NCBI RefSeq assembly: GCF_026898155.1
Contig: NZ_CP114029.1
Coordinates: 2,274,001 to 2,338,000 of the forward strand
Reading direction: 5' to 3'
DNA length: 64,000 nucleotides
Source of the DNA: Jiella pelagia
GTDB taxonomy: Bacteria; Pseudomonadota; Alphaproteobacteria; Rhizobiales; Rhizobiaceae
A program made the translations under genes and the position numbers. A model generated the notes under the pieces. The model saw nothing but the letters and a program-made list of their open reading frames with translations, did not search any database and was not told the origin of the DNA. Numbering within the stretch: position 1 is the stretch's first letter; every line of letters starts with the position of its first letter. Shown piece by piece: positions 1 through 64,000 of the stretch.

Positions 1-408
1 GAATGGACGCGCACCGTCCTGGCGCGGGCCGACCAGGTGGTGATCACGGCGGTGCCGGATCTCGCCAATCTGCGCAACGCCAAGAATCTCGTCGACACGC
101 TGACCAAGATGCGGCCGAACGACACCCCGCCCTTCCTGCTCCTCAACCAGCTGGCGATGCCCAAGCGGCCGGAAATTTCCGCCGCCGAGTTCGCCGAGCC
201 GCTCGGCCTCGAACCGCTCGGCGAGATCCAGTTCGACCCAGCCATCTTCGGCAATGCCGCCAATAGCGGCCGGATGATCGCCGAGACCGACGCCAAACAC
301 GCTTCGGTCGCGGTCTTCAACCACGTCGCCCACGCCCTGACCGGGCGGGGCGAGGCGAAGAGGGCCAAGAAGCCGAGCCTGTTGGGCCGGTTGCGTAAGA
401 AACCGTAA
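1..408 (+). CDS. cpaE: CpaE-like Tad pilus assembly ATPase, C-terminal part
   Basis: The reading frame is open from base 1, so the start lies outside the window; about 135 residues remain. The visible part matches the end of the MinD/ParA-like CpaE/TadZ family: a strand with VVITAVPDLANLRNAKNL, then FLLLNQ in the position of the nucleotide-base contact, and a C-terminal PLGEIQFDPAIFGNAANSG stretch typical of the family. CpaE/TadZ proteins sit at the cell pole and position the Tad secretion machine. It is followed after 20 bases by cpaF in the same direction, the standard cpa order. The Walker A part cannot be seen because it is upstream. The family call rests mainly on this context and on the C-terminal pattern. 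Confidence 0.85.
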   Translation, partial: EWTRTVLARADQVVITAVPDLANLRNAKNLVDTLTKMRPNDTPPFLLLNQLAMPKRPEISAAEFAEPLGLEPLGEIQFDPAIFGNAANSGRMIAETDAKHASVAVFNHVAHALTGRGEAKRAKKPSLLGRLRKKP

Positions 409-428
409 GGCGCCCAGGAGCCTCGCAT

Positions 429-1893
429 ATGTTTGGCAAGCGCGGAAACGAAAAGGCGCTCCCCCGCAACGTCGCGACGATGCCGCGGCCGGCCCCGGCC
501 CCGTCCGGGTCGCAGCCCGTGGCGCCCGCCCCGGCACCGCGGCAGGCGCCGCCGGCGTCCGCGCCCGCGCCGGCACAGCGCGGCGCCGGCGAACGGACGC
601 CGGAATACTACGACCGCAAGAGCCAGGTCTTCGCGGCGCTGATCGACACGATCGACCTGTCGCAGCTCGCCGGCATGGAGCAGGATGCCGCCCGCGAGGA
701 AATCCGCGACATCGTCAACGACATCATCGCGATCAAGAACTTCGCCATGTCGATCGCCGAGCAGGAGGAACTGCTCTCCGACATCTGCAACGATGTTCTC
801 GGCTACGGCCCGCTCGAGCCGCTGCTCGCCCGCGACGACATCGCCGACATCATGGTCAACGGCATGCAGCAGACCTTCATCGAGGTCGCCGGCAAGGTGC
901 AGGAGACCTCGATCCGCTTCCGCGACAACCAGCAGCTCCTCAACATCTGCCAGCGCATCGTCAGCCAGGTCGGCCGGCGCGTCGACGAGACCTCGCCGAT
1001 CTGCGACGCGCGCCTGCCGGACGGTTCGCGCGTCAACGTCATCGCCCCGCCGCTCGCCATCGACGGCGCGGCGCTGACGATCAGAAAGTTCAAGAAGGAC
1101 AAGCTGACTCTCGACCAGCTCGTCCAATACGGCTCGATCACGCCGGCCGGCGCCGAGATCCTGCAGATCATCGGCCGTGTCAGATGCAACATCGTCATCT
1201 CCGGCGGCACCGGCTCCGGCAAGACCACCCTTCTCAATTGCCTGACCCGCTACATCGATTCCGATGAGCGCATCATCACCTGCGAAGACTCGGCCGAGCT
1301 GCAGCTGCAGCAGCCGCATGTCGTCAGGCTTGAAACCCGCCCGCCCAACATCGAGGGCGAGGGCGAGATCACCATGCGCGACCTCGTCAAGAACTGCCTG
1401 CGCATGCGCCCCGAGCGGATCATCGTCGGCGAGGTGCGCGGACCGGAGGTGTTCGATCTCCTCCAGGCGATGAACACCGGCCATGACGGCTCGATGGGCA
1501 CGATCCACTCCAACTCGCCGCGTGAGTGCCTGAACCGCATGGAATCGATGATCGCCATGGGCGGCTTCTCGCTGCCCTCGCGCACGGTGAAGGAGATCAT
1601 CACCGGCTCGGTCGACGTCATCGTCCAGGCCGCGCGCCTGCGCGACGGCTCGCGCCGCATCACCCACATCACCGAGGTGATCGGCATGGAGGGCGACGTC
1701 ATCACCACACAGGACCTCTTCGTCTACGAGATCCTCGGCGAGGACGCGAGCGGCAAGCTGATCGGCCGGCATCGCTCGACCGGCATCGGCCGGCCGGCCT
1801 TCTGGGACCGGGCGCGCTACTTCAACGAGGAGCAGCGGCTCGCCCGGGCGCTCGACGCGAGCCTCCACCGACAACGCGGATGCGGGCAACTGA
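429..1893 (+). CDS. cpaF: CpaF/TadA secretion ATPase of the Tad pilus (frameshift near the 3' end)
   Basis: Hexameric type II/IV secretion ATPase that powers Flp pilus assembly at the inner membrane. After correction it has 487 residues, a normal length. A Pro/Ala-rich N-terminal linker (residues 15-55) precedes the N-terminal domain. Walker A is [14 protein letters not shown], followed by the Asp box [11 protein letters not shown], Walker [14 protein letters not shown] and a His box around [14 protein letters not shown]. The reported sequence has GAGCCTC at 1859-1865; read as GAGCTC the frame continues to [11 protein letters not shown] and stops at 1891, three bases before tadB. Uncorrected, the frame runs on to 2975 as a meaningless tail across tadB. 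The start has AGGAG seven bases upstream. Confidence 0.95.
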
Positions 1894-1896
1894 GCC

Positions 1897-2904
1897 ATGG
1901 ACACCGGCACGCTCATCCTCTTCGTCCTCCTGTCCACCGTCGCGGCAGGTGGCCTGACCTTCGCCATCGTGCAGCCGACGCTCGCCCGCGAGAAGAAGAT
2001 CGAGCAGCGGCGCGGCACGATTGCGCGCAGCGAAAACGACCGCCAGGCGCACAAGGCCAATCGCGACCGGCTGCAGGAGCAGGTCAAGCGCCGCAAGACC
2101 ATCCAGAACTCGCTGAAGGATCTCGAAGTTCGCCAGCGCGAGCACGACAAGCACGTCGCCAAGGTGCCGCTGAAGCGGCGGCTGGAACAGGCCGGCTGGT
2201 CGATCAGCGTCAGCCAGTTCTGGCTGCTCGGCGCAGGTCTCGGCCTGTTCGCAGGCGTGCTCTGCTTCGTCTTCGGCGCGCCGATCTTCCTCTGCCTCGG
2301 CGCGATGGTGATCGCCGGGCTCGGCTTGCCGCGCTTCCTGCTCGCCCGGGCTCGCAAGAAGCGCTTCGCCGCCTTCACCCAGGAATTTCCCAACGCCATC
2401 GACCTGATCGTGCGCGGCGTCAAATCCGGCCTGCCGCTGAACGACACCCTGCGGATGGTCTCCTCCGAGACGTCCGAACCGGTTCGCTCGGAATTTCGCC
2501 GCATCGTCGAGAGCCAGCAGATGGGCATGTCCATCGGCGACGCGGTCGAACGGCTCTATCGCAACATCCCGACCTCCGAGGCGAACTTCTTCGCCATCGT
2601 CATCGGCATCCAGGCCCAGGCCGGCGGCAATCTGTCCGAAGCACTCGGCAACCTGTCCCGGGTGCTGCGCGAGCGCAAGAAGATGCGCGACAAGATCCAG
2701 GCGGTGTCGATGGAGGCGAAGGCCTCCGCCGGCATCATCGGCGCCCTGCCGGTGCTCGTCTTCGTCCTCGTGACGCTGACCAATCCCGAGTACATCAGCC
2801 TGCTCTACACCAACATCTGGGGTCAGATCCTGATGGGCATCAGCGCCTTTTGGATGACCCTCGGCGTGCTGGTGATGAAGAAGATGATCAATTTCGACTT
2901 CTGA
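1897..2904 (+). CDS. tadB: TadB inner-membrane platform protein of the Tad pilus
   Basis: A 335-residue T2SS F-domain (GspF-like) membrane protein that forms, with TadC, the inner-membrane platform for Flp pilus assembly. An N-terminal membrane segment (residues 4-25) is followed by a charged, coiled-coil-like stretch (30-85). A hydrophobic pair lies at about 105-150, then the conserved cytoplasmic F domain with NAIDLIVRGVKSGLPL and QAQAGGNLSEAL, and two C-terminal membrane helices. It starts three bases after the corrected cpaF stop, so the two are translationally close. It ends 63 bases before tadC. The frame is intact. Confidence 0.95.
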   Translation: MDTGTLILFVLLSTVAAGGLTFAIVQPTLAREKKIEQRRGTIARSENDRQAHKANRDRLQEQVKRRKTIQNSLKDLEVRQREHDKHVAKVPLKRRLEQAGWSISVSQFWLLGAGLGLFAGVLCFVFGAPIFLCLGAMVIAGLGLPRFLLARARKKRFAAFTQEFPNAIDLIVRGVKSGLPLNDTLRMVSSETSEPVRSEFRRIVESQQMGMSIGDAVERLYRNIPTSEANFFAIVIGIQAQAGGNLSEALGNLSRVLRERKKMRDKIQAVSMEAKASAGIIGALPVLVFVLVTLTNPEYISLLYTNIWGQILMGISAFWMTLGVLVMKKMINFDF

Positions 2905-2967
2905 GCAAGGACGTCGCGGCCAGACTGCGCGCGTTTGCCGGAGAGCCGTTCAAAAGGTCCGCCCGTC

Positions 2968-3955
2968 ATGGATGAGATACTGAAAACCGTCGGACTGTCG
3001 ACACAGCTCGTCCTCGCCGCCCTCGTCGCGATCGGCGTCTTCACCTCGCTCCTTGCGGTCGCGCTGCCGGCCATCGGGGGCAGCAAGCTGAAGACGCGCA
3101 TGAAGGCGGTGGCGCTCGAGCGCGACCAGATCCGCGCCCGGGAAAGAGCCCGGCTCGCCTCGGAAAAGGAGCGCAGCCGCGGCCTGCGCCAGACGGACAA
3201 CCGCGGCTTTGCCGGCGCCGTGGTCGAGCAGCTCAATCTGCGCAAGGCGCTGGTCGACGACAAGACGGTCGCGACCTTGCGGGCCGCGGGCTATCGCGGC
3301 CAGCGGCCACTGACGATGTTCCTGTTCGCCCGGGTGGCGCTGCCGCTGGTCTTCCTGGCCGCCGCCGCCTTCTACATCTTCGGTCTCGGCCTTCTCGCGG
3401 ACTGGCCGATGGCGGCCCGCATCCTCATCGTTCTGATCGCGGCCTATTTCGGCTTCTACATCCCGGTCATCCTGGTCAAGAACACCGCGAGCAAGCGTCG
3501 CATGTCGATTGCGCGGGCCTGGCCGGACGCGCTCGACCTCCTGCTCATCTGCGTGGAATCGGGCAATTCCATCGAGGCGGCGTTCCGCCGGGTGGCCGAG
3601 GAGATCGGCATCCAGTCGATCCCGCTCGCCGAGGAACTCATCCTCCTGACCGCCGAGGCTCTCCTTCCTGCCCGACCGCAAGGTCGCCTATGAGAACCTC
3701 GTGGCGCGGACCGGCCTCGAAGGCGTCAAGTCGGTCGCCACGGCACTGATCCAGGCGGAACGCTACGGCACGCCGCTCGGCCAGGCGCTGCGCGTCATGT
3801 CCCAGGAAAACCGCGACATCCGCATGAACATGGCCGAGAAGAAGGCCGCCGCCCTGCCGCCGCAGCTGACCGTGCCGATGATCGTCTTCTTCCTGCCGGT
3901 GCTGTTCGTCGTCATTCTCGGGCCGGCGGTGATCCGTCTCCTCGGGCTCGACTAG
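2968..3955 (+). CDS. tadC: TadC inner-membrane platform protein of the Tad pilus (one frameshift)
   Basis: Second GspF-type platform protein, 328 residues after correction. It has an N-terminal membrane helix (about residues 8-32), a charged linker with KERSRGLRQTDNRG, two membrane helices near 115-165, the F domain with DALDLLLICVESGNSIEAAF, and a last membrane helix ending FVVILGPAVIRLLGLD. The frame breaks at GAGGCTC (3655-3661). As GAGCTC it reads TAELSFLPDRKVAYENL, the expected TadC sequence. The ATG at 2968 is preferred over an in-frame TTG at 2935 because it begins directly before the membrane helix. It is the last gene of the tad run visible here and is followed by a dispersed repeat. 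Confidence 0.93.
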
Positions 3956-4052
3956 AGCGGGATGCGGCGAGGCTCCGCTCATCATCGCGCCCTGTCTTCC
4001 AGTTTGCGCAGGATCTCTTCCGAAAACCGGTTCCCACTTTTCGGGATCATGC
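3954..4052. repeat. Dispersed intergenic repeat, copy 1
   Basis: About 100 bases between tadC and the convergent solute-binding protein gene. One end is AGAGCGGGATG, overlapping the tadC stop codon. The other end is ACCGGTTCCCACTTTTCGGG followed by ATCATGC. The same block, inverted and with a diverged middle, lies at 26366-26467. Such elements are common between genes in Hyphomicrobiales; that statement is from general knowledge, not from a search. It may also serve as a bidirectional transcription end. Confidence 0.8.
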
Positions 4053-4081
4053 CTTGACCGGCGGCAGCTTCGGCCGCGCGG

Positions 4082-5679
4082 TCACTCGGCAAGGTCGACC
4101 GCGGCGAAGTCGTGGAAGCCGAGCGGGTTGGCGACGAAGTTTCTCACTTCCGCACGGGTTGCCGAGAGCATCTCGGCGCTGGCGATCGGCACCCAGGGGG
4201 CCGCCTCGTGGAAGATCCTCTGCGCCTTGGCGTAGAGGGCCGCGCGCGTGGCGCGGTCGCGGGTCCTGCTGGCCTTGGCGATCAGTGCGTCATAGTCCTG
4301 GTCGCACCAGCGGGCGATGTTCGTGCCGTCTCTTGCCGCCGCGCAGGACAACAGCGTCTCCATGAAATCGTCCGGATCGCCATTGTCGCCGATCCAGCCG
4401 GCGAGGGCGAGCGTCGTCTCGCCGTTCATCAGCCGTCGCCAGTAGGTCTCCCAGGACGCGGAGTTCTTCTCCACCATGATGCCGAGCGGCTCCAGATCGG
4501 CGCTGATCATGTGCGCCATGCGCTTGGCGTCAGGATTGTAGGTCCGGCTGTCCGGCGGAAACCACAGATCGATCTTCAGCCCGGAGGTGACGCCGGCGTC
4601 GAGAAGCAGCCGGCGCGCTTCCTGCGGGTCGTAGCGATAGGGCCCGATCGTTGCGTCGTTCGCCCAGGAGGCGCCCGGCAGAGGACCGGCAGCGAGACGT
4701 CCCGTGCCCGGATAGATGGCCGACAGGATCGCCTCGCGGTCGATGGCCAGGTTGATGGCGCGGCGGACGCGGACGTCGTCGAAGGGCTTGCGGGTCGTGT
4801 TGATGGCGAGATAGCCGATGGTGAGGCCCGGCGTCGACGACAGCCTCAGCCGGGTGTCGGCCCTGATCGCGGCCGCGTCGGCCGGATCGGGCGAGGCGGC
4901 GACATGGCACTCGCCGCTCTTCAGCTTCTGCAGCCGCAAGGAAGCCGTGGGCGTGAACGAGAACACCAGCGTGTCGATCTTCGGCTGGCCGCGCCAGTGG
5001 CCGTCGAAGGCCTGATAGCGGATCGCGATGCCGCCGCGATCGGCGAGGCGGAACGGGCCGGTGCCGATGGGGTGCTGGTCGAATTGCTCACGGGTGCCCT
5101 GCTGGTCCATCCGGTATGCGTATTCGGCCGACTGCACCGCGTTGACGGGCATTGCGAGGTCGGCGAGGAAGGGCGCATCCGGCTGCTTCAGCCGAAACCG
5201 CACCGTCTTTTCGTCGATCACGTCCACCCGCTCGACGATCTGCGACAGGCCGCTGCCGCGAAACTCCTCGTAGCCGGCACTCTTGAACGTCTCGGCCACC
5301 CCCGACCCGGGCAGTTGCCGCTTGAAACTGAAGACGACGTCCTCGGCGTTCATCGGCCGGGTCGGCTTGAAGTCCTTGCCGGGCTGGAACGCCACGCCTG
5401 AGCGCAGACGAAACGTATAATCCCGCCCGTCCGGGGAGATGGTCCAGCTTTCGGCGAGGGCGGGGACGATGTCGGTGGTTCCGGGGGCGAAGGCGACCAG
5501 CGTGTCGAAGATCGGCCGGATCGCATCCATCGCGACGCTCGAAGCCGCCTGCGGCGGCGACAGCGTCTCCGGCTGGCCCTCCGAGCAGAACACCAGCGTC
5601 CTGGCGCCGGCGGACGGAGCTGCGCCCGAGACGGCGAGAAGGGCGACGGCAAGCGGGAGGAGGGCGCGCAGACGGATGG

Positions 5680-5683
<4 letters not shown>
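4082..5683 (-). CDS. ABC transporter solute-binding protein, peptide/opine/nickel type (SBP_bac_5)
   Basis: Secreted 533-residue DppA/OppA-like protein. The first 27 residues are a Sec signal (charged start, LLPLAVALLAVSG core, cleavage near SAGA-RT). Family signatures visible are PETLSPPQAASS after the mature start, the PALAESWTISPDGRDYTFRLR block, the IGTGPF motif and a late RRAINLAIDREAI segment. Length is normal. Its start codon overlaps the stop of the histidine kinase by four bases (ATGA), so it belongs to that run. No permease or cognate ATPase gene is adjacent. It could feed a transporter encoded elsewhere or supply the sensor kinase with ligand information. The substrate cannot be told; dipeptides, haem and glutathione are all within the family. 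Confidence 0.9.
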
Positions 5684-8190
<2,507 letters not shown>

Positions 8191-8373
8191 CGCTCCGCGT
8201 GAAAACGCCTCATCTTACCGAAAATGCCGTGACCGTAAACCCGAATGCCGCGAAGGGCCGGTCGTCCGGCGAGCCGCAGCGCTTGCGGCCTCTTATGTCA
8301 ACTCTGTTTCGCGCGCATTTCGTCGCCAAGGCGGATTGTGGGCGCCCGCAAGGCGGTTTCAAGTCGGCCGGTT

Positions 8374-9087
8374 TCAGTCCGGCGAGAACATGTAGCCGAC
8401 GCCCCGCACCGTGCGGATCACCGTCGGCCGGGCGGGATCGGGCTCGATCTTCTTGCGGATGCGGGTGATCCTGACGTCGATGGCCCGGTCGAAGGGTTCG
8501 CCGTCCCGGGCACTCGCCAGATCGAGAAGCCGCTCGCGCGACAGGACGCGGCGCGGGTTTTCGACGAAGGCCTTCAAGAGGGTGAATTCGCTGTGGACCA
8601 GAGGCTGTTCCTCGCCATCCTCGCCACGCAGCGACTGGGCGTCGAGATCGAGCCACTTGGTGCCGAAGCGCACCTCGCGGCGCTCATGCGCCAGATCCGG
8701 CACCGGGGCGGCGGTCTGCGCCTGCGCCCGCCGTATCACCGAGCGGATGCGGGCCAGCAGTTCGCGCAATTCGCAAGGCTTGGCGAGGTAGTCGTCGGCG
8801 CCCAGCTCCAGCCCGACGACGCGGTCGACGAGGCTCGCCGTGGCGGTCAGCATGATCACCGGCACGTCGGTGCTGCTCTTCAGGCTGCGGACGATCGACA
8901 GCCCGTCCTCGCCGGGCATGTTGAGATCGAGGACGACGAGATCGGGACGCTCGGTCTCCATCTGCTTTCGCATCGCCGCGCCGCCATCGAGCAGCCGGAC
9001 GGAGTAGCCGTTCATGGCGAGGTAGTCGCCGATCAGTTCGCGCGTTTCCGGCTCGTCGTCGACGACGAAAATCCGTGGTTCGGCCAT
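8374..9087 (-). CDS. OmpR/PhoB-family response regulator
   Basis: 237 residues. The receiver domain (1-118) has the acidic pair in VVDDEPET, the phosphoacceptor Asp in VVLDLNMPG, Thr in MLTATAS and Lys in DDYLAKPCE. The C-terminal winged helix (about 135-235) has SEFTLLKAFVENPRRVLSRE and the recognition segment DRAIDVRITRIRKKIE, ending in RTVRGVGYMF. It starts three bases after the upstream hybrid-type kinase, so the two form a pair. The DNA target is not visible. A 183-base spacer separates it from the HAMP kinase downstream. Confidence 0.95.
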   Translation of the reverse strand: MAEPRIFVVDDEPETRELIGDYLAMNGYSVRLLDGGAAMRKQMETERPDLVVLDLNMPGEDGLSIVRSLKSSTDVPVIMLTATASLVDRVVGLELGADDYLAKPCELRELLARIRSVIRRAQAQTAAPVPDLAHERREVRFGTKWLDLDAQSLRGEDGEEQPLVHSEFTLLKAFVENPRRVLSRERLLDLASARDGEPFDRAIDVRITRIRKKIEPDPARPTVIRTVRGVGYMFSPD

Positions 9088-9090
9088 ACT

Positions 9091-10811
9091 CTAACGCATC
9101 TCCAACAGCGGGATCAGGATCGAGAAGGAAGCGCCCCCGAGCGGGCCCTTCTCCTCGACGACGATTTCGCCCTGGTGCAGCTCGACGATCTTCGCAACGA
9201 TCGACAGCCCGAGCCCGGTCGAGCTTTCGCCGGCGGTCGGCTGGGCCGATAGCCGCTGGAACCGGCCGAACAGGCGGGCCGTATCTTGGCTGTTGAGGCC
9301 GGGGCCGGAGTCCGAGACCGTCACCCGCGCCTGACCGTCGAGGCGCGCCGCCTCCACCCGGACCTCGCCGCCGAGGGGGGTGTATTTCAGGGCGTTGCTG
9401 ACGAGATTGTCGATCGCCTCGGCCAGCCGGTCCAGATCGCCCTCGACGGCGAGCGGACCGTCGGCCGCGATGGTGAGCTGCTGCTCCTTCCTTTCGGCGA
9501 GCATGCGGCTGAGTTCGGCGGTCGTCGCGGCGATCGCCGCAAGATCGACGGGGCGCCGCTCTACCGAGATGTCGAGGGCATCGGCGAGGGCGTCGGCGAT
9601 CGACATATCGACGATCCGGGTCATCCGCTCGGCGGAGGCGCGGATGTGGCCGACCTGCTTGGCGAAGCGCTCGCGAAGCGGATCCTCGACGCTCTCGGTG
9701 AGGGTCGCCATCATCTCACTGCGTCCGAGAATGACCGCGATCGGGTTCTTCAGGTCGTGGGCAATGGTGCCGAGGATCTCGTTCTTGAAGGCGTTGACGC
9801 GCTTCAAGAGCGCCCCTTGCGCCTCCAGCCGCTCGTTGGCGCCGGCAAGCTCCTGCGTGCGCCGCGCGACCCTTTCCTCCAGCTCCTCGTTGGCGAGGCG
9901 CAGCTCGTCGTAGAGGCGGGCATTGTCGAAGGCGATGGCGAGCTTGGCGGAAAAGACAGAGACGAGCGCGGCCTGGGTTTCGGTGAGATCGTCCTCCGTC
10001 GCCAGCGCCACCAGGATCTCCGCGCCGCTGCCGGTCTTGACGAACAGGCAGACCAGCCCGTCGCTGCGGACCGGCCGGCCCGCGGCGGCGGCCGTCGCGA
10101 ACAATCCGCTCCGGTCGATGCCGTTCTCGCCGTCGGCCTCGAACTTGCCGAGGCCGGCGAGGACGAGCGGATCGGCCCCGCCGGTCTCGCGCATGATCAA
10201 AATGCCGTCGGTCTCGATCTCCAGAAGCGCGGAGATCTGGATGAGCACGCCCTGGGCCAGCGTCTTCAGCGAGCGGTCGTCGAACAGCGAGGCCGAGGCG
10301 CCGACGATCATCTCGAGGCCGATCCGGGTATCGTCGAGACGCTTCAGATGGTCGTAGCTGCGCAACGCGGCGGTGAGCGTCGTGAACAGCTTGTCGGCCG
10401 TCAGCTCGGTCTTGGCCTTGTAGTCGTTGATGTCGTAGTCGACGACGACCTGGCGCTCGGGGGCCTGGCCGGGCTGGCCGGTTCGCAGGATGATGCGGAT
10501 GAGCCTCGTTCCTCAGCTCCTCGCGGATCGCCTTGGCGAGCTTCAGCCCGGCGTCCTCGGTCTCCATGACGACGTCGAGAAGGACGACGGCGGTGTCGGG
10601 ATTGGCCTTGAGGAGGCTCGAAGCCCTCCGCGGCGGAATGGGCGCCGATGAGTTCGAGGCCGTAGCCGTGAATGGCGAAATGGCGGAGCGCAAAGCGCGT
10701 CCCTTCGTGCACGGCCTCGTCGTCGTCGATGACGGCGAGTTTCCAGCCGGTCTTGGCCCCCGGCTCGGCGCGAGCCTCGGGTTCGGCAAATTCCAGAAAA
10801 TCACTCGGCAT
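9091..10811 (-). CDS. DUF3369-type histidine kinase with N-terminal receiver (two frameshifts)
   Basis: Corrected length 572 residues, no membrane helix. An N-terminal receiver-like domain (about 22-145) keeps VIDDDEAVHEG, Asp in VVLLDVVM and Lys in NDYKAKTEL. It is followed by a DUF3369/GAF-like region (about 150-310), a coiled coil, the H box TIAHDLKNPIAVI, and HATPase motifs NLVSNALKYTP, SDSGPGL and STGLGLSIV. Both breaks are at the same motif: GAGGCTC at 10613-10619 restores EGFELLKANPDTA and GAGCCTC at 10504-10510 restores RNELIRIILRTGQ. It ends three bases before the response regulator, which is its likely partner. The stimulus is not evident. Confidence 0.92.
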
Positions 10812-11146
10812 GGCTTCGTCGATCGGCTTGAGCGTTCACGGCGTCTGGGACAATGGATTGTTCGTCGGCAAAGCATCGTCGTCTGATTATCATACCCGAG
10901 GGTAAGATACTGGGCCAGCAAATGCGAATGGGAAATTCGGCGGGATTTTCCGGCAAGGGTCTTGTCCTCGAACGCAGGGGAATGTCCACCACCCTTCTGG
11001 CCACGCGACGTGGCGACAGTCCGCGGCAAGCGACACGTCAGGATAGAACTCGCCTTTCGCCAGAACGGCGCGGAAACCGACTTCAAATCCGAAAATCTCG
11101 GCAGATCAGATACTTGTCGAGGGGCCGCAGGATGCATGCAAGCGAC
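10812..11146. other. Non-coding spacer upstream of the kinase/regulator run
   Basis: No convincing gene. It should contain the promoter of the leftward kinase run. A short inverted repeat TACCCGAGGGTA at 10893-10904 lies about 85 bases upstream of the kinase start and could be an operator; that is inference only. The open frames across this stretch have no family resemblance. Confidence 0.5.
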
Positions 11147-11485
11147 CTATGGGCGGCGGGACGCAAAACGGCTTGCCATCACGGCCTGCAGCCGTTCATG
11201 CTCGGCCATGCGCATCGGCCGCTCGATGTCGAGCGCCCGGCCAAGGCCGAGATCGGCGCGAAGCCGGTCGCTCATCGTCTCGGCCGGCTGCAGCCGGGTG
11301 CGAATCGTCCGGCTGGCGAGGCCGACAAGGCCGGACAGCCGCGACAGGCGCCCGTCGTCCTGACGGCGCCTGGCCGGCGCTGGCGGACGGGGCATCGCGA
11401 GCGTGGGGAAGGATGGGCTGAGCGATTCCATGACGACATCCAGCATCGTGAGAGCTTGCCAAACGAGATCTACGAGGCGCTGCAA
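11147..11485 (-). CDS. Hypothetical protein
   Basis: 112 residues from a TTG, or 98 from an internal ATG (MLDVVMESLSPSF). I do not recognise a family. The C-terminal half has ordinary codon use for this genome (G or C in nearly all third positions) and an amphipathic, helical look (SDRLRADLGLGRALDIERP), which favours a real gene. No clear ribosome-binding site was seen, and the middle is a low-complexity Pro/Arg stretch. It stands alone between the leftward kinase operon and the rightward deacetylase gene. Confidence 0.4.
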   Translation of the reverse strand: MQRLVDLVWQALTMLDVVMESLSPSFPTLAMPRPPAPARRRQDDGRLSRLSGLVGLASRTIRTRLQPAETMSDRLRADLGLGRALDIERPMRMAEHERLQAVMASRFASRRP

Positions 11486-11677
11486 GGGGAAGGGCGCCTT
11501 CGAGATCTCGTGGGACGTGCCGCCGGCGACGTCGGTTGGCTTTCGCGTCGACCTGCGGCATCGGATGGTCTGCTAATGGAAGCGCCTGAGCGATTCGCGC
11601 GGCGCGAGGTGCCGCGAACCGGATGGACCGGGAGCTGGAACCTGCGGCGCGGTTTTTGAGGCGACGGGATCGGGAAG

Positions 11678-12503
11678 ATGCAGATATTCGACCAACTCGA
11701 CCAGGAACTGGATCGATGGACGGCCGAGGGCCGCGCCGTGCCGCTGTGGTGGCGGGACGACGACGCGGCGACGGCGACGCCGGCGCTGACGCGGCTGGTC
11801 GCCATGGCGCGGCGCCACCGCCTGCCGCTGGCGATCGCCGCCGTGCCGGCGAGGATGGAGCCCGACCTCGTCGGCGCCTTGTCGGCCCCCGGCGTCACCG
11901 TGCTGCAGCATGGCTTCGCCCATGTGAACCACGCAGCGCCCGGCCAACGCGCCGTCGAATGCGGCGGCGACAGGCCGGCGAAGGCGGTGCTGGCCGAGGC
12001 TCGGCGAGGGCATGCGCACCCTGATGCGCGAATTCGGCGCGAGCTTCCTGCCGATCATGGTGCCGCCGTGGAACCGGATCGACCCGGCGGTCGCCGCCGG
12101 CCTGCAGCAGCAGGGCTATCTCGGCCTGTCGAGTTTTGGCCCGCGGCACTTCGAGGGCCAGGGGGATGGAGGCAAGGCCGGCGAGGGCTCGACGGAAGAG
12201 GCGCCGCTCGTCCTGCCGCCGCGCCTTGCCGCGATCAACGCCCATCTCGATCTTCTGACCTGGAAGGGCGGCCCGGCCTTCGCGGGCGCGGATAAGCTGA
12301 TGCGGCTGTTCGCCGAGCGCCTGGAGGACCGGCGGCTCGGCCGCACCGATCCGGCCGAGCCCTTCGGCATCCTCACCCACCATCTCGCCCATGACGAGGC
12401 GACGTGGTCGTTCCTCGAGCGCCTGCTCGGCCGGCTGGGTTCGCATCCGGCGATCCGCTTCCTGCCGATCACGACGCTTCTCGCCGAAACGCCGGTCCGC
12501 TGA
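11678..12503 (+). CDS. Polysaccharide deacetylase-like protein (one frameshift)
   Basis: Corrected length 274 residues, cytoplasmic by appearance. It resembles the NodB-fold deacetylase relatives found beside glycosyltransferase genes: an early Asp-rich strand VPLWWRDDDAATATPAL (metal-binding Asp pair), QHGFAHVNHA (metal-binding His), VPPWNRI and a late GILTHHLAHDEATW. These are the usual places of the NodB catalytic motifs. The frame breaks at GAGGCTC (11996-12002); as GAGCTC it reads AVLAELGEGMRTLMREFG. The next gene starts one base after the stop, so the two are coupled. The substrate is unknown; a role in the adjacent glycan pathway is inferred from position. Confidence 0.82.
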
Positions 12504-12504
12504 G

Positions 12505-13365
12505 ATGTCGGCGCGGGTGCGGCCGGCCGGAGACGGGGATGTTGGCGCCGTCGCGGCCTTCCTGCACGAGCGGATGAATGCCCGCATCCCGGCCGAGACC
12601 TGGCGGATCCTCCTCGACTATCCCTTCCGCCCGCCCGAGGTCGAGCGTGGCTGGCTGGTCGAGGACGGGGCCAAGGTCGTCGGCTTCATGGGGACGATCT
12701 ATTCCGATCGTCCGACGTCGCTCGGGCCCCGCCGCTTCTGCGACCTCTCCTCCTGGTATCTCGCGGCGGCCTATCGCGGCACGGGGATCGGCGACGAACT
12801 GCTCCAGGCCGGCATGGCGCAGCCCGGCGTCACCTACCAGACGATGACGGCGCGCCGGGCGACCGGGCGCAAGATCCGGGCGCTGGGCTTTGCGATCCTC
12901 GACGACGCCCGCAGCCTGTTCCGGCCGGGCGAGACGGAGGAGGGCTTGCGGCCGATCCGCGATCCGGCCGAGATCCGCGAGCGGCTGACGGCGGAGGAGC
13001 GCCGGATGCTCGACGACCATCACGGCCTCGACATCCACCACGCCGTTGTCGAAAACGGCGCAGGGCGGGGCACGTGGCTCGTCTGGCAGCGCAAGTTGAA
13101 GGGCGCGGGTGTCGCTTATCACGACGTGCTGCACGCCTCGAACTACGACTTCCTCTCGGCGCATGCGGCGGGAATCGCCTCTCTCGTCTGCGTCGGCGAG
13201 ACGGCGGTGCTTTCGATCGACCGGCGGATGATGAACGTGGGCGACGATCCCGGCACGATCGAGACGATCCCACTGCCGCGCTGGTACCGCTCCATCGACG
13301 TCGACCCGCGCGACGTCGGGCATCTTTATTCCGAAGTGCTGCTTCTGGATCAGAAGCTGCCGTGA
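12505..13365 (+). CDS. GNAT-like acetyltransferase
   Basis: 286 residues. The N-terminal half has a GNAT pattern: VRPAGDGDVGAVAAFLHERM, a central strand with VGFMGTIYSD, then SSWYLAAAYRGTGIGDELL, which corresponds to the acetyl-CoA pyrophosphate loop (R-G-x-G-x-G/A). The C-terminal half (about 150-286) is not assigned, and resembles the second half of two-domain proteins found in glycan clusters. The start ATG at 12505 is one base after the deacetylase stop. It ends 25 bases before the convergent cyclase gene. Acetylation of a sugar or carrier intermediate is a reasonable guess from the neighbours only. Confidence 0.78.
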   Translation: MSARVRPAGDGDVGAVAAFLHERMNARIPAETWRILLDYPFRPPEVERGWLVEDGAKVVGFMGTIYSDRPTSLGPRRFCDLSSWYLAAAYRGTGIGDELLQAGMAQPGVTYQTMTARRATGRKIRALGFAILDDARSLFRPGETEEGLRPIRDPAEIRERLTAEERRMLDDHHGLDIHHAVVENGAGRGTWLVWQRKLKGAGVAYHDVLHASNYDFLSAHAAGIASLVCVGETAVLSIDRRMMNVGDDPGTIETIPLPRWYRSIDVDPRDVGHLYSEVLLLDQKLP

Positions 13366-13390
13366 TCCCGAGGCTACAACCTCGGCTTTC

Positions 13391-14719
13391 TCACGCCACC
13401 ACCACCAGCCCCAGCGGTTCGCCGGCTCCGGCGACGCGGCGATCGGGCAGGTGGGTGAGCGGCCGCTGCGGGCGGTAGCCCTGGATGATGGCGGCCTCGA
13501 GCGTCCGCGCCGTGGTGAGAGCCGTCGTTCCCTCGGTCTTGTTGTGCTTTTCCAGTTTTGCCGCGAGGTTCACCGCCTCGCCGATCACCGTATATTCGAG
13601 CCGCGCGGCATCGCCGAGCGCCGCGAAGATGACCCGGCCTGAGGTCGCCGCGCCGTTGAGCGCCAGGCGAAGGCCTGATCCGTCGGCATTGTCCTCGCTC
13701 CAGCCCTTCGTCGCCTCGACGATCTCGCAGAGCGCGGCCAGCGCATCGGCGGCCGGCGTTTCGCTTTCGTGCGCCGCGCCGAAGGTCGCCAGCATGCCGT
13801 CGCCGAGATACTTGTCGATGAGGCCGCCGTGCTTCTCGACGATCGGCACGACGATGGCGTGGAGGGAGACCAGCGTCGCCACCACCGCCTTCGGATCGCG
13901 CCCGGCGGCGAAGGCGGAAAAGCCGCGGATGTCGAGGACGATGATCGCCGCGCTGCGCTCGATGCCCTCGCCGGCGACGATGGCGTCGTGCGAGCCGGTG
14001 ATCGCCGCTTCGACCGGCGCCGGCAGGAAGCGGCGGATCTCGGCCCGCTCGACCTGTTCGCGCGCCGTCCTGAGGACGAGTTTCTGGGCTCTCGCGACGG
14101 CGATGGCGAGGATCGCCGACACCGCCACCATGACGACGATCTTGTCGACCTCGGCGCCGATCAGGATCCGCGTGCCGTCGATATAGTCGACGAAGCTGCG
14201 GGTGATCGCGCCGGTGCCGTCCACCGCGATGGCATGAATGACCAGCAGCACCCAGCCGAGCGCCGCAACGAGGCCGGTGAGCAGCACCCAGATCGGATCG
14301 AAGCGCAGCGCCCTGAGCGCGATGAAGACGAAGACGTAGAGGACCGTCGGCGCCTTCAGGGAGAAGGCCTGCGGCTGCTCGTACTGCAGATGGAACGACC
14401 AGATCAGGACATAGAGCAGCGCCACGTCGGCGATAAGCGACGCGAACAGGAACAGCTTCGGCAGCGTGGCGCGATAGGACAGATAGAGGCGCAACAGCGT
14501 CAGGCCGAGATAGGTGCAGAGGCCGAGCGGCACGAGGCTGCCCGACATGGAATCGACCGGCTTGGGCGCGACGAGATAAAGGCCGAGGATGAAGGCGCCG
14601 AGGGCGAACTGCACCCAGCCGGTGAGCCTCTCGCTGGCGGCGTCGAAGCGCACGATGTCGGCCATGATGCGGGCGGGAACGGCGCCTGCGGGGCGCGGGG
14701 CGATCAGACCCTTCAGCAT
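13391..14719 (-). CDS. Membrane-bound class III adenylate/guanylate cyclase
   Basis: 442 residues. Five or six membrane helices fill residues 20-200 (for example GWVQFALGAFILGLYLVA and VLLTGLVAALGWVLLVI), followed by a C-terminal cyclase domain (about 245-430). Metal-binding positions are IIVLDIRGFSAF and KYLGDGMLATFG. The transition-state region reads YTVIGEAVNLAAKLE: Asn is kept, the usual Arg is Lys, and the base-specificity Asp is Glu, so base preference is uncertain. The ATG at 14719 follows GGAGGG six bases upstream. An in-frame extension to 15094 has no coding character. It is transcribed opposite to the glycan genes on both sides and could supply the messenger for the binding protein at 23687. 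Confidence 0.87.
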   Translation of the reverse strand: MLKGLIAPRPAGAVPARIMADIVRFDAASERLTGWVQFALGAFILGLYLVAPKPVDSMSGSLVPLGLCTYLGLTLLRLYLSYRATLPKLFLFASLIADVALLYVLIWSFHLQYEQPQAFSLKAPTVLYVFVFIALRALRFDPIWVLLTGLVAALGWVLLVIHAIAVDGTGAITRSFVDYIDGTRILIGAEVDKIVVMVAVSAILAIAVARAQKLVLRTAREQVERAEIRRFLPAPVEAAITGSHDAIVAGEGIERSAAIIVLDIRGFSAFAAGRDPKAVVATLVSLHAIVVPIVEKHGGLIDKYLGDGMLATFGAAHESETPAADALAALCEIVEATKGWSEDNADGSGLRLALNGAATSGRVIFAALGDAARLEYTVIGEAVNLAAKLEKHNKTEGTTALTTARTLEAAIIQGYRPQRPLTHLPDRRVAGAGEPLGLVVVA

Positions 14720-15075
14720 TTTTGCCCTCCATGGCCCACCGGGTCGGCCTTTGCAGATGTCACCCGCAGTTCGCAAAGGTCGATAGCCGCGCAACGGATC
14801 GGCAAAGTCAACTCTGTGTGACGCATCGGAAACACTTCGGCGGACTTTGCATCGACCGTTCCGGCTCTTTCCGGCCAAACCCGCTCCATTCCGCTCGCAT
14901 CGCTTGATCCTCGATGTGCGACGCAATAGGAAAGCGATTGGAGCCGGGTCTTCTAACGCGCACCGGGAGGATCCCGATGCGCGTTGGACGGCGAGCGCTT
15001 CTAGCCGGCGTGGGCCAAGGGCAAAGCTCGCCGCGCCGGGGATGGGCTTGAATGAGGGCTGCGTCAGGAGTCGCC
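14720..15075. other. Divergent intergenic region
   Basis: 356 bases between the leftward cyclase and the rightward glycosyltransferase operon, so promoters for both should lie here. Apart from GGAGGG before the cyclase and CAGGAG before 15076, I see no clear operator, RNA or repeat. Confidence 0.6.
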
Positions 15076-16320
15076 ATGCAGTCTCGGTCTCCACGCATCC
15101 TGATCTACAGCCACGACACGTTCGGGCTCGGCCATCTGCGTCGCTCGCGGGTGATCGCCCAGGCGCTGGTCGATCACCGGCCGGACACCTCGATCCTGAT
15201 CATCGCCGGGTCTCCCGTCGTCGGCTCGTTCAGTTTCCCGCCGCAGGTGGACTTCATCCGCGTGCCGGGCGTCGTGAAGCTCGGCGCCGACAGCTATGCG
15301 CCCTCCAATCCCGGCCTTTCGATCGAGGATCTGACCGAGATCCGCTCGGCGATCATCACCAAGACCGCGGAAATCTTCGATCCCGACATCTTCCTCGTCG
15401 ACAAGGAGCCGCTCGGCATGCGCGGCGAGGTCGGCGAGAGCCTCGCCTTCCTGAAGACCACCGGCTGCCGGCTCGTCCTCGGCCTGCGCGACATCATGGA
15501 CGAGCCATCGAGGCTCGCCGACGAATGGACGCGCAAGGGCGCCTTCGCGGCGGTGGAAGAGCTCTATGACGACGTCTGGATCTACGGCCTTCCGGAGATC
15601 TGCGACCCGCTGGAGGGGATCGGCGTCTCCGACAGGGTCCACCAGAACGCCGTGTTCACCGGCTATCTGCCCCGGGCGGACGAGCCCTCGGGCGCGCTGC
15701 CGGAGCAGATCCGGCTCGGCGAGCGGCCCTATGTGCTGGTGACCACCGGCGGCGGCGGCGACGGCGCGCGGCTGGTCGACTGGGTGCTGAGAGCCTATGA
15801 GACCTGCGACACGATCGGTGTGCGGGCGAAGATCGTGCTCGGTCCGTTCATGGAATCGGCCTACGCGGCGGATTTCCAGGAACGGGGAAGTCGGCTCGAC
15901 GATGTCGACCTCATCACCTTCGCCGCGTCGATCGAACCCCTGATCGAGCGGGCCGAGGGCCTCGTCGCCATGGGCGGCTACAACACCTTCTGCGAGATCC
16001 TCTCCTTCGACAAGCCGGCCGTCATCGTGCCGCGCCGCCACCCGCGGCTCGAACAGTTCATCCGGGCGTCAAGGGCCGAGGATCTCGGCCTCGCCCGCAT
16101 GCTGCTCGACGACGAGGTCGAGAACGCCGCGATCATGGCGGACGCGATCCGGGGACTGCCGACCCAGAGCCGGCCCCAGGCCGCGGCCATCCCGAAGCTT
16201 CTCGGCGGTGTCGACACCATCCGCCGGCTGGTCGATGCGATCGTCGCCGCGGGCCGGCCGGGGCGGAACACCGGCGCGCCCGAGGCGCGGCGCCAGGTTC
16301 AGCGCTTCGCCCGGCCATGA
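15076..16320 (+). CDS. GT28/MurG-like glycosyltransferase
   Basis: 414 residues, two Rossmann halves of GT-B fold. The N-terminal motif is ILIYSHDTFGLGHLRRS. The second half begins LVTTGGGGDGARL and contains GGYNTFCEIL, equivalent to the UDP-sugar-binding segment of MurG-like enzymes. The ATG at 15076 is preferred over an upstream ATG at 15052 because AGGAG stands five bases before it. It overlaps the next glycosyltransferase by four bases (ATGA). It is related to the third glycosyltransferase of the run, suggesting an old duplication. The acceptor and sugar are not predictable. Confidence 0.88.
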   Translation: MQSRSPRILIYSHDTFGLGHLRRSRVIAQALVDHRPDTSILIIAGSPVVGSFSFPPQVDFIRVPGVVKLGADSYAPSNPGLSIEDLTEIRSAIITKTAEIFDPDIFLVDKEPLGMRGEVGESLAFLKTTGCRLVLGLRDIMDEPSRLADEWTRKGAFAAVEELYDDVWIYGLPEICDPLEGIGVSDRVHQNAVFTGYLPRADEPSGALPEQIRLGERPYVLVTTGGGGDGARLVDWVLRAYETCDTIGVRAKIVLGPFMESAYAADFQERGSRLDDVDLITFAASIEPLIERAEGLVAMGGYNTFCEILSFDKPAVIVPRRHPRLEQFIRASRAEDLGLARMLLDDEVENAAIMADAIRGLPTQSRPQAAAIPKLLGGVDTIRRLVDAIVAAGRPGRNTGAPEARRQVQRFARP

Positions 16321-17492
16321 GGATCGCCTTTCATGCGCCGATGAAGGCGCCGGACGATCCGGTGCCCTCCGGCGACCGGCTCGTCGCCCGCAACCTGATG
16401 GCGGCGCTGCGGCTCGCCGGCCACGAGGTGGCGCTCGCCTCGCGCTTCAGGAGCTACGATCGCGGCGATCGCGAAAGGCAGGAGCGGCTTGCCGGTCTCG
16501 GTCAGGGGCTGGCGGCGCGCCTTGTCCGGCGCCTCGACGATCCGGCGCTGCGGCCGGATCTCTGGTTCACCTATCATCTCTATCACAAGGCGCCCGACCA
16601 TCTCGGGCCGGCCGTCTCGACGGCGCTGGGCATTCCCTATGTGGTCGCGGAGGCCTCCGTCGCGGACAAGCAGCGCGGCGGCTGTTTCGACGCCGGCTAC
16701 CGGGCGAGCGTTGCAGCCTTGGCGCGTGCCGACCTCGTCGTGACGTTGAACCCCAACGACGCGGCGGGCGTCGCGCCGCATCTCAAGCCGGGCGTGCCGA
16801 TGCGGGAGCTTTCGCCCTTCATCGACGCCGCGCCCTTCCTGACGGCGCGCAAAGGCCGCGAGGAGAGCCGCAGGGACATCGCCGCCCGGTTCGGGCTCGA
16901 TGCCGAAAAGCCGTGGCTGGTGACGGCGGCGATGATGCGGGCCGACCAGAAGCTCGCCTCCTACCGGCTGCTCGCCGAGTCGCTGTCGCTCATCGAGCCC
17001 GACGGCTTCGAACTCCTGCTCGCCGGAACCGGTCCGGCGGAGCCGCAAGTGCGCGCGGCCTTCGCCGAAAGTGGCGTGAAGGCTGCCTTCCTCGGCGCGG
17101 TTGCGTCCGAGGCGATGCCGGCGCTGTTTGTTGCCGCCGACCTCTATGTGTGGCCGGCCGTCAAGGAAGCCTTCGGCATGGCGCTGATCGAGGCCGGCGC
17201 GGCCGGCCTGCCAGTTGTCGCGGGAACGAGCCCTGGCGTCGCCGGCGTCGTCTCGGGCGGCGAGACCGGCCTGCTCGTCCCCCAGCGCGACGCGGCGGCC
17301 TTTGCCGAGGCCGTTCGTTCGCTGCTCGATCCGGCGAAACGCGCGGAATACGGAAAAGCCGCGCGCCGCCGGGCGATGGCGCGCCACGACGTCGGTGCCG
17401 CCGCCGAACGGCTCGACGCGATGCTTGCCGAAACGCGTTGTCGCTTCGACGCAGCGGCTTTCATGCCGTCCAACATGCAAAGGGCCGTCTGA
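16317..17492 (+). CDS. Glycosyltransferase family 4 (GT-B)
   Basis: 391 residues. The N-terminal domain starts IAFHAPMKAPDDPVPSGDR, with the Gly-containing sugar-nucleotide loop. The C-terminal domain has LLLAGTGPAEPQ, VWPAVKEAFGMALIEAGAAG (the GT4 E-x7-E signature) and SGGETGLLVP. It overlaps the upstream glycosyltransferase by four bases and the downstream one by one base, so the three are translated as a unit. No membrane helix is seen, so it probably acts at the cytoplasmic face on a nucleotide sugar. Confidence 0.92.
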   Translation: MRIAFHAPMKAPDDPVPSGDRLVARNLMAALRLAGHEVALASRFRSYDRGDRERQERLAGLGQGLAARLVRRLDDPALRPDLWFTYHLYHKAPDHLGPAVSTALGIPYVVAEASVADKQRGGCFDAGYRASVAALARADLVVTLNPNDAAGVAPHLKPGVPMRELSPFIDAAPFLTARKGREESRRDIAARFGLDAEKPWLVTAAMMRADQKLASYRLLAESLSLIEPDGFELLLAGTGPAEPQVRAAFAESGVKAAFLGAVASEAMPALFVAADLYVWPAVKEAFGMALIEAGAAGLPVVAGTSPGVAGVVSGGETGLLVPQRDAAAFAEAVRSLLDPAKRAEYGKAARRRAMARHDVGAAAERLDAMLAETRCRFDAAAFMPSNMQRAV

Positions 17493-18631
17493 TGCGGGTT
17501 CTGTTTCACGTGCAGCATCTTCTCGGCGTCGGCCATCTGCGCCGCGGCGAGCTGATCACCCGGGCCATGGCCGCGCGCGGCATCGAGGTGACCGTCGCCC
17601 TCGGCGGCCATCCGGTGCCTGAGATGCCGTTCAGGGAGGCGAATGTCGTCCAGCTGCCGCCGGTCTCGATCGAGGGGGCGAACTTCAAGACGCTTTACGA
17701 CGAGACCGGCGCACCGATCGACGAGACATGGCGGGCGCGGCGCACGAAGGCGCTGATCGACGTTTATGAGAGCGTGCGTCCCGACGTCGTCCTGATGGAG
17801 ATGTTTCCCTTCGGCCGCTGGCGCTTCCGCTTCGAGCTGGTGCCGCTGATGGAACGGGCGATGGCGGACGCGCCGCGGGTGAAATGCGTCACCTCGGTGC
17901 GCGACATCCTGGTTGCGACAAAGCATCCGGAGCGGGCACAGTTCGCCGCCGAGCTGGCGCGCCGGCATCTGGCCGCCGTGCTGGTCCATTCCGACCCGAA
18001 GCTCTTCACCTTCGCCGAGACCTATCCGCATGCAGGCGAGATCGCCGATCTCGTCGCCTATACCGGCTACGTCACCGAGGCGGCCGAGCGCGGGGAGGTC
18101 GAGACGAACGACAAGGTGGTGGTCTCGGCCGGCGGCGGCGCGGCGGCCGGCAGTCTCTTGCGCACGGCGATCGAGGCGCGGGCGCTGTGTCCGCCGGCGA
18201 TCCGCGACAAGGTCTGGCACTTCCTCGCCGGGCCGCGGGCGAGCGAGGCCGACTACGCCGCGCTCAAGGCGATGGCCGGCGAACGCACCGTCGTCGAGCG
18301 CTTCTCGCCGCGCTTCCAGGCGCTGCTTGACGGCGCCTCCCTGTCGATCTCCCAGGCCGGCTACAACACGGTGATGAACCTGATGCGGGCGAAGATCCCG
18401 GCGGTGGTCGTACCCTATGACGACGGCGAGGAGACCGAGCAGGCGTTTCGCTCGGCGCGGATGGAGGGGTTGGGGCTCCTCGACGTGGTCGCCGCCGGTC
18501 AGCTCTCGCCGGAGATGCTCGCCGCGGCGATCGTCAGGGCCGACGCGCGGCGAGATCGTCCGGCGCCGTCGATCGATCTCGAAGGCGCGGATGCCACCGC
18601 TGCGGCGATCGCCCGGCTGATCGGGGAATAG
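17492..18631 (+). CDS. GT28/MurG-like glycosyltransferase
   Basis: 379 residues, GT-B fold, related to the gene at 15076. The start is MRVLFHVQHLLGVGHLRRGE, very like the ILIYSHDTFGLGHLRRS of its paralogue. The C-terminal half has VVVSAGGGAAAGSLL and SISQAGYNTVMNLM, the donor-binding segment, then a VVPYDDGEETEQ segment. Its ATG shares one base with the previous stop codon. It ends the glycosyltransferase run; the next gene begins 126 bases later. Confidence 0.88.
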   Translation: MRVLFHVQHLLGVGHLRRGELITRAMAARGIEVTVALGGHPVPEMPFREANVVQLPPVSIEGANFKTLYDETGAPIDETWRARRTKALIDVYESVRPDVVLMEMFPFGRWRFRFELVPLMERAMADAPRVKCVTSVRDILVATKHPERAQFAAELARRHLAAVLVHSDPKLFTFAETYPHAGEIADLVAYTGYVTEAAERGEVETNDKVVVSAGGGAAAGSLLRTAIEARALCPPAIRDKVWHFLAGPRASEADYAALKAMAGERTVVERFSPRFQALLDGASLSISQAGYNTVMNLMRAKIPAVVVPYDDGEETEQAFRSARMEGLGLLDVVAAGQLSPEMLAAAIVRADARRDRPAPSIDLEGADATAAAIARLIGE

Positions 18632-18757
18632 CCAATTGCCGCGGCGCCCTCATGCGATTCTTCTAGCGAATGGCCGCAACTGTCGTGATAATGAAACTAA
18701 AGTCTTGCCACAAAGCGGCGAAGTCGCCGTCAGGGCGCATCGGGGGGAAACGGGTGT

Positions 18758-20753
18758 ATGAGTGACGCTGCGGTGCTGTCGTCCCGAGCATCGCCTTTGG
18801 TCCGTAACGACCGCGCCGAGACGGCGCTTCTGTCGGTCGAGGATCTGTCCGTCGAGTTCCGCTCCATGGCCGGTGTCACCAAGGCGGTGTCGGGGTTCTC
18901 GATGTCGATCGCGCCCGGGCGCGCCGTCGCGCTCGTCGGCGAATCCGGCTCCGGCAAGTCGGTGACCTCCCAGGCGATCCTCGGGCTCCTGCCGAAGAAC
19001 GGCGTGATCACCTCGGGCAAGATCCTGTTTCGCGACGCAGATCTCGGTCTGGTGGATCTCGCGGCGATCCCGCGCGCCTCGCCGAAATTCCGCGCGATCC
19101 GCGGCCGCTCCATCGCCATGGTCTTCCAGGAGCCGATGACGGCGTTTTCGCCGCTCCACACCCTCGGCGACCAGATCGGCGAGATGGCGGCGATCCACCG
19201 CAAGGCCGGCAAGGCCGAGATCCGCGAGCTGACGGCCGAGACCTTGCGGCTCGTGCGCTTTCCCGAGCCCGAGCGGGCGGTGCGGATGTATCCGTTCGAG
19301 GCTCTCCGGCGGGCTGCGGCAGCGCGCGATGATCGCCATGGCGCTGATGTGCCGGCCGCCGCTGTTGATCGCCGACGAGCCGACGACCGCGCTGGACGTC
19401 ACGCTGCAGGCGCAGATCCTCAAGCTCCTGAAGGACCTCCAGGCCGAACTCGACATGGCGGTGCTCTTGATCACCCACGATCTCGGCGTCGTCGCCAACC
19501 TGGCCGAGGAAGTCGTCGTCATGCATCACGGCCGGATCGTCGAGTCGGGTCCCTCCGAGACGATCTTCTCGACCCCGAGCCATCCCTATCTCGTCGCGCT
19601 GATGAAGGCCGTGCCGGACTTTTCCGACGCCGAGCGGCGCCGGCTGACGCCGATCCGCGAGATCAGGATCGACGCCGACGTCTTGGTCAAGCCGAAGGCG
19701 AGCGGGCCGAAGGGCGAGACGCTGATCGAGGCGCGAGGTCTGCAGAAGAGCTTTTCGCTGCGCGGCGACCGCCGCCTCGTCGGCCGGGCGCCGGCGCGGG
19801 TGATCCGGGCGCTGGCCGACGTCTCGCTGACGGTGAAGCGCGGCGAGTGCCTCGGCCTCGTCGGCGAATCGGGTTCCGGCAAGACGACGCTGGCAAGGGC
19901 CCTGATGCGCGCCGTGCCGGTCGATGACGGGGCGATCGTCCTGCATGGCGAGGATGGGCCGGTCGATCTCGTTTCCGCCGACCGCGAGGCGATGTTCAAG
20001 GTCCGCAAGCGGATGCAGTACATCTTCCAGGATCCGTTCTCCTCGCTCGATCCGCGCATGACCGTCGGGGCGATCCTGTCGGAGCCCCTGGAGATCCACG
20101 ATCTCTGCAAGCCCGCCGAGCGGCGCGAGCGGGTGGCGCGGCTGTTGTCAGCCGTCGGGCTCGATCCGAGCTTTGCCGGGCGCTACCCCCACAGCTTCTC
20201 CGGCGGCCAGCGCCAGCGCATCGGCATCGCCCGGGCGCTCGCGCTCGAGCCGGAACTCCTCATCTGCGACGAGCCGGTGGCCGCCCTCGACGTCTCTGTC
20301 CAGGCGCAGATCCTCAATCTTCTGAAGGATCTGCAGCGCCTGTCGGGCCTCACCTACGTGTTCATCACCCACAATCTCGCGGTGGTGAACCACATCGCCG
20401 ACCGGATCGTCGTGATGTGTGACGGCGCCATCGTCGAGCTCGCGCCGCGGGCCGAATTGTTCCGCCGGCCGCTGCATCCCTATACCAAGCTGTTGATCGA
20501 GGCGGTGCCCCACGCAGATCTTTCCCGGCCGCTCGACTTTTCCAACCTGCCTGAAGCCGGCCTGATCGGCCGCAGGGATTGGCCGGCCCCGTTCACGGTC
20601 GCCGCCGACAAGCCGCTGCCGCCGCTTCTGGAAGCAAGCCCCGGCCATTTCGTCCGGGCCGCCGATCTGAGCTTCCTTGACGCTCGTGCCGGCCGGGCGG
20701 GCGTCGTCGCCGCCGTCGCGAGCGCAGTGGAAGCGCTGGAGACGCCGGCATGA
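18758..20753 (+). CDS. Double-ATPase ABC transporter protein, peptide-import (YejF/DppDF) type (one frameshift)
   Basis: Corrected length 664 residues, two complete ABC ATPase domains in one chain. Domain 1 has Walker A GESGSGKSVTS, signature LSGGLRQRAMIAMAL and Walker B LLIADEPTTALD. Domain 2 has GESGSGKTTLARA, SGGQRQRIGIARAL and LLICDEPVAALD. Both have oligopeptide-type C-terminal extensions (HPYLVALMKAVP and HPYTKLLIEAVP). The break at GAGGCTC (19298-19304) lies in the first signature motif; as GAGCTC it reads PFELSGGLRQR. No peptide permease gene is adjacent. Its stop overlaps the start of the degenerate exporter by four bases, an unusual pairing. Confidence 0.92.
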
Positions 20754-23454
20754 AGATGCCCGACGAGGCTCGACGAGAGCGTCTTTGCCTATGTCTGGCG
20801 CTATACGCGGAGCCAGCAGCTCTGGCTGTTCGGCGTCCTCGCCCTCTCGCTGCCGCTCTACTACCTGACGCTCGACCTGCCGAAGCGCATCGTCAACGGG
20901 CCGATCCAGGGCGACTGGACGGCGGGCGAAACCCAGACGCTGTTCGACTTCTCGATCCCGTTGCCCGGCTTTCTCGGCGGCGGCGAGATCGATTTCTTCG
21001 ACGGGATCGAACTCGACCGGCTCGGCGTGCTGACGGCGCTCTCCCTGGCCTTTCTGTTCTTCGTGATCGTCAACGGGCTCTTCAAGTTCTACCTCTCGAC
21101 CTACAAGGGCAAGCTCGGCGAGCGACTGCTGCGCCGCCTGCGCTATCAGCTGGTCGACCGGGTGCTGCGCTTCCCCTCCGGCCGCTTCAAGCAGGTGCGC
21201 GGCTCCGAGATCGCCTCGATGATCAAGGACGAGACCGAGCCGGTCGGCGGTTTCGGCGGCAGCGCCTTCGCCGATCCGGCGCTGTTGATGAGCCAGGCGC
21301 TGACGGCGCTGTTCTTCATCGTCCTGCAGAATTTCTGGCTCGGCCTCGTCGCCGGGACGATCGTTCTCGTCCAGATCGTCATGATCCCGCGCATGCGGCG
21401 GCGGCTCGTCGTCCTGGCGCGTTCGCGCCAGCTGACGGCGCGGATCTTTTCCGGACGCATCGGCGAGGTGGTGGAAGGCATCGCCTCGATCCGCACCAAC
21501 GACACGTCCAACTACGAGCGGGCCGAGGCTCGGCGAGCGGCTCGGGCGGATCCTGAAGATCCGCTACGACTTCTATCAGTGGAAGTTCTTCGTCAACTTT
21601 CTCAACAATCTGCTCGCCCAGATGACGCCGTTCATCTTCTATCTCGGCGGCGGCTATCTGGTCATCACCGGGCAGCTCGACATCGGCCAGCTCGTCGCCG
21701 TCATCGCCGCCTACAAGGACCTGCCGGCGCCGTTGAAGGAGCTGATCGCCTGGGACCAGTACCGGGTCGACGTCCAGTCGAAATACGCCCAGATCCGCGA
21801 GCAGTTCGTCATGTCGGACCTCGTCTCGGCGGAGACCCAGAGGGTCAGTTTCGACGCGCCGCCGCGGCTCGACGGCGAGGTGAGCGTATCCGGCCTGAAG
21901 ATCTGCGACGAGTCCGGCAACGAGTTGCTCTACCCGACGACGCTGAAGGTGGCGCCGGGCGAGGCCGTGGCGTTGGTCGGCCCGCCGGGCGGCGGTGGGG
22001 AATATCTCGCCGATGCGCTGGTGCGGCTCGTCCAGCCGGCCGGCGGGCGCATCGCCTTTGCCGGCACGACGCTCGATTCCATGCCGGACGCCATTCCCGG
22101 CCGGCGCCTCGGCTATTCGGCCTCAGGGCTGTTCCTGGCGCAGATGAGCGTCCGCGAGGCCCTGACCTACGGGCTCAAGCACGTGCCGATGCGCTGCGAG
22201 GAGCGCAGCGGCAGGGACGAGGCGTCGCGGCTGGAGGAGGCGCGGCTGTCCGGCAATCTCGACCTCGACATCCGCGACGACTGGATCGACTACGAGGCGG
22301 CGGGCGTCTCGGGACCGGAGGCGCTTCCGGCACGGCTTGCCGAGGTGCTCGGGATCGTCGAACTGAGATCGGAGATCGCCCGCTTCGGCCTGCGCGGCAA
22401 GCTGCCGGAGGTGCTCGCCGACGGCGTGTCCGACCAGATCCTCACGGCCCGCGCGCGGTTCCGCCAGAGGCTGATCGAGGGCGGCGACGAGGACTATTTC
22501 GAGAGCTTCGACAGGAGCCGTTATTCCGACTACGCCTCGGTCTTCGAAAATCTCGTCTTCGGCACCGCCGATCCGGATGCCGATGCCGAGCGGCCGCTGG
22601 CCGACCGGCCCTCGGTCAAGGCGGCGCTCGGGGCGAGCGGCCTCGACGAGCGGCTGTTCGTCATGGGGCGGCAGATCGCCGAGACGCTGGTCGAGATCTT
22701 CGGCGATCTGTCCGCCGACAATCCGCTGCTCGACGACATCGACCTGATGTCGCCCGAGGACGTCGAGCGCTACCGGGCGGCGCTGCGCCGGGTCGACGGC
22801 GAGGGCAAGCGCGACGACAAGGACCGCCACGCCTTCCAGCGTCTCGCCTTCGGCTATGTCGAGCCGCGGCACCGGCTGGGACTGCTCGACGCCGACCTGC
22901 AGCAGGCGATCGTTGCGGCGCGCGATCATTTCTCAGATGGCCTCGGGCCCGATCTTTCCGGGGCGGTGTTCCTGCACGATCCGGCCGGGGTGAACCGCGC
23001 CGCGAGCCTGCAGGACAACATCCTGTTCGGCCGCATCGTCACCCGCTATGCCGAGGCGCAGGGGCGGATCAACGCCGTTCTCGCCGATACCCTGCGCGAG
23101 ACCGGCCTCTACGACGTCGTCTTCGATCTCGGCCTTGCCTTCGACATCGGCAGCGGCGCCAAGCGGCTCGCCGCCAGCCAGCAGCAGAAGCTGACGCTGG
23201 CGCGGGCGCTTTTGAAGCGGCCCGATCTCCTCGTCCTCAACCGGCCGCTTTCGGCCCTCGACGGCGAGACGCAGCGGCGCATCGCCGCCGCCGTCCTGAA
23301 ATCCCGGCAGGAACTCGGCGTCGAGCGCCAGACGATCGTCTGGGTGCTCGCCCATGCCGACCACGCCGATCTCTTCGACCGCACGGTGGCCTTCCGCGAG
23401 GGGCGGATGCAGGATCTCGAACATCAGGCCGCGCCGCCGCTGGAGGTGTCGTGA
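20750..23454 (+). CDS. ABC exporter-like protein with degenerate, enlarged ATPase domain (two frameshifts)
   Basis: Corrected length about 900 residues. The N-terminal part is a type I exporter membrane domain (helices near 20-40, 90-110, 185-225 and 300-350, with the cytoplasmic GERLLRRLRYQLVDRVLRFP segment). The ATPase domain is abnormal. Walker A reads ALVGPPGGGGEYLADAL with no Lys. The signature region reads RLAASQQQKLTLARAL in place of LSGGQ. Walker B reads LLVLNRPLSALD, with Asp to Asn and the catalytic Glu to Arg. About 290 extra, mostly acidic residues lie between the Walker A and signature regions. Breaks at GAGGCTC 20765-20771 and 21525-21531 restore PDELDESVFAY and AEELGERLGRIL... 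in frame. The protein is probably unable to hydrolyse ATP by itself; transport or scaffold roles are open. Confidence 0.85.
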
Positions 23455-23686
23455 CCGCCCTTGCCCTGCCGGCCGGATCGCGGCCGAAGACCGCGCCGCG
23501 CCGGGCTATTGATCCGGTTGCCACCGCCGTGCCAAGTTCGATGCGCGAAAATGCCGCATTCCGGCCGGGGCGGTCCGAAGCAGCCGAATCCTGCGCCTTA
23601 AGAGTTTCGTCCGCTGTCGGCATGCAAAGTGAAGTCCCGCCTGGGTTGCCCGTCCTGCCGTCGTCGTTACGCAGAGGTCGAAGACG

Positions 23687-24157
23687 ATGCTTCTGAAATC
23701 CGAGATCGATCTCCTGAGAGCCGTGCCGCTGTTTGCCGGCATCGAACCCAGCCGGTTGAAGCTGATCGCCTACACCGCCGAGACGGTGATGTATCGCGAG
23801 GGCCAGGTGCTCTGCCGGCAGGGCGAGCAGGGCGACGCCGCCTTCGTCCTGATGGAGGGAGAGGCGGATGTCTCGATCGCCGCCGAGACCGGCGACTTCG
23901 TCGTCGCCAGGCTGAAGACGGGTGATGTGGTCGGCGAGATCTCGATCCTGTGCGACGTGCCGCGTACCGCGACGGTGACGGCCAAGACCCGGGTCTCAGC
24001 GCTGCGGGTGCGCAAGGAGGCGTTTCTGCAGCTGGTACGGCAATTCCCCGAGGTCGCGGCGGAAGTGATGCGCGGGCTCGCCGAGCGGCTGAGCCATACC
24101 AATGCCGAGCTGGTCCGCGCCCGCAATCTCGCCGGCGGCCAGGGCGGGGGTCGATGA
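23687..24157 (+). CDS. Cyclic-nucleotide-binding domain protein
   Basis: 156 residues, a single CRP-like cNMP-binding domain without a helix-turn-helix. The phosphate-binding cassette is GEISILCDVPRTATV, with the Gly-Glu and Arg needed for ribose-phosphate binding. A C-terminal helix (PEVAAEVMRGLAERLSH) corresponds to the lid or C helix. It is therefore a regulatory or adaptor subunit, not a transcription factor. Its stop overlaps the MBL-fold hydrolase start by four bases, and class III cyclases lie at 25128 and 13391, which makes cAMP or cGMP control of neighbouring proteins a reasonable inference. Confidence 0.9.
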   Translation: MLLKSEIDLLRAVPLFAGIEPSRLKLIAYTAETVMYREGQVLCRQGEQGDAAFVLMEGEADVSIAAETGDFVVARLKTGDVVGEISILCDVPRTATVTAKTRVSALRVRKEAFLQLVRQFPEVAAEVMRGLAERLSHTNAELVRARNLAGGQGGGR

Positions 24158-24981
24158 GCCGTTTCGAGCTCACCGTCTGGGGCGCCCGCGGCTCGATCCC
24201 GGCGCCGGCCGCGGCCAACACCCGCTATGGCAGCGACACCAGCTGCATCGAGCTGCGCTGCGGCGAAAGAGTGATCTTCCTCGACGCGGGCACCGGCATC
24301 GTCGCCGCCGGCCGCAAGCTCTACGAGGAGAAGCTCGTCAACGACTTCGACGTCCTTCTCACCCACTGCCATTTCGACCACGTGATGGGCCTGCCCTTCC
24401 TGATCCCGCTCTACAAGGACCATGTCTCGGCGCGGATCTTCGCCGGCCATCTCCTCGACGGCACCACCTGCCGGCACATGGTCAACCGCTTCATGTGCCC
24501 GCCCTATTTCCCGGTGACGCCGAAACAGTTCGCCGCGAAGATCGACTATCGCAACTTCCGGCCTCCTGACGCGATCGATCTCGGCGACGGCATTCTCGTG
24601 AAGACCTTCCGGCTGAACCATCCGAACGGGGCGGTCGGCTACCGGATCGAGTTCGAGGGCCGGGCGCTCTGCTACATAACCGATACCGAGCACCTTGCCG
24701 GCGAGATCGACGAGGCGCTGGTGAGCTTCATCGCCGGCGCCGAGGTGATGATCTACGATTCGACCTATACCGACGAGGAATTCGCCCGCTTCGTCGGCTT
24801 CGGCCATTCCACCTGGCAGCAGGGCGTGCGCCTGTGCCAGGCGGCGGGGGTGACCCGCTTCGTCGCCTTCCATCACGACGTCTCGCGAACCGACGGCTGG
24901 CTGGAGGCTCTGGAGGCCGAGATGCGGGACGTGTTGCCGGGCGCATGCGTTGCCAGGACGGGACTGACGCTGACGGTTTAG
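24154..24981 (+). CDS. MBL-fold metallo-hydrolase
   Basis: 275 residues. The start VWGARGSIPAPAAANTRYGS is typical of the MBL group that includes PhnP-like and phosphodiesterase-like enzymes. Metal ligands are visible as HCHFDH (LLTHCHFDHVMGL), a His in RLNHPNGAVGYR, the bridging Asp in YITDTEH and a late His pair in VAFHHDVSRTD. It overlaps the cNMP-binding gene by four bases, and a cyclase gene follows after 146 bases. Hydrolysis of a cyclic nucleotide is an attractive guess from that context, but other phosphoesters are equally compatible with the fold. Confidence 0.87.
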   Translation: MSRFELTVWGARGSIPAPAAANTRYGSDTSCIELRCGERVIFLDAGTGIVAAGRKLYEEKLVNDFDVLLTHCHFDHVMGLPFLIPLYKDHVSARIFAGHLLDGTTCRHMVNRFMCPPYFPVTPKQFAAKIDYRNFRPPDAIDLGDGILVKTFRLNHPNGAVGYRIEFEGRALCYITDTEHLAGEIDEALVSFIAGAEVMIYDSTYTDEEFARFVGFGHSTWQQGVRLCQAAGVTRFVAFHHDVSRTDGWLEALEAEMRDVLPGACVARTGLTLTV

Positions 24982-25127
24982 CGCCGGCCGGCATCCCTCG
25001 GCGATGCCCGTTGCGCGGCCAGTCTTGAAAACACCACCTTGGCTCTTCAGTTGAGATCGAACCGAACCGGTTCCGAGACGAACTCGGGGCCACTTCGGGA
25101 CCTTCGAAAATTTGAGAGGATCGCGCC

Positions 25128-26357
25128 ATGGGGCTTGCCGACCAGGTCAATGAATGGCTTCTCTCCGAGGCGCTCGGCGAGCCGAAGCTCGAGGACATCT
25201 TCTACCGTCTGTGCATCAAGCTGCTCGGCATCGGCGTGCCGATCTCGCGGGCACGGCTCAACTGGCCGACGCTGCACCCCTTGTTTCGCGCCGAGATGAT
25301 CTCCTGGGATCGCCACGACCGGGTGGCGACGCTCGATCATTTCCACCACCAGGACTCCAATACCGAAGCCTGGCAGGCGAGCCCGCTCAAGCACATGCTG
25401 GAGAACGACCTGAACATCCTGCGCCGGCGGCTGACCGGCCCCGGCAAGCTGACCGACTTCCGCCTCCTGGAAGAACTCGCCGCAAACGGCTTCACCGACT
25501 ACCTGGCCCTTCGCACGGCGTTCAAGCAGCCGGGCAAGGAGGCCGAATTTCGCGGCACCGGCATCATCGTGATCTGGGCCTGCGACCGCGACGGCGGGTT
25601 CACCGAGGAGGATCTTTCGGTCCTGCAGGAAATCCAGCGCAGCCTCGCTCTCGTCTGCAAGTCGATCATCCAGCAGCAGATCACCACCAACATCGTCGAG
25701 ACCTATCTCGGCCAGCAGGCGGGCCGCAGCGTCCTGGAAGGCAACATCCGTCTCGGCGACGGCGCGACGACCAAGGCACTGGTCTGGTATTCCGACCTTC
25801 GCGACTCGACCCGGCTGACCGCCGCACTTGCCAGCGACGACTACCTGGCGCTTCTCAACGACTATTTCGAATGTGCCGCCCGGCCGGCCATCCGCGCCGG
25901 CGGCGAGGTACTCGCCTTCATCGGCGATGCGGTCCTGATCGTCTTTCCGATGGAGACCCGGGCCGAGGGCGAGGCCGTGCTCGACAAGGTGCTTCAGGCG
26001 ATCACCGATTCCTTCGAGATGCGGGACGGCGTCAATGCCACGCGCCGCGCCACGGGTCTCGAAGAGATCAGCTTCGGCATCGGCCTCAACATCGGCAAGG
26101 TCGTCTTCGGCAATATCGGCGTTCCCGAGCGCCTCGCCTTCACCGTCATCGGCTCGACCGTGACCGAGGTCGAGCGGATCGAGAAGCTGACCAAGACGAT
26201 GAACGCCAACGTCCTTGCCAGCAAGCGCGTCGCCGACCTTCTGCCCGGCCGCTGGCGCTCGGTCGGCGCCCACGCCCTCGACGGCGTCGAGGAGCCGATG
26301 GAGCTGTTCATGCCGCTCAACCTCGGCCTTGCCGCATTGAAGGCCGCCGCGGAGTAG
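25128..26357 (+). CDS. Soluble class III adenylate/guanylate cyclase with N-terminal GAF-like region
   Basis: 409 residues, no membrane helix. Residues 1-190 form a sensory region that looks GAF-like (GTGIIVIWACDRDGGFTEEDLSVLQEIQ). The cyclase domain (about 215-390) has metal positions in LVWYSDLRDSTRLT and FIGDAVLIVFP. The usual D-x-V-N-x-A-x-R block reads IGSTVTEVERIE: Arg is kept, but the transition-state Asn is Thr and the base-selecting Asp is Ser. Activity or substrate may therefore be unusual. A clear GAGAGGA precedes the ATG. It follows the MBL gene and ends just before a dispersed repeat and the IS630 element. Confidence 0.88.
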   Translation: MGLADQVNEWLLSEALGEPKLEDIFYRLCIKLLGIGVPISRARLNWPTLHPLFRAEMISWDRHDRVATLDHFHHQDSNTEAWQASPLKHMLENDLNILRRRLTGPGKLTDFRLLEELAANGFTDYLALRTAFKQPGKEAEFRGTGIIVIWACDRDGGFTEEDLSVLQEIQRSLALVCKSIIQQQITTNIVETYLGQQAGRSVLEGNIRLGDGATTKALVWYSDLRDSTRLTAALASDDYLALLNDYFECAARPAIRAGGEVLAFIGDAVLIVFPMETRAEGEAVLDKVLQAITDSFEMRDGVNATRRATGLEEISFGIGLNIGKVVFGNIGVPERLAFTVIGSTVTEVERIEKLTKTMNANVLASKRVADLLPGRWRSVGAHALDGVEEPMELFMPLNLGLAALKAAAE

Positions 26358-26365
26358 CGCGCCTC

Positions 26366-26467
26366 AGAGCATGATCCCGAAGAGTGGGAACCGGTCTTCG
26401 GAAAAGATCATGCGCAAGCAGGAAAACAGAGCGAGATGATGGGCGGAGCTCATCTCATCCCGCTCTA
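26366..26467. repeat. Dispersed intergenic repeat, copy 2, interrupted by the IS630 element
   Basis: Inverted relative to copy 1 at 3954-4052. The shared outer end is AGAGCATGATCCCGAA followed by GTGGGAACCGG. The inner end is CATCCCGCTCTA, and together with the IS terminus it makes a 26-base perfect palindrome at 26454-26479 centred on CTAG. The IS630 element begins exactly here, at the TA within this palindrome. Confidence 0.8.
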
Positions 26468-26480
26468 GAGCGGGATGAGT

Positions 26481-27430
26481 TTAGGTTCGTCCATAGCCTG
26501 AATTGACGAGATAGTTGCGGCATTCGTCGCAGGTCACGTCCCGCAGGATCTCGCCGACGGCGTCGCAGAGGTCCTCGCGGGTTCGCTTGGCGGCGTTTCG
26601 CAGGAAGTGTTTGAGCTTGGCGAAGAGCTGCTCGATTGGATTGAAGTCGGGGGAGTACTTCGGCAGAAACAGGAGCTTGGCGCCGACCGCCCGGATGGCG
26701 CGGCGTGCCGCTTTGTTCTTGTGGCTGCCGAGATTGTCGAGGATGACAATATCGCCCGGCTTGAGGGTCGGGACGAGCACGTTCTCGACATAGAGGAGGA
26801 AGCGTTCGCCATTGATCGCTCCGTCGATCAGCCAAGGCGCGGTCACGCCATCCTCGCGCAGTGCCGCGATGAAGGTGGAGGTCTTCCAATGGCCGAACGG
26901 AGCCTTGTCGCGCAGCCTTTGACCCCGTGGTGCCCAGCCGCGCAGCGGCGCCATATTCGTCTTGGTCCAGGTTTCATCGATGAAGACGAGGCGGGAGGGA
27001 TCGATCCGCCCACGATACTTCAGCCATTGTTCGCGTCGGCGTGCGACGTCGGGCCGGTCCTGTTCGCTGGCGAGCAACGTCTTTTTTTGAAAGACAGGTT
27101 TTCTGCATGGACGAACTCCCACACCGAGCGATAGTCGACGTTCAGACCGCGCTCCCCGGCCAGTTCCTTGACCAGGCCGCGCAGCGTGAAGGCCTTTTCG
27201 GCGCAGCGCTGGCGCAGCCACTCGGCATTGTCGCCGGAAATCTTCTTCGGCTTGTGCCCGCCCATCTGGCCGGGCGCAAAGCTGCCGCTCTCCTCAAAGC
27301 GCCCGACCCAGTGGATCGCGGTGCTCACGGCGACACCGAAACGGTGGGCGGCCTGGTTGCGCGACATCCCTTCTTGCGTCACCGCAGCGACCACCCGGGC
27401 GCGCAGATCCATCGAATAAGGCTTTCCCAT
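26481..27430 (-). CDS. IS630-family transposase made by -1 frameshifting (orfA 27430-27020, orfB to 26481)
   Basis: The fused product is 316 residues. orfA starts MGKPYSMDLRARVVAAV and holds the paired helix-turn-helix DNA-binding part (SRNQAAHRFGVAVSTAIHWV). orfB holds the DDE catalytic core: Asp in LVFIDETWTKTNM, Asp in IVILDNLGSHKN and Glu in YSPDFNPIEQLFAKLKHF. The frames join at an A7G run (27082-27088 on the minus strand), where a -1 slip gives NLSFKKKTLLASEQDRPD, the continuous family sequence. This is a normal expression device of the family and not damage: it does not involve the GAGGCTC motif seen in other broken genes. Confidence 0.92.
27079..27092 (-). other. Programmed -1 ribosomal frameshift site
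   Basis: Seven A residues followed by G in the transposase mRNA (complement of T7 at 27082-27088). Reading in orfA gives Phe-Lys-Lys-Arg; a one-base backward slip gives Phe-Lys-Lys-Lys-Thr-Leu and enters orfB. The A-rich heptamer is a classical -1 slippery sequence. Confidence 0.75.
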
Positions 27431-27520
27431 CCATGCTGGCCTCCTTCCCAGCCAGCATGTTGAATCAGATTTTCTCGAACCAGGGAATCCCGCCCCGATT
27501 CAGGTCAAACTCATCCCGCT

Positions 27521-28036
27521 CTAAAGCGTCAGCGGCAGGACAAAGGGGGTGCCGGCAAAGGCGTTCTCGCCGCGGCCGATGGCGGTGATGGCCGCGACCA
27601 TCCGGCCGCTTCGCCCGAGCCTTTCGTCGGCCAGCGCGACGAGGCGCGGATTGGGCGTGGCAGACGGCGCCCGCCGCCGCAACTCCTGCGCCAGATCCTC
27701 TTCACCGAGATCGGGATTGATGGCGAGCGCCAGGATGTAGGCCGCCGCCGTCGACCGGCTGATGCCGGCAAAGCAGTGGATCGCCAAAGGCCTGTCGCGG
27801 CTCCAGCGCGAGCCGAACGCAATCAGCTGGTCCAGATGATCGTGCGAGGGGGCGATGAAACCCTCCATCTCCTCGGCGATGTCGTTGAAGCCGAGAAAGA
27901 GATGGCGCGGGGCCTCGATCGCCACCGGGCGGTCGACGACGGTCTCGGCATTGATCAGCGTGACGAGATCGAGGGCGCCGTGCTCCTGGACGGTGTTCGG
28001 CATGTCGGCGAGGGAGGAGACGACGAGATAGCTCAT
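27521..28036 (-). CDS. Dual-specificity/tyrosine-phosphatase-like protein
   Basis: 171 residues. The active-site loop is IHCFAGISRSTAAAYI, matching H-C-x5-R-S/T, with Cys as nucleophile. Upstream, LFLGFNDIAEEMEGFIAPS supplies the general-acid region (Asp in FNDI). Family relatives in Hyphomicrobiales are small soluble phosphatases of unknown substrate. The ATG at 28036 (MSYLVVSSLAD) is preferred to a start at 28072. The stop codon TAG is formed with the TA next to the IS630 terminus, so the last codons may have changed slightly on insertion. Confidence 0.85.
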   Translation of the reverse strand: MSYLVVSSLADMPNTVQEHGALDLVTLINAETVVDRPVAIEAPRHLFLGFNDIAEEMEGFIAPSHDHLDQLIAFGSRWSRDRPLAIHCFAGISRSTAAAYILALAINPDLGEEDLAQELRRRAPSATPNPRLVALADERLGRSGRMVAAITAIGRGENAFAGTPFVLPLTL

Positions 28037-28094
28037 GGCGCTGCTATAGGGCGTCCGGCGCCCGATTGCCAATGCATCGAGCGTCGCAGGGCGC

Positions 28095-28763
28095 TCATTG
28101 CGCGTTGGCTGCCGCCGACCGGGCCTTGGGGCGCCCGGCAGTCAGTTCCGCGTCCAGCACGGCGAAGCGCTCCAGGAATGCCGCCTCCATCCGCGTCGCC
28201 GGCTGCGGCGTGAAGTCTTCGGGGCGAAACTCCCCCGAACCGGGCGCGCCAAAAAACTTCGCCGCCTCCTTCTCGTCGAAGCCGGCGAGCAGCGTCGCCT
28301 CGTAATAGGCGGACACCCGGTCGGCGGCCTTGATCGCCTTCTCGACCGGCGCCGGCAGTTCTCCCGGCAGGCCGAAGCGCAGGTGGATCGCCGCCTGCAG
28401 GCGCTTTTCGACCGTCTTGTAGTCGCCGCCCATCACCGCCTTGAAGGGCGAGATCATGTCGCCGACGACATATTCCGGTCCGTCATGGAGGAGCGCGGCC
28501 ATGCGCCAGCGCGGATCGGCCTCCTTGGCGGCGACGATCGCCTCCACGATCAGCGAATGCTGGGCGACGGAAAAGGCGTAGTCGCCCTTGGTCTGGCCGT
28601 TCCAGCGGGCGACGCGGGCAAGGCCATGGGCGATGTCGGAAATCTCGACGTCGAGGGGCGAGGGATCGAGGAGATCGAGCCTTCGGCCGGACAGCATGCG
28701 CTGCCACACGCGGGGCGTGACGCGCGCCTCGGCGGCTTTCGGCGCGGCGGGGCGTCGGCTCAT
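28095..28763 (-). CDS. HD-domain hydrolase (YfbR/5'-deoxynucleotidase-like)
   Basis: 222 residues. The HD metal site is visible as SVAQHSLIVEAIVAA (first His), RMAALLHDGPEYVVGDM (His-Asp) and a later AIKAADRVSAYYEA (final Asp). This matches the YfbR-like HD group acting on nucleotides. The start overlaps the ygfZ stop by four bases (ATGA), so it is translated from the same message. Without correcting the ygfZ frameshift the two would appear as one false fusion protein. Confidence 0.85.
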   Translation of the reverse strand: MSRRPAAPKAAEARVTPRVWQRMLSGRRLDLLDPSPLDVEISDIAHGLARVARWNGQTKGDYAFSVAQHSLIVEAIVAAKEADPRWRMAALLHDGPEYVVGDMISPFKAVMGGDYKTVEKRLQAAIHLRFGLPGELPAPVEKAIKAADRVSAYYEATLLAGFDEKEAAKFFGAPGSGEFRPEDFTPQPATRMEAAFLERFAVLDAELTAGRPKARSAAANAQ

Positions 28764-29636
28764 GCCGCGTCGCCGGCCTTGTCGGCATCGCTGCCGCCGT
28801 CCTGTGGAATGCCCGCCTCGGGGATGACGTAGCCGGCATAGGCAGGGATCGACAGCGCCACGGGCACGCCCTCGACGGTCAGGGCCGCATCGCGGGCCGC
28901 GGCACCCGCCAGCCGGTCGATCCGCACCATCGCCAGGGCGTTCTCGTCCGCGACGGACAGGATCTCGCCGACGACCTTCTCCCCCGCCCGAATTTCGCTG
29001 TTGGCGATCAGCGGCGTTGCGGCCGTCACCAGCATCAGCCGGCGCCGGGCGGTGCCGCGGTGCTGCATGCGCGAGACCACCTCCTGGCCGACGAAACAGC
29101 CCTTTTTGAAGGACACCCCGCCATTGAAATCCATCAAGACGTCGTGGGGAAAGACGTCGGAGGCGGGATAGTCCGCGCCGAGGCTCGGCAACGCCGGACG
29201 CGATGCGAAGGGCGCGAAACTCCTGCCGCTCGGCCTCGGAGATGCCGGTGGGCGCTTCACCATAGGCACGAAAGACGCCGGCGTCGGGAAAGCGGCGGTC
29301 GGTGAGGCCGCCCTCCGGCGCATCCTCGCCCCAGACGGCGAAGACCTGCGCGTCGCTTTCGGCGATCTCGACCTTGCGCCTCAGCCGATAGAGCGTCAGC
29401 CGCTTCTTCAGCTCCGCCCGCATTTCCGCCGGCGCATCGAGCCGCAAGCCGCCGTCGATCCGGCTGACCAGGAACTCGAACATCACCTTGCCCTGCGGCG
29501 TGAGCAGCGCGGCCGGGCTGACGGCCTCGCTGGTCACGGCGCCGACATCGGAGGTGACGAGGCCTTGCAGGAAGTCTTCGGTCTCGGGGCCTGTAAGGGT
29601 CAGGACGGCGCGGTCGGGGAGGGGCGTGAAGGGCAT
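28760..29636 (-). CDS. ygfZ: Folate-binding YgfZ/IbaG-type iron-sulfur repair protein (one frameshift)
   Basis: Corrected length 291 residues. It is a GcvT-like tetrahydrofolate-binding protein, known from E. coli YgfZ to help maintain certain Fe-S enzymes. The hallmark is KGCFVGQEVVSRMQHRG (K-G-C-Y/F-x-G-Q-E). The N-terminus reads LTLTGPETEDFLQGLVTSDV, with the family LQGL pattern. The break at GAGGCTC (29180-29186) reads, as GAGCTC, ASGVAELGADYPASDVFPHD. It overlaps the HD hydrolase gene by four bases. A 172-base divergent spacer with the ankyrin gene should hold its promoter. Confidence 0.93.
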
Positions 29637-29808
29637 GTCGTCCAGCTCGTCTTGATCTTCGGTGGGGCGGGGGCTGGTCTGTGGGCCGAGCGTCTTTAGG
29701 TTCCCGACTTAGGTAACCCTGTGCCGGTCGAGCGACAAGGCGATCTCTGCCGAATCGTGACGGCCCAGCCGGGGGTAGACCAAAGACCCTGTCGAAGGAC
29801 TATCGAGA

Positions 29809-30327
29809 ATGAGCGAACTCACCCCGGACGAATACGCAGCCTTTCAGGAACTGGCGACTCGCGTGTTCCATGCGGCGCGGGGCGGCGATGTCGAGGCGCT
29901 TCGGGCGTTTCTCGATGCGGGGATGCCGGTGAACCTCACTAACGAGAAGGGCGACAGCCTGTTGATGCTGGCGAGCTACCATGGACATCTGGAGGCGACC
30001 CGGCTGCTCCTGGAGCGCGGGGCCGACCCCGAGCGGCGCAACGATCGCGGCCAGGCGCCGCTCGCCGGGGCCGCCTTCAAGGGCGAGATGGAGATCGCCC
30101 GCCTGCTGCTCGATCATGGCGCCGCCGTCGACGGGGCCGGCCAGGACGGGCGGACGGCGCTGATGATCGCGGCGATGTTCGACCGGGTGGAGATGATCGA
30201 CCTCCTCGTCGAGCGCGGCGCAGACGTCGGAGCCGAGGACGCCAGCGGCGTGACGGCCGAAGCCGCGGCGAAGAGGATGGGGGCGAGCGAGGCGGCGGCG
30301 CATCTGGAGGCGCTGAAGGCGCGCTGA
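29809..30327 (+). CDS. Ankyrin-repeat protein
   Basis: 172 residues, no signal peptide. About four ankyrin repeats follow an N-terminal helix: GDVEALRAFLDAGMPVNLTN, GHLEATRLLLERGADPERRN, GEMEIARLLLDHGAAVDGAG and DRVEMIDLLVERGADVGAED. Each shows the usual G-x-TPL-like and LLL-x-x-GAD pattern. Small proteins of this type act as protein-binding modules, and the partner is not apparent. It is followed by a long repeat-rich non-coding region. Confidence 0.92.
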   Translation: MSELTPDEYAAFQELATRVFHAARGGDVEALRAFLDAGMPVNLTNEKGDSLLMLASYHGHLEATRLLLERGADPERRNDRGQAPLAGAAFKGEMEIARLLLDHGAAVDGAGQDGRTALMIAAMFDRVEMIDLLVERGADVGAEDASGVTAEAAAKRMGASEAAAHLEALKAR

Positions 30328-30985
30328 AGCGGGCAGGTCGGGCGCTGCTTGATGAGCGGCCATCTATGCGCGGTGGTCCCGCAGGGTCTGTGCGTCTGGC
30401 GGTGGGCCGCGCGAGGTGTCCGCAAACCTCGCATGCTCGGCGCTGCGGACCCGAGCTCCGACCCCAACGCGGCTTCATTCTTGGCTTTGTGCCGACAGCA
30501 TTCACACCATACAGAGGGGCTTGGTTTGCAAGCTGATGCCAAGCGGCATTTCCTTGTACGAAAGGTGTCGAACCTCGCGGCCTCGTCATTCTCGGGCCCC
30601 GTCCCTACGAGATTCACACATCTCAGACGAGCTTCATTGGCAAGCCGGTGCCAAGTGATGTCACCGTTGAAGGGGATGGCGAAACCTCGCAGCTTCGTCA
30701 TTCTCGGGCTCCGTCCCGAGAATCCAGGGGCAGCCGCCGCAACATCGCCCGCTTCCGCTTTCTGTAGCTGAAGCCACCTCCTGCGGCTGAAGGCTGTCGC
30801 GCCCGACGATCTCTGGATTCTCGGGACGGAGCCCGAGAATGACGACGCGTTGGTGCTGGCGCCTTCCTTTTCTCCGCGTCCGGCATCTCCAATCTCGATC
30901 CTAAGCCGCTGTCTTGGAAGAGACTTTCGAGATGTGTGAATGCTGTCGGCACGAGGCCGAGGATGGCGACGCTTCGATGGGTTCG
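30328..30985. repeat. Repeat-rich non-coding region (mosaic of short direct and inverted repeats)
   Basis: About 650 bases without a credible gene. Two related blocks lie in tandem: one begins at a TGCCGACAGCATTCACAC motif near 30492, the other near 30610, and both run through a GATGCCAAG/GGTGCCAAG element and a TCGTCATTCTCGGG element. Inverted versions follow, with GATGTGTGAATGCTGTCGG near 30933 and the hairpin element at 30813. It looks like a nest of decayed palindromic repeats, perhaps with transcription-terminating ability. Confidence 0.65.
30699..30841. repeat. 29-base inverted repeat pair
   Basis: The arm at 30699-30727 (starting CATTCTCGGGCTCCGTCCCG) is the exact reverse complement of 30813-30841. 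Each arm is itself partly palindromic (TTCTCGGG...CCCGAGAA). They are separated by 85 bases. Confidence 0.85.
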
Positions 30986-31438
30986 CTATTCGGCGGCTTC
31001 GCCCGCGTCAGGGGGAGGCGCCGGCACCAGTGCGTCGAGATCCGGCCGCAGCACCACGCTTTCCTGTTCGTTCGGATCGGTGCGGGCGATGACGGCGACC
31101 ACCGGCTCCGTCCCCGGATTATAGGGAAGATGCGGCATGCCGGCGGGGATGTAGAAGAGATCGCCCGCCGCGACCGTCTCGTGGTGCTGGAGCCTGTCGC
31201 CGTACCAGGTGCCGGAAACGCCGCTGATGACGTAGATCGCCGTCTCGTGGTTTTCGTGCAGATGCGCCTTGGCGCGGCCGCCCGGCGGAATCGTCAGAAG
31301 GTGCATGCAGATGCCGGTCGAACCGACGGTTTCCTTTGCGATGCCGGCGAGATAGCTGAAACCCTGCTTGCCGTCATAGGTCGAAGCAGGCCTTATGAGC
31401 CGGCATTCAGCGTCGGAAGGAATCGAGGATGCATCCAT
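30986..31438 (-). CDS. Cupin-domain protein
   Basis: 150 residues, a single beta-barrel cupin. Motif 1 is GGRAKAHLHENHETAIYVISG, which supplies His, His and Glu metal ligands; motif 2 is AAGDLFYIPAGMPHLPYN, which supplies the last His. The ATG at 31438 is preceded by GGGAGA at good spacing. Its first codons overlap head to head with those of the rightward ABC ATPase, so the promoter must lie inside that gene. The reaction is unknown; such short cupins include isomerases, dioxygenases and sensors. Confidence 0.87.
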   Translation of the reverse strand: MDASSIPSDAECRLIRPASTYDGKQGFSYLAGIAKETVGSTGICMHLLTIPPGGRAKAHLHENHETAIYVISGVSGTWYGDRLQHHETVAAGDLFYIPAGMPHLPYNPGTEPVVAVIARTDPNEQESVVLRPDLDALVPAPPPDAGEAAE

Positions 31439-32296
31439 CGGAAAATCTCCCATCTTCGGCAGGGGAGGGATTTCCCTCCCGCAAGGGCGAAGATAGCGCC
31501 GAACGGGTCGCGGCGGGAGGGGCGCCGGTGATCGCGGCGCGCGGCCTCGACCTCGTCTTTCCGACGGCCGACGCGCCGGTGCATGCGTTGAAGGACATCG
31601 ATCTTGAGATCTTTCGCGGCGAGTTCGTCTCGCTGATCGGCCCGTCCGGCTGCGGCAAGACGACCTTGCTGCGGGTCGTCGCCGATCTCGAACAACCCAC
31701 CGGCGGGACGATCACCGTCAACGGCATGAGCCCCGACGAGGCGCGGCGCCAGCGCGCATACGGATACGTCTTCCAGGCGGCGGCGCTCTATCCCTGGCGG
31801 ACGATCGAAAAGAACATCGCGCTGCCCCTCGAGATCATGGGGATCGACCGGGCCGAGCAGCGGCGGCGGATCGACACGGGGCTCGATCTCGTCGGGTTGG
31901 CGGGCTTCGGCAGGAAGTTTCCCTGGCAGCTTTCCGGCGGCATGCAGCAGCGGGCCTCGATCGCCAGAGCGCTCTCCTTCGATCCGGATCTCCTGTTGAT
32001 GGACGAGCCCTTCGGGGCGCTCGACGAGATCGTCCGCGACCATCTCAACGAGGAGCCTCCTGAAGCTCTGGGCGAAGACCGACAAGACCATCGTCTTCGT
32101 CACCCACTCGATCCCCGAGGCGGTGTTCCTGTCGACCCGCATCGTGGTGATGAGCCCGCGACCGGGGAGAATTCACGAGATCATCGATTGCGACCTCGGG
32201 CCGGACCGACCGCTCGACATCCGGGATACACCGGAGTTTCTGGCGATTGCGCATCGCGTGCGGGAAGGCTTGCGGGCGGGGCACGGGTATGATTGA
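31429..32296 (+). CDS. ABC transporter ATPase of nitrate/sulfonate/taurine type, without neighbours (one frameshift)
   Basis: Corrected length 288 residues. Walker A is IGPSGCGKTTLLRV, Q loop YVFQAAALYPWRT, signature LSGGMQQRASIARAL, Walker B LLLMDEPFGALDE and H loop IVFVTHSIPEAVFLS. The PWRT segment and ending match SsuB/TauB/NrtD relatives. The frame breaks at GAGCCTC (32053-32059); as GAGCTC it reads LNEELLKLWAKTDK. A GTG at 31528 with GGAGG before it is an alternative start that would avoid the overlap with the cupin gene. No permease or binding-protein gene is adjacent, so its partners are elsewhere or lost. Confidence 0.9.
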
Positions 32297-32438
32297 GGCG
32301 CACGGCCCGTTCGAAGCAGCGCTGCGATGACCACGCAAAGTCATCCCGGCCTTCGAGCCTCCACCCGTTGCACTGGCAGAAATATCCGGGCCGAAACCCA
32401 CTCCTCCGGCTGCCGGCGGCGTCAACGGTCTTGAATGG

Positions 32439-32459
32439 ATCCCGGTTCAAGCCCGGGAT
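32439..32459. repeat. Short palindromic intergenic repeat
   Basis: Hairpin ATCCCGG / loop of seven / CCGGGAT between the ABC ATPase and the convergent phzF-like gene. The surrounding GGATCCCGGTTCAAGCCCGG pattern is of a kind found between genes in many alphaproteobacteria. It may help terminate both transcripts. Confidence 0.5.
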
Positions 32460-32488
32460 GCCGACCGGGGGTGGATCTCACGCCGTCA

Positions 32489-33301
32489 TCAATCCGGCAG
32501 ATAGATCTCGCCCTTCAGATACAGCACCGCCTGGCCGGAAACGACCACCGTGTCGCCGTCGAGCTTGCAGCGAAGGTCGCCGCCGCGGGCCGAGACCTGC
32601 CTGGCGACGAAATCGGTCTTGCCGAGCCGCTCCGCCCAATAGGGCACCAGCGAGCAATGGGCCGAGCCCGTCACCGGATCCTCGTCGATACCGGCCTTCG
32701 GCGCGAACATGCGCGAGACGAAGTCGACGGCGCGTCCGGGCGCCGTGGCGATGACGTTGAGCGGCGCAAGCGTGGCGATCGCCCGGAAGTCGGGCGAAAG
32801 GCCCATCACGTCGGCTTCGTCGGCAAAGACGGCGAGCCAGGACGTGTCGCCGGGTGTCGCAAACTCGACCACCTCGTCCGGCCGCCGGCCGAGCGCCGCC
32901 GCCACCGGCTCGATCGCCGCCGCACCGTTCCGCGTCCGGCGCGGGAAACGCATGACCAGCCAGCCGTCATCGCCCCGCGAGACGGTGAGGTCGCCGACCA
33001 TGCGGGTCGAGAAGGTCAGCGTCCCGGCCGTCTTGCCGAGGACTTGCGACAGGACGAAGGCGGTGGCGAGGGTCGCATGGCCGCAGAGCGGCACCTCGAT
33101 CGTCGGGGTGAACCAGCGCAGCTCCCAGCGCGCCTCGCCGGCGGGGACGAAGAACGCTGTCTCCGACAGGTTGTTCTCGGCCGCGATCTTCAGCATCGTC
33201 TCGTCGGAGAGCCATTCTTCCAGCGGCACCACGGCAGCCGGATTGCCGGAAAACAGCCGGTCGGTGAAGGCGTCGACCTGGTAGATCGGGAGGGTTGTCA
33301 T
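32489..33301 (-). CDS. PhzF-family isomerase-like protein
   Basis: 270 residues, two-lobed diaminopimelate-epimerase fold. Visible hallmarks are VDAFTDRLFSGNPAAVV at the start, the catalytic Glu in AENNLSETAFF, PLCGHATLATAFV and the C-terminal EDPVTGSAHCSLVPYWAERLG. Length is normal. The ATG at 33301 has GAGGAAG upstream; a longer in-frame start at 33367 has no family support. Substrates of most PhzF relatives outside phenazine pathways are unknown, and no phenazine genes are nearby. Confidence 0.92.
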   Translation of the reverse strand: MTTLPIYQVDAFTDRLFSGNPAAVVPLEEWLSDETMLKIAAENNLSETAFFVPAGEARWELRWFTPTIEVPLCGHATLATAFVLSQVLGKTAGTLTFSTRMVGDLTVSRGDDGWLVMRFPRRTRNGAAAIEPVAAALGRRPDEVVEFATPGDTSWLAVFADEADVMGLSPDFRAIATLAPLNVIATAPGRAVDFVSRMFAPKAGIDEDPVTGSAHCSLVPYWAERLGKTDFVARQVSARGGDLRCKLDGDTVVVSGQAVLYLKGEIYLPD

Positions 33302-33462
33302 TGTCGCTTCCTCGGATCGTGTCGGGTGAACCGGAATTGACCGCTTTCGCCGGTGAAGGCCAACCAAATCCTGTCACGGGGCCAAAAATCGCCCGACGGT
33401 CCGCAAGGCGGGTGCCAAGGACAGCCTGAGAACTATGTTCGCAGACGGAAGGAAGGAGCGAC

Positions 33463-34599
<1,137 letters not shown>

Positions 34600-34664
34600 G
34601 CCGCCCGTCAGCCAGGGCGGGCACATTCGGGGATCGACGGGCAGAATTTCCGCCAGAGCTGCCC

Positions 34665-34696
34665 TTGACCTTCCAGCTACTGGAACACCGATCTGT
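34665..34696 (+). promoter_or_regulatory. CueR/MerR-type copper-responsive promoter for copA
   Basis: TTGACC (34665-34670) is followed by a perfect 15-base dyad TTCCAGCTACTGGAA (34671-34685) and a weak -10 near 34690-34696, about 19-20 bases away. The overlong spacer containing this dyad is the signature of MerR-family copper promoters such as E. coli copA. A CueR gene is not in this window near here. Confidence 0.82.
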
Positions 34697-34784
34697 GTCG
34701 TGCGGGCGAGCGAACCGAACGTGCCGCATCGGCGAGCGAGCAGACCTTACGTCTCGGTCAGCGCCCGGCCGAAGGGATCGAAGG

Positions 34785-37322
34785 ATGAGGCCGATGAACA
34801 CGGCACGCTCAATCACCATCGCCATCGACGGCATGTCCTGCGCATCATGCGTGAACCGGGTCGAGAAGGCCCTGAGGGGCGCGGACGGCGTCATGGCTGC
34901 CGACGTCAATCTTGCCGCCGGGACGGCAAACGTCGGCCTCGCCGGGGACGCCGATACCGCTGCGGTCGTCGCGGCGTTGGAGACGGCCGGTTATCCCGCC
35001 CATCTCGCCGAGCTGACCTTCGACGTCGAGGGCATGAGCTGTGCCTCCTGCGTCGGTCGGGTCGAACGGGCGCTGAAGGCGGTGCCGGGCGTCGCCGAGG
35101 CCGCGGTCAATCTCGCGGCAGGGACCGCGTCAGTGCGCATTCTGGAAGGCGCGGTTGACGCTTCGACCGTCGCCGAGGCGGCGACGGCGGCTGGCTATCC
35201 GGCAACGCCGCGAAGCGAGGGCGACGATGCCGCGGCCGGCCGCGACGAGCGCATGGCGGCGGAAGAGGCGGCGCTGAAGCGGGACGTCGTCGTCGCGGCC
35301 ATTCTGGCTACGCCGGTGTTTCTGCTGGCCATGGGCGGCCACGTATTTCCGTCGGCCGAGGCCTGGCTCGCCGGCACGTTCGGCCATCAGACGCTGCTGT
35401 TCGTCCAGTTCGCCCTGACGGCGGCGGTGCTGGCCGGTCCGGGCCGGCGCTTTTATCAAAAGGGCGTGCCGGCGCTGCTTCGCGCGTCGCCGGACATGAA
35501 CTCCCTCGTCGCCCTCGGGACAGTGGCGGCCTTCGCCTATTCGACCGTCGCGACCTTCTTGCCGGCGCTGCTGCCGGAGGGCGCCCGCCACGTCTATTAC
35601 GAAGCCGCCGCGGTGATCGTTCTCCTCATCCTCGTCGGCCGGCTGATGGAGGCGCGGGCCAAGGGGCGGACGGGCGCGGCGATCCGCAAACTCGCCGGGC
35701 TGCGGGCCAAGACCGCCCGGGTGGTGAAGGACGGCGCCGAGGTCGACACGCCGATCGACCGACTGGCCGTCGGCGACGTCATCCGGGTGCGGCCGGGTGA
35801 GCGGATCGCGGTCGACGGCGTCGTTGCCGAGGGGGCGAGCTACGTCGACGAATCGATGCTGACGGGCGAGCCGCTGCCGGTCGAGAAGCATCGCGGCGAT
35901 AAGGTGGTCGGCGGCACGGTGAACGGGGCCGGCAGCTTCGCCTTCACGGCCGAGAAGGTGGGCGCCGAGACCACCCTGTCGCAGATCATCCGCATGGTCC
36001 AGGCGGCGCAGGGCGCCAAGCTGCCGATCCAGGCGCTGGTCGACAGGGTGACGATGGTCTTCGTCCCGGCAGTGATGGCGGCGGCTGCGCTCACCTTCGT
36101 CGTCTGGCTCGCCTTCGCCCCGGCGCCGGCGCTGGCCGATGCCCTCGTCGCCGCGGTGGCGGTGCTGATCATCGCCTGTCCCTGCGCCATGGGGCTGGCG
36201 ACGCCGACCTCGATCATGGTCGGCACCGGCCGCGCCGCCGAACTCGGCGTCCTCTTCCGCAAGGGCGATGCGCTGCAGGCCCTGCACGAGGTCGGCGTCG
36301 TCGCCTTCGACAAGACCGGCACCCTGACCGAAGGCCGGCCGAAGCTGACCGACCTCGTCGTCGCGCCCGGATTTGAAGAGGACGCGGTGCTGCGTCTGGT
36401 CGCCGCGGTCGAAGCGACGTCCGAGCATCCGATCGCCGCGGCCATCGTGGCAGCGGCGAAGGTGCGCGGGATTGATCTCCCCGCCGCCTCGAACTTCCGC
36501 TCGCTCACCGGCCTCGGCGTCGCGGCGACGGTCGAGGGCCGGGAGGTGCTCGTCGGCTCGGCGCGGCTCCTGTCCGGCGAGGGCATCGCCTTGGGCGATC
36601 TCGAAGCCGCCGGCGAGGGGCTGGCGAAAGCCGCCAAGTCGTCGATTTTTGTCGCGGTTGACGGTCTGGCCGCGGCAGTCGTCGCGGTCGCCGACCCGGT
36701 CCGAGGCGAGACGCGAGCCGTCGTCGACGCGCTGCACGGCATGGGGCTGAAGGTCGCGATGATCTCCGGCGACGCCAAAGCGAGCGCCGAGGCGGTGGCC
36801 TCCGGCCTCGGCATCGACCACGTGGTCGCCGGGGTGATGCCGGACGGCAAGGTCGCGGCGATCGAATCGCTGCGGGAGGGTGGCCGCAGGGTCGCCTTCG
36901 TCGGCGACGGCATCAACGACGCGCCGGCGCTGGCGGCCGCCGACATCGGCATCGCGGTCGGCAGCGGCACCGACGTCGCGATCGAGAGCGCCGAGGTCGT
37001 GCTGATGTCCGGCGATCTCGGCGGCGTCCTGTCGGCCTTCGAGATCAGCCGACGGACGATGGCGAACATCCGCGAAAACCTCGTCTGGGCCTTCGGCTAC
37101 AACGTCGCGCTGATCCCGGTGGCGGCGGGCGTGCTCTATCCCGCCTATGGCATCCTGCTGTCGCCGATGCTGGCTGCGGGGGCGATGGCGCTGTCCAGCG
37201 TCTTCGTCCTCACCAACGCGCTGCGGCTGCGCTTTGCCGGCTCGAGGCGCGGGGTGGGGGCGGGCAGCGCACCGGCCGGCCACCGGCCCGGTGCGGCGGC
37301 GAAGCGGCCGGTCGAAGCCTGA
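34785..37322 (+). CDS. copA: Copper-exporting P1B-type ATPase
   Basis: 845 residues. Two heavy-metal-associated domains each carry GMSCASC (Cys 19/22 and about residues 86-89). Eight membrane helices follow, with the transport motif [14 protein letters not shown] near residue 465 (Cys-Pro-Cys). The phosphorylation site is [11 protein letters not shown] near 508. The nucleotide-domain HP motif is [12 protein letters not shown], and the hinge [10 protein letters not shown] is near 706. This set defines Cu+ export. The start at 34785 has GAAGGGA upstream; an ATG at 34794 is also possible. Expression is probably induced by copper through the CueR-type promoter at 34665. Confidence 0.96.
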
Positions 37323-37380
37323 CCGGCCGTGCCCCTTGCTTCAGAGGCGCGCGCGACCCTTGGATGACGCGCGCCGCGGT

Positions 37381-38014
37381 TCAGAGGTCTTCGCGCAGCA
37401 TCTGGTCGATCTCGCGCCGTTCCTTGCGCGAGCGGATCTGCACGGCGTCGATGGTGCGCGGCTTGAGTTTCAGGATGCCGTCGTCCTCGCCGAGGTCGTA
37501 GGCGCGCTTGGCGCCGATGCTGACCTCGTCCGGCCCATAGACGCCTATGATGTAGACGGTGAATGCCTTGAGACCCTCCCAGCCATTGTGCGGGCCGGGA
37601 GGGTTGTCCGGTCCCTTGTAGTCGAGGACGTGGGTGACGATCGCCGAGAAGCTGCCGAGGTCGCGCATGGCGCCGGACGCGATCGGACCCTGGCGTGTCT
37701 GCTGCTTGATGTCCCCGGAAGCGCCGGTATTCTCGATTTCCTCGATTTCGGTGACGGGATAGCGGAGGCTCGCCGGCGCCGGTCTCCAGCACGACGAGGA
37801 TGCTCCGGATGAAGATCGTGTCGCGGCTCATATTGGTGACGAGGCAGCGCGCCTCGAGATCGGACCGCATGCCGCGGGTGATCAGAAGCCGCGGCCGCCG
37901 GTCGCGGCTGAAGCTGGAATACAGCATCTGCAGGTAGAACGCCCAGATTCCCAGCATGCCGAGATTGGCGAAGACGTTGATCAGATCCGCGTTTGCAGTG
38001 ATCCACTCCAGCAT
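37381..38014 (-). CDS. Membrane-anchored protein of unknown function (one frameshift)
   Basis: Corrected length 210 residues. A single N-terminal membrane helix (about residues 10-30, LINVFANLGMLGIWAFYLQML) is followed by a soluble part with predicted strands (CLVTNMSRDTIFIRSILVVLE) and a charged end (RSRKERREIDQMLREDL). I do not recognise a named family, although this helix-plus-beta arrangement occurs in many alphaproteobacterial hypothetical proteins. The break is at GAGGCTC (37765-37771); as GAGCTC it reads AGELRYPVTEIEEIEN. GGAAGA lies before the ATG at 38014. It is convergent with copA. Confidence 0.75.
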
Positions 38015-38203
38015 GTCTTGGTCTTCCGATCTGCCTTCGACGACGGGAGCCCCGGGGCCTGCCCGGACGTGCAATGCCTTCTTTGTCGGCCGTTCGAGCC
38101 TGCGGGCCCGCAGGCGAAAATGACGCTTTCGTCCAAGATTGCGAGGGATGCCCGATCGATCCTATTTTAGCCGGCGGAAAATAGTCTCCGCAGGAAAGAG
38201 CGA

Positions 38204-39145
38204 ATGAGGGACGAGATGAAAAGCGCCGGCATTCACCACGTGACCGCGATCGCCGGGCCGGCGGTGCGCAATCTCGACTTCTACACCCGCGTCCTCGGGC
38301 TGCGGCTGGTCAAGAAGACCGTCAATTTCGACGATCCAACCGCCTATCACCTCTATTTCGGCGACGTGGCCGGCACGCCCGGGACGATCGTCACCTTCTT
38401 CCCCCTCGAACACGCCGCGCAAGGCCGGGTGGGGGTCGGCGAGGTCGAGGAGATCATGCTGGCCGTTCCCGCCGCCTCGCTGGGCTTCTGGTCGCACCGG
38501 CTGATCGAAAAAGGCGTCGAGCATTCCGGCATCGAGAAGCGCTTTTCCGAGAGCGTCCTGCCGTTCAAGGATGCCGACGGGATGCGCCTGTCCTTCGTCG
38601 GCACGGCGGCCGGATCGTCGGTGGATGGCGAGACTGGGGCAGAGCCGATCCCGGCGGAACACGCCATTCGCGGCATCCACGGCGTCAGCCTCCTGATCGA
38701 GGAGGAGGCGCCGACGGCGGCCATCCTCACCGACGTCTTCGGCTTTACGAAGATCGGCGAAGAGGGCTCGCGCCATCGCCATGCGTCGGGCGCTGCGATC
38801 GGCGGCATCGTCGACCTCCACGCCGTCGGCGGCTTCCTGAAGCCGCGCCCCGGCCGCGGCAGCGTCCACCATCTTGCCTTCCGGGCAAGCGATGATGCCG
38901 AGCAGGCGGCGATGGTGGAAAAGCTGACCGAGGCCCACGGTCGCGAGGTCACCGAGCAGAAGGACCGGAAATATTTCCGCTCGGTGTATTTCCGCGAGCC
39001 GGGCCACGTGCTCTTCGAGATCGCCACCGACGCGCCGGGCTTTGCGGTGGACGAGGCGCCCGAAGCCCTCGGCACCGGTCTGATGCTGCCCGACGAATAC
39101 GAGCCGCTGCGGGTGCGGATCGAGGCGACGCTAACGAAGTTTTGA
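38204..39145 (+). CDS. Ring-cleaving dioxygenase of the VOC/glyoxalase superfamily (MhqO/LinE-like)
   Basis: 313 residues, two VOC modules. Module 1 starts GIHHVTAIAGPAVRNLDFYT with VLGLRLVKKTVNFDDP. Module 2 starts GIHGVSLLIEE. Candidate Fe(II) ligands are His in GIHHVT, His in SVHHLAFR and Glu in HVLFEIATDAPG. Length and motifs match hydroquinone-type dioxygenases used in quinone detoxification. AGGAAAGAG precedes the ATG. It stands alone upstream of the TetR/RND operon, and a link to that stress or efflux operon is possible but unproven. Confidence 0.9.
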   Translation: MRDEMKSAGIHHVTAIAGPAVRNLDFYTRVLGLRLVKKTVNFDDPTAYHLYFGDVAGTPGTIVTFFPLEHAAQGRVGVGEVEEIMLAVPAASLGFWSHRLIEKGVEHSGIEKRFSESVLPFKDADGMRLSFVGTAAGSSVDGETGAEPIPAEHAIRGIHGVSLLIEEEAPTAAILTDVFGFTKIGEEGSRHRHASGAAIGGIVDLHAVGGFLKPRPGRGSVHHLAFRASDDAEQAAMVEKLTEAHGREVTEQKDRKYFRSVYFREPGHVLFEIATDAPGFAVDEAPEALGTGLMLPDEYEPLRVRIEATLTKF

Positions 39146-39305
39146 TCCGCCTCGCGGTACAGGGCGCAGTCGGAAACGGCGCGGGACGGCGCAGTCCCGC
39201 GGGCTGCACGAGCCGCGCGTGAACTGATTCTTCACGACCTCGCGAAATTGTTTTCGCCGCATTGCAAGAACCCTCTCGCAATGCGACGCCGAGCCGGCTA
39301 CATGT

Positions 39306-39321
39306 GCGAACGATCGTTCGC
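39306..39321. promoter_or_regulatory. Putative TetR-family operator
   Basis: Perfect 16-base palindrome GCGAACGATCGTTCGC about 70 bases upstream of the TetR-type regulator start. Position and symmetry suggest self-regulation of the tetR-RND operon. Confidence 0.6.
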
Positions 39322-39393
39322 TCGCATCGCGTGGCCTGTTCTGAGCGCTGCGAAAGCGGGTTCGTTCGGCGGTCTGAAAATCGAAAGTCGCCC

Positions 39394-40065
39394 ATGCCGC
39401 AAAGCACCGTACTCGAGATCGCCTTTCCGGCTCCGCCGGTGCCCGCAACGGCGCAGGAACAGCGGCGTCAGCAGGTGCTCGATGCGGCGCGGGCCTGCTT
39501 TGCCCGCTCCGGCTTTCATTCCGCCTCGATGCAGCAGATCTGCGGCGAGGCGCAGATGAGCCCGGGCGCGCTCTATCGCTATTTCCCCTCCAAGGACTCG
39601 ATCATCGAGGCGATCGCCGAGGAAGAGCGGGTGATGGCGGTCGCCTGCACTCAGCTTCTGTTCCAGCCGGGTGATCTCGTCGAGCGGATCGTCCAGGTCG
39701 GCGTCGAGTATCTCCGCCATACGCGCGACCGGGCGACCGGCGGCCTCACCATCGAGATCTGGTCGGAAAGCATCCGCAACACGGCGGTCGGCCAGCGCTT
39801 TTTCGAGATCGAAGAGACCGTTCATGCAAACTTCCGCGCTCTCCTCCTCGACGCCCGCGAACATGGCGAGATCGATGCCGCCTGCGATATCGACACCGCG
39901 CTGACGATGATCTTCGCCCTGGCGGACGGTCTCGTCCTCAGGCTGCAGCTTCATCCGGAAATCAGCATCGAGACGATCGAGCCCGAACTGCGCAAGTTCG
40001 TGCGCGGCCTGCTCGCGCCCAAGCCCGTGGCGCAAGACCGTCCGGCTTCGAGCCCCAACGTTTGA
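39394..40065 (+). CDS. TetR/AcrR-family transcriptional regulator
   Basis: 223 residues. The N-terminal TetR helix-turn-helix (about 20-66) reads QQVLDAARACFARSGFHSAS, MQQICGEAQMSPGALYRYF and SKDSIIEAI. The C-terminal helical ligand-binding domain runs to about 210. It starts an operon with a membrane fusion protein and RND pump, so it is the probable repressor of that efflux system, acting through the palindrome at 39306. The ATG at 39394 is chosen because it leads into the HTH at usual spacing; a longer frame upstream would run over the operator. Confidence 0.92.
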   Translation: MPQSTVLEIAFPAPPVPATAQEQRRQQVLDAARACFARSGFHSASMQQICGEAQMSPGALYRYFPSKDSIIEAIAEEERVMAVACTQLLFQPGDLVERIVQVGVEYLRHTRDRATGGLTIEIWSESIRNTAVGQRFFEIEETVHANFRALLLDAREHGEIDAACDIDTALTMIFALADGLVLRLQLHPEISIETIEPELRKFVRGLLAPKPVAQDRPASSPNV

Positions 40066-40093
40066 TGCGGCCGTGATACGCCGCCTGCAAGAG

Positions 40094-41318
40094 ATGACGA
40101 CGATGCCTGGAATCGAGCAATATTCGTTGGATGCGCGGCGCTTGCGTTTCGTCGCTGCAGCGTTGATCGCCGCGGCGCTGCCGCTGTCTGCCTCGGCGCA
40201 GGAGCCGGCTGGCGCGACCAGCGCCCCCAAGCCGCCGAGCATTACGGTGATCGCCGCTGCGACCGGCGAGATCGTCGAGACCGTCGACGTCACCGGCACC
40301 TTGATGCCGCGCGAGACGGTGTCAGTCGGCGCCGATGTCGAGGGCTTGAGGATCGTCGAACTCTCGGCCGACGAGGGCGACGCGGTCGAGAAGGGGGCGG
40401 TTCTGGCGCGGCTGGAAACCGACATGATCGATTCCAACATCGAGGCTCAACGCCGCCCAGATCGCCCGCGCCGACGCGGCGATCGCCCAGGCCGAGGCAC
40501 AGATCGCCGAGGCCGAGTCCACGGTGACGCAGGCCAATGCGGCCCTCGATCGTTCGCGGCCTCTGGCCCAGAAGGGCATCATCGGCCAGGACGTGCTCGA
40601 CCAGCGGGTCGCCGCGGCCTCCAGTGCCATGGCCCGGCTGAGCGCCACCCAGCAGGGCCTTGCCGTCGCACGGGCCGACAAGGCCGCCCAGATCGCCCAG
40701 CGCGATCAATGGCTTCTCAGGAAATCCAAGGCCGAGATCAAGGCGCCGACGTCGGGGCTTGTCCTGTCGCGCAGCGCCAGGCTCGGCGCGATCGTCTCGG
40801 CGGGCTCGGGCAGCCTGTTCGAGATCGCCCGCGACGGGCTGATCGAGCTTGAGGCCTCGGTCTCGGAAACCGTCCTCGCCCGGCTCGACGAGGGCCAGCC
40901 GGTGAAGGTTTATCTCGCCGGGCGGCGGGAGCCGGTGACTGGCGAGATCCGGCTGATCTCGCCGCGGGTCGACCAGGCGACGCGGCTCGGCATGGTCAAC
41001 ATCGCCCTGCCGAAGGATGCCGCGGGCCTGCGTGTCGGCGCCTTCGCGCGGGGCGTCATCGAGGTCGCGCGGCACGAGGGCGTGCTGGTGCCGCGCACAG
41101 CCGTCGTCTTCGAGGGCGAGGATGCCGTCGTCCAGGTGGTGGATAACGGCGTGGTCAGGCGGCGCGACGTCGCCCTTGGCCTGACCACCGCCGATACCGT
41201 CGAGGTCCTTGAGGGGGTTGCGGCGGGCGAGACCGTCGTCGCGACGGCCGGCGCCTTCGTGCGCGACGGCGACAGCGTGACGCCGGTGAAGATGGCCGAG
41301 AGCGGGGGCAAGCGATGA
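40094..41318 (+). CDS. RND efflux periplasmic adaptor (membrane fusion protein; one frameshift)
   Basis: Corrected length 407 residues. A signal peptide or anchor (RFVAAALIAAALPLSASAQ) precedes a lipoyl-like half-motif (GDAVEKGAVLARLETD), an alpha-helical hairpin rich in Ala/Gln (ARADAAIAQAEAQIAEAEST), the second lipoyl half (AEIKAPTSGLVL) and beta-barrel domains ending GETVVATAGAFVRDGD. The break at GAGGCTC (40442-40448) as GAGCTC reads SNIELNAAQIARADAAI, an uninterrupted hairpin. The start is uncertain (GTG 40073, ATG 40094 or 40103). It overlaps the pump gene by four bases. Confidence 0.92.
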
Positions 41319-44300
41319 ACTGGAACATTTCCAGCTGGGCGATCCGGCATCCGGTTCCGCCGATCCTGCTCTTCGTCGTCCTGATGGCGCTCGGGATCTA
41401 CAGCTTCTTCGCCCTGCCGATCACGCGGTTCCCAAATATCGACGTGCCGGTGGTCTCCGTCGTCGTCACCCAGTCCGGCGCAGCACCGTCCGAACTCGAG
41501 ACCCAGGTGACGAAGCGGGTCGAGGACGCGATCGCCGGCATTTCCGGCGTCAAGCACATCACCTCGACGATCACCGACGGGCAGTCGGTGAGCGCGGCCG
41601 AATTCCGCCTCGAAATCGATACGGACCGGGCGGTCAACGACGTCAAGGACGCGGTGGCCAAGATCCGTGGCGACTTGCCGCGCTCCATCGAGGAGCCGAT
41701 CGTCCAGCGCATCGAGGTCGAGAACCAGTCGATCGTCACCTATGCGGCATCATCGCCCGGCCTGACGCCGGAGCAGCTCTCCTGGTTCGTCGACGACACG
41801 GTGGTTCGCGAGTTGCAGGGCCTGAAGGGCGTCGGCCGGGTCGAGCGGATGGGCGGCGTCGAGCGCGAGATCCAGGTGCGGCTCGATCCCGACCGGCTGG
41901 CAGCGCTCGGCGTGACTGCGGCGACGATCAACGCGCAGCTGCGCTCGACCAATGTCGACCTGTCCGGCGGACGGGGCGATTTCGGCGGGCAGGAGCAGGC
42001 GATCCGTACCCTCGCCTCGGCCGACACGGTTTCCGGCCTCGCCGCAACCCGCATCGCGCTTCCAGGCGGCCGCGAGGCCAAGCTCTCCGACCTCGGCGAT
42101 GTGGTCGATTCATGGGAGGAGCCGCGCTCTTTCGCGCGCCTGGACGGCGAGCCCGTGGTCGCCTTCTCGATCTACCGCGCCAAGGGGGCGAGCGACACGA
42201 CCGTCGCCGACGCCGTCTCGGAACGGATCGGCGAACTCGGTGCGGAACATCCGGACGTCTCCTTCGCCAACATCGACGACAGCGTCACCTACACCTACGG
42301 CAACTACGAATCCGCCATGGAGACACTGGCCGAGGGCGCGATTCTCGCGGTCCTCGTCGTCCTGTTCTTCCTGCGCGATTGGCGCGCCACCCTCGTCGCC
42401 GCGATCACCCTGCCGCTCGCCGCCATCCCGACCTTCGGCGCCATGGACCTGATGGGCTTCTCCCTGAACCTCGTCAGCCTGCTCGCGATCACGCTGGTCA
42501 CCGGCATCCTCGTCGACGACGCGATCGTCGAGATCGAGAACATCGAACGCCACATGTCGATGGGCAAACCGCCCTACAAGGCCTCGATGGAGGCGGCCGA
42601 CGAGATCGGCCTCGCGGTCATCGCCATCACCGCGACGATCATGGCGGTGTTCGCCCCGGTGTCGTTCATGGGCGGCATCGCCGGCCAGTATTTCAAGCAG
42701 TTCGGCCTGACGGTGGCGATCGCGGTGTTCTTCTCGCTGCTCGTCGCGCGGTTGATCACGCCGATGCTGGCGGCCTATTTCTTCCGGCCGCATCGCCATG
42801 ATGGGCCAGGCTTCTGGCGGCTGCTCTTGAAGCGGCTCCTGTGGTTCATCCCGCTCTGGGCGGTCGGCGCGGCGGCGCTCTATACGCTGGCTGTGCTGCC
42901 GCAGCTGGGCGCTGAATCGGCGTTGAAGAGCTTTCTCGCTCCCATCGCCGCCGATCTTCCGCCGATGGATTTCGCGACGGCTCAGGAAAACGCGGCGCTT
43001 TTCGCCGCAGGGCTGTTGGGCCTTGCCGTGGCGCTCGCCTATCTCGGCATGCCGCATGCGCCCGAAGGCAAGGTCGGGCTGGTGACCCGCATCTACACCG
43101 CCTTCCTGCGCGGCACGCTGCACGTCTTCTGGATCCCGACGCCGTTCTGGCGCAAGGGCGCCGACGGCAAGCGGCGGCTGCTGCGCTTTCCCTTCGGCAT
43201 GCGTTGGGTGACGCTCGGCGTCGGCATCGCCCTGTTCGTCGGTTCGATCAGCGCGATCCAGTACCTGCCGACGGGCTTCATCCCGAAGGAAGACGCCTCG
43301 CGCATCGTCGTCTCGCTGGAGCTGCCGCCCGGCTCGACCCTCGAAACCACCCGCGCCGTCACCGACGAGGCGGTGGAATCGATCCGCGAGCTGCCGGAGG
43401 TGAAAAGCGTCCTCGTCATCGGCGGGTCGAGCCCGACCGGCACCCTCGAGGTGCGCCGCGCTGCGCTGACCATCAACCTTCTGAGAAAGCACGAGCGCAC
43501 CCGCAGCCAGGGAGAACTTGAACCGATCATCGGCGCAAAGCTCGCCGAGATCCCCGACGTTCGAGCCTTCTACGTCAACGACCGCGGCGAGCGGGACTTG
43601 TCCGTCGGCATTCTCGGCGACGATGGCGAAAAGGTCTCGCAGGTCGCGGCGCAGCTGGAATCGGAGATGCGCAAGGACCCGATCTTCGCCAGTCCCTCGG
43701 CCATGGCCTCCTTCGCCCGGCCGGAGATCCGCATCACCCCGCGCTTCGACGTCGCGGCCGATCTCGGCGTCACCGCCGACCAGATCTCCCAGACGGTCCG
43801 GGTCGCGACCATCGGCGACGTCGGCGCCAATCTTGCCAAGTTCAATCTCGGCACGCGGCAGATCCCGATCCGGGTGGAACTGGAAGAATCGGCAAGGGCC
43901 GATCTCGCCACCATCCGCAATCTCAAGGTCACGACTGCCTCCGGGGCGGCCGTGCCGCTCGAGACCGTCGCCGAGATCGGCTTCGGCCGGGGCCCCTCGA
44001 CCATCGACCGCTACGACCGCGACCGGCTGGTCAAGGTCGGCACCTCGATGGCACCGGGCTACGAGATCGGCGAGGGATCGGCGCGCATCGCCGAATTGCC
44101 GGCGGTGAAGAACATGCCGGCGGGCGTGCGGCTGCAGGAGGTCGGCGACGCCGAGATCCAGGCCGAGGTCTTCTCCGGCTTCGCCTCGGCGATGGTCGCC
44201 GGCATCATGATGGTGCTGGTCGTGCTGATCCTCCTGTTCGGCTCGTTCTTCGTGCCGATCACCATCCTCGCTGCACTGCCTCTATCGGTGGCGGGCGTCA

Positions 44301-44908
44301 TCGGCGCCTTGCTCCTGACCCACACGGCGGTGTCGATGCCGGTGGTCATCGGTATTCTCATGCTGATGGGCATCGTCACGAAGAACACCATCATGCTGGT
44401 CGACTTCGCCGTCGAGCGGGAAAAGCACGGCATGAGCCAGACCGACGCGATCATCGACGCCGGCGCCAAGCGCGCCCGGCCGATCATCATGACGACGCTG
44501 GCCATGGCGGCGGGCATGCTGCCGGCAGCGATGGCGACGGGCGAGGGCGGCGAGTTCCGCGCCCCGATGGCGATCGCGGTGATCGGCGGCCTGTTGGTCT
44601 CGACCGTCCTGTCGCTGGTGCTGATCCCGTCGATCTACACGCTGATGGACGATCTCAGCCACGTCACCGGCCGCCTCTTCCGCTGGCTGCTGTCGCCCAA
44701 CTCGGCGGACGAGGAGACCGGAACCGCCCTCGTTCCGGCCCATGGCGGCGCCACCGTCACGGCCTGGCCGCATCCGACCGGACCGGTGCCGATCGCAGGT
44801 CCCGGCTCGGCCTTCGTCTACGGTCCGCCGGCGATCTACCAGATCGGCACGGACAAGCGGCAAGACGAGGTCGACGAGGCGACCCGCTATCCGCACGCCG
44901 CTGAATGA
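41315..44908 (+). CDS. RND multidrug efflux permease, HAE1/AcrB type, with enlarged central loop
   Basis: 1197 residues, longer than the usual 1030-1050. Hallmarks are helix 1 (HPVPPILLFVVLMALGIYSF), the porter-domain segment AAPSELETQVTKRVEDAI, the proton-relay Asp pair in LVTGILVDDAIVEIENIE and the second-half GIVTKNTIMLVDFAVE. Excess length comes from about 130 residues between helices 6 and 7 (near 495-640), containing two further hydrophobic stretches (LWFIPLWAVGAAALYTLAVL and FAAGLLGLAVALAYLG), and a C-terminal tail of about 50 residues. The periplasmic adaptor and TetR genes precede it. No outer-membrane channel gene is adjacent. Confidence 0.94.
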   Translation: MNWNISSWAIRHPVPPILLFVVLMALGIYSFFALPITRFPNIDVPVVSVVVTQSGAAPSELETQVTKRVEDAIAGISGVKHITSTITDGQSVSAAEFRLEIDTDRAVNDVKDAVAKIRGDLPRSIEEPIVQRIEVENQSIVTYAASSPGLTPEQLSWFVDDTVVRELQGLKGVGRVERMGGVEREIQVRLDPDRLAALGVTAATINAQLRSTNVDLSGGRGDFGGQEQAIRTLASADTVSGLAATRIALPGGREAKLSDLGDVVDSWEEPRSFARLDGEPVVAFSIYRAKGASDTTVADAVSERIGELGAEHPDVSFANIDDSVTYTYGNYESAMETLAEGAILAVLVVLFFLRDWRATLVAAITLPLAAIPTFGAMDLMGFSLNLVSLLAITLVTGILVDDAIVEIENIERHMSMGKPPYKASMEAADEIGLAVIAITATIMAVFAPVSFMGGIAGQYFKQFGLTVAIAVFFSLLVARLITPMLAAYFFRPHRHDGPGFWRLLLKRLLWFIPLWAVGAAALYTLAVLPQLGAESALKSFLAPIAADLPPMDFATAQENAALFAAGLLGLAVALAYLGMPHAPEGKVGLVTRIYTAFLRGTLHVFWIPTPFWRKGADGKRRLLRFPFGMRWVTLGVGIALFVGSISAIQYLPTGFIPKEDASRIVVSLELPPGSTLETTRAVTDEAVESIRELPEVKSVLVIGGSSPTGTLEVRRAALTINLLRKHERTRSQGELEPIIGAKLAEIPDVRAFYVNDRGERDLSVGILGDDGEKVSQVAAQLESEMRKDPIFASPSAMASFARPEIRITPRFDVAADLGVTADQISQTVRVATIGDVGANLAKFNLGTRQIPIRVELEESARADLATIRNLKVTTASGAAVPLETVAEIGFGRGPSTIDRYDRDRLVKVGTSMAPGYEIGEGSARIAELPAVKNMPAGVRLQEVGDAEIQAEVFSGFASAMVAGIMMVLVVLILLFGSFFVPITILAALPLSVAGVIGALLLTHTAVSMPVVIGILMLMGIVTKNTIMLVDFAVEREKHGMSQTDAIIDAGAKRARPIIMTTLAMAAGMLPAAMATGEGGEFRAPMAIAVIGGLLVSTVLSLVLIPSIYTLMDDLSHVTGRLFRWLLSPNSADEETGTALVPAHGGATVTAWPHPTGPVPIAGPGSAFVYGPPAIYQIGTDKRQDEVDEATRYPHAAE

Positions 44909-44919
44909 TAGGGGCGGAC

Positions 44920-44970
44920 GGGCGGGCGAAGGGCCCGCCCGAGATGCTTGCTGCGCCTTGTAAAAGGCGC
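44920..44970 (+). terminator. Double hairpin after the RND operon
   Basis: GGGCGGGC (44920-44927) pairs with GCCCGCCC (44933-44940); a second hairpin pairs GCGCCTT (44953-44959) with AAGGCGC (44964-44970). No long T tract follows, so termination strength is uncertain. Confidence 0.55.
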
Positions 44971-45017
44971 TTGATCGCCTCTTGACCGGCGCAGCGATCG
45001 CGTGGACAAGCTCGCCC

Positions 45018-45512
45018 ATGGAACCGATCGGCGACAGCGCGCCAGCGCCGGATATCGAGATCAGGGGGCTGACGCTCGCCGATGCGCGCGATCTCGCGCC
45101 CCTGATCGCCGCCTACAACCAGTCGCTGTTTCGCGGGCCGCCCGGTTCGCCCGACGCCTATTACGCCGAAGAACTCTTGCAGGACCGCACGGCCGAGATC
45201 CTCGGCGCGCGGCTCGACGGCGCGCTTGTCGGCTTCATCATCTTCTATGACATCCCGGACGTGTGGACCGGCATGCGCTCCGGCCTTGCCGACCACATCT
45301 TCGTCGCTCACCACCACCGCCGGAAGGGCATCGCCAAGGCCATGGTCGACGTCCTGGCCGAAGAGGCCGACGTCAGAGGCTGGTCGAAGCTCGTCCTGCA
45401 TGCGCCGCGCAACCCCGGCACCGGCCGCCGGCTCTATGAAAAGGTTGCCGAGCCGGCCGACTGGGCGAGCTACGTCGTGCGCTTCACCGACCGCGAGCCG
45501 AATGTCAGGTGA
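45018..45512 (+). CDS. GNAT-family N-acetyltransferase
   Basis: 164 residues. The acetyl-CoA-binding motif A is LADHIFVAHHHRRKGIAKAMVDVLAEEA (R-x-x-G-I-A). Motif B ends NPGTGRRLYEKVA, with the Tyr common in GNAT enzymes. The N-terminal IEIRGLTLADARDLAPLIAAY is typical of the family. The ATG at 45018 is preferred to an upstream TTG. The substrate is unknown. It is a separate unit between the efflux operon and the sdh promoter region. Confidence 0.88.
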   Translation: MEPIGDSAPAPDIEIRGLTLADARDLAPLIAAYNQSLFRGPPGSPDAYYAEELLQDRTAEILGARLDGALVGFIIFYDIPDVWTGMRSGLADHIFVAHHHRRKGIAKAMVDVLAEEADVRGWSKLVLHAPRNPGTGRRLYEKVAEPADWASYVVRFTDREPNVR

Positions 45513-45603
45513 TTCGCGTGACCAGGATTTGAGAGGCCGTGCGGATCGCCCTCGGCGCGCCCGATCCGGCTGCCGCCGGGCAGCGTCCGATCGGCGGGCG
45601 AGC

Positions 45604-45617
45604 CTTAATCGATTAAG
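45604..45617. promoter_or_regulatory. Palindrome upstream of sdhC, possible operator
   Basis: Perfect 14-base palindrome CTTAATCGATTAAG in the 251-base region before sdhC, unusually A/T-rich for this DNA. It may be a regulator site for the succinate dehydrogenase promoter; no factor is assigned. Confidence 0.4.
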
Positions 45618-45763
45618 CTTCGCGGTTCTTTTCGCACCTGCGGCGAAAGGCTTGCTTTCGCCCGGGCAATTGTCCTTTTAGAAGGCTTCCATAGGCCGCT
45701 CGCCGCCCCGCTCACCGCGAAGGACGGTTTCGTCCGGCCGAACGCATGGACAGGAAGGCACCG

Positions 45764-46156
45764 ATGTCCGACGTCAAATCCGCGCGGCCGCTCTCGCCGC
45801 ATCTTTCGATCTACCGATTCCGCCCGACCATGGCGATGTCGATCGTCCACCGCATCACCGGCGCCGCGCTTTATGTCGGCACTCTGCTTCTGGTGTGGTG
45901 GCTGGTCGCAGCCGCGAGCGGCCCGGATGCCTTTGCCACCGCCTCGGGCTTCTTCGGCTCGATCATCGGCCAGCTGATCCTCTTCGGCTACAGTTGGGCG
46001 CTTATCCACCACATGCTCGGCGGTCTGCGCCACTTCGCCTGGGACATGGGCTACGCCGATTCCAAGGAGACCTCGACGACGCTCGCCGTCGCGACGTTGA
46101 TCGGCTCCGTGACCCTCACCGTCGTGCTGTGGCTCGGCATCGTGATCTTCGGCTGA
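45764..46156 (+). CDS. sdhC: Succinate dehydrogenase cytochrome b556 subunit
   Basis: 130 residues, three membrane helices. The N-terminal [26 protein letters not shown] carries the Ser and Arg near the quinone site (S-I-x-H-R-x-T-G). The haem-ligand His is in [18 protein letters not shown]. It anchors the SdhAB catalytic part and binds haem b and ubiquinone with SdhD. The ATG at 45764 has AGGAAGG upstream; an ATG at 45746 would add six residues unusual for the family. It is followed by sdhD after 14 bases. Confidence 0.95.
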
Positions 46157-46170
46157 AAGGGGCAATATCC

Positions 46171-46548
46171 ATGAGCGACTTCAGAACCCCGCTTCGCCGC
46201 GTCCGCGGCCTCGGCGCCGGCGGCGGCACCGAGCATTTCTGGCGCCAGCGGCTGACCGCCCTGTCGAACGCCGTCCTGATCACGGTCTTCGTGATCATCC
46301 TCCTCACCCTGATGAACGACAGCTATCTCGATGTCCGGGCGGCCTTCGGCAATCCGTTCGTCGGGATCGTCATGGGATTGATGGTCGTCTCCGCGACAAT
46401 CCACATGAAGCTCGGCATGCAGATCATCATCGAGGACTACGTCCACGGCGGGACCAAGCTGCCGCTCCTCATCCTCAACACCTTCTTTGCGATCGCCGTC
46501 GCCGCGGCGTGCCTCTATGCGATCGTCAAGCTGAGCTTCGGAGTCTGA
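46171..46548 (+). CDS. sdhD: Succinate dehydrogenase hydrophobic membrane anchor subunit
   Basis: 125 residues, three membrane helices. The N-terminus [20 protein letters not shown] is characteristic of alphaproteobacterial SdhD. The haem-ligand His is in [20 protein letters not shown]. It forms the membrane anchor of complex II with SdhC. sdhA starts two bases after its stop. Confidence 0.95.
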
Positions 46549-46550
46549 CC

Positions 46551-48453
46551 ATGGCCGAGAATGGATCGACCGCGAACGGCGCCACCCAGCCGAGCGCCAA
46601 GCCCGACGGAACCGGCGGCTTCACGGCCCAGCCCCACCGCAGCGCCCCCGGCCAGAACGGCAAGGCCTACACCTTCGTCGACCACACCTTCGACGTGGTG
46701 GTGGTCGGGGCCGGCGGTGCCGGCCTGCGCGCCACCCTCGGCGCCGCCCAGGCCGGCCTTCGGACCGCCTGCATCACCAAGGTCTTCCCGACCAGATCCC
46801 ACACCGTCGCGGCCCAGGGCGGCGTCGCCGCCTCGCTCGGCAACATGGGCAAGGACGACTGGCGCTGGCACATGTACGACACCGTCAAGGGGTCGGACTG
46901 GCTGGGCGACCAGGACGCCATCGAATATCTTGTGCGCAATGCGCCCCAGGCGGTCTACGAGGCTCGAGCATTTCGGCGTGCCCTTCTCGCGCACCGAGGA
47001 CGGCCGGATCTACCAGCGGCCCTTCGGCGGCATGACCACCGAGTTCGGCCAGGGGCCGGCGGCCCAACGTACCTGCGCCGCCGCCGACCGGACCGGCCAC
47101 GCCATCCTCCACACGCTCTACGGCCAGTCGCTGCGCCATTCGACCGAGTTCTACATCGAATATTTCGCCATCGACCTGATCATGGACGAGGAAGGCGCCT
47201 GTGTCGGCGTCGTGGCGCTCTGCCTCGACGACGGCACGCTGCACCGCTTCCGCGCCAAGAAGACCATCCTGGCAACCGGAGGCTACGGCCGCGCCTATTT
47301 CTCCGCCACCTCGGCCCATACCTGCACCGGTGACGGCGGCGGCATGGTGCTGCGCGCCGGCCTGCCGCTGCAGGACATGGAGTTCGTGCAGTTCCATCCG
47401 ACCGGCATCTATGGCGCCGGCTGCCTGATCACCGAGGGCGCCCGCGGCGAGGGCGGTTACCTCACCAATTCCGAGGGCGAGCGCTTCATGGAGCGCTATG
47501 CCCCCTCGGCCAAGGACCTCGCCTCGCGCGACGTCGTCTCGCGCTCGATGACCATGGAGATCCGGGACGGGCGCGGCGTCGGCAAGGACGGCGACCACAT
47601 CTTCCTGCATCTCGACCATCTCGACCCGGCGGTGCTGCACGAGCGGCTGCCGGGCATCTCGGAGTCGGCCCGCATCTTCGCCGGCGTCGACGTGACGAAA
47701 GAGCCGATCCCGGTGCTGCCGACCGTCCACTACAACATGGGCGGCATCCCGACGAACTTCCACGGCGAGGTGCTGACCAAGAAGGACGGCGATCCTGATG
47801 CGGTGGTTCCTGGCCTGATGGCCGTCGGCGAGGCCGGCTGCGTCTCGGTCCACGGCGCCAATCGCCTCGGCTCGAACTCGCTGATCGACCTCGTCGTCTT
47901 CGGCCGCGCCGCGGCGCTCAGATGCGCCGAGACGGTGGCGGCCGGCGAAAGCCAGCCGGACCTGCCGGCCGGGGCCGGCGACAATTCCCTCGCCCGTCTC
48001 GACCGCTTCCGCTACGCAAGCGGCTCGACCCCGACGGCGCAGCTGCGCGACAACATGCAGCGCACCATGCAGTCGAACTGCGCGGTGTTCCGCACCGGCG
48101 AGATCCTCGAGGAAGGCCACCAGAAGATCCACGACGTCTGGCGGGCCTCGGACGACATCCGCGTCACGGACCGATCGCTGATCTGGAACACCGACCTCGT
48201 CGAGACGATGGAATACGACAATCTCATCGCTCAGGCAGTCGTCACGATGGATTCGGCTCGCAACCGCACGGAATCGCGCGGCGCTCATGCCCGCGAGGAC
48301 TTCCCCGACCGAGACGACGCCAACTGGATGAAGCACACGCTCTCCTTCTGCGACACCGTCGGCAAGACGGTGACGCTGGAGGACCGGCCGGTGCACACCT
48401 ACACCCTGTCGAACCAGATCGAGTATATCGAGCCGAAGAAGCGGGTTTACTGA
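46551..48453 (+). CDS. sdhA: Succinate dehydrogenase flavoprotein subunit (one frameshift)
   Basis: Corrected length 633 residues, including about 40 extra N-terminal residues rich in Ala/Gly/Pro. FAD-binding [20 protein letters not shown] is followed by the covalent-flavin region [10 protein letters not shown]-like [15 protein letters not shown] (His attached to FAD). Later blocks are [20 protein letters not shown] and the active-site [10 protein letters not shown] and [10 protein letters not shown]. The break at GAGGCTC (46959-46965) as GAGCTC reads [18 protein letters not shown], the normal sequence. A real frameshift here would destroy complex II, which argues for a sequence error. No sdhB follows; the next gene is a chemoreceptor. 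Confidence 0.96.
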
Positions 48454-48841
48454 GGCAGGCCTTTCCGCTCGAATGACATGAAGCAATCGGCGTCGCACTG
48501 GATGGTGCGGCGCCGATCGCGTTTCTATGCTGCCGGCTGTGCTCTGCTCAAGCCCTCCGCTGTCGCGATCTTCATATGGTCGGCGCCGGTGCAGCGGGCC
48601 TTCAATTCCGGCTTCCCCTTCCGGTTTCCCTGAACGCACCCTTGCTCCTCGGGGTGTTCATCCCGGCGCTGACGGTCGTCGTCACGGGGGCGGCGAGCAT
48701 CGTCCTTCGTCGCTGGCACAATGATTCCTGGTGGGGGATTGCCTTTGCCCGAGGAGAGGGCGGCAGAATATCAGCCTTCCCTGACATTTACCGGACTTCA
48801 ATAAAGTTGTCGGAAACGTGAAGCGATAGTTCCGCCAACGC
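48454..48841. other. Intergenic region where sdhB would be expected
   Basis: 388 bases with no convincing gene and no trace of SdhB cysteine motifs in any frame that I could read. An 81-codon open frame at 48576-48821 has a hydrophobic stretch but no ribosome-binding site or family resemblance. The promoter of the chemoreceptor at 48842 is probably in the A/T-richer end. Confidence 0.6.
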
Positions 48842-51104
<2,263 letters not shown>

Positions 51105-51363
51105 TCCGCTTTCTTCTGGCAGATCGAGGCCATCGTCTGGGCCCGCCGCGTTCGCGCGCGGCGGGCTCTTCGTTCGTGTCCGCCCGATGCAACGTCATGT
51201 GGCGGCGGATGCGGCGGAGCCGCCTGCGGCGAGAGCTCGATCCCCTGCAGTCCGCAGAATAGTCGGTCATCAAGACGGCTTGCTACTAAACTGTAAGTTT
51301 TCGGTAGCGAATCGTTGGTAAGAGCCGAATGGTCCGAAACGCTGGAAACAGGGATCTCAGTCG

Positions 51364-53298
51364 GTGTTCAGCATATCTCGCAAACTGTTTCTTCTCATCG
51401 CACTCGGGATTGCCAGTGGCGCCATCCTGTTGGCTGTCGGAATCGCGCAGCAGTCCCGCTTGCTTCACGAAGCCAGGGGCGATTTGGTGAAATCTCAGAT
51501 CGAGAGTGCGGTTTCCATCGTCGAGGGGTATCGCAAAGATGCCGAAAGCGGCGACATGACCGTCGAGGCGGCAAAGGCTGCGGCCATCGAGAAGATAGCC
51601 GAGATGCGCTACGGCGACGGCGAGTACTTCTTCATCGACAGCTTTGACGGCACGCTGATCTACAATCCGAACGAGGCGCTCATCGGCAAGAACCTCTGGA
51701 ACAGCGCCGATGCCGAAGGCACCCTCTTCGTGCGGGATCTTGTCGCCCAGGGGCGTGCCGGCGGCGGCTTCACCAGCTATGTCTGGCCGCGCACGCCCAA
51801 CGGAACCCCTGTCCCCAAGATCAGCTACACGCAGGAAATTCCCGGCTGGGAGTGGGTCGTGGGAACCGGTGTCTATGTCGACGATCTGGCGGCGACGACA
51901 TTTGATTCCGCCTTGGTGTTGATCGGCTGTTCGCTGGCGCTTGTCGCTGGGCTGGCCCTGTTCGCCTGGCCGCTGGTCCGTTCGATCTCCCTACCGATCA
52001 AGCAGATGACGGCGGCGATGCGCGACCTCGCGGCCGGCAACAAGGCAGTCGAGATCCCTGCAATCGGCCGGCGTGACGAGATCGGCCAGATGGCGGCCGC
52101 GGTTGAGGTGTTCAAGGATCAGGCGATCGAACGCGACCAGCTTGAGGCCGAGGCGCAATCGATCCGGACGAGCAGCGAGGAGGCCAAGCGCCGCCAGGCC
52201 GATCTCGACAATGCCAAGGCGGAGGACCTGCGGGCGTTCATGGGCGTCGTCGATGCCGGCTTCGATCGGTTGTCGGCGGGTGACCTGACGGTGCGGATGG
52301 CCGACAAGGTGGCGCCGGAATTCGAGCCGATCAAGGCGAAGTTCAACGCCTCGGTGGAGGAGCTGGAGCGGGCGATCGGCCAGGTGGTCGGGGCGATCGG
52401 AACGATCCGCATGGGCCTTGGCGAGATCACCGTCGCCTCGAACGACCTCGCCCAGCGCACCGAGCAGCAGGCGGCCTCGCTGGAAGAGACCGTGGCGGCG
52501 CTGAGCCAGGTGTCGAGCGCCATCAACCAGACCGCGGACGGTGCCGGCCAGGCCCAGAAGACCGCCGAATCTGCCCGCCAGAAGGCGACGCGGGGCGGCG
52601 AGATCGTCGCCCAGGCGGTGACCGCGATGAACGAGATCGAGGGCTCTTCCCAGCAGATCACCCAGATCATCTCGGTGATCGACGAGATCGCCTTCCAGAC
52701 CAACCTCCTCGCCCTGAACGCCGGTGTCGAGGCAGCGCGTGCCGGCGAGGCTGGCAAGGGCTTTGCCGTTGTTGCCCAGGAAGTGCGGGCGCTCGCGCAG
52801 CGCTCGGCGGAAGCGGCCAAGGAGATCAAGGGTCTGATCAATGCTTCGTCCGACCAGGTCGGGCGCGGCGTCGAACTGGTGACCGCGTCGGGCACGTCGC
52901 TGGGCGAGATCGTCGCCGAGGTGGCCGGCATGGTCGATGTGATCGCGAGGATCGCCGAGAGCGCCCGCGAGCAGGCGACGGGATTGCGTGAGGTCTCCGG
53001 CGCGGCCGATCAGATGGACAAGGTGACGCAGCAGAACGCGGCGATGGTGGAACAGTCGACGGCGGCGGCCCAGACGCTGTCGAAGGAGACTGAGGACCTC
53101 GCCGAGACGGTGTCGCGGTTCAAGACGACGGCTGGCGCAAGCGCCGGCAGGGCGTCGGCGACGCCGGCCCGGCCCCATGCCGCAAAGCCCCAGCGGCCGC
53201 TCGCCCAGTCCCGCGGCGTGCCGCAAATGAAGACCACCGGCACGGGCGGTGCCGCGCGACGCCAGGCCGCCAAAGAGGAAAGCTGGGCGGAGTTCTGA
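51364..53298 (+). CDS. Methyl-accepting chemotaxis protein with sCache_2 sensor
   Basis: 644 residues from GTG. Helix 1 covers about 7-28. The periplasmic single-Cache domain (about 35-185) reads [20 protein letters not shown] and [16 protein letters not shown], the typical sCache_2 pattern known to bind small organic acids in several bacteria. Helix 2 is at about 190-210, then HAMP, a linker ([20 protein letters not shown]) and the signalling domain with [16 protein letters not shown]. It ends EESWAEF. The last 1.07 kb, including the terminator, is almost identical and colinear with that of the receptor at 53762. Confidence 0.94.
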
Positions 53299-53334
53299 CA
53301 CCAAGAGCCCGGGAGAATGCCCCGGGCTCTTGGC
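52261..53334 (+). repeat. Long direct repeat, copy A (chemoreceptor signalling module and terminator)
   Basis: The stretch matches 54674-55747 at a constant offset of 2413 bases without any indel. Differences are scattered single bases, mostly silent. It covers the HAMP-linker end, the full signalling domain, the stop codon and the terminator. This points to recent duplication or gene conversion. Confidence 0.88.
53301..53333 (+). terminator. Strong hairpin terminator after chemoreceptor 2
   Basis: A 13-base perfect stem CCAAGAGCCCGGG / CCCGGGCTCTTGG with a seven-base loop starts two bases after the stop codon. There is no T tract. Confidence 0.8.
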
Positions 53335-53761
53335 ATGAAGCGCCCACGCAGCAATTGAGCGTCAACTCCTCGGCACCGGTCAGGAAGTGGGGACGACGGT
53401 ATGAAACGAGGCGCCGCGCGACCAGCGTGGCGCCTCGTGACGTTTCGAACATACGTTCGGATGGAATCCGCCGCCCGCCGGTTCGAGCCGTCTGCCGGTC
53501 GCTGGAGCATGAGCCCGAAAGCCTTGAACGGCGGCCTCGACACAGCATCGGCCGCCGCTTTTTCAGGATCGACCGCAGGGGCAATCGGATTCAGGTGAGG
53601 ACAACTGATCGAGGTAAAGCATTATGGAAGGGTGATATTCAGATAAGAGAATAAGCGCAGGGGAAGATGTGATTTATGTGCAGAAGAGTTATTTAATCTC
53701 TGATCGGTATCAAGGTTGAAACGCTTAGCGATTTTTCTCGTCTTTCGTGTGGAGAACAGAA
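53334..53761. other. Long promoter-bearing spacer before chemoreceptor 3
   Basis: 428 bases without a credible gene. The first part still resembles the region after chemoreceptor 3 (common AAGCGCCCACGC). From about 53600 the DNA is markedly A/T-rich for this genome (TTATTTAATCTCTGATCGG near 53687), the likely promoter for the receptor at 53762. No operator is obvious. Confidence 0.55.
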
Positions 53762-55711
53762 ATGCACCTGGCCGATCAGAAAATTTCAGTGAAACTGGCG
53801 ATGGCGCTGGCGACCTTGGCGCTGATCGCTCTCGCCATGGGCGCCATGATGTTCTGGACCACCGCCAACATCTCGCTTTCGGCGGAAAACAAGGACCACC
53901 GGATCGCCATCGCCGATGCCGCGATCGAAGCGCGGTTCTCCCTGGCGCGACAGGAGAACTCGCTGCGGGGCTTCATGATTACCCGGGACGAGTATTTCGC
54001 CGGTCGGGTGAAGGAGCATTACGAAAGCTTCAACAAGGCCCTGAAGAACCTTCTGGACCTCGCCGGCTCGGAAAGCGACTTCGCCAAGGACTACGACGCC
54101 GTCGAGGTGGCGATGGCGGCATGGCAAGCCGAGATTGCCGATCCGGTCATCGTCAATGCACGCAGCGAGGCGACCTATCCGCGCGCGCTCGCCATCTTCA
54201 ATTCGGGCAAGGCCGACGAATTCATCGAGCCGATCGAACAAGCTCTCGACGCGGAACGCGATAGCGCCCGCCAGGCCATCGAAGCGGCACAGACGACCGA
54301 AACCGCGGCGATCGATCTGACGCGCAACAGCGTCGTGGCGGCCCTGATCCTCATCGCCATCACCGCGACCCTGCTCGGCTATCTCCTGTCCAGGAGCATC
54401 ATCCGGCCGATCAACAAGATGACAGTGTCGATGCGCGATCTCGCCTCGGGCAATAATGCCGTGGAGGTTCCGGCGCGCGAGCGGGGCGACGAGATCGGCG
54501 AGATGGCGGGCGCCCTGCAGGTGTTCAAGGAGCGGGCGATCGACCGGGTGCGGCTGGAGAGAGAGGCGGAGGCGGCTCGAATCGGTCAGGAGGAGGCGAA
54601 GCGCCGGGAGGCGGCTCTGGAACACGCCAAGGCGGAGGATCTGCGGGCGTTCATGGGCGTCGTCGATGCCGGCTTCGATCGGTTGTCGGCGGGCGACCTG
54701 ACGGTGCGGATGGCCGACAAGGTGGCGCCGGAATTCGAGCCGATCAAGGCGAAGTTCAACGCCTCGGTGGAGGAACTGGAACGGGCGATCGGCCAGGTGG
54801 TCGGGGCGGTCGGAACGATCCGCATGGGCCTTGGCGAGATCACCGTCGCCTCGAACGACCTCGCCCAGCGCACCGAGCAGCAGGCAGCCTCGCTGGAAGA
54901 GACCGTGGCGGCGCTGAGCCAGGTGTCGAGCGCCATCAACCAGACCGCGGACGGTGCCGGCCAGGCCCAGAAGACCGCCGAGTCGGCTCGCCAGAAGGCG
55001 ACGCGGGGCGGCGAGATCGTCGCCCAGGCGGTGACCGCGATGAACGAGATCGAGGGCTCTTCCCAGCAGATTACCCAGATCATCTCGGTGATCGACGAGA
55101 TCGCCTTCCAGACCAATCTCCTCGCCCTGAACGCCGGTGTCGAGGCGGCGCGCGCCGGCGAGGCTGGCAAGGGCTTTGCCGTTGTTGCCCAGGAAGTGCG
55201 GGCGCTCGCGCAGCGTTCGGCGGAAGCGGCCAAGGAGATCAAGGGTCTGATCAATGCTTCGTCGGACCAGGTCGGGCGCGGCGTCGAGCTGGTGACCGCG
55301 TCGGGCACGTCGCTGGGCGAGATCGTCGCCGAGGTGGCCGGCATGGTCGACGTGATCGCGAGGATCGCCGAGAGCGCCCGCGAGCAGGCGACGGGATTGC
55401 GTGAGGTCTCCGGCGCGGCCGATCAGATGGACAAGGTGACGCAGCAGAACGCGGCGATGGTGGAACAGTCGACGGCGGCGGCCCAGACGCTGTCGAAGGA
55501 GACCGAGGACCTCGCCGAGACGGTGTCGCGGTTCAAGACGACGGCTGGCGCAAGCGCCGGCAGGGCGTCGGCGACGCCGGCCAGGCCCCATGCCGCAAAG
55601 CCCCAGCGGCCGCTCGCCCAGTCCCGCGGCGTGCCGCAAATGAAGACCACCGGCACGGGCGGTGCCGCGCGACGCGAGGCCGCCAAAGAGGAAAGCTGGG
55701 CGGAGTTCTGA
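53762..55711 (+). CDS. Methyl-accepting chemotaxis protein with CHASE3-type helical sensor
   Basis: 649 residues. Helix 1 (about 12-35) is followed by an all-helical periplasmic domain of about 150 residues ([20 protein letters not shown] and [18 protein letters not shown]) that fits CHASE3, helix 2 (about 195-215), HAMP ([20 protein letters not shown]), the linker and a signalling domain nearly identical to that of the receptor at 51364. The tail is EESWAEF. GGAGA precedes the ATG at 53762. The same cytoplasmic module is thus joined to a quite different sensor. Confidence 0.94.
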
Positions 55712-55747
55712 CACCAAGAGCTCGGGAGAATGCCCCGGGCTCTTGGC
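54674..55747 (+). repeat. Long direct repeat, copy B
   Basis: Partner of 52261-53334, same length and no indels. It includes the end of the chemoreceptor gene at 53762 and its terminator. Confidence 0.88.
55714..55746 (+). terminator. Hairpin terminator after chemoreceptor 3
   Basis: The same hairpin as at 53301 with one change, CCAAGAGCTCGGG in the left arm, giving a G-U pair in RNA. It contains one of the few unaltered GAGCTC sequences. Confidence 0.75.
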
Positions 55748-56071
55748 ATGAAGCGCCCACGCGGGGATTGAATGTAAACCCGTCGGCGCGGTCAAAGACC
55801 GGGGCCAACGGTCTGAGGTGGCAGACGCGTCGCGTCGGTATCGGGCGGTAGATCGCCCGATACCCGCAACTCAATCTCAATCTGCGACGGCGGGGACGGC
55901 GATTGCCGTCCCCGCTTGCGTTCGTCGATGCCCGCTTTGAGCATCCGGGGGCGGTGTTTCGGGGTCTCCTCCCGAATGGGAGGTTAAACTCTCTTCATGC
56001 TTCCGGAGAACCTTGCTGCGCGGACCGGCTCGTCCATTTGCTGCAGGAGCGAACAGCAAGGGATCCAGACA
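55747..56071. other. Spacer between chemoreceptor 3 and the dehydrogenase
   Basis: 325 bases without a gene. It holds a hairpin at 55890-55915 (GCGGGGACGGC / GCCGTCCCCGC, loop GATT). That hairpin resembles the one after chemoreceptor 4. The promoter for 56072 should be in the second half. Confidence 0.6.
55890..55915. terminator. GC-rich hairpin
   Basis: An 11-base perfect stem GCGGGGACGGC / GCCGTCCCCGC with a four-base loop, between chemoreceptor 3 and the dehydrogenase gene. It could act as a second terminator or an mRNA end stabiliser. Confidence 0.55.
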
Positions 56072-56852
56072 ATGCAGATGGAAGGTAACGTCGCCGTCGT
56101 CACCGGTGCGAGGCTCGGGGATCGGCCGGGTGATCGCCGAGACCTTCGTGCGCGAGGGCGGCAAGGTGGCGATCTGCGACATCAACATCGAGGGTGCCGA
56201 AAAGGTCGCGTCCCAATTGCGGGCGAAGGGCGGCGAGGCGATGGCGGTCGCCATGGACGTCACCGACGAGGACGCGGTGAACCGCGGCGTCGATCAGGTG
56301 GCGGAGCGCTACGGCCGGATCGACACGATGGTCTCCAATGCCGGCATCCAGATCGTCCATCCGATCGAGGAGTTCCCCTATGCGGAGTTCCGCAAGCTGG
56401 TGGCGATCCATCTCGACGGATCGTTCCTTTTGACCAAGGCCTGCGTCAAGCACATGTATCCGCGGAAGTCCGGATCGCTGATCTATATGGGCTCGGTCCA
56501 CAGTCACGAGCCGTCGGCGCTGAAGAGCGCCTATGTCGCGGCCAAGCACGGCATTCTCGGCCTTTCCCGGGTCATGGCCAAGGAAGGCGCCAGGCACGGT
56601 GTCCGGTCCAACACCATCTGCCCTGGCTTCGTGAAGACGCCGCTGGTCGAAAAGCAGATCCCCGAACAGGCACAGTCACTCGGCATCTCCGAGGAAGAGG
56701 TCGTGGACAAGATCATGCTCGGCGAGACGGTGGATCAGGAATTCACCACCATGGACGACGTCGCCGAGGTTGCGTTGTTCCTGGCGAGCTTCAAGTCGAA
56801 CGCCCTGACCGGTCAGTCGATCGTGCCGAGCCACGGCTGGTACATGGCCTGA
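56072..56852 (+). CDS. Short-chain dehydrogenase, probable 3-hydroxybutyrate dehydrogenase (one frameshift)
   Basis: Corrected length 259 residues, classical SDR. With GAGGCTC (56110-56116) read as GAGCTC the cofactor loop becomes [17 protein letters not shown], the canonical TGxxxGIG; as printed it is destroyed. Further signs are SNAGIQ (NAG), the active-site Ser in [20 protein letters not shown] (Y-x3-K) and [10 protein letters not shown]. The end [15 protein letters not shown] resembles the S-H-G-W-x-M ending of 3-hydroxybutyrate dehydrogenases, which interconvert 3-hydroxybutyrate and acetoacetate with NAD. AAGGGA lies before the ATG. It is flanked by chemoreceptor genes on both sides. 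Confidence 0.85.
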
Positions 56853-57155
56853 CGCTCCATCCTGCCGCCTTGGGGCGGGCAGGACGGAGGACTTTCATCT
56901 CGCCGCTCTCCAATCCCTCGTCGTTTGCCCGGCGGGGGATTTTTGTGTCTGCCTGAGCATGATCGACAGTCAAGCAGACAATCAATCTGAATAAAAATCG
57001 TCAAAAATTACAAAATCCAGATGATGAACTGACGTAATCAATCATAAATGCAATTTTCATTATATTGCCTCAATGTATAAAGCGTCGACTTGTTCTTCGT
57101 TTGTCGGCTAGTTGCCGATCCCGATCGGCTGCAACCATCCTGGAGAAGAATTGCC
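56853..57155. other. A/T-rich promoter region of the secreted protein/chemoreceptor pair
   Basis: 303 bases without a gene. From about 56960 to 57110 the composition is far more A/T-rich than the surroundings (runs such as AATAAAAATCGTCAAAAATT). This is likely a regulated promoter for the genes at 57156 and 57782; no specific operator is assigned. TGGAGAAG precedes 57156. Confidence 0.6.
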
Positions 57156-57753
57156 ATGAAAACTTCGCAGATCTGCGCGGGCCTGTTGTTCGCCGCCATG
57201 GCCGGTGCCGCCGGTATTTTTCCCGCAGCCGCCGAGGGACCGCATGTCGCTCCGATCACCGAACTGGTCGGTTCCAAATTGAAGGCCGCAATCGCCGATC
57301 CGGTGGTCATCCAGGCGATCAAGGCTCAGAACGCTGCGAACCAGAGCCTTTCCCAAGCGGACATCGATGCGCTGGATCAGACATGGCGCAGCGAGGCCGA
57401 CGCCGGCGGCGGCGAGCTGATGGACAAGACCCTGAAGGCTCCGGCCTCGGCCTATCTGAAGAGTGTGCAGAACGATGCGGCTGGTCTGATCACCGAGGTC
57501 TTCGTCATGGACGCGCGTGGCCTCAATGTCGGCCAGAGCGATCCGACCTCCGACTATTGGCAGGGCGACGAGGCCAAGTGGCAGAAGACCTACGGGAGCG
57601 GTGGCGAGGCGATCTTCGTCGACGAGATCGAGCAGGACGAGTCGACCCAGATGCTGCAGTCCCAGGCGAGCTTCACGATTGTCGATCCCGAAACCAACGA
57701 GCCGATCGGCGCGGCGACGGTCGGCGTCAATCTCGACATGCTCGAGCCTCTGA
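57156..57753 (+). CDS. Secreted Cache/PDC-like sensor protein (one frameshift at the stop)
   Basis: Corrected length 198 residues. A signal peptide ([20 protein letters not shown], cleavage near AAA-EG) precedes a mature domain with [53 protein letters not shown] and [21 protein letters not shown]. This resembles the ligand-binding fold of Cache sensors but has no membrane or signalling part. GAGCCTC at 57744-57750, read as GAGCTC, gives the ending NLDMLEL and a stop at 57751; as printed the frame runs on into the chemoreceptor gene. The receptor starts 28 bases later, so the two are probably co-transcribed and functionally paired. Confidence 0.85.
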
Positions 57754-57781
57754 CAAGAACAAAAAGAAAAGGCTCTGCCCC

Positions 57782-59689
57782 ATGGCCCACCACGAGAGCG
57801 GCGCTCGAAGCGCGATTTCCCTCAGCCTCAAAGCCGCGCTCGTCACGGCGCTTCCCGTCCTCATCGGCATGATCGCGCTCGTCGGGATCGAACTGCGGCA
57901 GTTGCAGTCGATGCTGCATGACGGGGCCGAAGACATGGCCAGGATCGAAACGAGGCTGCTGGCCGATCAGATGGCCGGTGGGGTGAAGTGGGGCAAGGCC
58001 GACGTCGTCGAGGCCGTCTATGCCGATCTGGTCGAGGAAGCCGAAAATACCCTGTCCGACATCCTGGTCGTCGACCGCGACAGCAAGCCGCTGACGAGCT
58101 ACAAGTCCGGAGCACTCGCGTCGGCCGGCGATCTTCAGGCCTTCGCGTCCAATCTCACCGGTACCACGACACATTGGCTCGGGGGCCATATCATTGTTGC
58201 AACGCCCATCGGCAAGGGCGATCAACCGGTGGGGGCGCTGGTGACCGCGTCGGCCACGTCGGGCGTCGCCGCCGCCATGGCTCAGCAGATGGCGAAGGCC
58301 GTCGTCGTCGGCCTCGTCATTGCCGCCTTTGTCGTTGGAACCGTCATGTTCTTCCTGAAGCGCAGCGTCACCGGCCCGATCCGCGACGTGACCACGATCA
58401 TGTCGGCCCTCGTGCGCGGCGACAAGACCATCGAAATCCCCCATCTTGGCCGCCGCGACGAGATTGGCGCGATGGCGGGCGCGGTGGAGGCGTTCAAGCA
58501 GGCGGCGATCCGGGAAGAGCGGCTGGAGAAGGAAGCCGAAGCTTCGCGCATCGGCCAGGAGGAGGCCAAGCGTCGCCAGGCCGATCTCGACAATGCCAAG
58601 GCGGAAGATCTCCGGGCGTTCATGGGCGTCGTCGACGCCGGCTTCGACCGGTTGTCGGCGGGCGATCTGACGGTGCGGATGGCGGACAGGGTGGCGCCGG
58701 AATTCGAGCCGATCAAGGCGAAGTTCAACGCCTCGGTGGAGGAACTGGAACGGGCGATTGGCCAGGTGGTCGGGGCGATCGGGACGATCCGCACGGGGCT
58801 GGGCGAGATCACCGTCGCCTCCAACGATCTCGCCCAGCGCACCGAGCAGCAGGCGGCCTCGCTGGAAGAGACGGTGGCGGCGCTGAGCGAGGTGACCGGC
58901 GGCGTCAACCGGACGGCGGACGGGGCGGGCGAAGCGCGAAAGAGCGCCGAGGCGGCCCGGCAGAAGGCGACGAAGGGCGGCGAGATCGTCGCCGAGGCGG
59001 TGACGGCGATGACGGCGATCGAGGCCTCCTCGCAGCAGATCGGCCAGATCATCGGTGTGATCGACGAGATCGCCTTCCAGACCAACCTCCTCGCCCTCAA
59101 CGCCGGTGTCGAGGCGGCACGGGCGGGCGAGGCCGGCAAGGGCTTTGCGGTGGTCGCCCAGGAGGTGCGGGCGCTCGCCCAGCGCTCGGCTGAGGCGGCG
59201 AAAGAGATCAAGGGCCTGATCACGGCTTCGACCGAGCAGGTGGAAAAGGGCGTCGAGCTGGTCTCGGCCTCGGGCAAGTCGCTGGAGGAGATCGTCGCCG
59301 AGGTGGCGGGCATGGCGCAGGTGATCGCGACGATCGCCGACAGTGCGCGCGAGCAGGCGACGAGCCTTCGCGAGGTATCGGGCGCGGCCGATCAGATGGA
59401 CAAGGTGACGCAGCAGAACGCGGCGATGGTCGAGCAGTCGACGGCGGCTGCCCAGACGCTGTCGAAGGAGACTGAGGACCTCGCCGAGACCGTGTCGCGG
59501 TTCAAGACGACGGCCGGCTCCGGCGCGGGCAGGGCATCGGGAGCGCCGGCGAAGTCTTACGCCGCCCAAAGGGCTCGGCGGCCGGCCGCCACGGCCACAG
59601 GGCGCGGCGTCCCGCAGCTGAAGGCCACCGGCACCGGCGGTGCCGCCCGTCGCGAGGCCGCCAAAGAGGAAAGCTGGGCGGAGTTCTGA
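57782..59689 (+). CDS. Methyl-accepting chemotaxis protein paired with a secreted sensor-like protein
   Basis: 635 residues. Helix 1 (about 18-42) is followed by a periplasmic region of about 145 residues ([20 protein letters not shown] and [20 protein letters not shown]), helix 2 (about 180-200), HAMP ([20 protein letters not shown]), the shared linker and a signalling domain with the tip [16 protein letters not shown], ending EESWAEF. The signalling domain resembles the other three receptors but is clearly more diverged than the 51364/53762 pair. The upstream secreted protein may bind ligand and present it to this receptor; that is inference from adjacency. Confidence 0.93.
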
Positions 59690-59752
59690 GGTCGCTCACG
59701 AGTGGGGGCGGGGAAACCCGCCTTGCTGCCCGCGATGTCGAGCACGATTGAC

Positions 59753-59788
59753 GCGAAGCGGGGATGGCGAAGTCCGTCCCCGCTTCGC
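59753..59788 (+). terminator. Hairpin terminator after chemoreceptor 4
   Basis: A 12-base perfect stem GCGAAGCGGGGA / TCCCCGCTTCGC with a 12-base loop, 63 bases after the stop codon. Confidence 0.65.
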
Positions 59789-59979
59789 ATAGGTGGACGG
59801 CGCTGCGCGTTCAGGAGCGGAAAGTCCTCCAGGATGCCCGGCGACGGTCGGCCCGCCCATTCTACCGCGCGGTTTCGCCATTCGATGCGTGCGAGGCCTG
59901 GACTTCCCGGCGATGGCGCGGCGGCACTTTGACGCGGCGCGCCGCGCGCTAGTTACCGCCTCCCATCGGAGGCTCAATC

Positions 59980-60126
59980 ATGGAAATCATCGCCGTTCAG
60001 CCGCTCGTCGCGCTGGTTGCCGGAATCCTCATTCTTATCGTTCCCCGGCTCCTCAACATCATCGTGGCAGTTTATCTCATCGTCGTCGGCCTGATGGGTC
60101 TCTTCCCTGACCTCATCAATATCTGA
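59980..60126 (+). CDS. Small membrane protein, DUF3096 type
   Basis: 48 residues: MEIIAVQPLVALVAGILILI at the start, then PRLLNIIVAVYLIVVGLMGL. It has two hydrophobic segments around a Pro-Arg turn, typical of the DUF3096 family of tiny inner-membrane proteins. GGAGG precedes the ATG by six bases. Its function is unknown. It is 15 bases upstream of the NDH-2-like gene, so the two are probably co-transcribed. Confidence 0.85.
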   Translation: MEIIAVQPLVALVAGILILIVPRLLNIIVAVYLIVVGLMGLFPDLINI

Positions 60127-60141
60127 GGGGGCAGGACGACG

Positions 60142-61419
60142 ATGGCGTCTCGTTCCCGGCTGGTCATTCTCGGCGGCGGCGCCGGCGGCTCCGAGCTCGC
60201 GGCGAAGCTCGGCCGGCGGGACGATCTCGACGTCACCCTGGTCGACCGCCACCCCTCGCATATGTGGAAGCCGCGGCTGCACGAATTTGCCGCCGGCACG
60301 ATCGACTCCACCCTGTCCGAACTCAGCTATTACATGCTGGCCCGCATGCGCGGTTTTGCCTTCGAGCAGGGCGACGTCGAACGCATCGACCGGGCTGAAA
60401 AGCGGGTGCATCTGACCGGGCCGGCGGCGCCCGGCAGCGATGGCGCCGTACCCCGGCAGATCGGCTACGATCATCTCGTCGTCGCGCTCGGTGGGGTGAC
60501 GCCGGATTTCGGCACGAAGGGCGTTGCCGAACACGCCGTCCGCCTCGACGAGCGGGCTGACGCCGACCATTTTCGCGCCCGCTTCATCGCCCTGATGATC
60601 TCGGCCCGCGAGACCGGCCGTCCGGTGCGCGTCGTCATCGTCGGCTCGGGCGCGACCGGCACCGAACTTGCCGCCCATCTGCGCCAGGTCGAGAGCGGGT
60701 TCTTCCGCAAGGCCGGCGAGACACCGCGCGACATCCTGGAGATTCTCATTGCCGAGGCGGCGCCGCAACTGATGCCGGGAGCCGAAGAGACGCTGCGCCG
60801 GAACGTCGCCGAGCGGCTTGCCGCTCTCGACATCGAGACGCTGACCGGGGCGAAGATCGCCGAGATCACCGCCGACAGCGTTGTAGAGGCGGACGGGACC
60901 CGGCACCCGGCCGACATCTCGGTCTGGGCGGCGGGCCTCGTCGGCAATCCGCGCCTTGCCGAACTCGCCGATTTCGAACTCGACAAGAAGGGACGGATCG
61001 TCGTCGACGCGCGGCTTCGCGCGACGGTGGATCCTTCGATCCAGGTGCTCGGCGACGCCGCGAGCTTCACGCCCGAAGGGGCCGACGCCCCGCTGCCGCC
61101 GACGGCCCAATGCGCCAGCCAGCAGGCGGAGTATCTGGCCAGCGCGATCCCGGCGCTTCTCGCCGGCAGCGAGCCGGGGCCTTTCGTCTACGACGATCGC
61201 GGCCGGCTCCTGTCGCTCGCCCGGGCGGGGTCGGTCGGGCAGATCGGCTTTGGCCGCAAGCACGACCTCCTGGTCAAAGGGCAGTTCGCCAACGCCGCCT
61301 ACAAGAGCCTGCAGCGCCGGCACCAGTGGACGCTGCTCGGGCGGCTGCGCGGCGGCGTCGCGATCTTCGCCGACTGGATTTCCCCGGCCAAGGGCGCGCA
61401 GCTGAAGCTGCACGGCTGA
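60142..61419 (+). CDS. FAD-dependent NAD(P)H dehydrogenase, NDH-2-like
   Basis: 425 residues. The FAD-binding Rossmann motif is LVILGGGAGGSELAAKLG. The NAD(P)-binding motif is VVIVGSGATGTELAAHLR. The late FAD segment is IQVLGDAASFTPEGADAPLP with TAQCASQQAEYLA. The C-terminal stretch (LQRRHQWTLLGRLRGGVAIF) gives the amphipathic membrane association found in NDH-2. It is likely to pass electrons from NADH to quinone, though sulfide:quinone oxidoreductase relatives share the fold; no conserved Cys pair of those is visible. Confidence 0.9.
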   Translation: MASRSRLVILGGGAGGSELAAKLGRRDDLDVTLVDRHPSHMWKPRLHEFAAGTIDSTLSELSYYMLARMRGFAFEQGDVERIDRAEKRVHLTGPAAPGSDGAVPRQIGYDHLVVALGGVTPDFGTKGVAEHAVRLDERADADHFRARFIALMISARETGRPVRVVIVGSGATGTELAAHLRQVESGFFRKAGETPRDILEILIAEAAPQLMPGAEETLRRNVAERLAALDIETLTGAKIAEITADSVVEADGTRHPADISVWAAGLVGNPRLAELADFELDKKGRIVVDARLRATVDPSIQVLGDAASFTPEGADAPLPPTAQCASQQAEYLASAIPALLAGSEPGPFVYDDRGRLLSLARAGSVGQIGFGRKHDLLVKGQFANAAYKSLQRRHQWTLLGRLRGGVAIFADWISPAKGAQLKLHG

Positions 61420-61576
61420 TCCGGGGCGTGTCGACGGGCGAGGGGCGCTCGGCACTGAACCTCGACCGATTTTTGCTTTGGCGCGTCTTTGCAATAATGT
61501 TGAAAGCTCCCGGCTGCATCCTTCCCTTCGCCGATGAACGGCCGGACGCCGCGGGTCGCCGCCAGAGGAGGACGCA

Positions 61577-62971
61577 TTGGATTTCGAGCCGGTCAAGCTT
61601 CACGAAATGCCGAAAGGGTCGGGCCGCGCCACCTTCATCCGCCGCCTGTTGACCAATCCAGCCACGGCAGCTCCGGCCGAACTCTACGACACCAGGGTGT
61701 TCTCGCCGAAATTCGCCGCGGGCAAACTCGTCTACGTCGCCGATGCGGCGCACCTCGAGACGATCTTCGTCGAGCGGCCGGACGATTTTCCCAAGGGCCG
61801 GATCGATCAGCGCGTCCTCAGACCGATCTTCAACGACGGTCTGCTCCTGGCCGAGGGCGGCGACTGGCGCTGGAAGCGCCGGCTCACCGCGCCGGTGTTT
61901 TCGCCCGCCGCGATGAAGCGATTTCTGCCGGACATCGTCGCACCTTTCGCCGCGACGGCGAACGCCTTCCTCGCCGCCGGGGACCGGCCCATCGATGCTT
62001 CCGGCGCGATGAAGTCAGCGACCCTCCAGGTCATCGACCGGCTGCTCTTCGGCGGCGAGCGGGAGATCGATCCCGACGCCATCATGACCCATGTCGAGGA
62101 CTATCTGGCCCCGACCTCCTGGATGGTCGCCTACGCCCTCTTCGGCGTGCCGCAGGCCATGCCGTTTCCCGGGCAGAAGCGGCAATCGCGGGCGAAGATC
62201 GGCGCCCGCGACATGCTGGACCACTTCGTGAAGAAGCGCCGGGCAGGGCCGCGCGAGGCCGACGATCTCACCAATCGCCTGCTCGCCGCCAGCGATCCGG
62301 AGACAGGCCGCGGCCTGTCCGACACCGACATGGTGGACATGCTCCTGACGCTGCAGTCGGCCGGCCACGAGACCTCGGCCAATGCGCTGACCTGGGCGCT
62401 CTACCTTCTGACCAGAATGCCGGCGGTGCAGGAGCGGCTCGCCGCCGAGGTCGACGCGGTCACCGCCGGAGAACCGGTCACCCATGATCACATGCCGCGC
62501 CTCCTCGCGGTGCGCGCCTTCATCGAGGAGACGATGCGGCTTTATCCGCCGGCGCCCTCCCTCTCGCGCATGGCCCGCAAGGCGGAGAACCTTTCCGGCG
62601 TCGCGGTGGAGGCGGGCGCGGCGGTTCTCGTCCCCGTCCATCTCATTCATCGTCATCCGGATTATTGGGAGCGGCCGGACGTCTTCGATCTCGACCGCTT
62701 TCTGCGCCCCGGCCGGCCGCCACGCACCGTCTACATGCCCTTCGGGGCAGGGCCGAAGATCTGCGTCGGGGCGCAGCTCGCCTTGAGCGAGATGACCGCC
62801 GGGCTTGCGACGCTGCTGCAGGCCGTCCGGTTCGAGCCGGCGACAGGCGGCGACCCGCGGCCGCTGCATCGCGTGACGCTTCGCCCGGCAGGTGATCTCA
62901 TGGTGATGGCGGAACCGCGCGGCGGGCGGGCGAGGCCGGACAACTCCGTCACCACGCCGCGCGCTGCCTGA
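61577..62971 (+). CDS. Cytochrome P450
   Basis: 464 residues from a TTG start with AGAGGAGG upstream. The haem-binding loop is FGAGPKICVGAQLAL (Cys thiolate ligand). The I helix is LQSAGHETSANALTWAL, with the acid-alcohol type E-T pair. The ExxR motif is FIEETMRLYPPAP, the class that resembles CYP102/CYP4-like self-sufficient relatives but without a reductase domain. No membrane anchor is seen. Substrate and redox partner are not encoded next to it in an obvious way; the NDH-2-like gene upstream is 157 bases away. Confidence 0.94.
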   Translation: MDFEPVKLHEMPKGSGRATFIRRLLTNPATAAPAELYDTRVFSPKFAAGKLVYVADAAHLETIFVERPDDFPKGRIDQRVLRPIFNDGLLLAEGGDWRWKRRLTAPVFSPAAMKRFLPDIVAPFAATANAFLAAGDRPIDASGAMKSATLQVIDRLLFGGEREIDPDAIMTHVEDYLAPTSWMVAYALFGVPQAMPFPGQKRQSRAKIGARDMLDHFVKKRRAGPREADDLTNRLLAASDPETGRGLSDTDMVDMLLTLQSAGHETSANALTWALYLLTRMPAVQERLAAEVDAVTAGEPVTHDHMPRLLAVRAFIEETMRLYPPAPSLSRMARKAENLSGVAVEAGAAVLVPVHLIHRHPDYWERPDVFDLDRFLRPGRPPRTVYMPFGAGPKICVGAQLALSEMTAGLATLLQAVRFEPATGGDPRPLHRVTLRPAGDLMVMAEPRGGRARPDNSVTTPRAA

Positions 62972-63060
62972 AAGTCGAGGCTTTTCGGACGGATCGACCC
63001 TCCGAATGGCCAAGCCGGTACATCTTGGGTTGAAGCGGTTTTGCTAACGGTGCCTTAATC

Positions 63061-63075
63061 TTAAGGGCGCCTTAA
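63061..63075. promoter_or_regulatory. CtrA-type binding site upstream of ftsK
   Basis: TTAA-N7-TTAA followed by C (63061-63076), the full consensus of the alphaproteobacterial cell-cycle regulator CtrA. A further TTAA lies just before it. It is about 90 bases before the ftsK start, a suitable place for cell-cycle control. Confidence 0.7.
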
Positions 63076-63164
63076 CCCTCCCGGGCTAGCTTCCTGGCAG
63101 GTGTGGACGAGGCCGGCCCCACGGTCGGCGGATCGTCGAAGAAATGTCGCAGCGGGTCAGGTGA

Positions 63165-64000
63165 ATGGCGTACGTAACGGTCGGCGGGGACGAAACTTCC
63201 CTCTTTCGGCGCGGTCTGGAGATGACGGGGGCGATCGGCCTCCTCCTCCTGTCCGCCTATCTCGGCCTTGCCTGTGCGACGTGGTCGGTCACCGACCCCT
63301 CGCTCAGCCAGTCCAACCAGAACATGATCGAGAACGCTGCCGGCGCGACCGGGGCGATCGTCGCCGATCTGATGATGCAGATCTTCGGCATCGGCGCGAC
63401 GCTGGTGATCGGCCTGCCGGTGATCTGGGCGCTGCGGCTGATCCGCGGCAACGGTGTCGATCACATCTGGAAGCGCGGCTGGTTCGCCGTCGGCGGCATC
63501 ATCCTGTTCTGCGCGGCGCTGGGCTGCCTGGAGCCGCCGACGACATGGCCGCTGCCCATCGGCATCGGCGGCGTCGCCGGCGATCTCGTCCTGAAGATCC
63601 CGGCCTCGCTGTTCGGCGGCTATCCGAGCGGTGTGACGGCGATCACGCTGGCGGGGCTGTTGGCCGTGCCGGCCACGTGGCTCTATCTCAACGGCGCCGC
63701 GCTCATCGGCCGCTACCCGACGAGCGCGGAACGTCGCAGGCTCGCCGAGGAGGACGACGGCGAGGGGCGTTTTGCGCTGCTGTTCGGCGCTGCGGCCCAT
63801 ACCTTCTATTCCGCCAAGGCCGCCTGGCAGCGCCGCAGCGAAGAGCGCCAGAAGCTGAGGGAACCCGACTTCGGCGACCGCTTCGACGACTGGCACGACG
63901 CCGACGAAACGGCCTTCGCGCCGCCGCCGCCACAGCCCGTCGAGCGGGCCGGCCGGTCGATCCGCGTGCAGATGCCGGTCAATGACGGCCACAGCTTCGT
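63165..64000 (+). CDS. ftsK: DNA translocase FtsK, N-terminal part
   Basis: The frame is open to the window end; about 278 residues are visible. Starting MAYVTVGGDETSLFRRGLEM, four membrane helices follow (about 18-40, 70-95, 110-130 and 160-180), with AYLGLACATWSVTDPSLSQS after the first. This pattern, including the D-P-S segment, is typical of FtsK/SpoIIIE membrane domains. After residue 190 begins a charged Pro-rich linker. The motor domain is outside the window. FtsK moves chromosome ends through the division septum. A CtrA-type box lies upstream. Confidence 0.92.
   Translation, partial: MAYVTVGGDETSLFRRGLEMTGAIGLLLLSAYLGLACATWSVTDPSLSQSNQNMIENAAGATGAIVADLMMQIFGIGATLVIGLPVIWALRLIRGNGVDHIWKRGWFAVGGIILFCAALGCLEPPTTWPLPIGIGGVAGDLVLKIPASLFGGYPSGVTAITLAGLLAVPATWLYLNGAALIGRYPTSAERRRLAEEDDGEGRFALLFGAAAHTFYSAKAAWQRRSEERQKLREPDFGDRFDDWHDADETAFAPPPPQPVERAGRSIRVQMPVNDGHSF

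What the first reader, a model, noticed from the sequence alone, without database searches (positions are those of the whole stretch)
1859..57750. Seventeen frameshifts all sit at GAGGCTC/GAGCCTC and all vanish if the site is read as GAGCTC
Seen directly: fifteen genes are broken at 1859, 3655, 6595, 10504, 10613, 11996, 19298, 20765, 21525, 29180, 32053, 37765, 40442, 46959, 50183, 56110 and 57744 (first base of each heptamer). In every case deleting one central base gives the palindrome GAGCTC and restores a recognisable family sequence (for example the SDR loop, the ABC signature, SdhA). Both strands and both G and C duplications occur. Only about eight unaltered GAGCTC sites were found by eye (for example 15559, 20446, 24166, 26447, 30452, 51234, 55718, 60191). 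Random decay cannot choose one hexamer. The likely cause is a systematic base-calling or polishing error at GAGCTC, perhaps because the palindrome carries a modified base from a resident methyltransferase with this specificity.
Basis: partly seen in the sequence, partly recalled or inferred. Interest (0 to 1): 0.88.

Follow-up and report, generated by a model that had tools for sequence, protein, structure and literature searches.

The report
Sequencing errors at GAGCTC sites
This bacterial genome record shows one extra base at most GAGCTC sites, even inside genes no cell can do without, so the breaks are almost surely a sequencing error, probably triggered by a chemical mark on the DNA there, and not real mutations.

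Summary
The window has 8 GAGCTC (41 expected from shuffles) and 27 GAGGCTC/GAGCCTC. At 16 of the 17 listed sites relatives could be aligned, and 86 of 86 genome-by-site comparisons lack the extra base(s); 57744 had no relative. Seven unlisted heptamers look genuine. Genome-wide, GAGCTC occurs 353 times (about 1,571 expected from nine Jiella genomes) and the heptamer 2,175 times (about 1,027 expected): about 1,220 hexamers missing, about 1,150 heptamers extra. In 264 kb, GAGCTC is the most depleted 6-mer and GAGCCTC/GAGGCTC the most enriched 7-mer. rpoB is broken at two such sites, rpoC at three or four, so the bases cannot be in the living genome. Best explanation: a systematic consensus error at GAGCTC. 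That it hits one palindrome in this genome and not in its relatives suggests a modified base. A rare C5-cytosine methyltransferase beside an MTaX1 gene is the leading candidate enzyme; a phage-type methyltransferase is another. Modification, specificity and platform are inferred, not shown.

The parts
418..424 (.). GAGCCTC; possible 18th affected site, between ORFs (before the TadA-type ORF at 429)
   Evidence: G006 lacks one base; G003 and G009 poorly aligned here
1859..1865. GAGCCTC with extra base, between the TadA-type ATPase part and the T2SSF-domain ORF 1897-2901
   Evidence: 3 of 3 aligned relatives lack one base
3655..3661 (.). GAGGCTC with extra base in a T2SSF-domain (TadB/TadC-like) gene
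   Evidence: 3 of 3 relatives lack one base; intact relative ORF is T2SSF
6595..6601 (.). GAGCCTC with extra base in a sensor histidine kinase gene
   Evidence: 3 of 3 relatives; HisKA and HATPase_c in intact relative
10501..10507 (.). GAGCCTC with extra base in a histidine kinase gene with DUF3369
   Evidence: 4 of 4 relatives
10613..10619 (.). GAGGCTC with extra base, second hit in the same histidine kinase gene
   Evidence: 4 of 4 relatives lack base(s), G003 two and three others one
11996..12002 (.). GAGGCTC with extra base; gene not named (no Pfam match)
   Evidence: 4 of 4 relatives
19298..19304 (.). GAGGCTC with extra base; gene not named here
   Evidence: 9 of 9 relatives
20765..20771 (.). 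GAGGCTC with extra base, in the long relative ORF that carries ABC transporter domains
   Evidence: 7 of 7 relatives; frames meet one base apart
21525..21531 (.). GAGGCTC with extra base in the ABC_membrane part of the same relative ORF
   Evidence: 9 of 9 relatives
29180..29186 (.). GAGGCTC with extra base in a CAF17/YgfZ-type gene
   Evidence: 3 of 3 relatives
32053..32059 (.). GAGCCTC with extra base in an ABC ATPase gene
   Evidence: 4 of 4 relatives
37765..37771 (.). GAGGCTC with extra base; gene not named (no Pfam match to the ORF scanned)
   Evidence: 6 of 6 relatives
40442..40448 (.). GAGGCTC with extra base, upstream of the RND permease ORF; gene not named
   Evidence: 9 of 9 relatives
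46959..46965 (.). GAGGCTC with extra base in the succinate dehydrogenase flavoprotein (SdhA-type) gene
   Evidence: 9 of 9 relatives; FAD_binding_2 and Succ_DH_flav_C
50183..50189 (.). GAGGCTC with extra base in a methyl-accepting chemotaxis protein gene
   Evidence: 5 of 5 relatives and a paralogue in the same window lack the base
56110..56116 (.). GAGGCTC with extra base in a short-chain dehydrogenase gene
   Evidence: 4 of 4 relatives; adh_short; a near-identical copy in this genome (L130) reads the same heptamer
57744..57750 (.). GAGCCTC near the 3' end of ORF 57081-57872; untested site

Best explanation
The extra bases are not in the organism's DNA. The deposited assembly (5.95 Mb in three contigs, genus Jiella) carries a systematic consensus error: about three quarters of all GAGCTC sites are written with one extra base between GAG and CTC, usually a doubled G or C. 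Likely mechanism: both strands of the palindrome carry a modified base that the base-caller or polisher had not learned; reads from either strand gain a base at the same point; the consensus settles on the doubled G or the doubled C at each site, and neighbouring bases decide which sites escape. Shown: the deficit and excess, the contrast with relatives, and the breaks in indispensable genes. Inferred: the modified base, a long-read platform, and the enzyme (leading candidate the C5-cytosine methyltransferase at G000:C1:1356652-1357947).
For: 86 of 86 comparisons at 16 of 17 listed sites lack the base(s) in relatives. Genome-wide 353 GAGCTC against 702-1945 in nine same-genus genomes and 2175 heptamers against 443-1076, with reversed-pattern controls in the normal range; scaled deficit 1218 (857-1387) and excess 1148 (1075-1259) nearly balance. 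Most depleted 6-mer and most enriched 7-mer in an unbiased comparison. rpoB in one piece in 3 of 3 relatives, in four pieces here, two of the three breaks at GAGCCTC; rpoC changes frame at three GAGCCTC and its match ends at a fourth, and at all four the G006 sequence has the six-base form. G- and C-doubled forms equally frequent genome-wide (1097 and 1078, genuine heptamers included). Escaping sites more often have an outer A (8 of 19 against 25 of 156 in relatives), as a signal-context effect would give. One rare C5 methyltransferase, absent at that similarity from 390 of 397 genomes of the order.
Against: No reads were seen, so platform and modification are inferred. Other single-base differences exist: 8 isolated extras outside heptamers (one of them GAGACTC where G006 has GAGCTC) and 5 missing bases against G006 in the rpoB region, and the third rpoB break has another context. 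In the other methyltransferase carriers (six genomes, 51-61% identity) the fetched stretches show no such error, though their platforms are unknown. Outside the genus the heptamer-to-control ratio is also about 2 or more in some genomes (G010, G018-G020), so that ratio is meaningful only within the genus.
Confidence: 0.8

Rival explanations
1. A consensus error at GAGCTC that depends only on platform, chemistry or polisher and needs no DNA modification.
For: All evidence for an error holds equally; context dependence of escaping sites.
Against: One exact palindrome is hit, not homopolymers or related words: GGGCCC and GAGCCC/GGGCTC show no matching heptamer excess. A plain platform error at so common a word would be seen in many genomes; I did not scan for that.
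Confidence: 0.17
2. Real insertions: gene decay, or scars of self-restriction at GAGCTC followed by imprecise repair.
For: Two near-identical copies in this genome carry the same heptamer at 56110 and the same GAGCTC at 55718, which an old real change would also give.
Against: rpoB and rpoC are broken; about 1,150 such events with otherwise well-kept genes; none shared with relatives.
Confidence: 0.01
3. The extra bases are real and are read past by programmed recoding during transcription or translation.
For: The site sequence is constant and the broken genes look otherwise functional.
Against: Both doubled-G and doubled-C forms occur, also within genes of one orientation (parts list; rpoB and rpoC all doubled C); there is no slippery run; genuine heptamers such as 8830, 15438 and 15510 have the same length in relatives and so are read normally.
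Confidence: 0.005

Closest known systems
Modification-mediated nanopore consensus errors (Listeria, PMC10687267; passages read)
   Same: Low-quality finished genomes whose errors sit at one short motif (GCAGC or GCTGG), linked to lineage-specific modification, cured by whole-genome amplification.
   Different: There the errors were mismatches and indels were not the source; here they are +1 insertions. Here the modification is not shown.
Dcm-site errors in nanopore consensus (Wick et al. 2019, PMC6591954; passages read)
   Same: An untrained 5-methylcytosine motif dominates consensus errors (about 70% in current callers of that time).
   Different: Other motif and enzyme; platform of the present genome unknown.
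5mC at GRGCYC in Propionibacterium freudenreichii (PMC11649196; passages read)
   Same: A methylated motif that includes GAGCTC, with digestion blocked.
   Different: Degenerate motif; here GGGCCC and GAGCCC/GGGCTC give no matching heptamer excess; no insertion error at the motif is described in the passages seen.
SacI-type restriction-modification (RE_SacI, PF09566)
   Same: Recognition of GAGCTC (recalled).
   Different: No PF09566 match in this genome, but the control genomes did not ring either, so absence is not shown.

Membership tests
Modification-induced systematic consensus error | Errors recur at one motif across the genome | tested here: met
Modification-induced systematic consensus error | Errors are not in the real sequence | tested here: met
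   by inference: relatives lack the base at 16 of 17 sites; rpoB and rpoC broken. No reads seen.
Modification-induced systematic consensus error | The motif carries a modified base | not testable with these tools
   needs native reads, SacI digestion or similar
Modification-induced systematic consensus error | Errors vanish in amplified DNA or short reads | not testable with these tools
   no reads held
Modification-induced systematic consensus error | A methyltransferase of matching specificity in the genome | tested here: inconclusive
   one PF00145 enzyme and two PF01555 enzymes; specificities unknown; other methyltransferase families not searched
Type II restriction-modification system | DNA methyltransferase gene | tested here: met
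   L148:1297-2595, PF00145 E 2.1e-56
Type II restriction-modification system | Adjacent endonuclease gene | tested here: inconclusive
   MTaX1 domain (PF20296) and a second piece in another frame; the same two pieces lie in one frame beside the methyltransferase homologue in G141 and G402, 2 of 6 carriers; nuclease nature is my reading of the sequence, no nuclease family matched
Type II restriction-modification system recognising GAGCTC | Recognises GAGCTC | not testable with these tools
   GAGCTC is not avoided in carrier G141 (4020 in 4.3 Mb); that neither shows nor excludes it
Type II restriction-modification system recognising GAGCTC | RE_SacI domain (PF09566) | tested here: inconclusive
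   no match in this genome; controls did not ring
Pseudogene decay | Breaks spread over many sequence contexts, sparing indispensable genes | tested here: not met
   breaks concentrate on one 7-mer and hit rpoB and rpoC

The most novel reading that the evidence does not exclude
Probability: 0.35. Interest if true: 0.5.

Novelty: new member of a known kind. Interest (0 to 1): 0.38.

Why it matters
About 1,150 false insertions would make a nearly closed genome look pseudogene-rich, and may explain its completeness score of 84.97; anyone reading gene loss or frameshifting from it would be misled. It also suggests that the error pattern of a finished assembly can point to a modified motif and a candidate enzyme without raw reads, which could be scanned for across public genomes.

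Tried and rejected
Window-level counts of the heptamer were not informative (z below 1); the signal appears only against relatives. The RE_SacI search was uninformative. A degenerate GRGCYC motif was considered and rejected. A second insertion motif (CTTCTG, prompted by the non-heptamer break in rpoB) is not enriched (204 against 199 in both-strand counts). The plasmid-borne methyltransferase nearest to the candidate (Amycolatopsis, 44% identity) has a neighbour not related to the two nuclease pieces. Carrier G224, with only 58 GAGCTC in 4.8 Mb, was checked for the same error in 235 kb: it avoids many palindromes and has no clear heptamer excess (43 against 32 for the reversed control). Literature: search listings (open PubMed Central only) showed no report of GAGCTC insertion errors and no description of how this genome was sequenced; that is a limited search.
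Full report
Observation. The window contains exactly 8 GAGCTC (40.9 expected from 100 dinucleotide shuffles; 17.0 by a Markov estimate) and 27 GAGGCTC/GAGCCTC (22.9 expected). All 17 listed heptamers are there, one at 10501 and not 10504.

Organism. The window lies at G000:C1:2274001-2338000 of a 5,945,794-base genome in 3 contigs, completeness 84.97. Contigs of the same-genus genomes G009, G004 and G001 have the same lengths (81,174; 41,998; 609,149) as the Jiella endophytica, J. sonneratiae and J. flava records found by sequence, so the genus is Jiella; the species is not known to me.

Test against relatives. Same-genus genomes G001-G009 were searched and stretches of five of them fetched. 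Around each of the 27 heptamers a query of about 300 bases was aligned, one best place per genome. For 16 of the 17 listed sites 3-9 genomes aligned; in 86 of 86 comparisons the relative lacks base(s), 85 by exactly one. The relatives read GAGCTC, GAACTC, GAGTTC and similar six-base forms. Rows for the named Jiella loci (3 sites) and for this genome itself were left out of that count; the Jiella rows agree. For 57744 no relative aligned. Five unlisted heptamers have equal length in all aligned relatives, two more show no missing base, two are unaligned, and 418 is uncertain. In well-aligned stretches of the window most or all isolated extra bases fall in heptamers (11 of 15, 4 of 6, 7 of 7, 9 of 9, 4 of 4 by genome). 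Protein comparison finds 28 frame-change places, 16 at heptamers, several resolved to a single base. The 12 others rest on 1-2 ORFs, except 7867-7891 (4); I take them as gene ends and shadow frames but did not settle each.

Genome-wide. GAGCTC: 353 here against 702-1945 in the nine same-genus genomes, while the reversed control CTCGAG is 2349 here (1026-3101 there). Heptamer, both strands: 2175 against 443-1076, reversed control 984 here, 476-1025 there. Scaled to the controls: expected GAGCTC 1571 (1210-1740), expected heptamers 1027 (916-1100); deficit about 1218, excess about 1148. So roughly three quarters of GAGCTC sites appear to be written with an extra base. In 264 kb of own sequence against 427 kb of relatives GAGCTC is the most depleted 6-mer (38 against 193 in both-strand counts) and GAGCCTC/GAGGCTC the most enriched 7-mer (98 against 46). 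GAGACTC/GAGTCTC rise slightly (9 against 4.3). GGGCCC, GAGCCC and their heptamers are not raised.

Why it is not real. rpoB matches as one piece in 3 of 3 relatives and as four pieces here; two of its three breaks are GAGCCTC where relatives have six bases, the third has another context. The next long ORF (rpoC by position, name recalled) changes frame at three GAGCCTC and its match ends at a fourth; at all four G006 has the six-base form. A glutamyl-tRNA synthetase-like ORF near the methyltransferase also appears to change frame at a GAGCCTC (name recalled, not compared with relatives, and many bacteria of this class are recalled to have two copies). A cell with broken rpoB and rpoC would not live. 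In the 180-kb stretch around rpoB 65 heptamers were found: 48 not aligned to G006, 9 with a gap, 8 without. In the same alignment 8 isolated extras outside heptamers (one a GAGACTC for GAGCTC) and 5 missing bases were seen.

Mechanism. A palindrome modified on both strands would mislead reads from both strands at the same point, giving doubled G or doubled C with equal chance; the counts are 1097 and 1078, genuine heptamers included. Sites that escape more often have an outer A (8 of 19 against 25 of 156). Two 97.6% identical copies in this genome treat both of their sites alike; that fits a context-determined error but would also fit an old real change. The genome has one PF00145 match, a 432-aa C5-cytosine methyltransferase; 4 of 9 same-genus genomes have other PF00145 matches. 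Relatives of this enzyme are rare: 7 of 397 genomes of the order at E up to 1e-60, this genome included. Upstream lie two pieces in different frames, one with MTaX1 (PF20296), the other with a nuclease-like ECK motif (my reading; no family matched). In G141 and G402 the two pieces match one continuous frame (a 404-aa ORF in G141 with MTaX1, followed by the methyltransferase and a Vsr gene); in the other four carriers they were not found. Here the only heptamer of that locus lies near the change of frame. So the partner gene itself seems to be hit by the error. Other candidates: a PF01555 methyltransferase beside a helicase-like ORF, phage-like by my reading; the second PF01555 match has a close counterpart in all 10 genomes of the genus and is probably the GANTC enzyme CcrM (recalled). 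Against the first candidate: the fetched stretches of the six other carriers show no such error, and GAGCTC is not avoided in G141. Methyltransferase families other than PF00145 and PF01555 were not searched.

Comparison. Motif-specific consensus errors from modified bases are established for nanopore data: PMC6591954 (Dcm sites), PMC10687267 (Listeria, mismatches, cured by whole-genome amplification), PMC12392509 (methylation as one error class); passages were seen of each. PMC11649196 reports 5mC at GRGCYC in Propionibacterium (passages). PMC9516812 mentions cytosine methylation in GAGCTC in a clade of marine viral genomes (one passage). The present case is a further member of that kind, with an insertion in place of a mismatch.

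Verdict. Error and not mutation: near certain. Modified base as cause: likely (about 0.75 to 0.8). The named methyltransferase as the source: about 0.5.

Noticed in passing
L148:1297-3875 (G000:C1:1356649-1359227); L195:8896-11835: A C5 methyltransferase with an MTaX1-containing neighbour; in G141 (L195) the same pair is followed by a Vsr gene, as an m5C restriction-modification operon would be.
   Followed up: partly
G315 and G224 (whole genomes; L185-L189, L197, L199-L218): CTCGAG is strongly depleted in G315 (159 against 728 GAGCTC); in G224 many palindromes including GAGCTC and CTCGAG are nearly absent (58 and 100 in 4.8 Mb).
   Followed up: partly
L147:417: A third frame break in rpoB has no GAGCTC-like context (GACGCTTCTGGCTC); so the assembly has at least one other kind of error.
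   Followed up: partly
G000:C1:2005378-2008303 (L130) and window 53929-56854: A duplicated stretch, 97.6% identical over 2.4 kb, with GAGCTC kept at 55718 and the heptamer at 56110 in both copies.
   Followed up: partly
L198 (G000:C1:3267000-3277000): A PF01555 methyltransferase beside a helicase-like ORF and a replication-protein-like ORF, probably in a prophage; a second candidate for the modifying enzyme.
   Followed up: no
window 1-64000: CTCGAG is the most under-represented palindrome in the window by a Markov estimate (20 against 57); it is low in G006 as well, so it is a trait of the genus and not of this assembly.
   Followed up: partly
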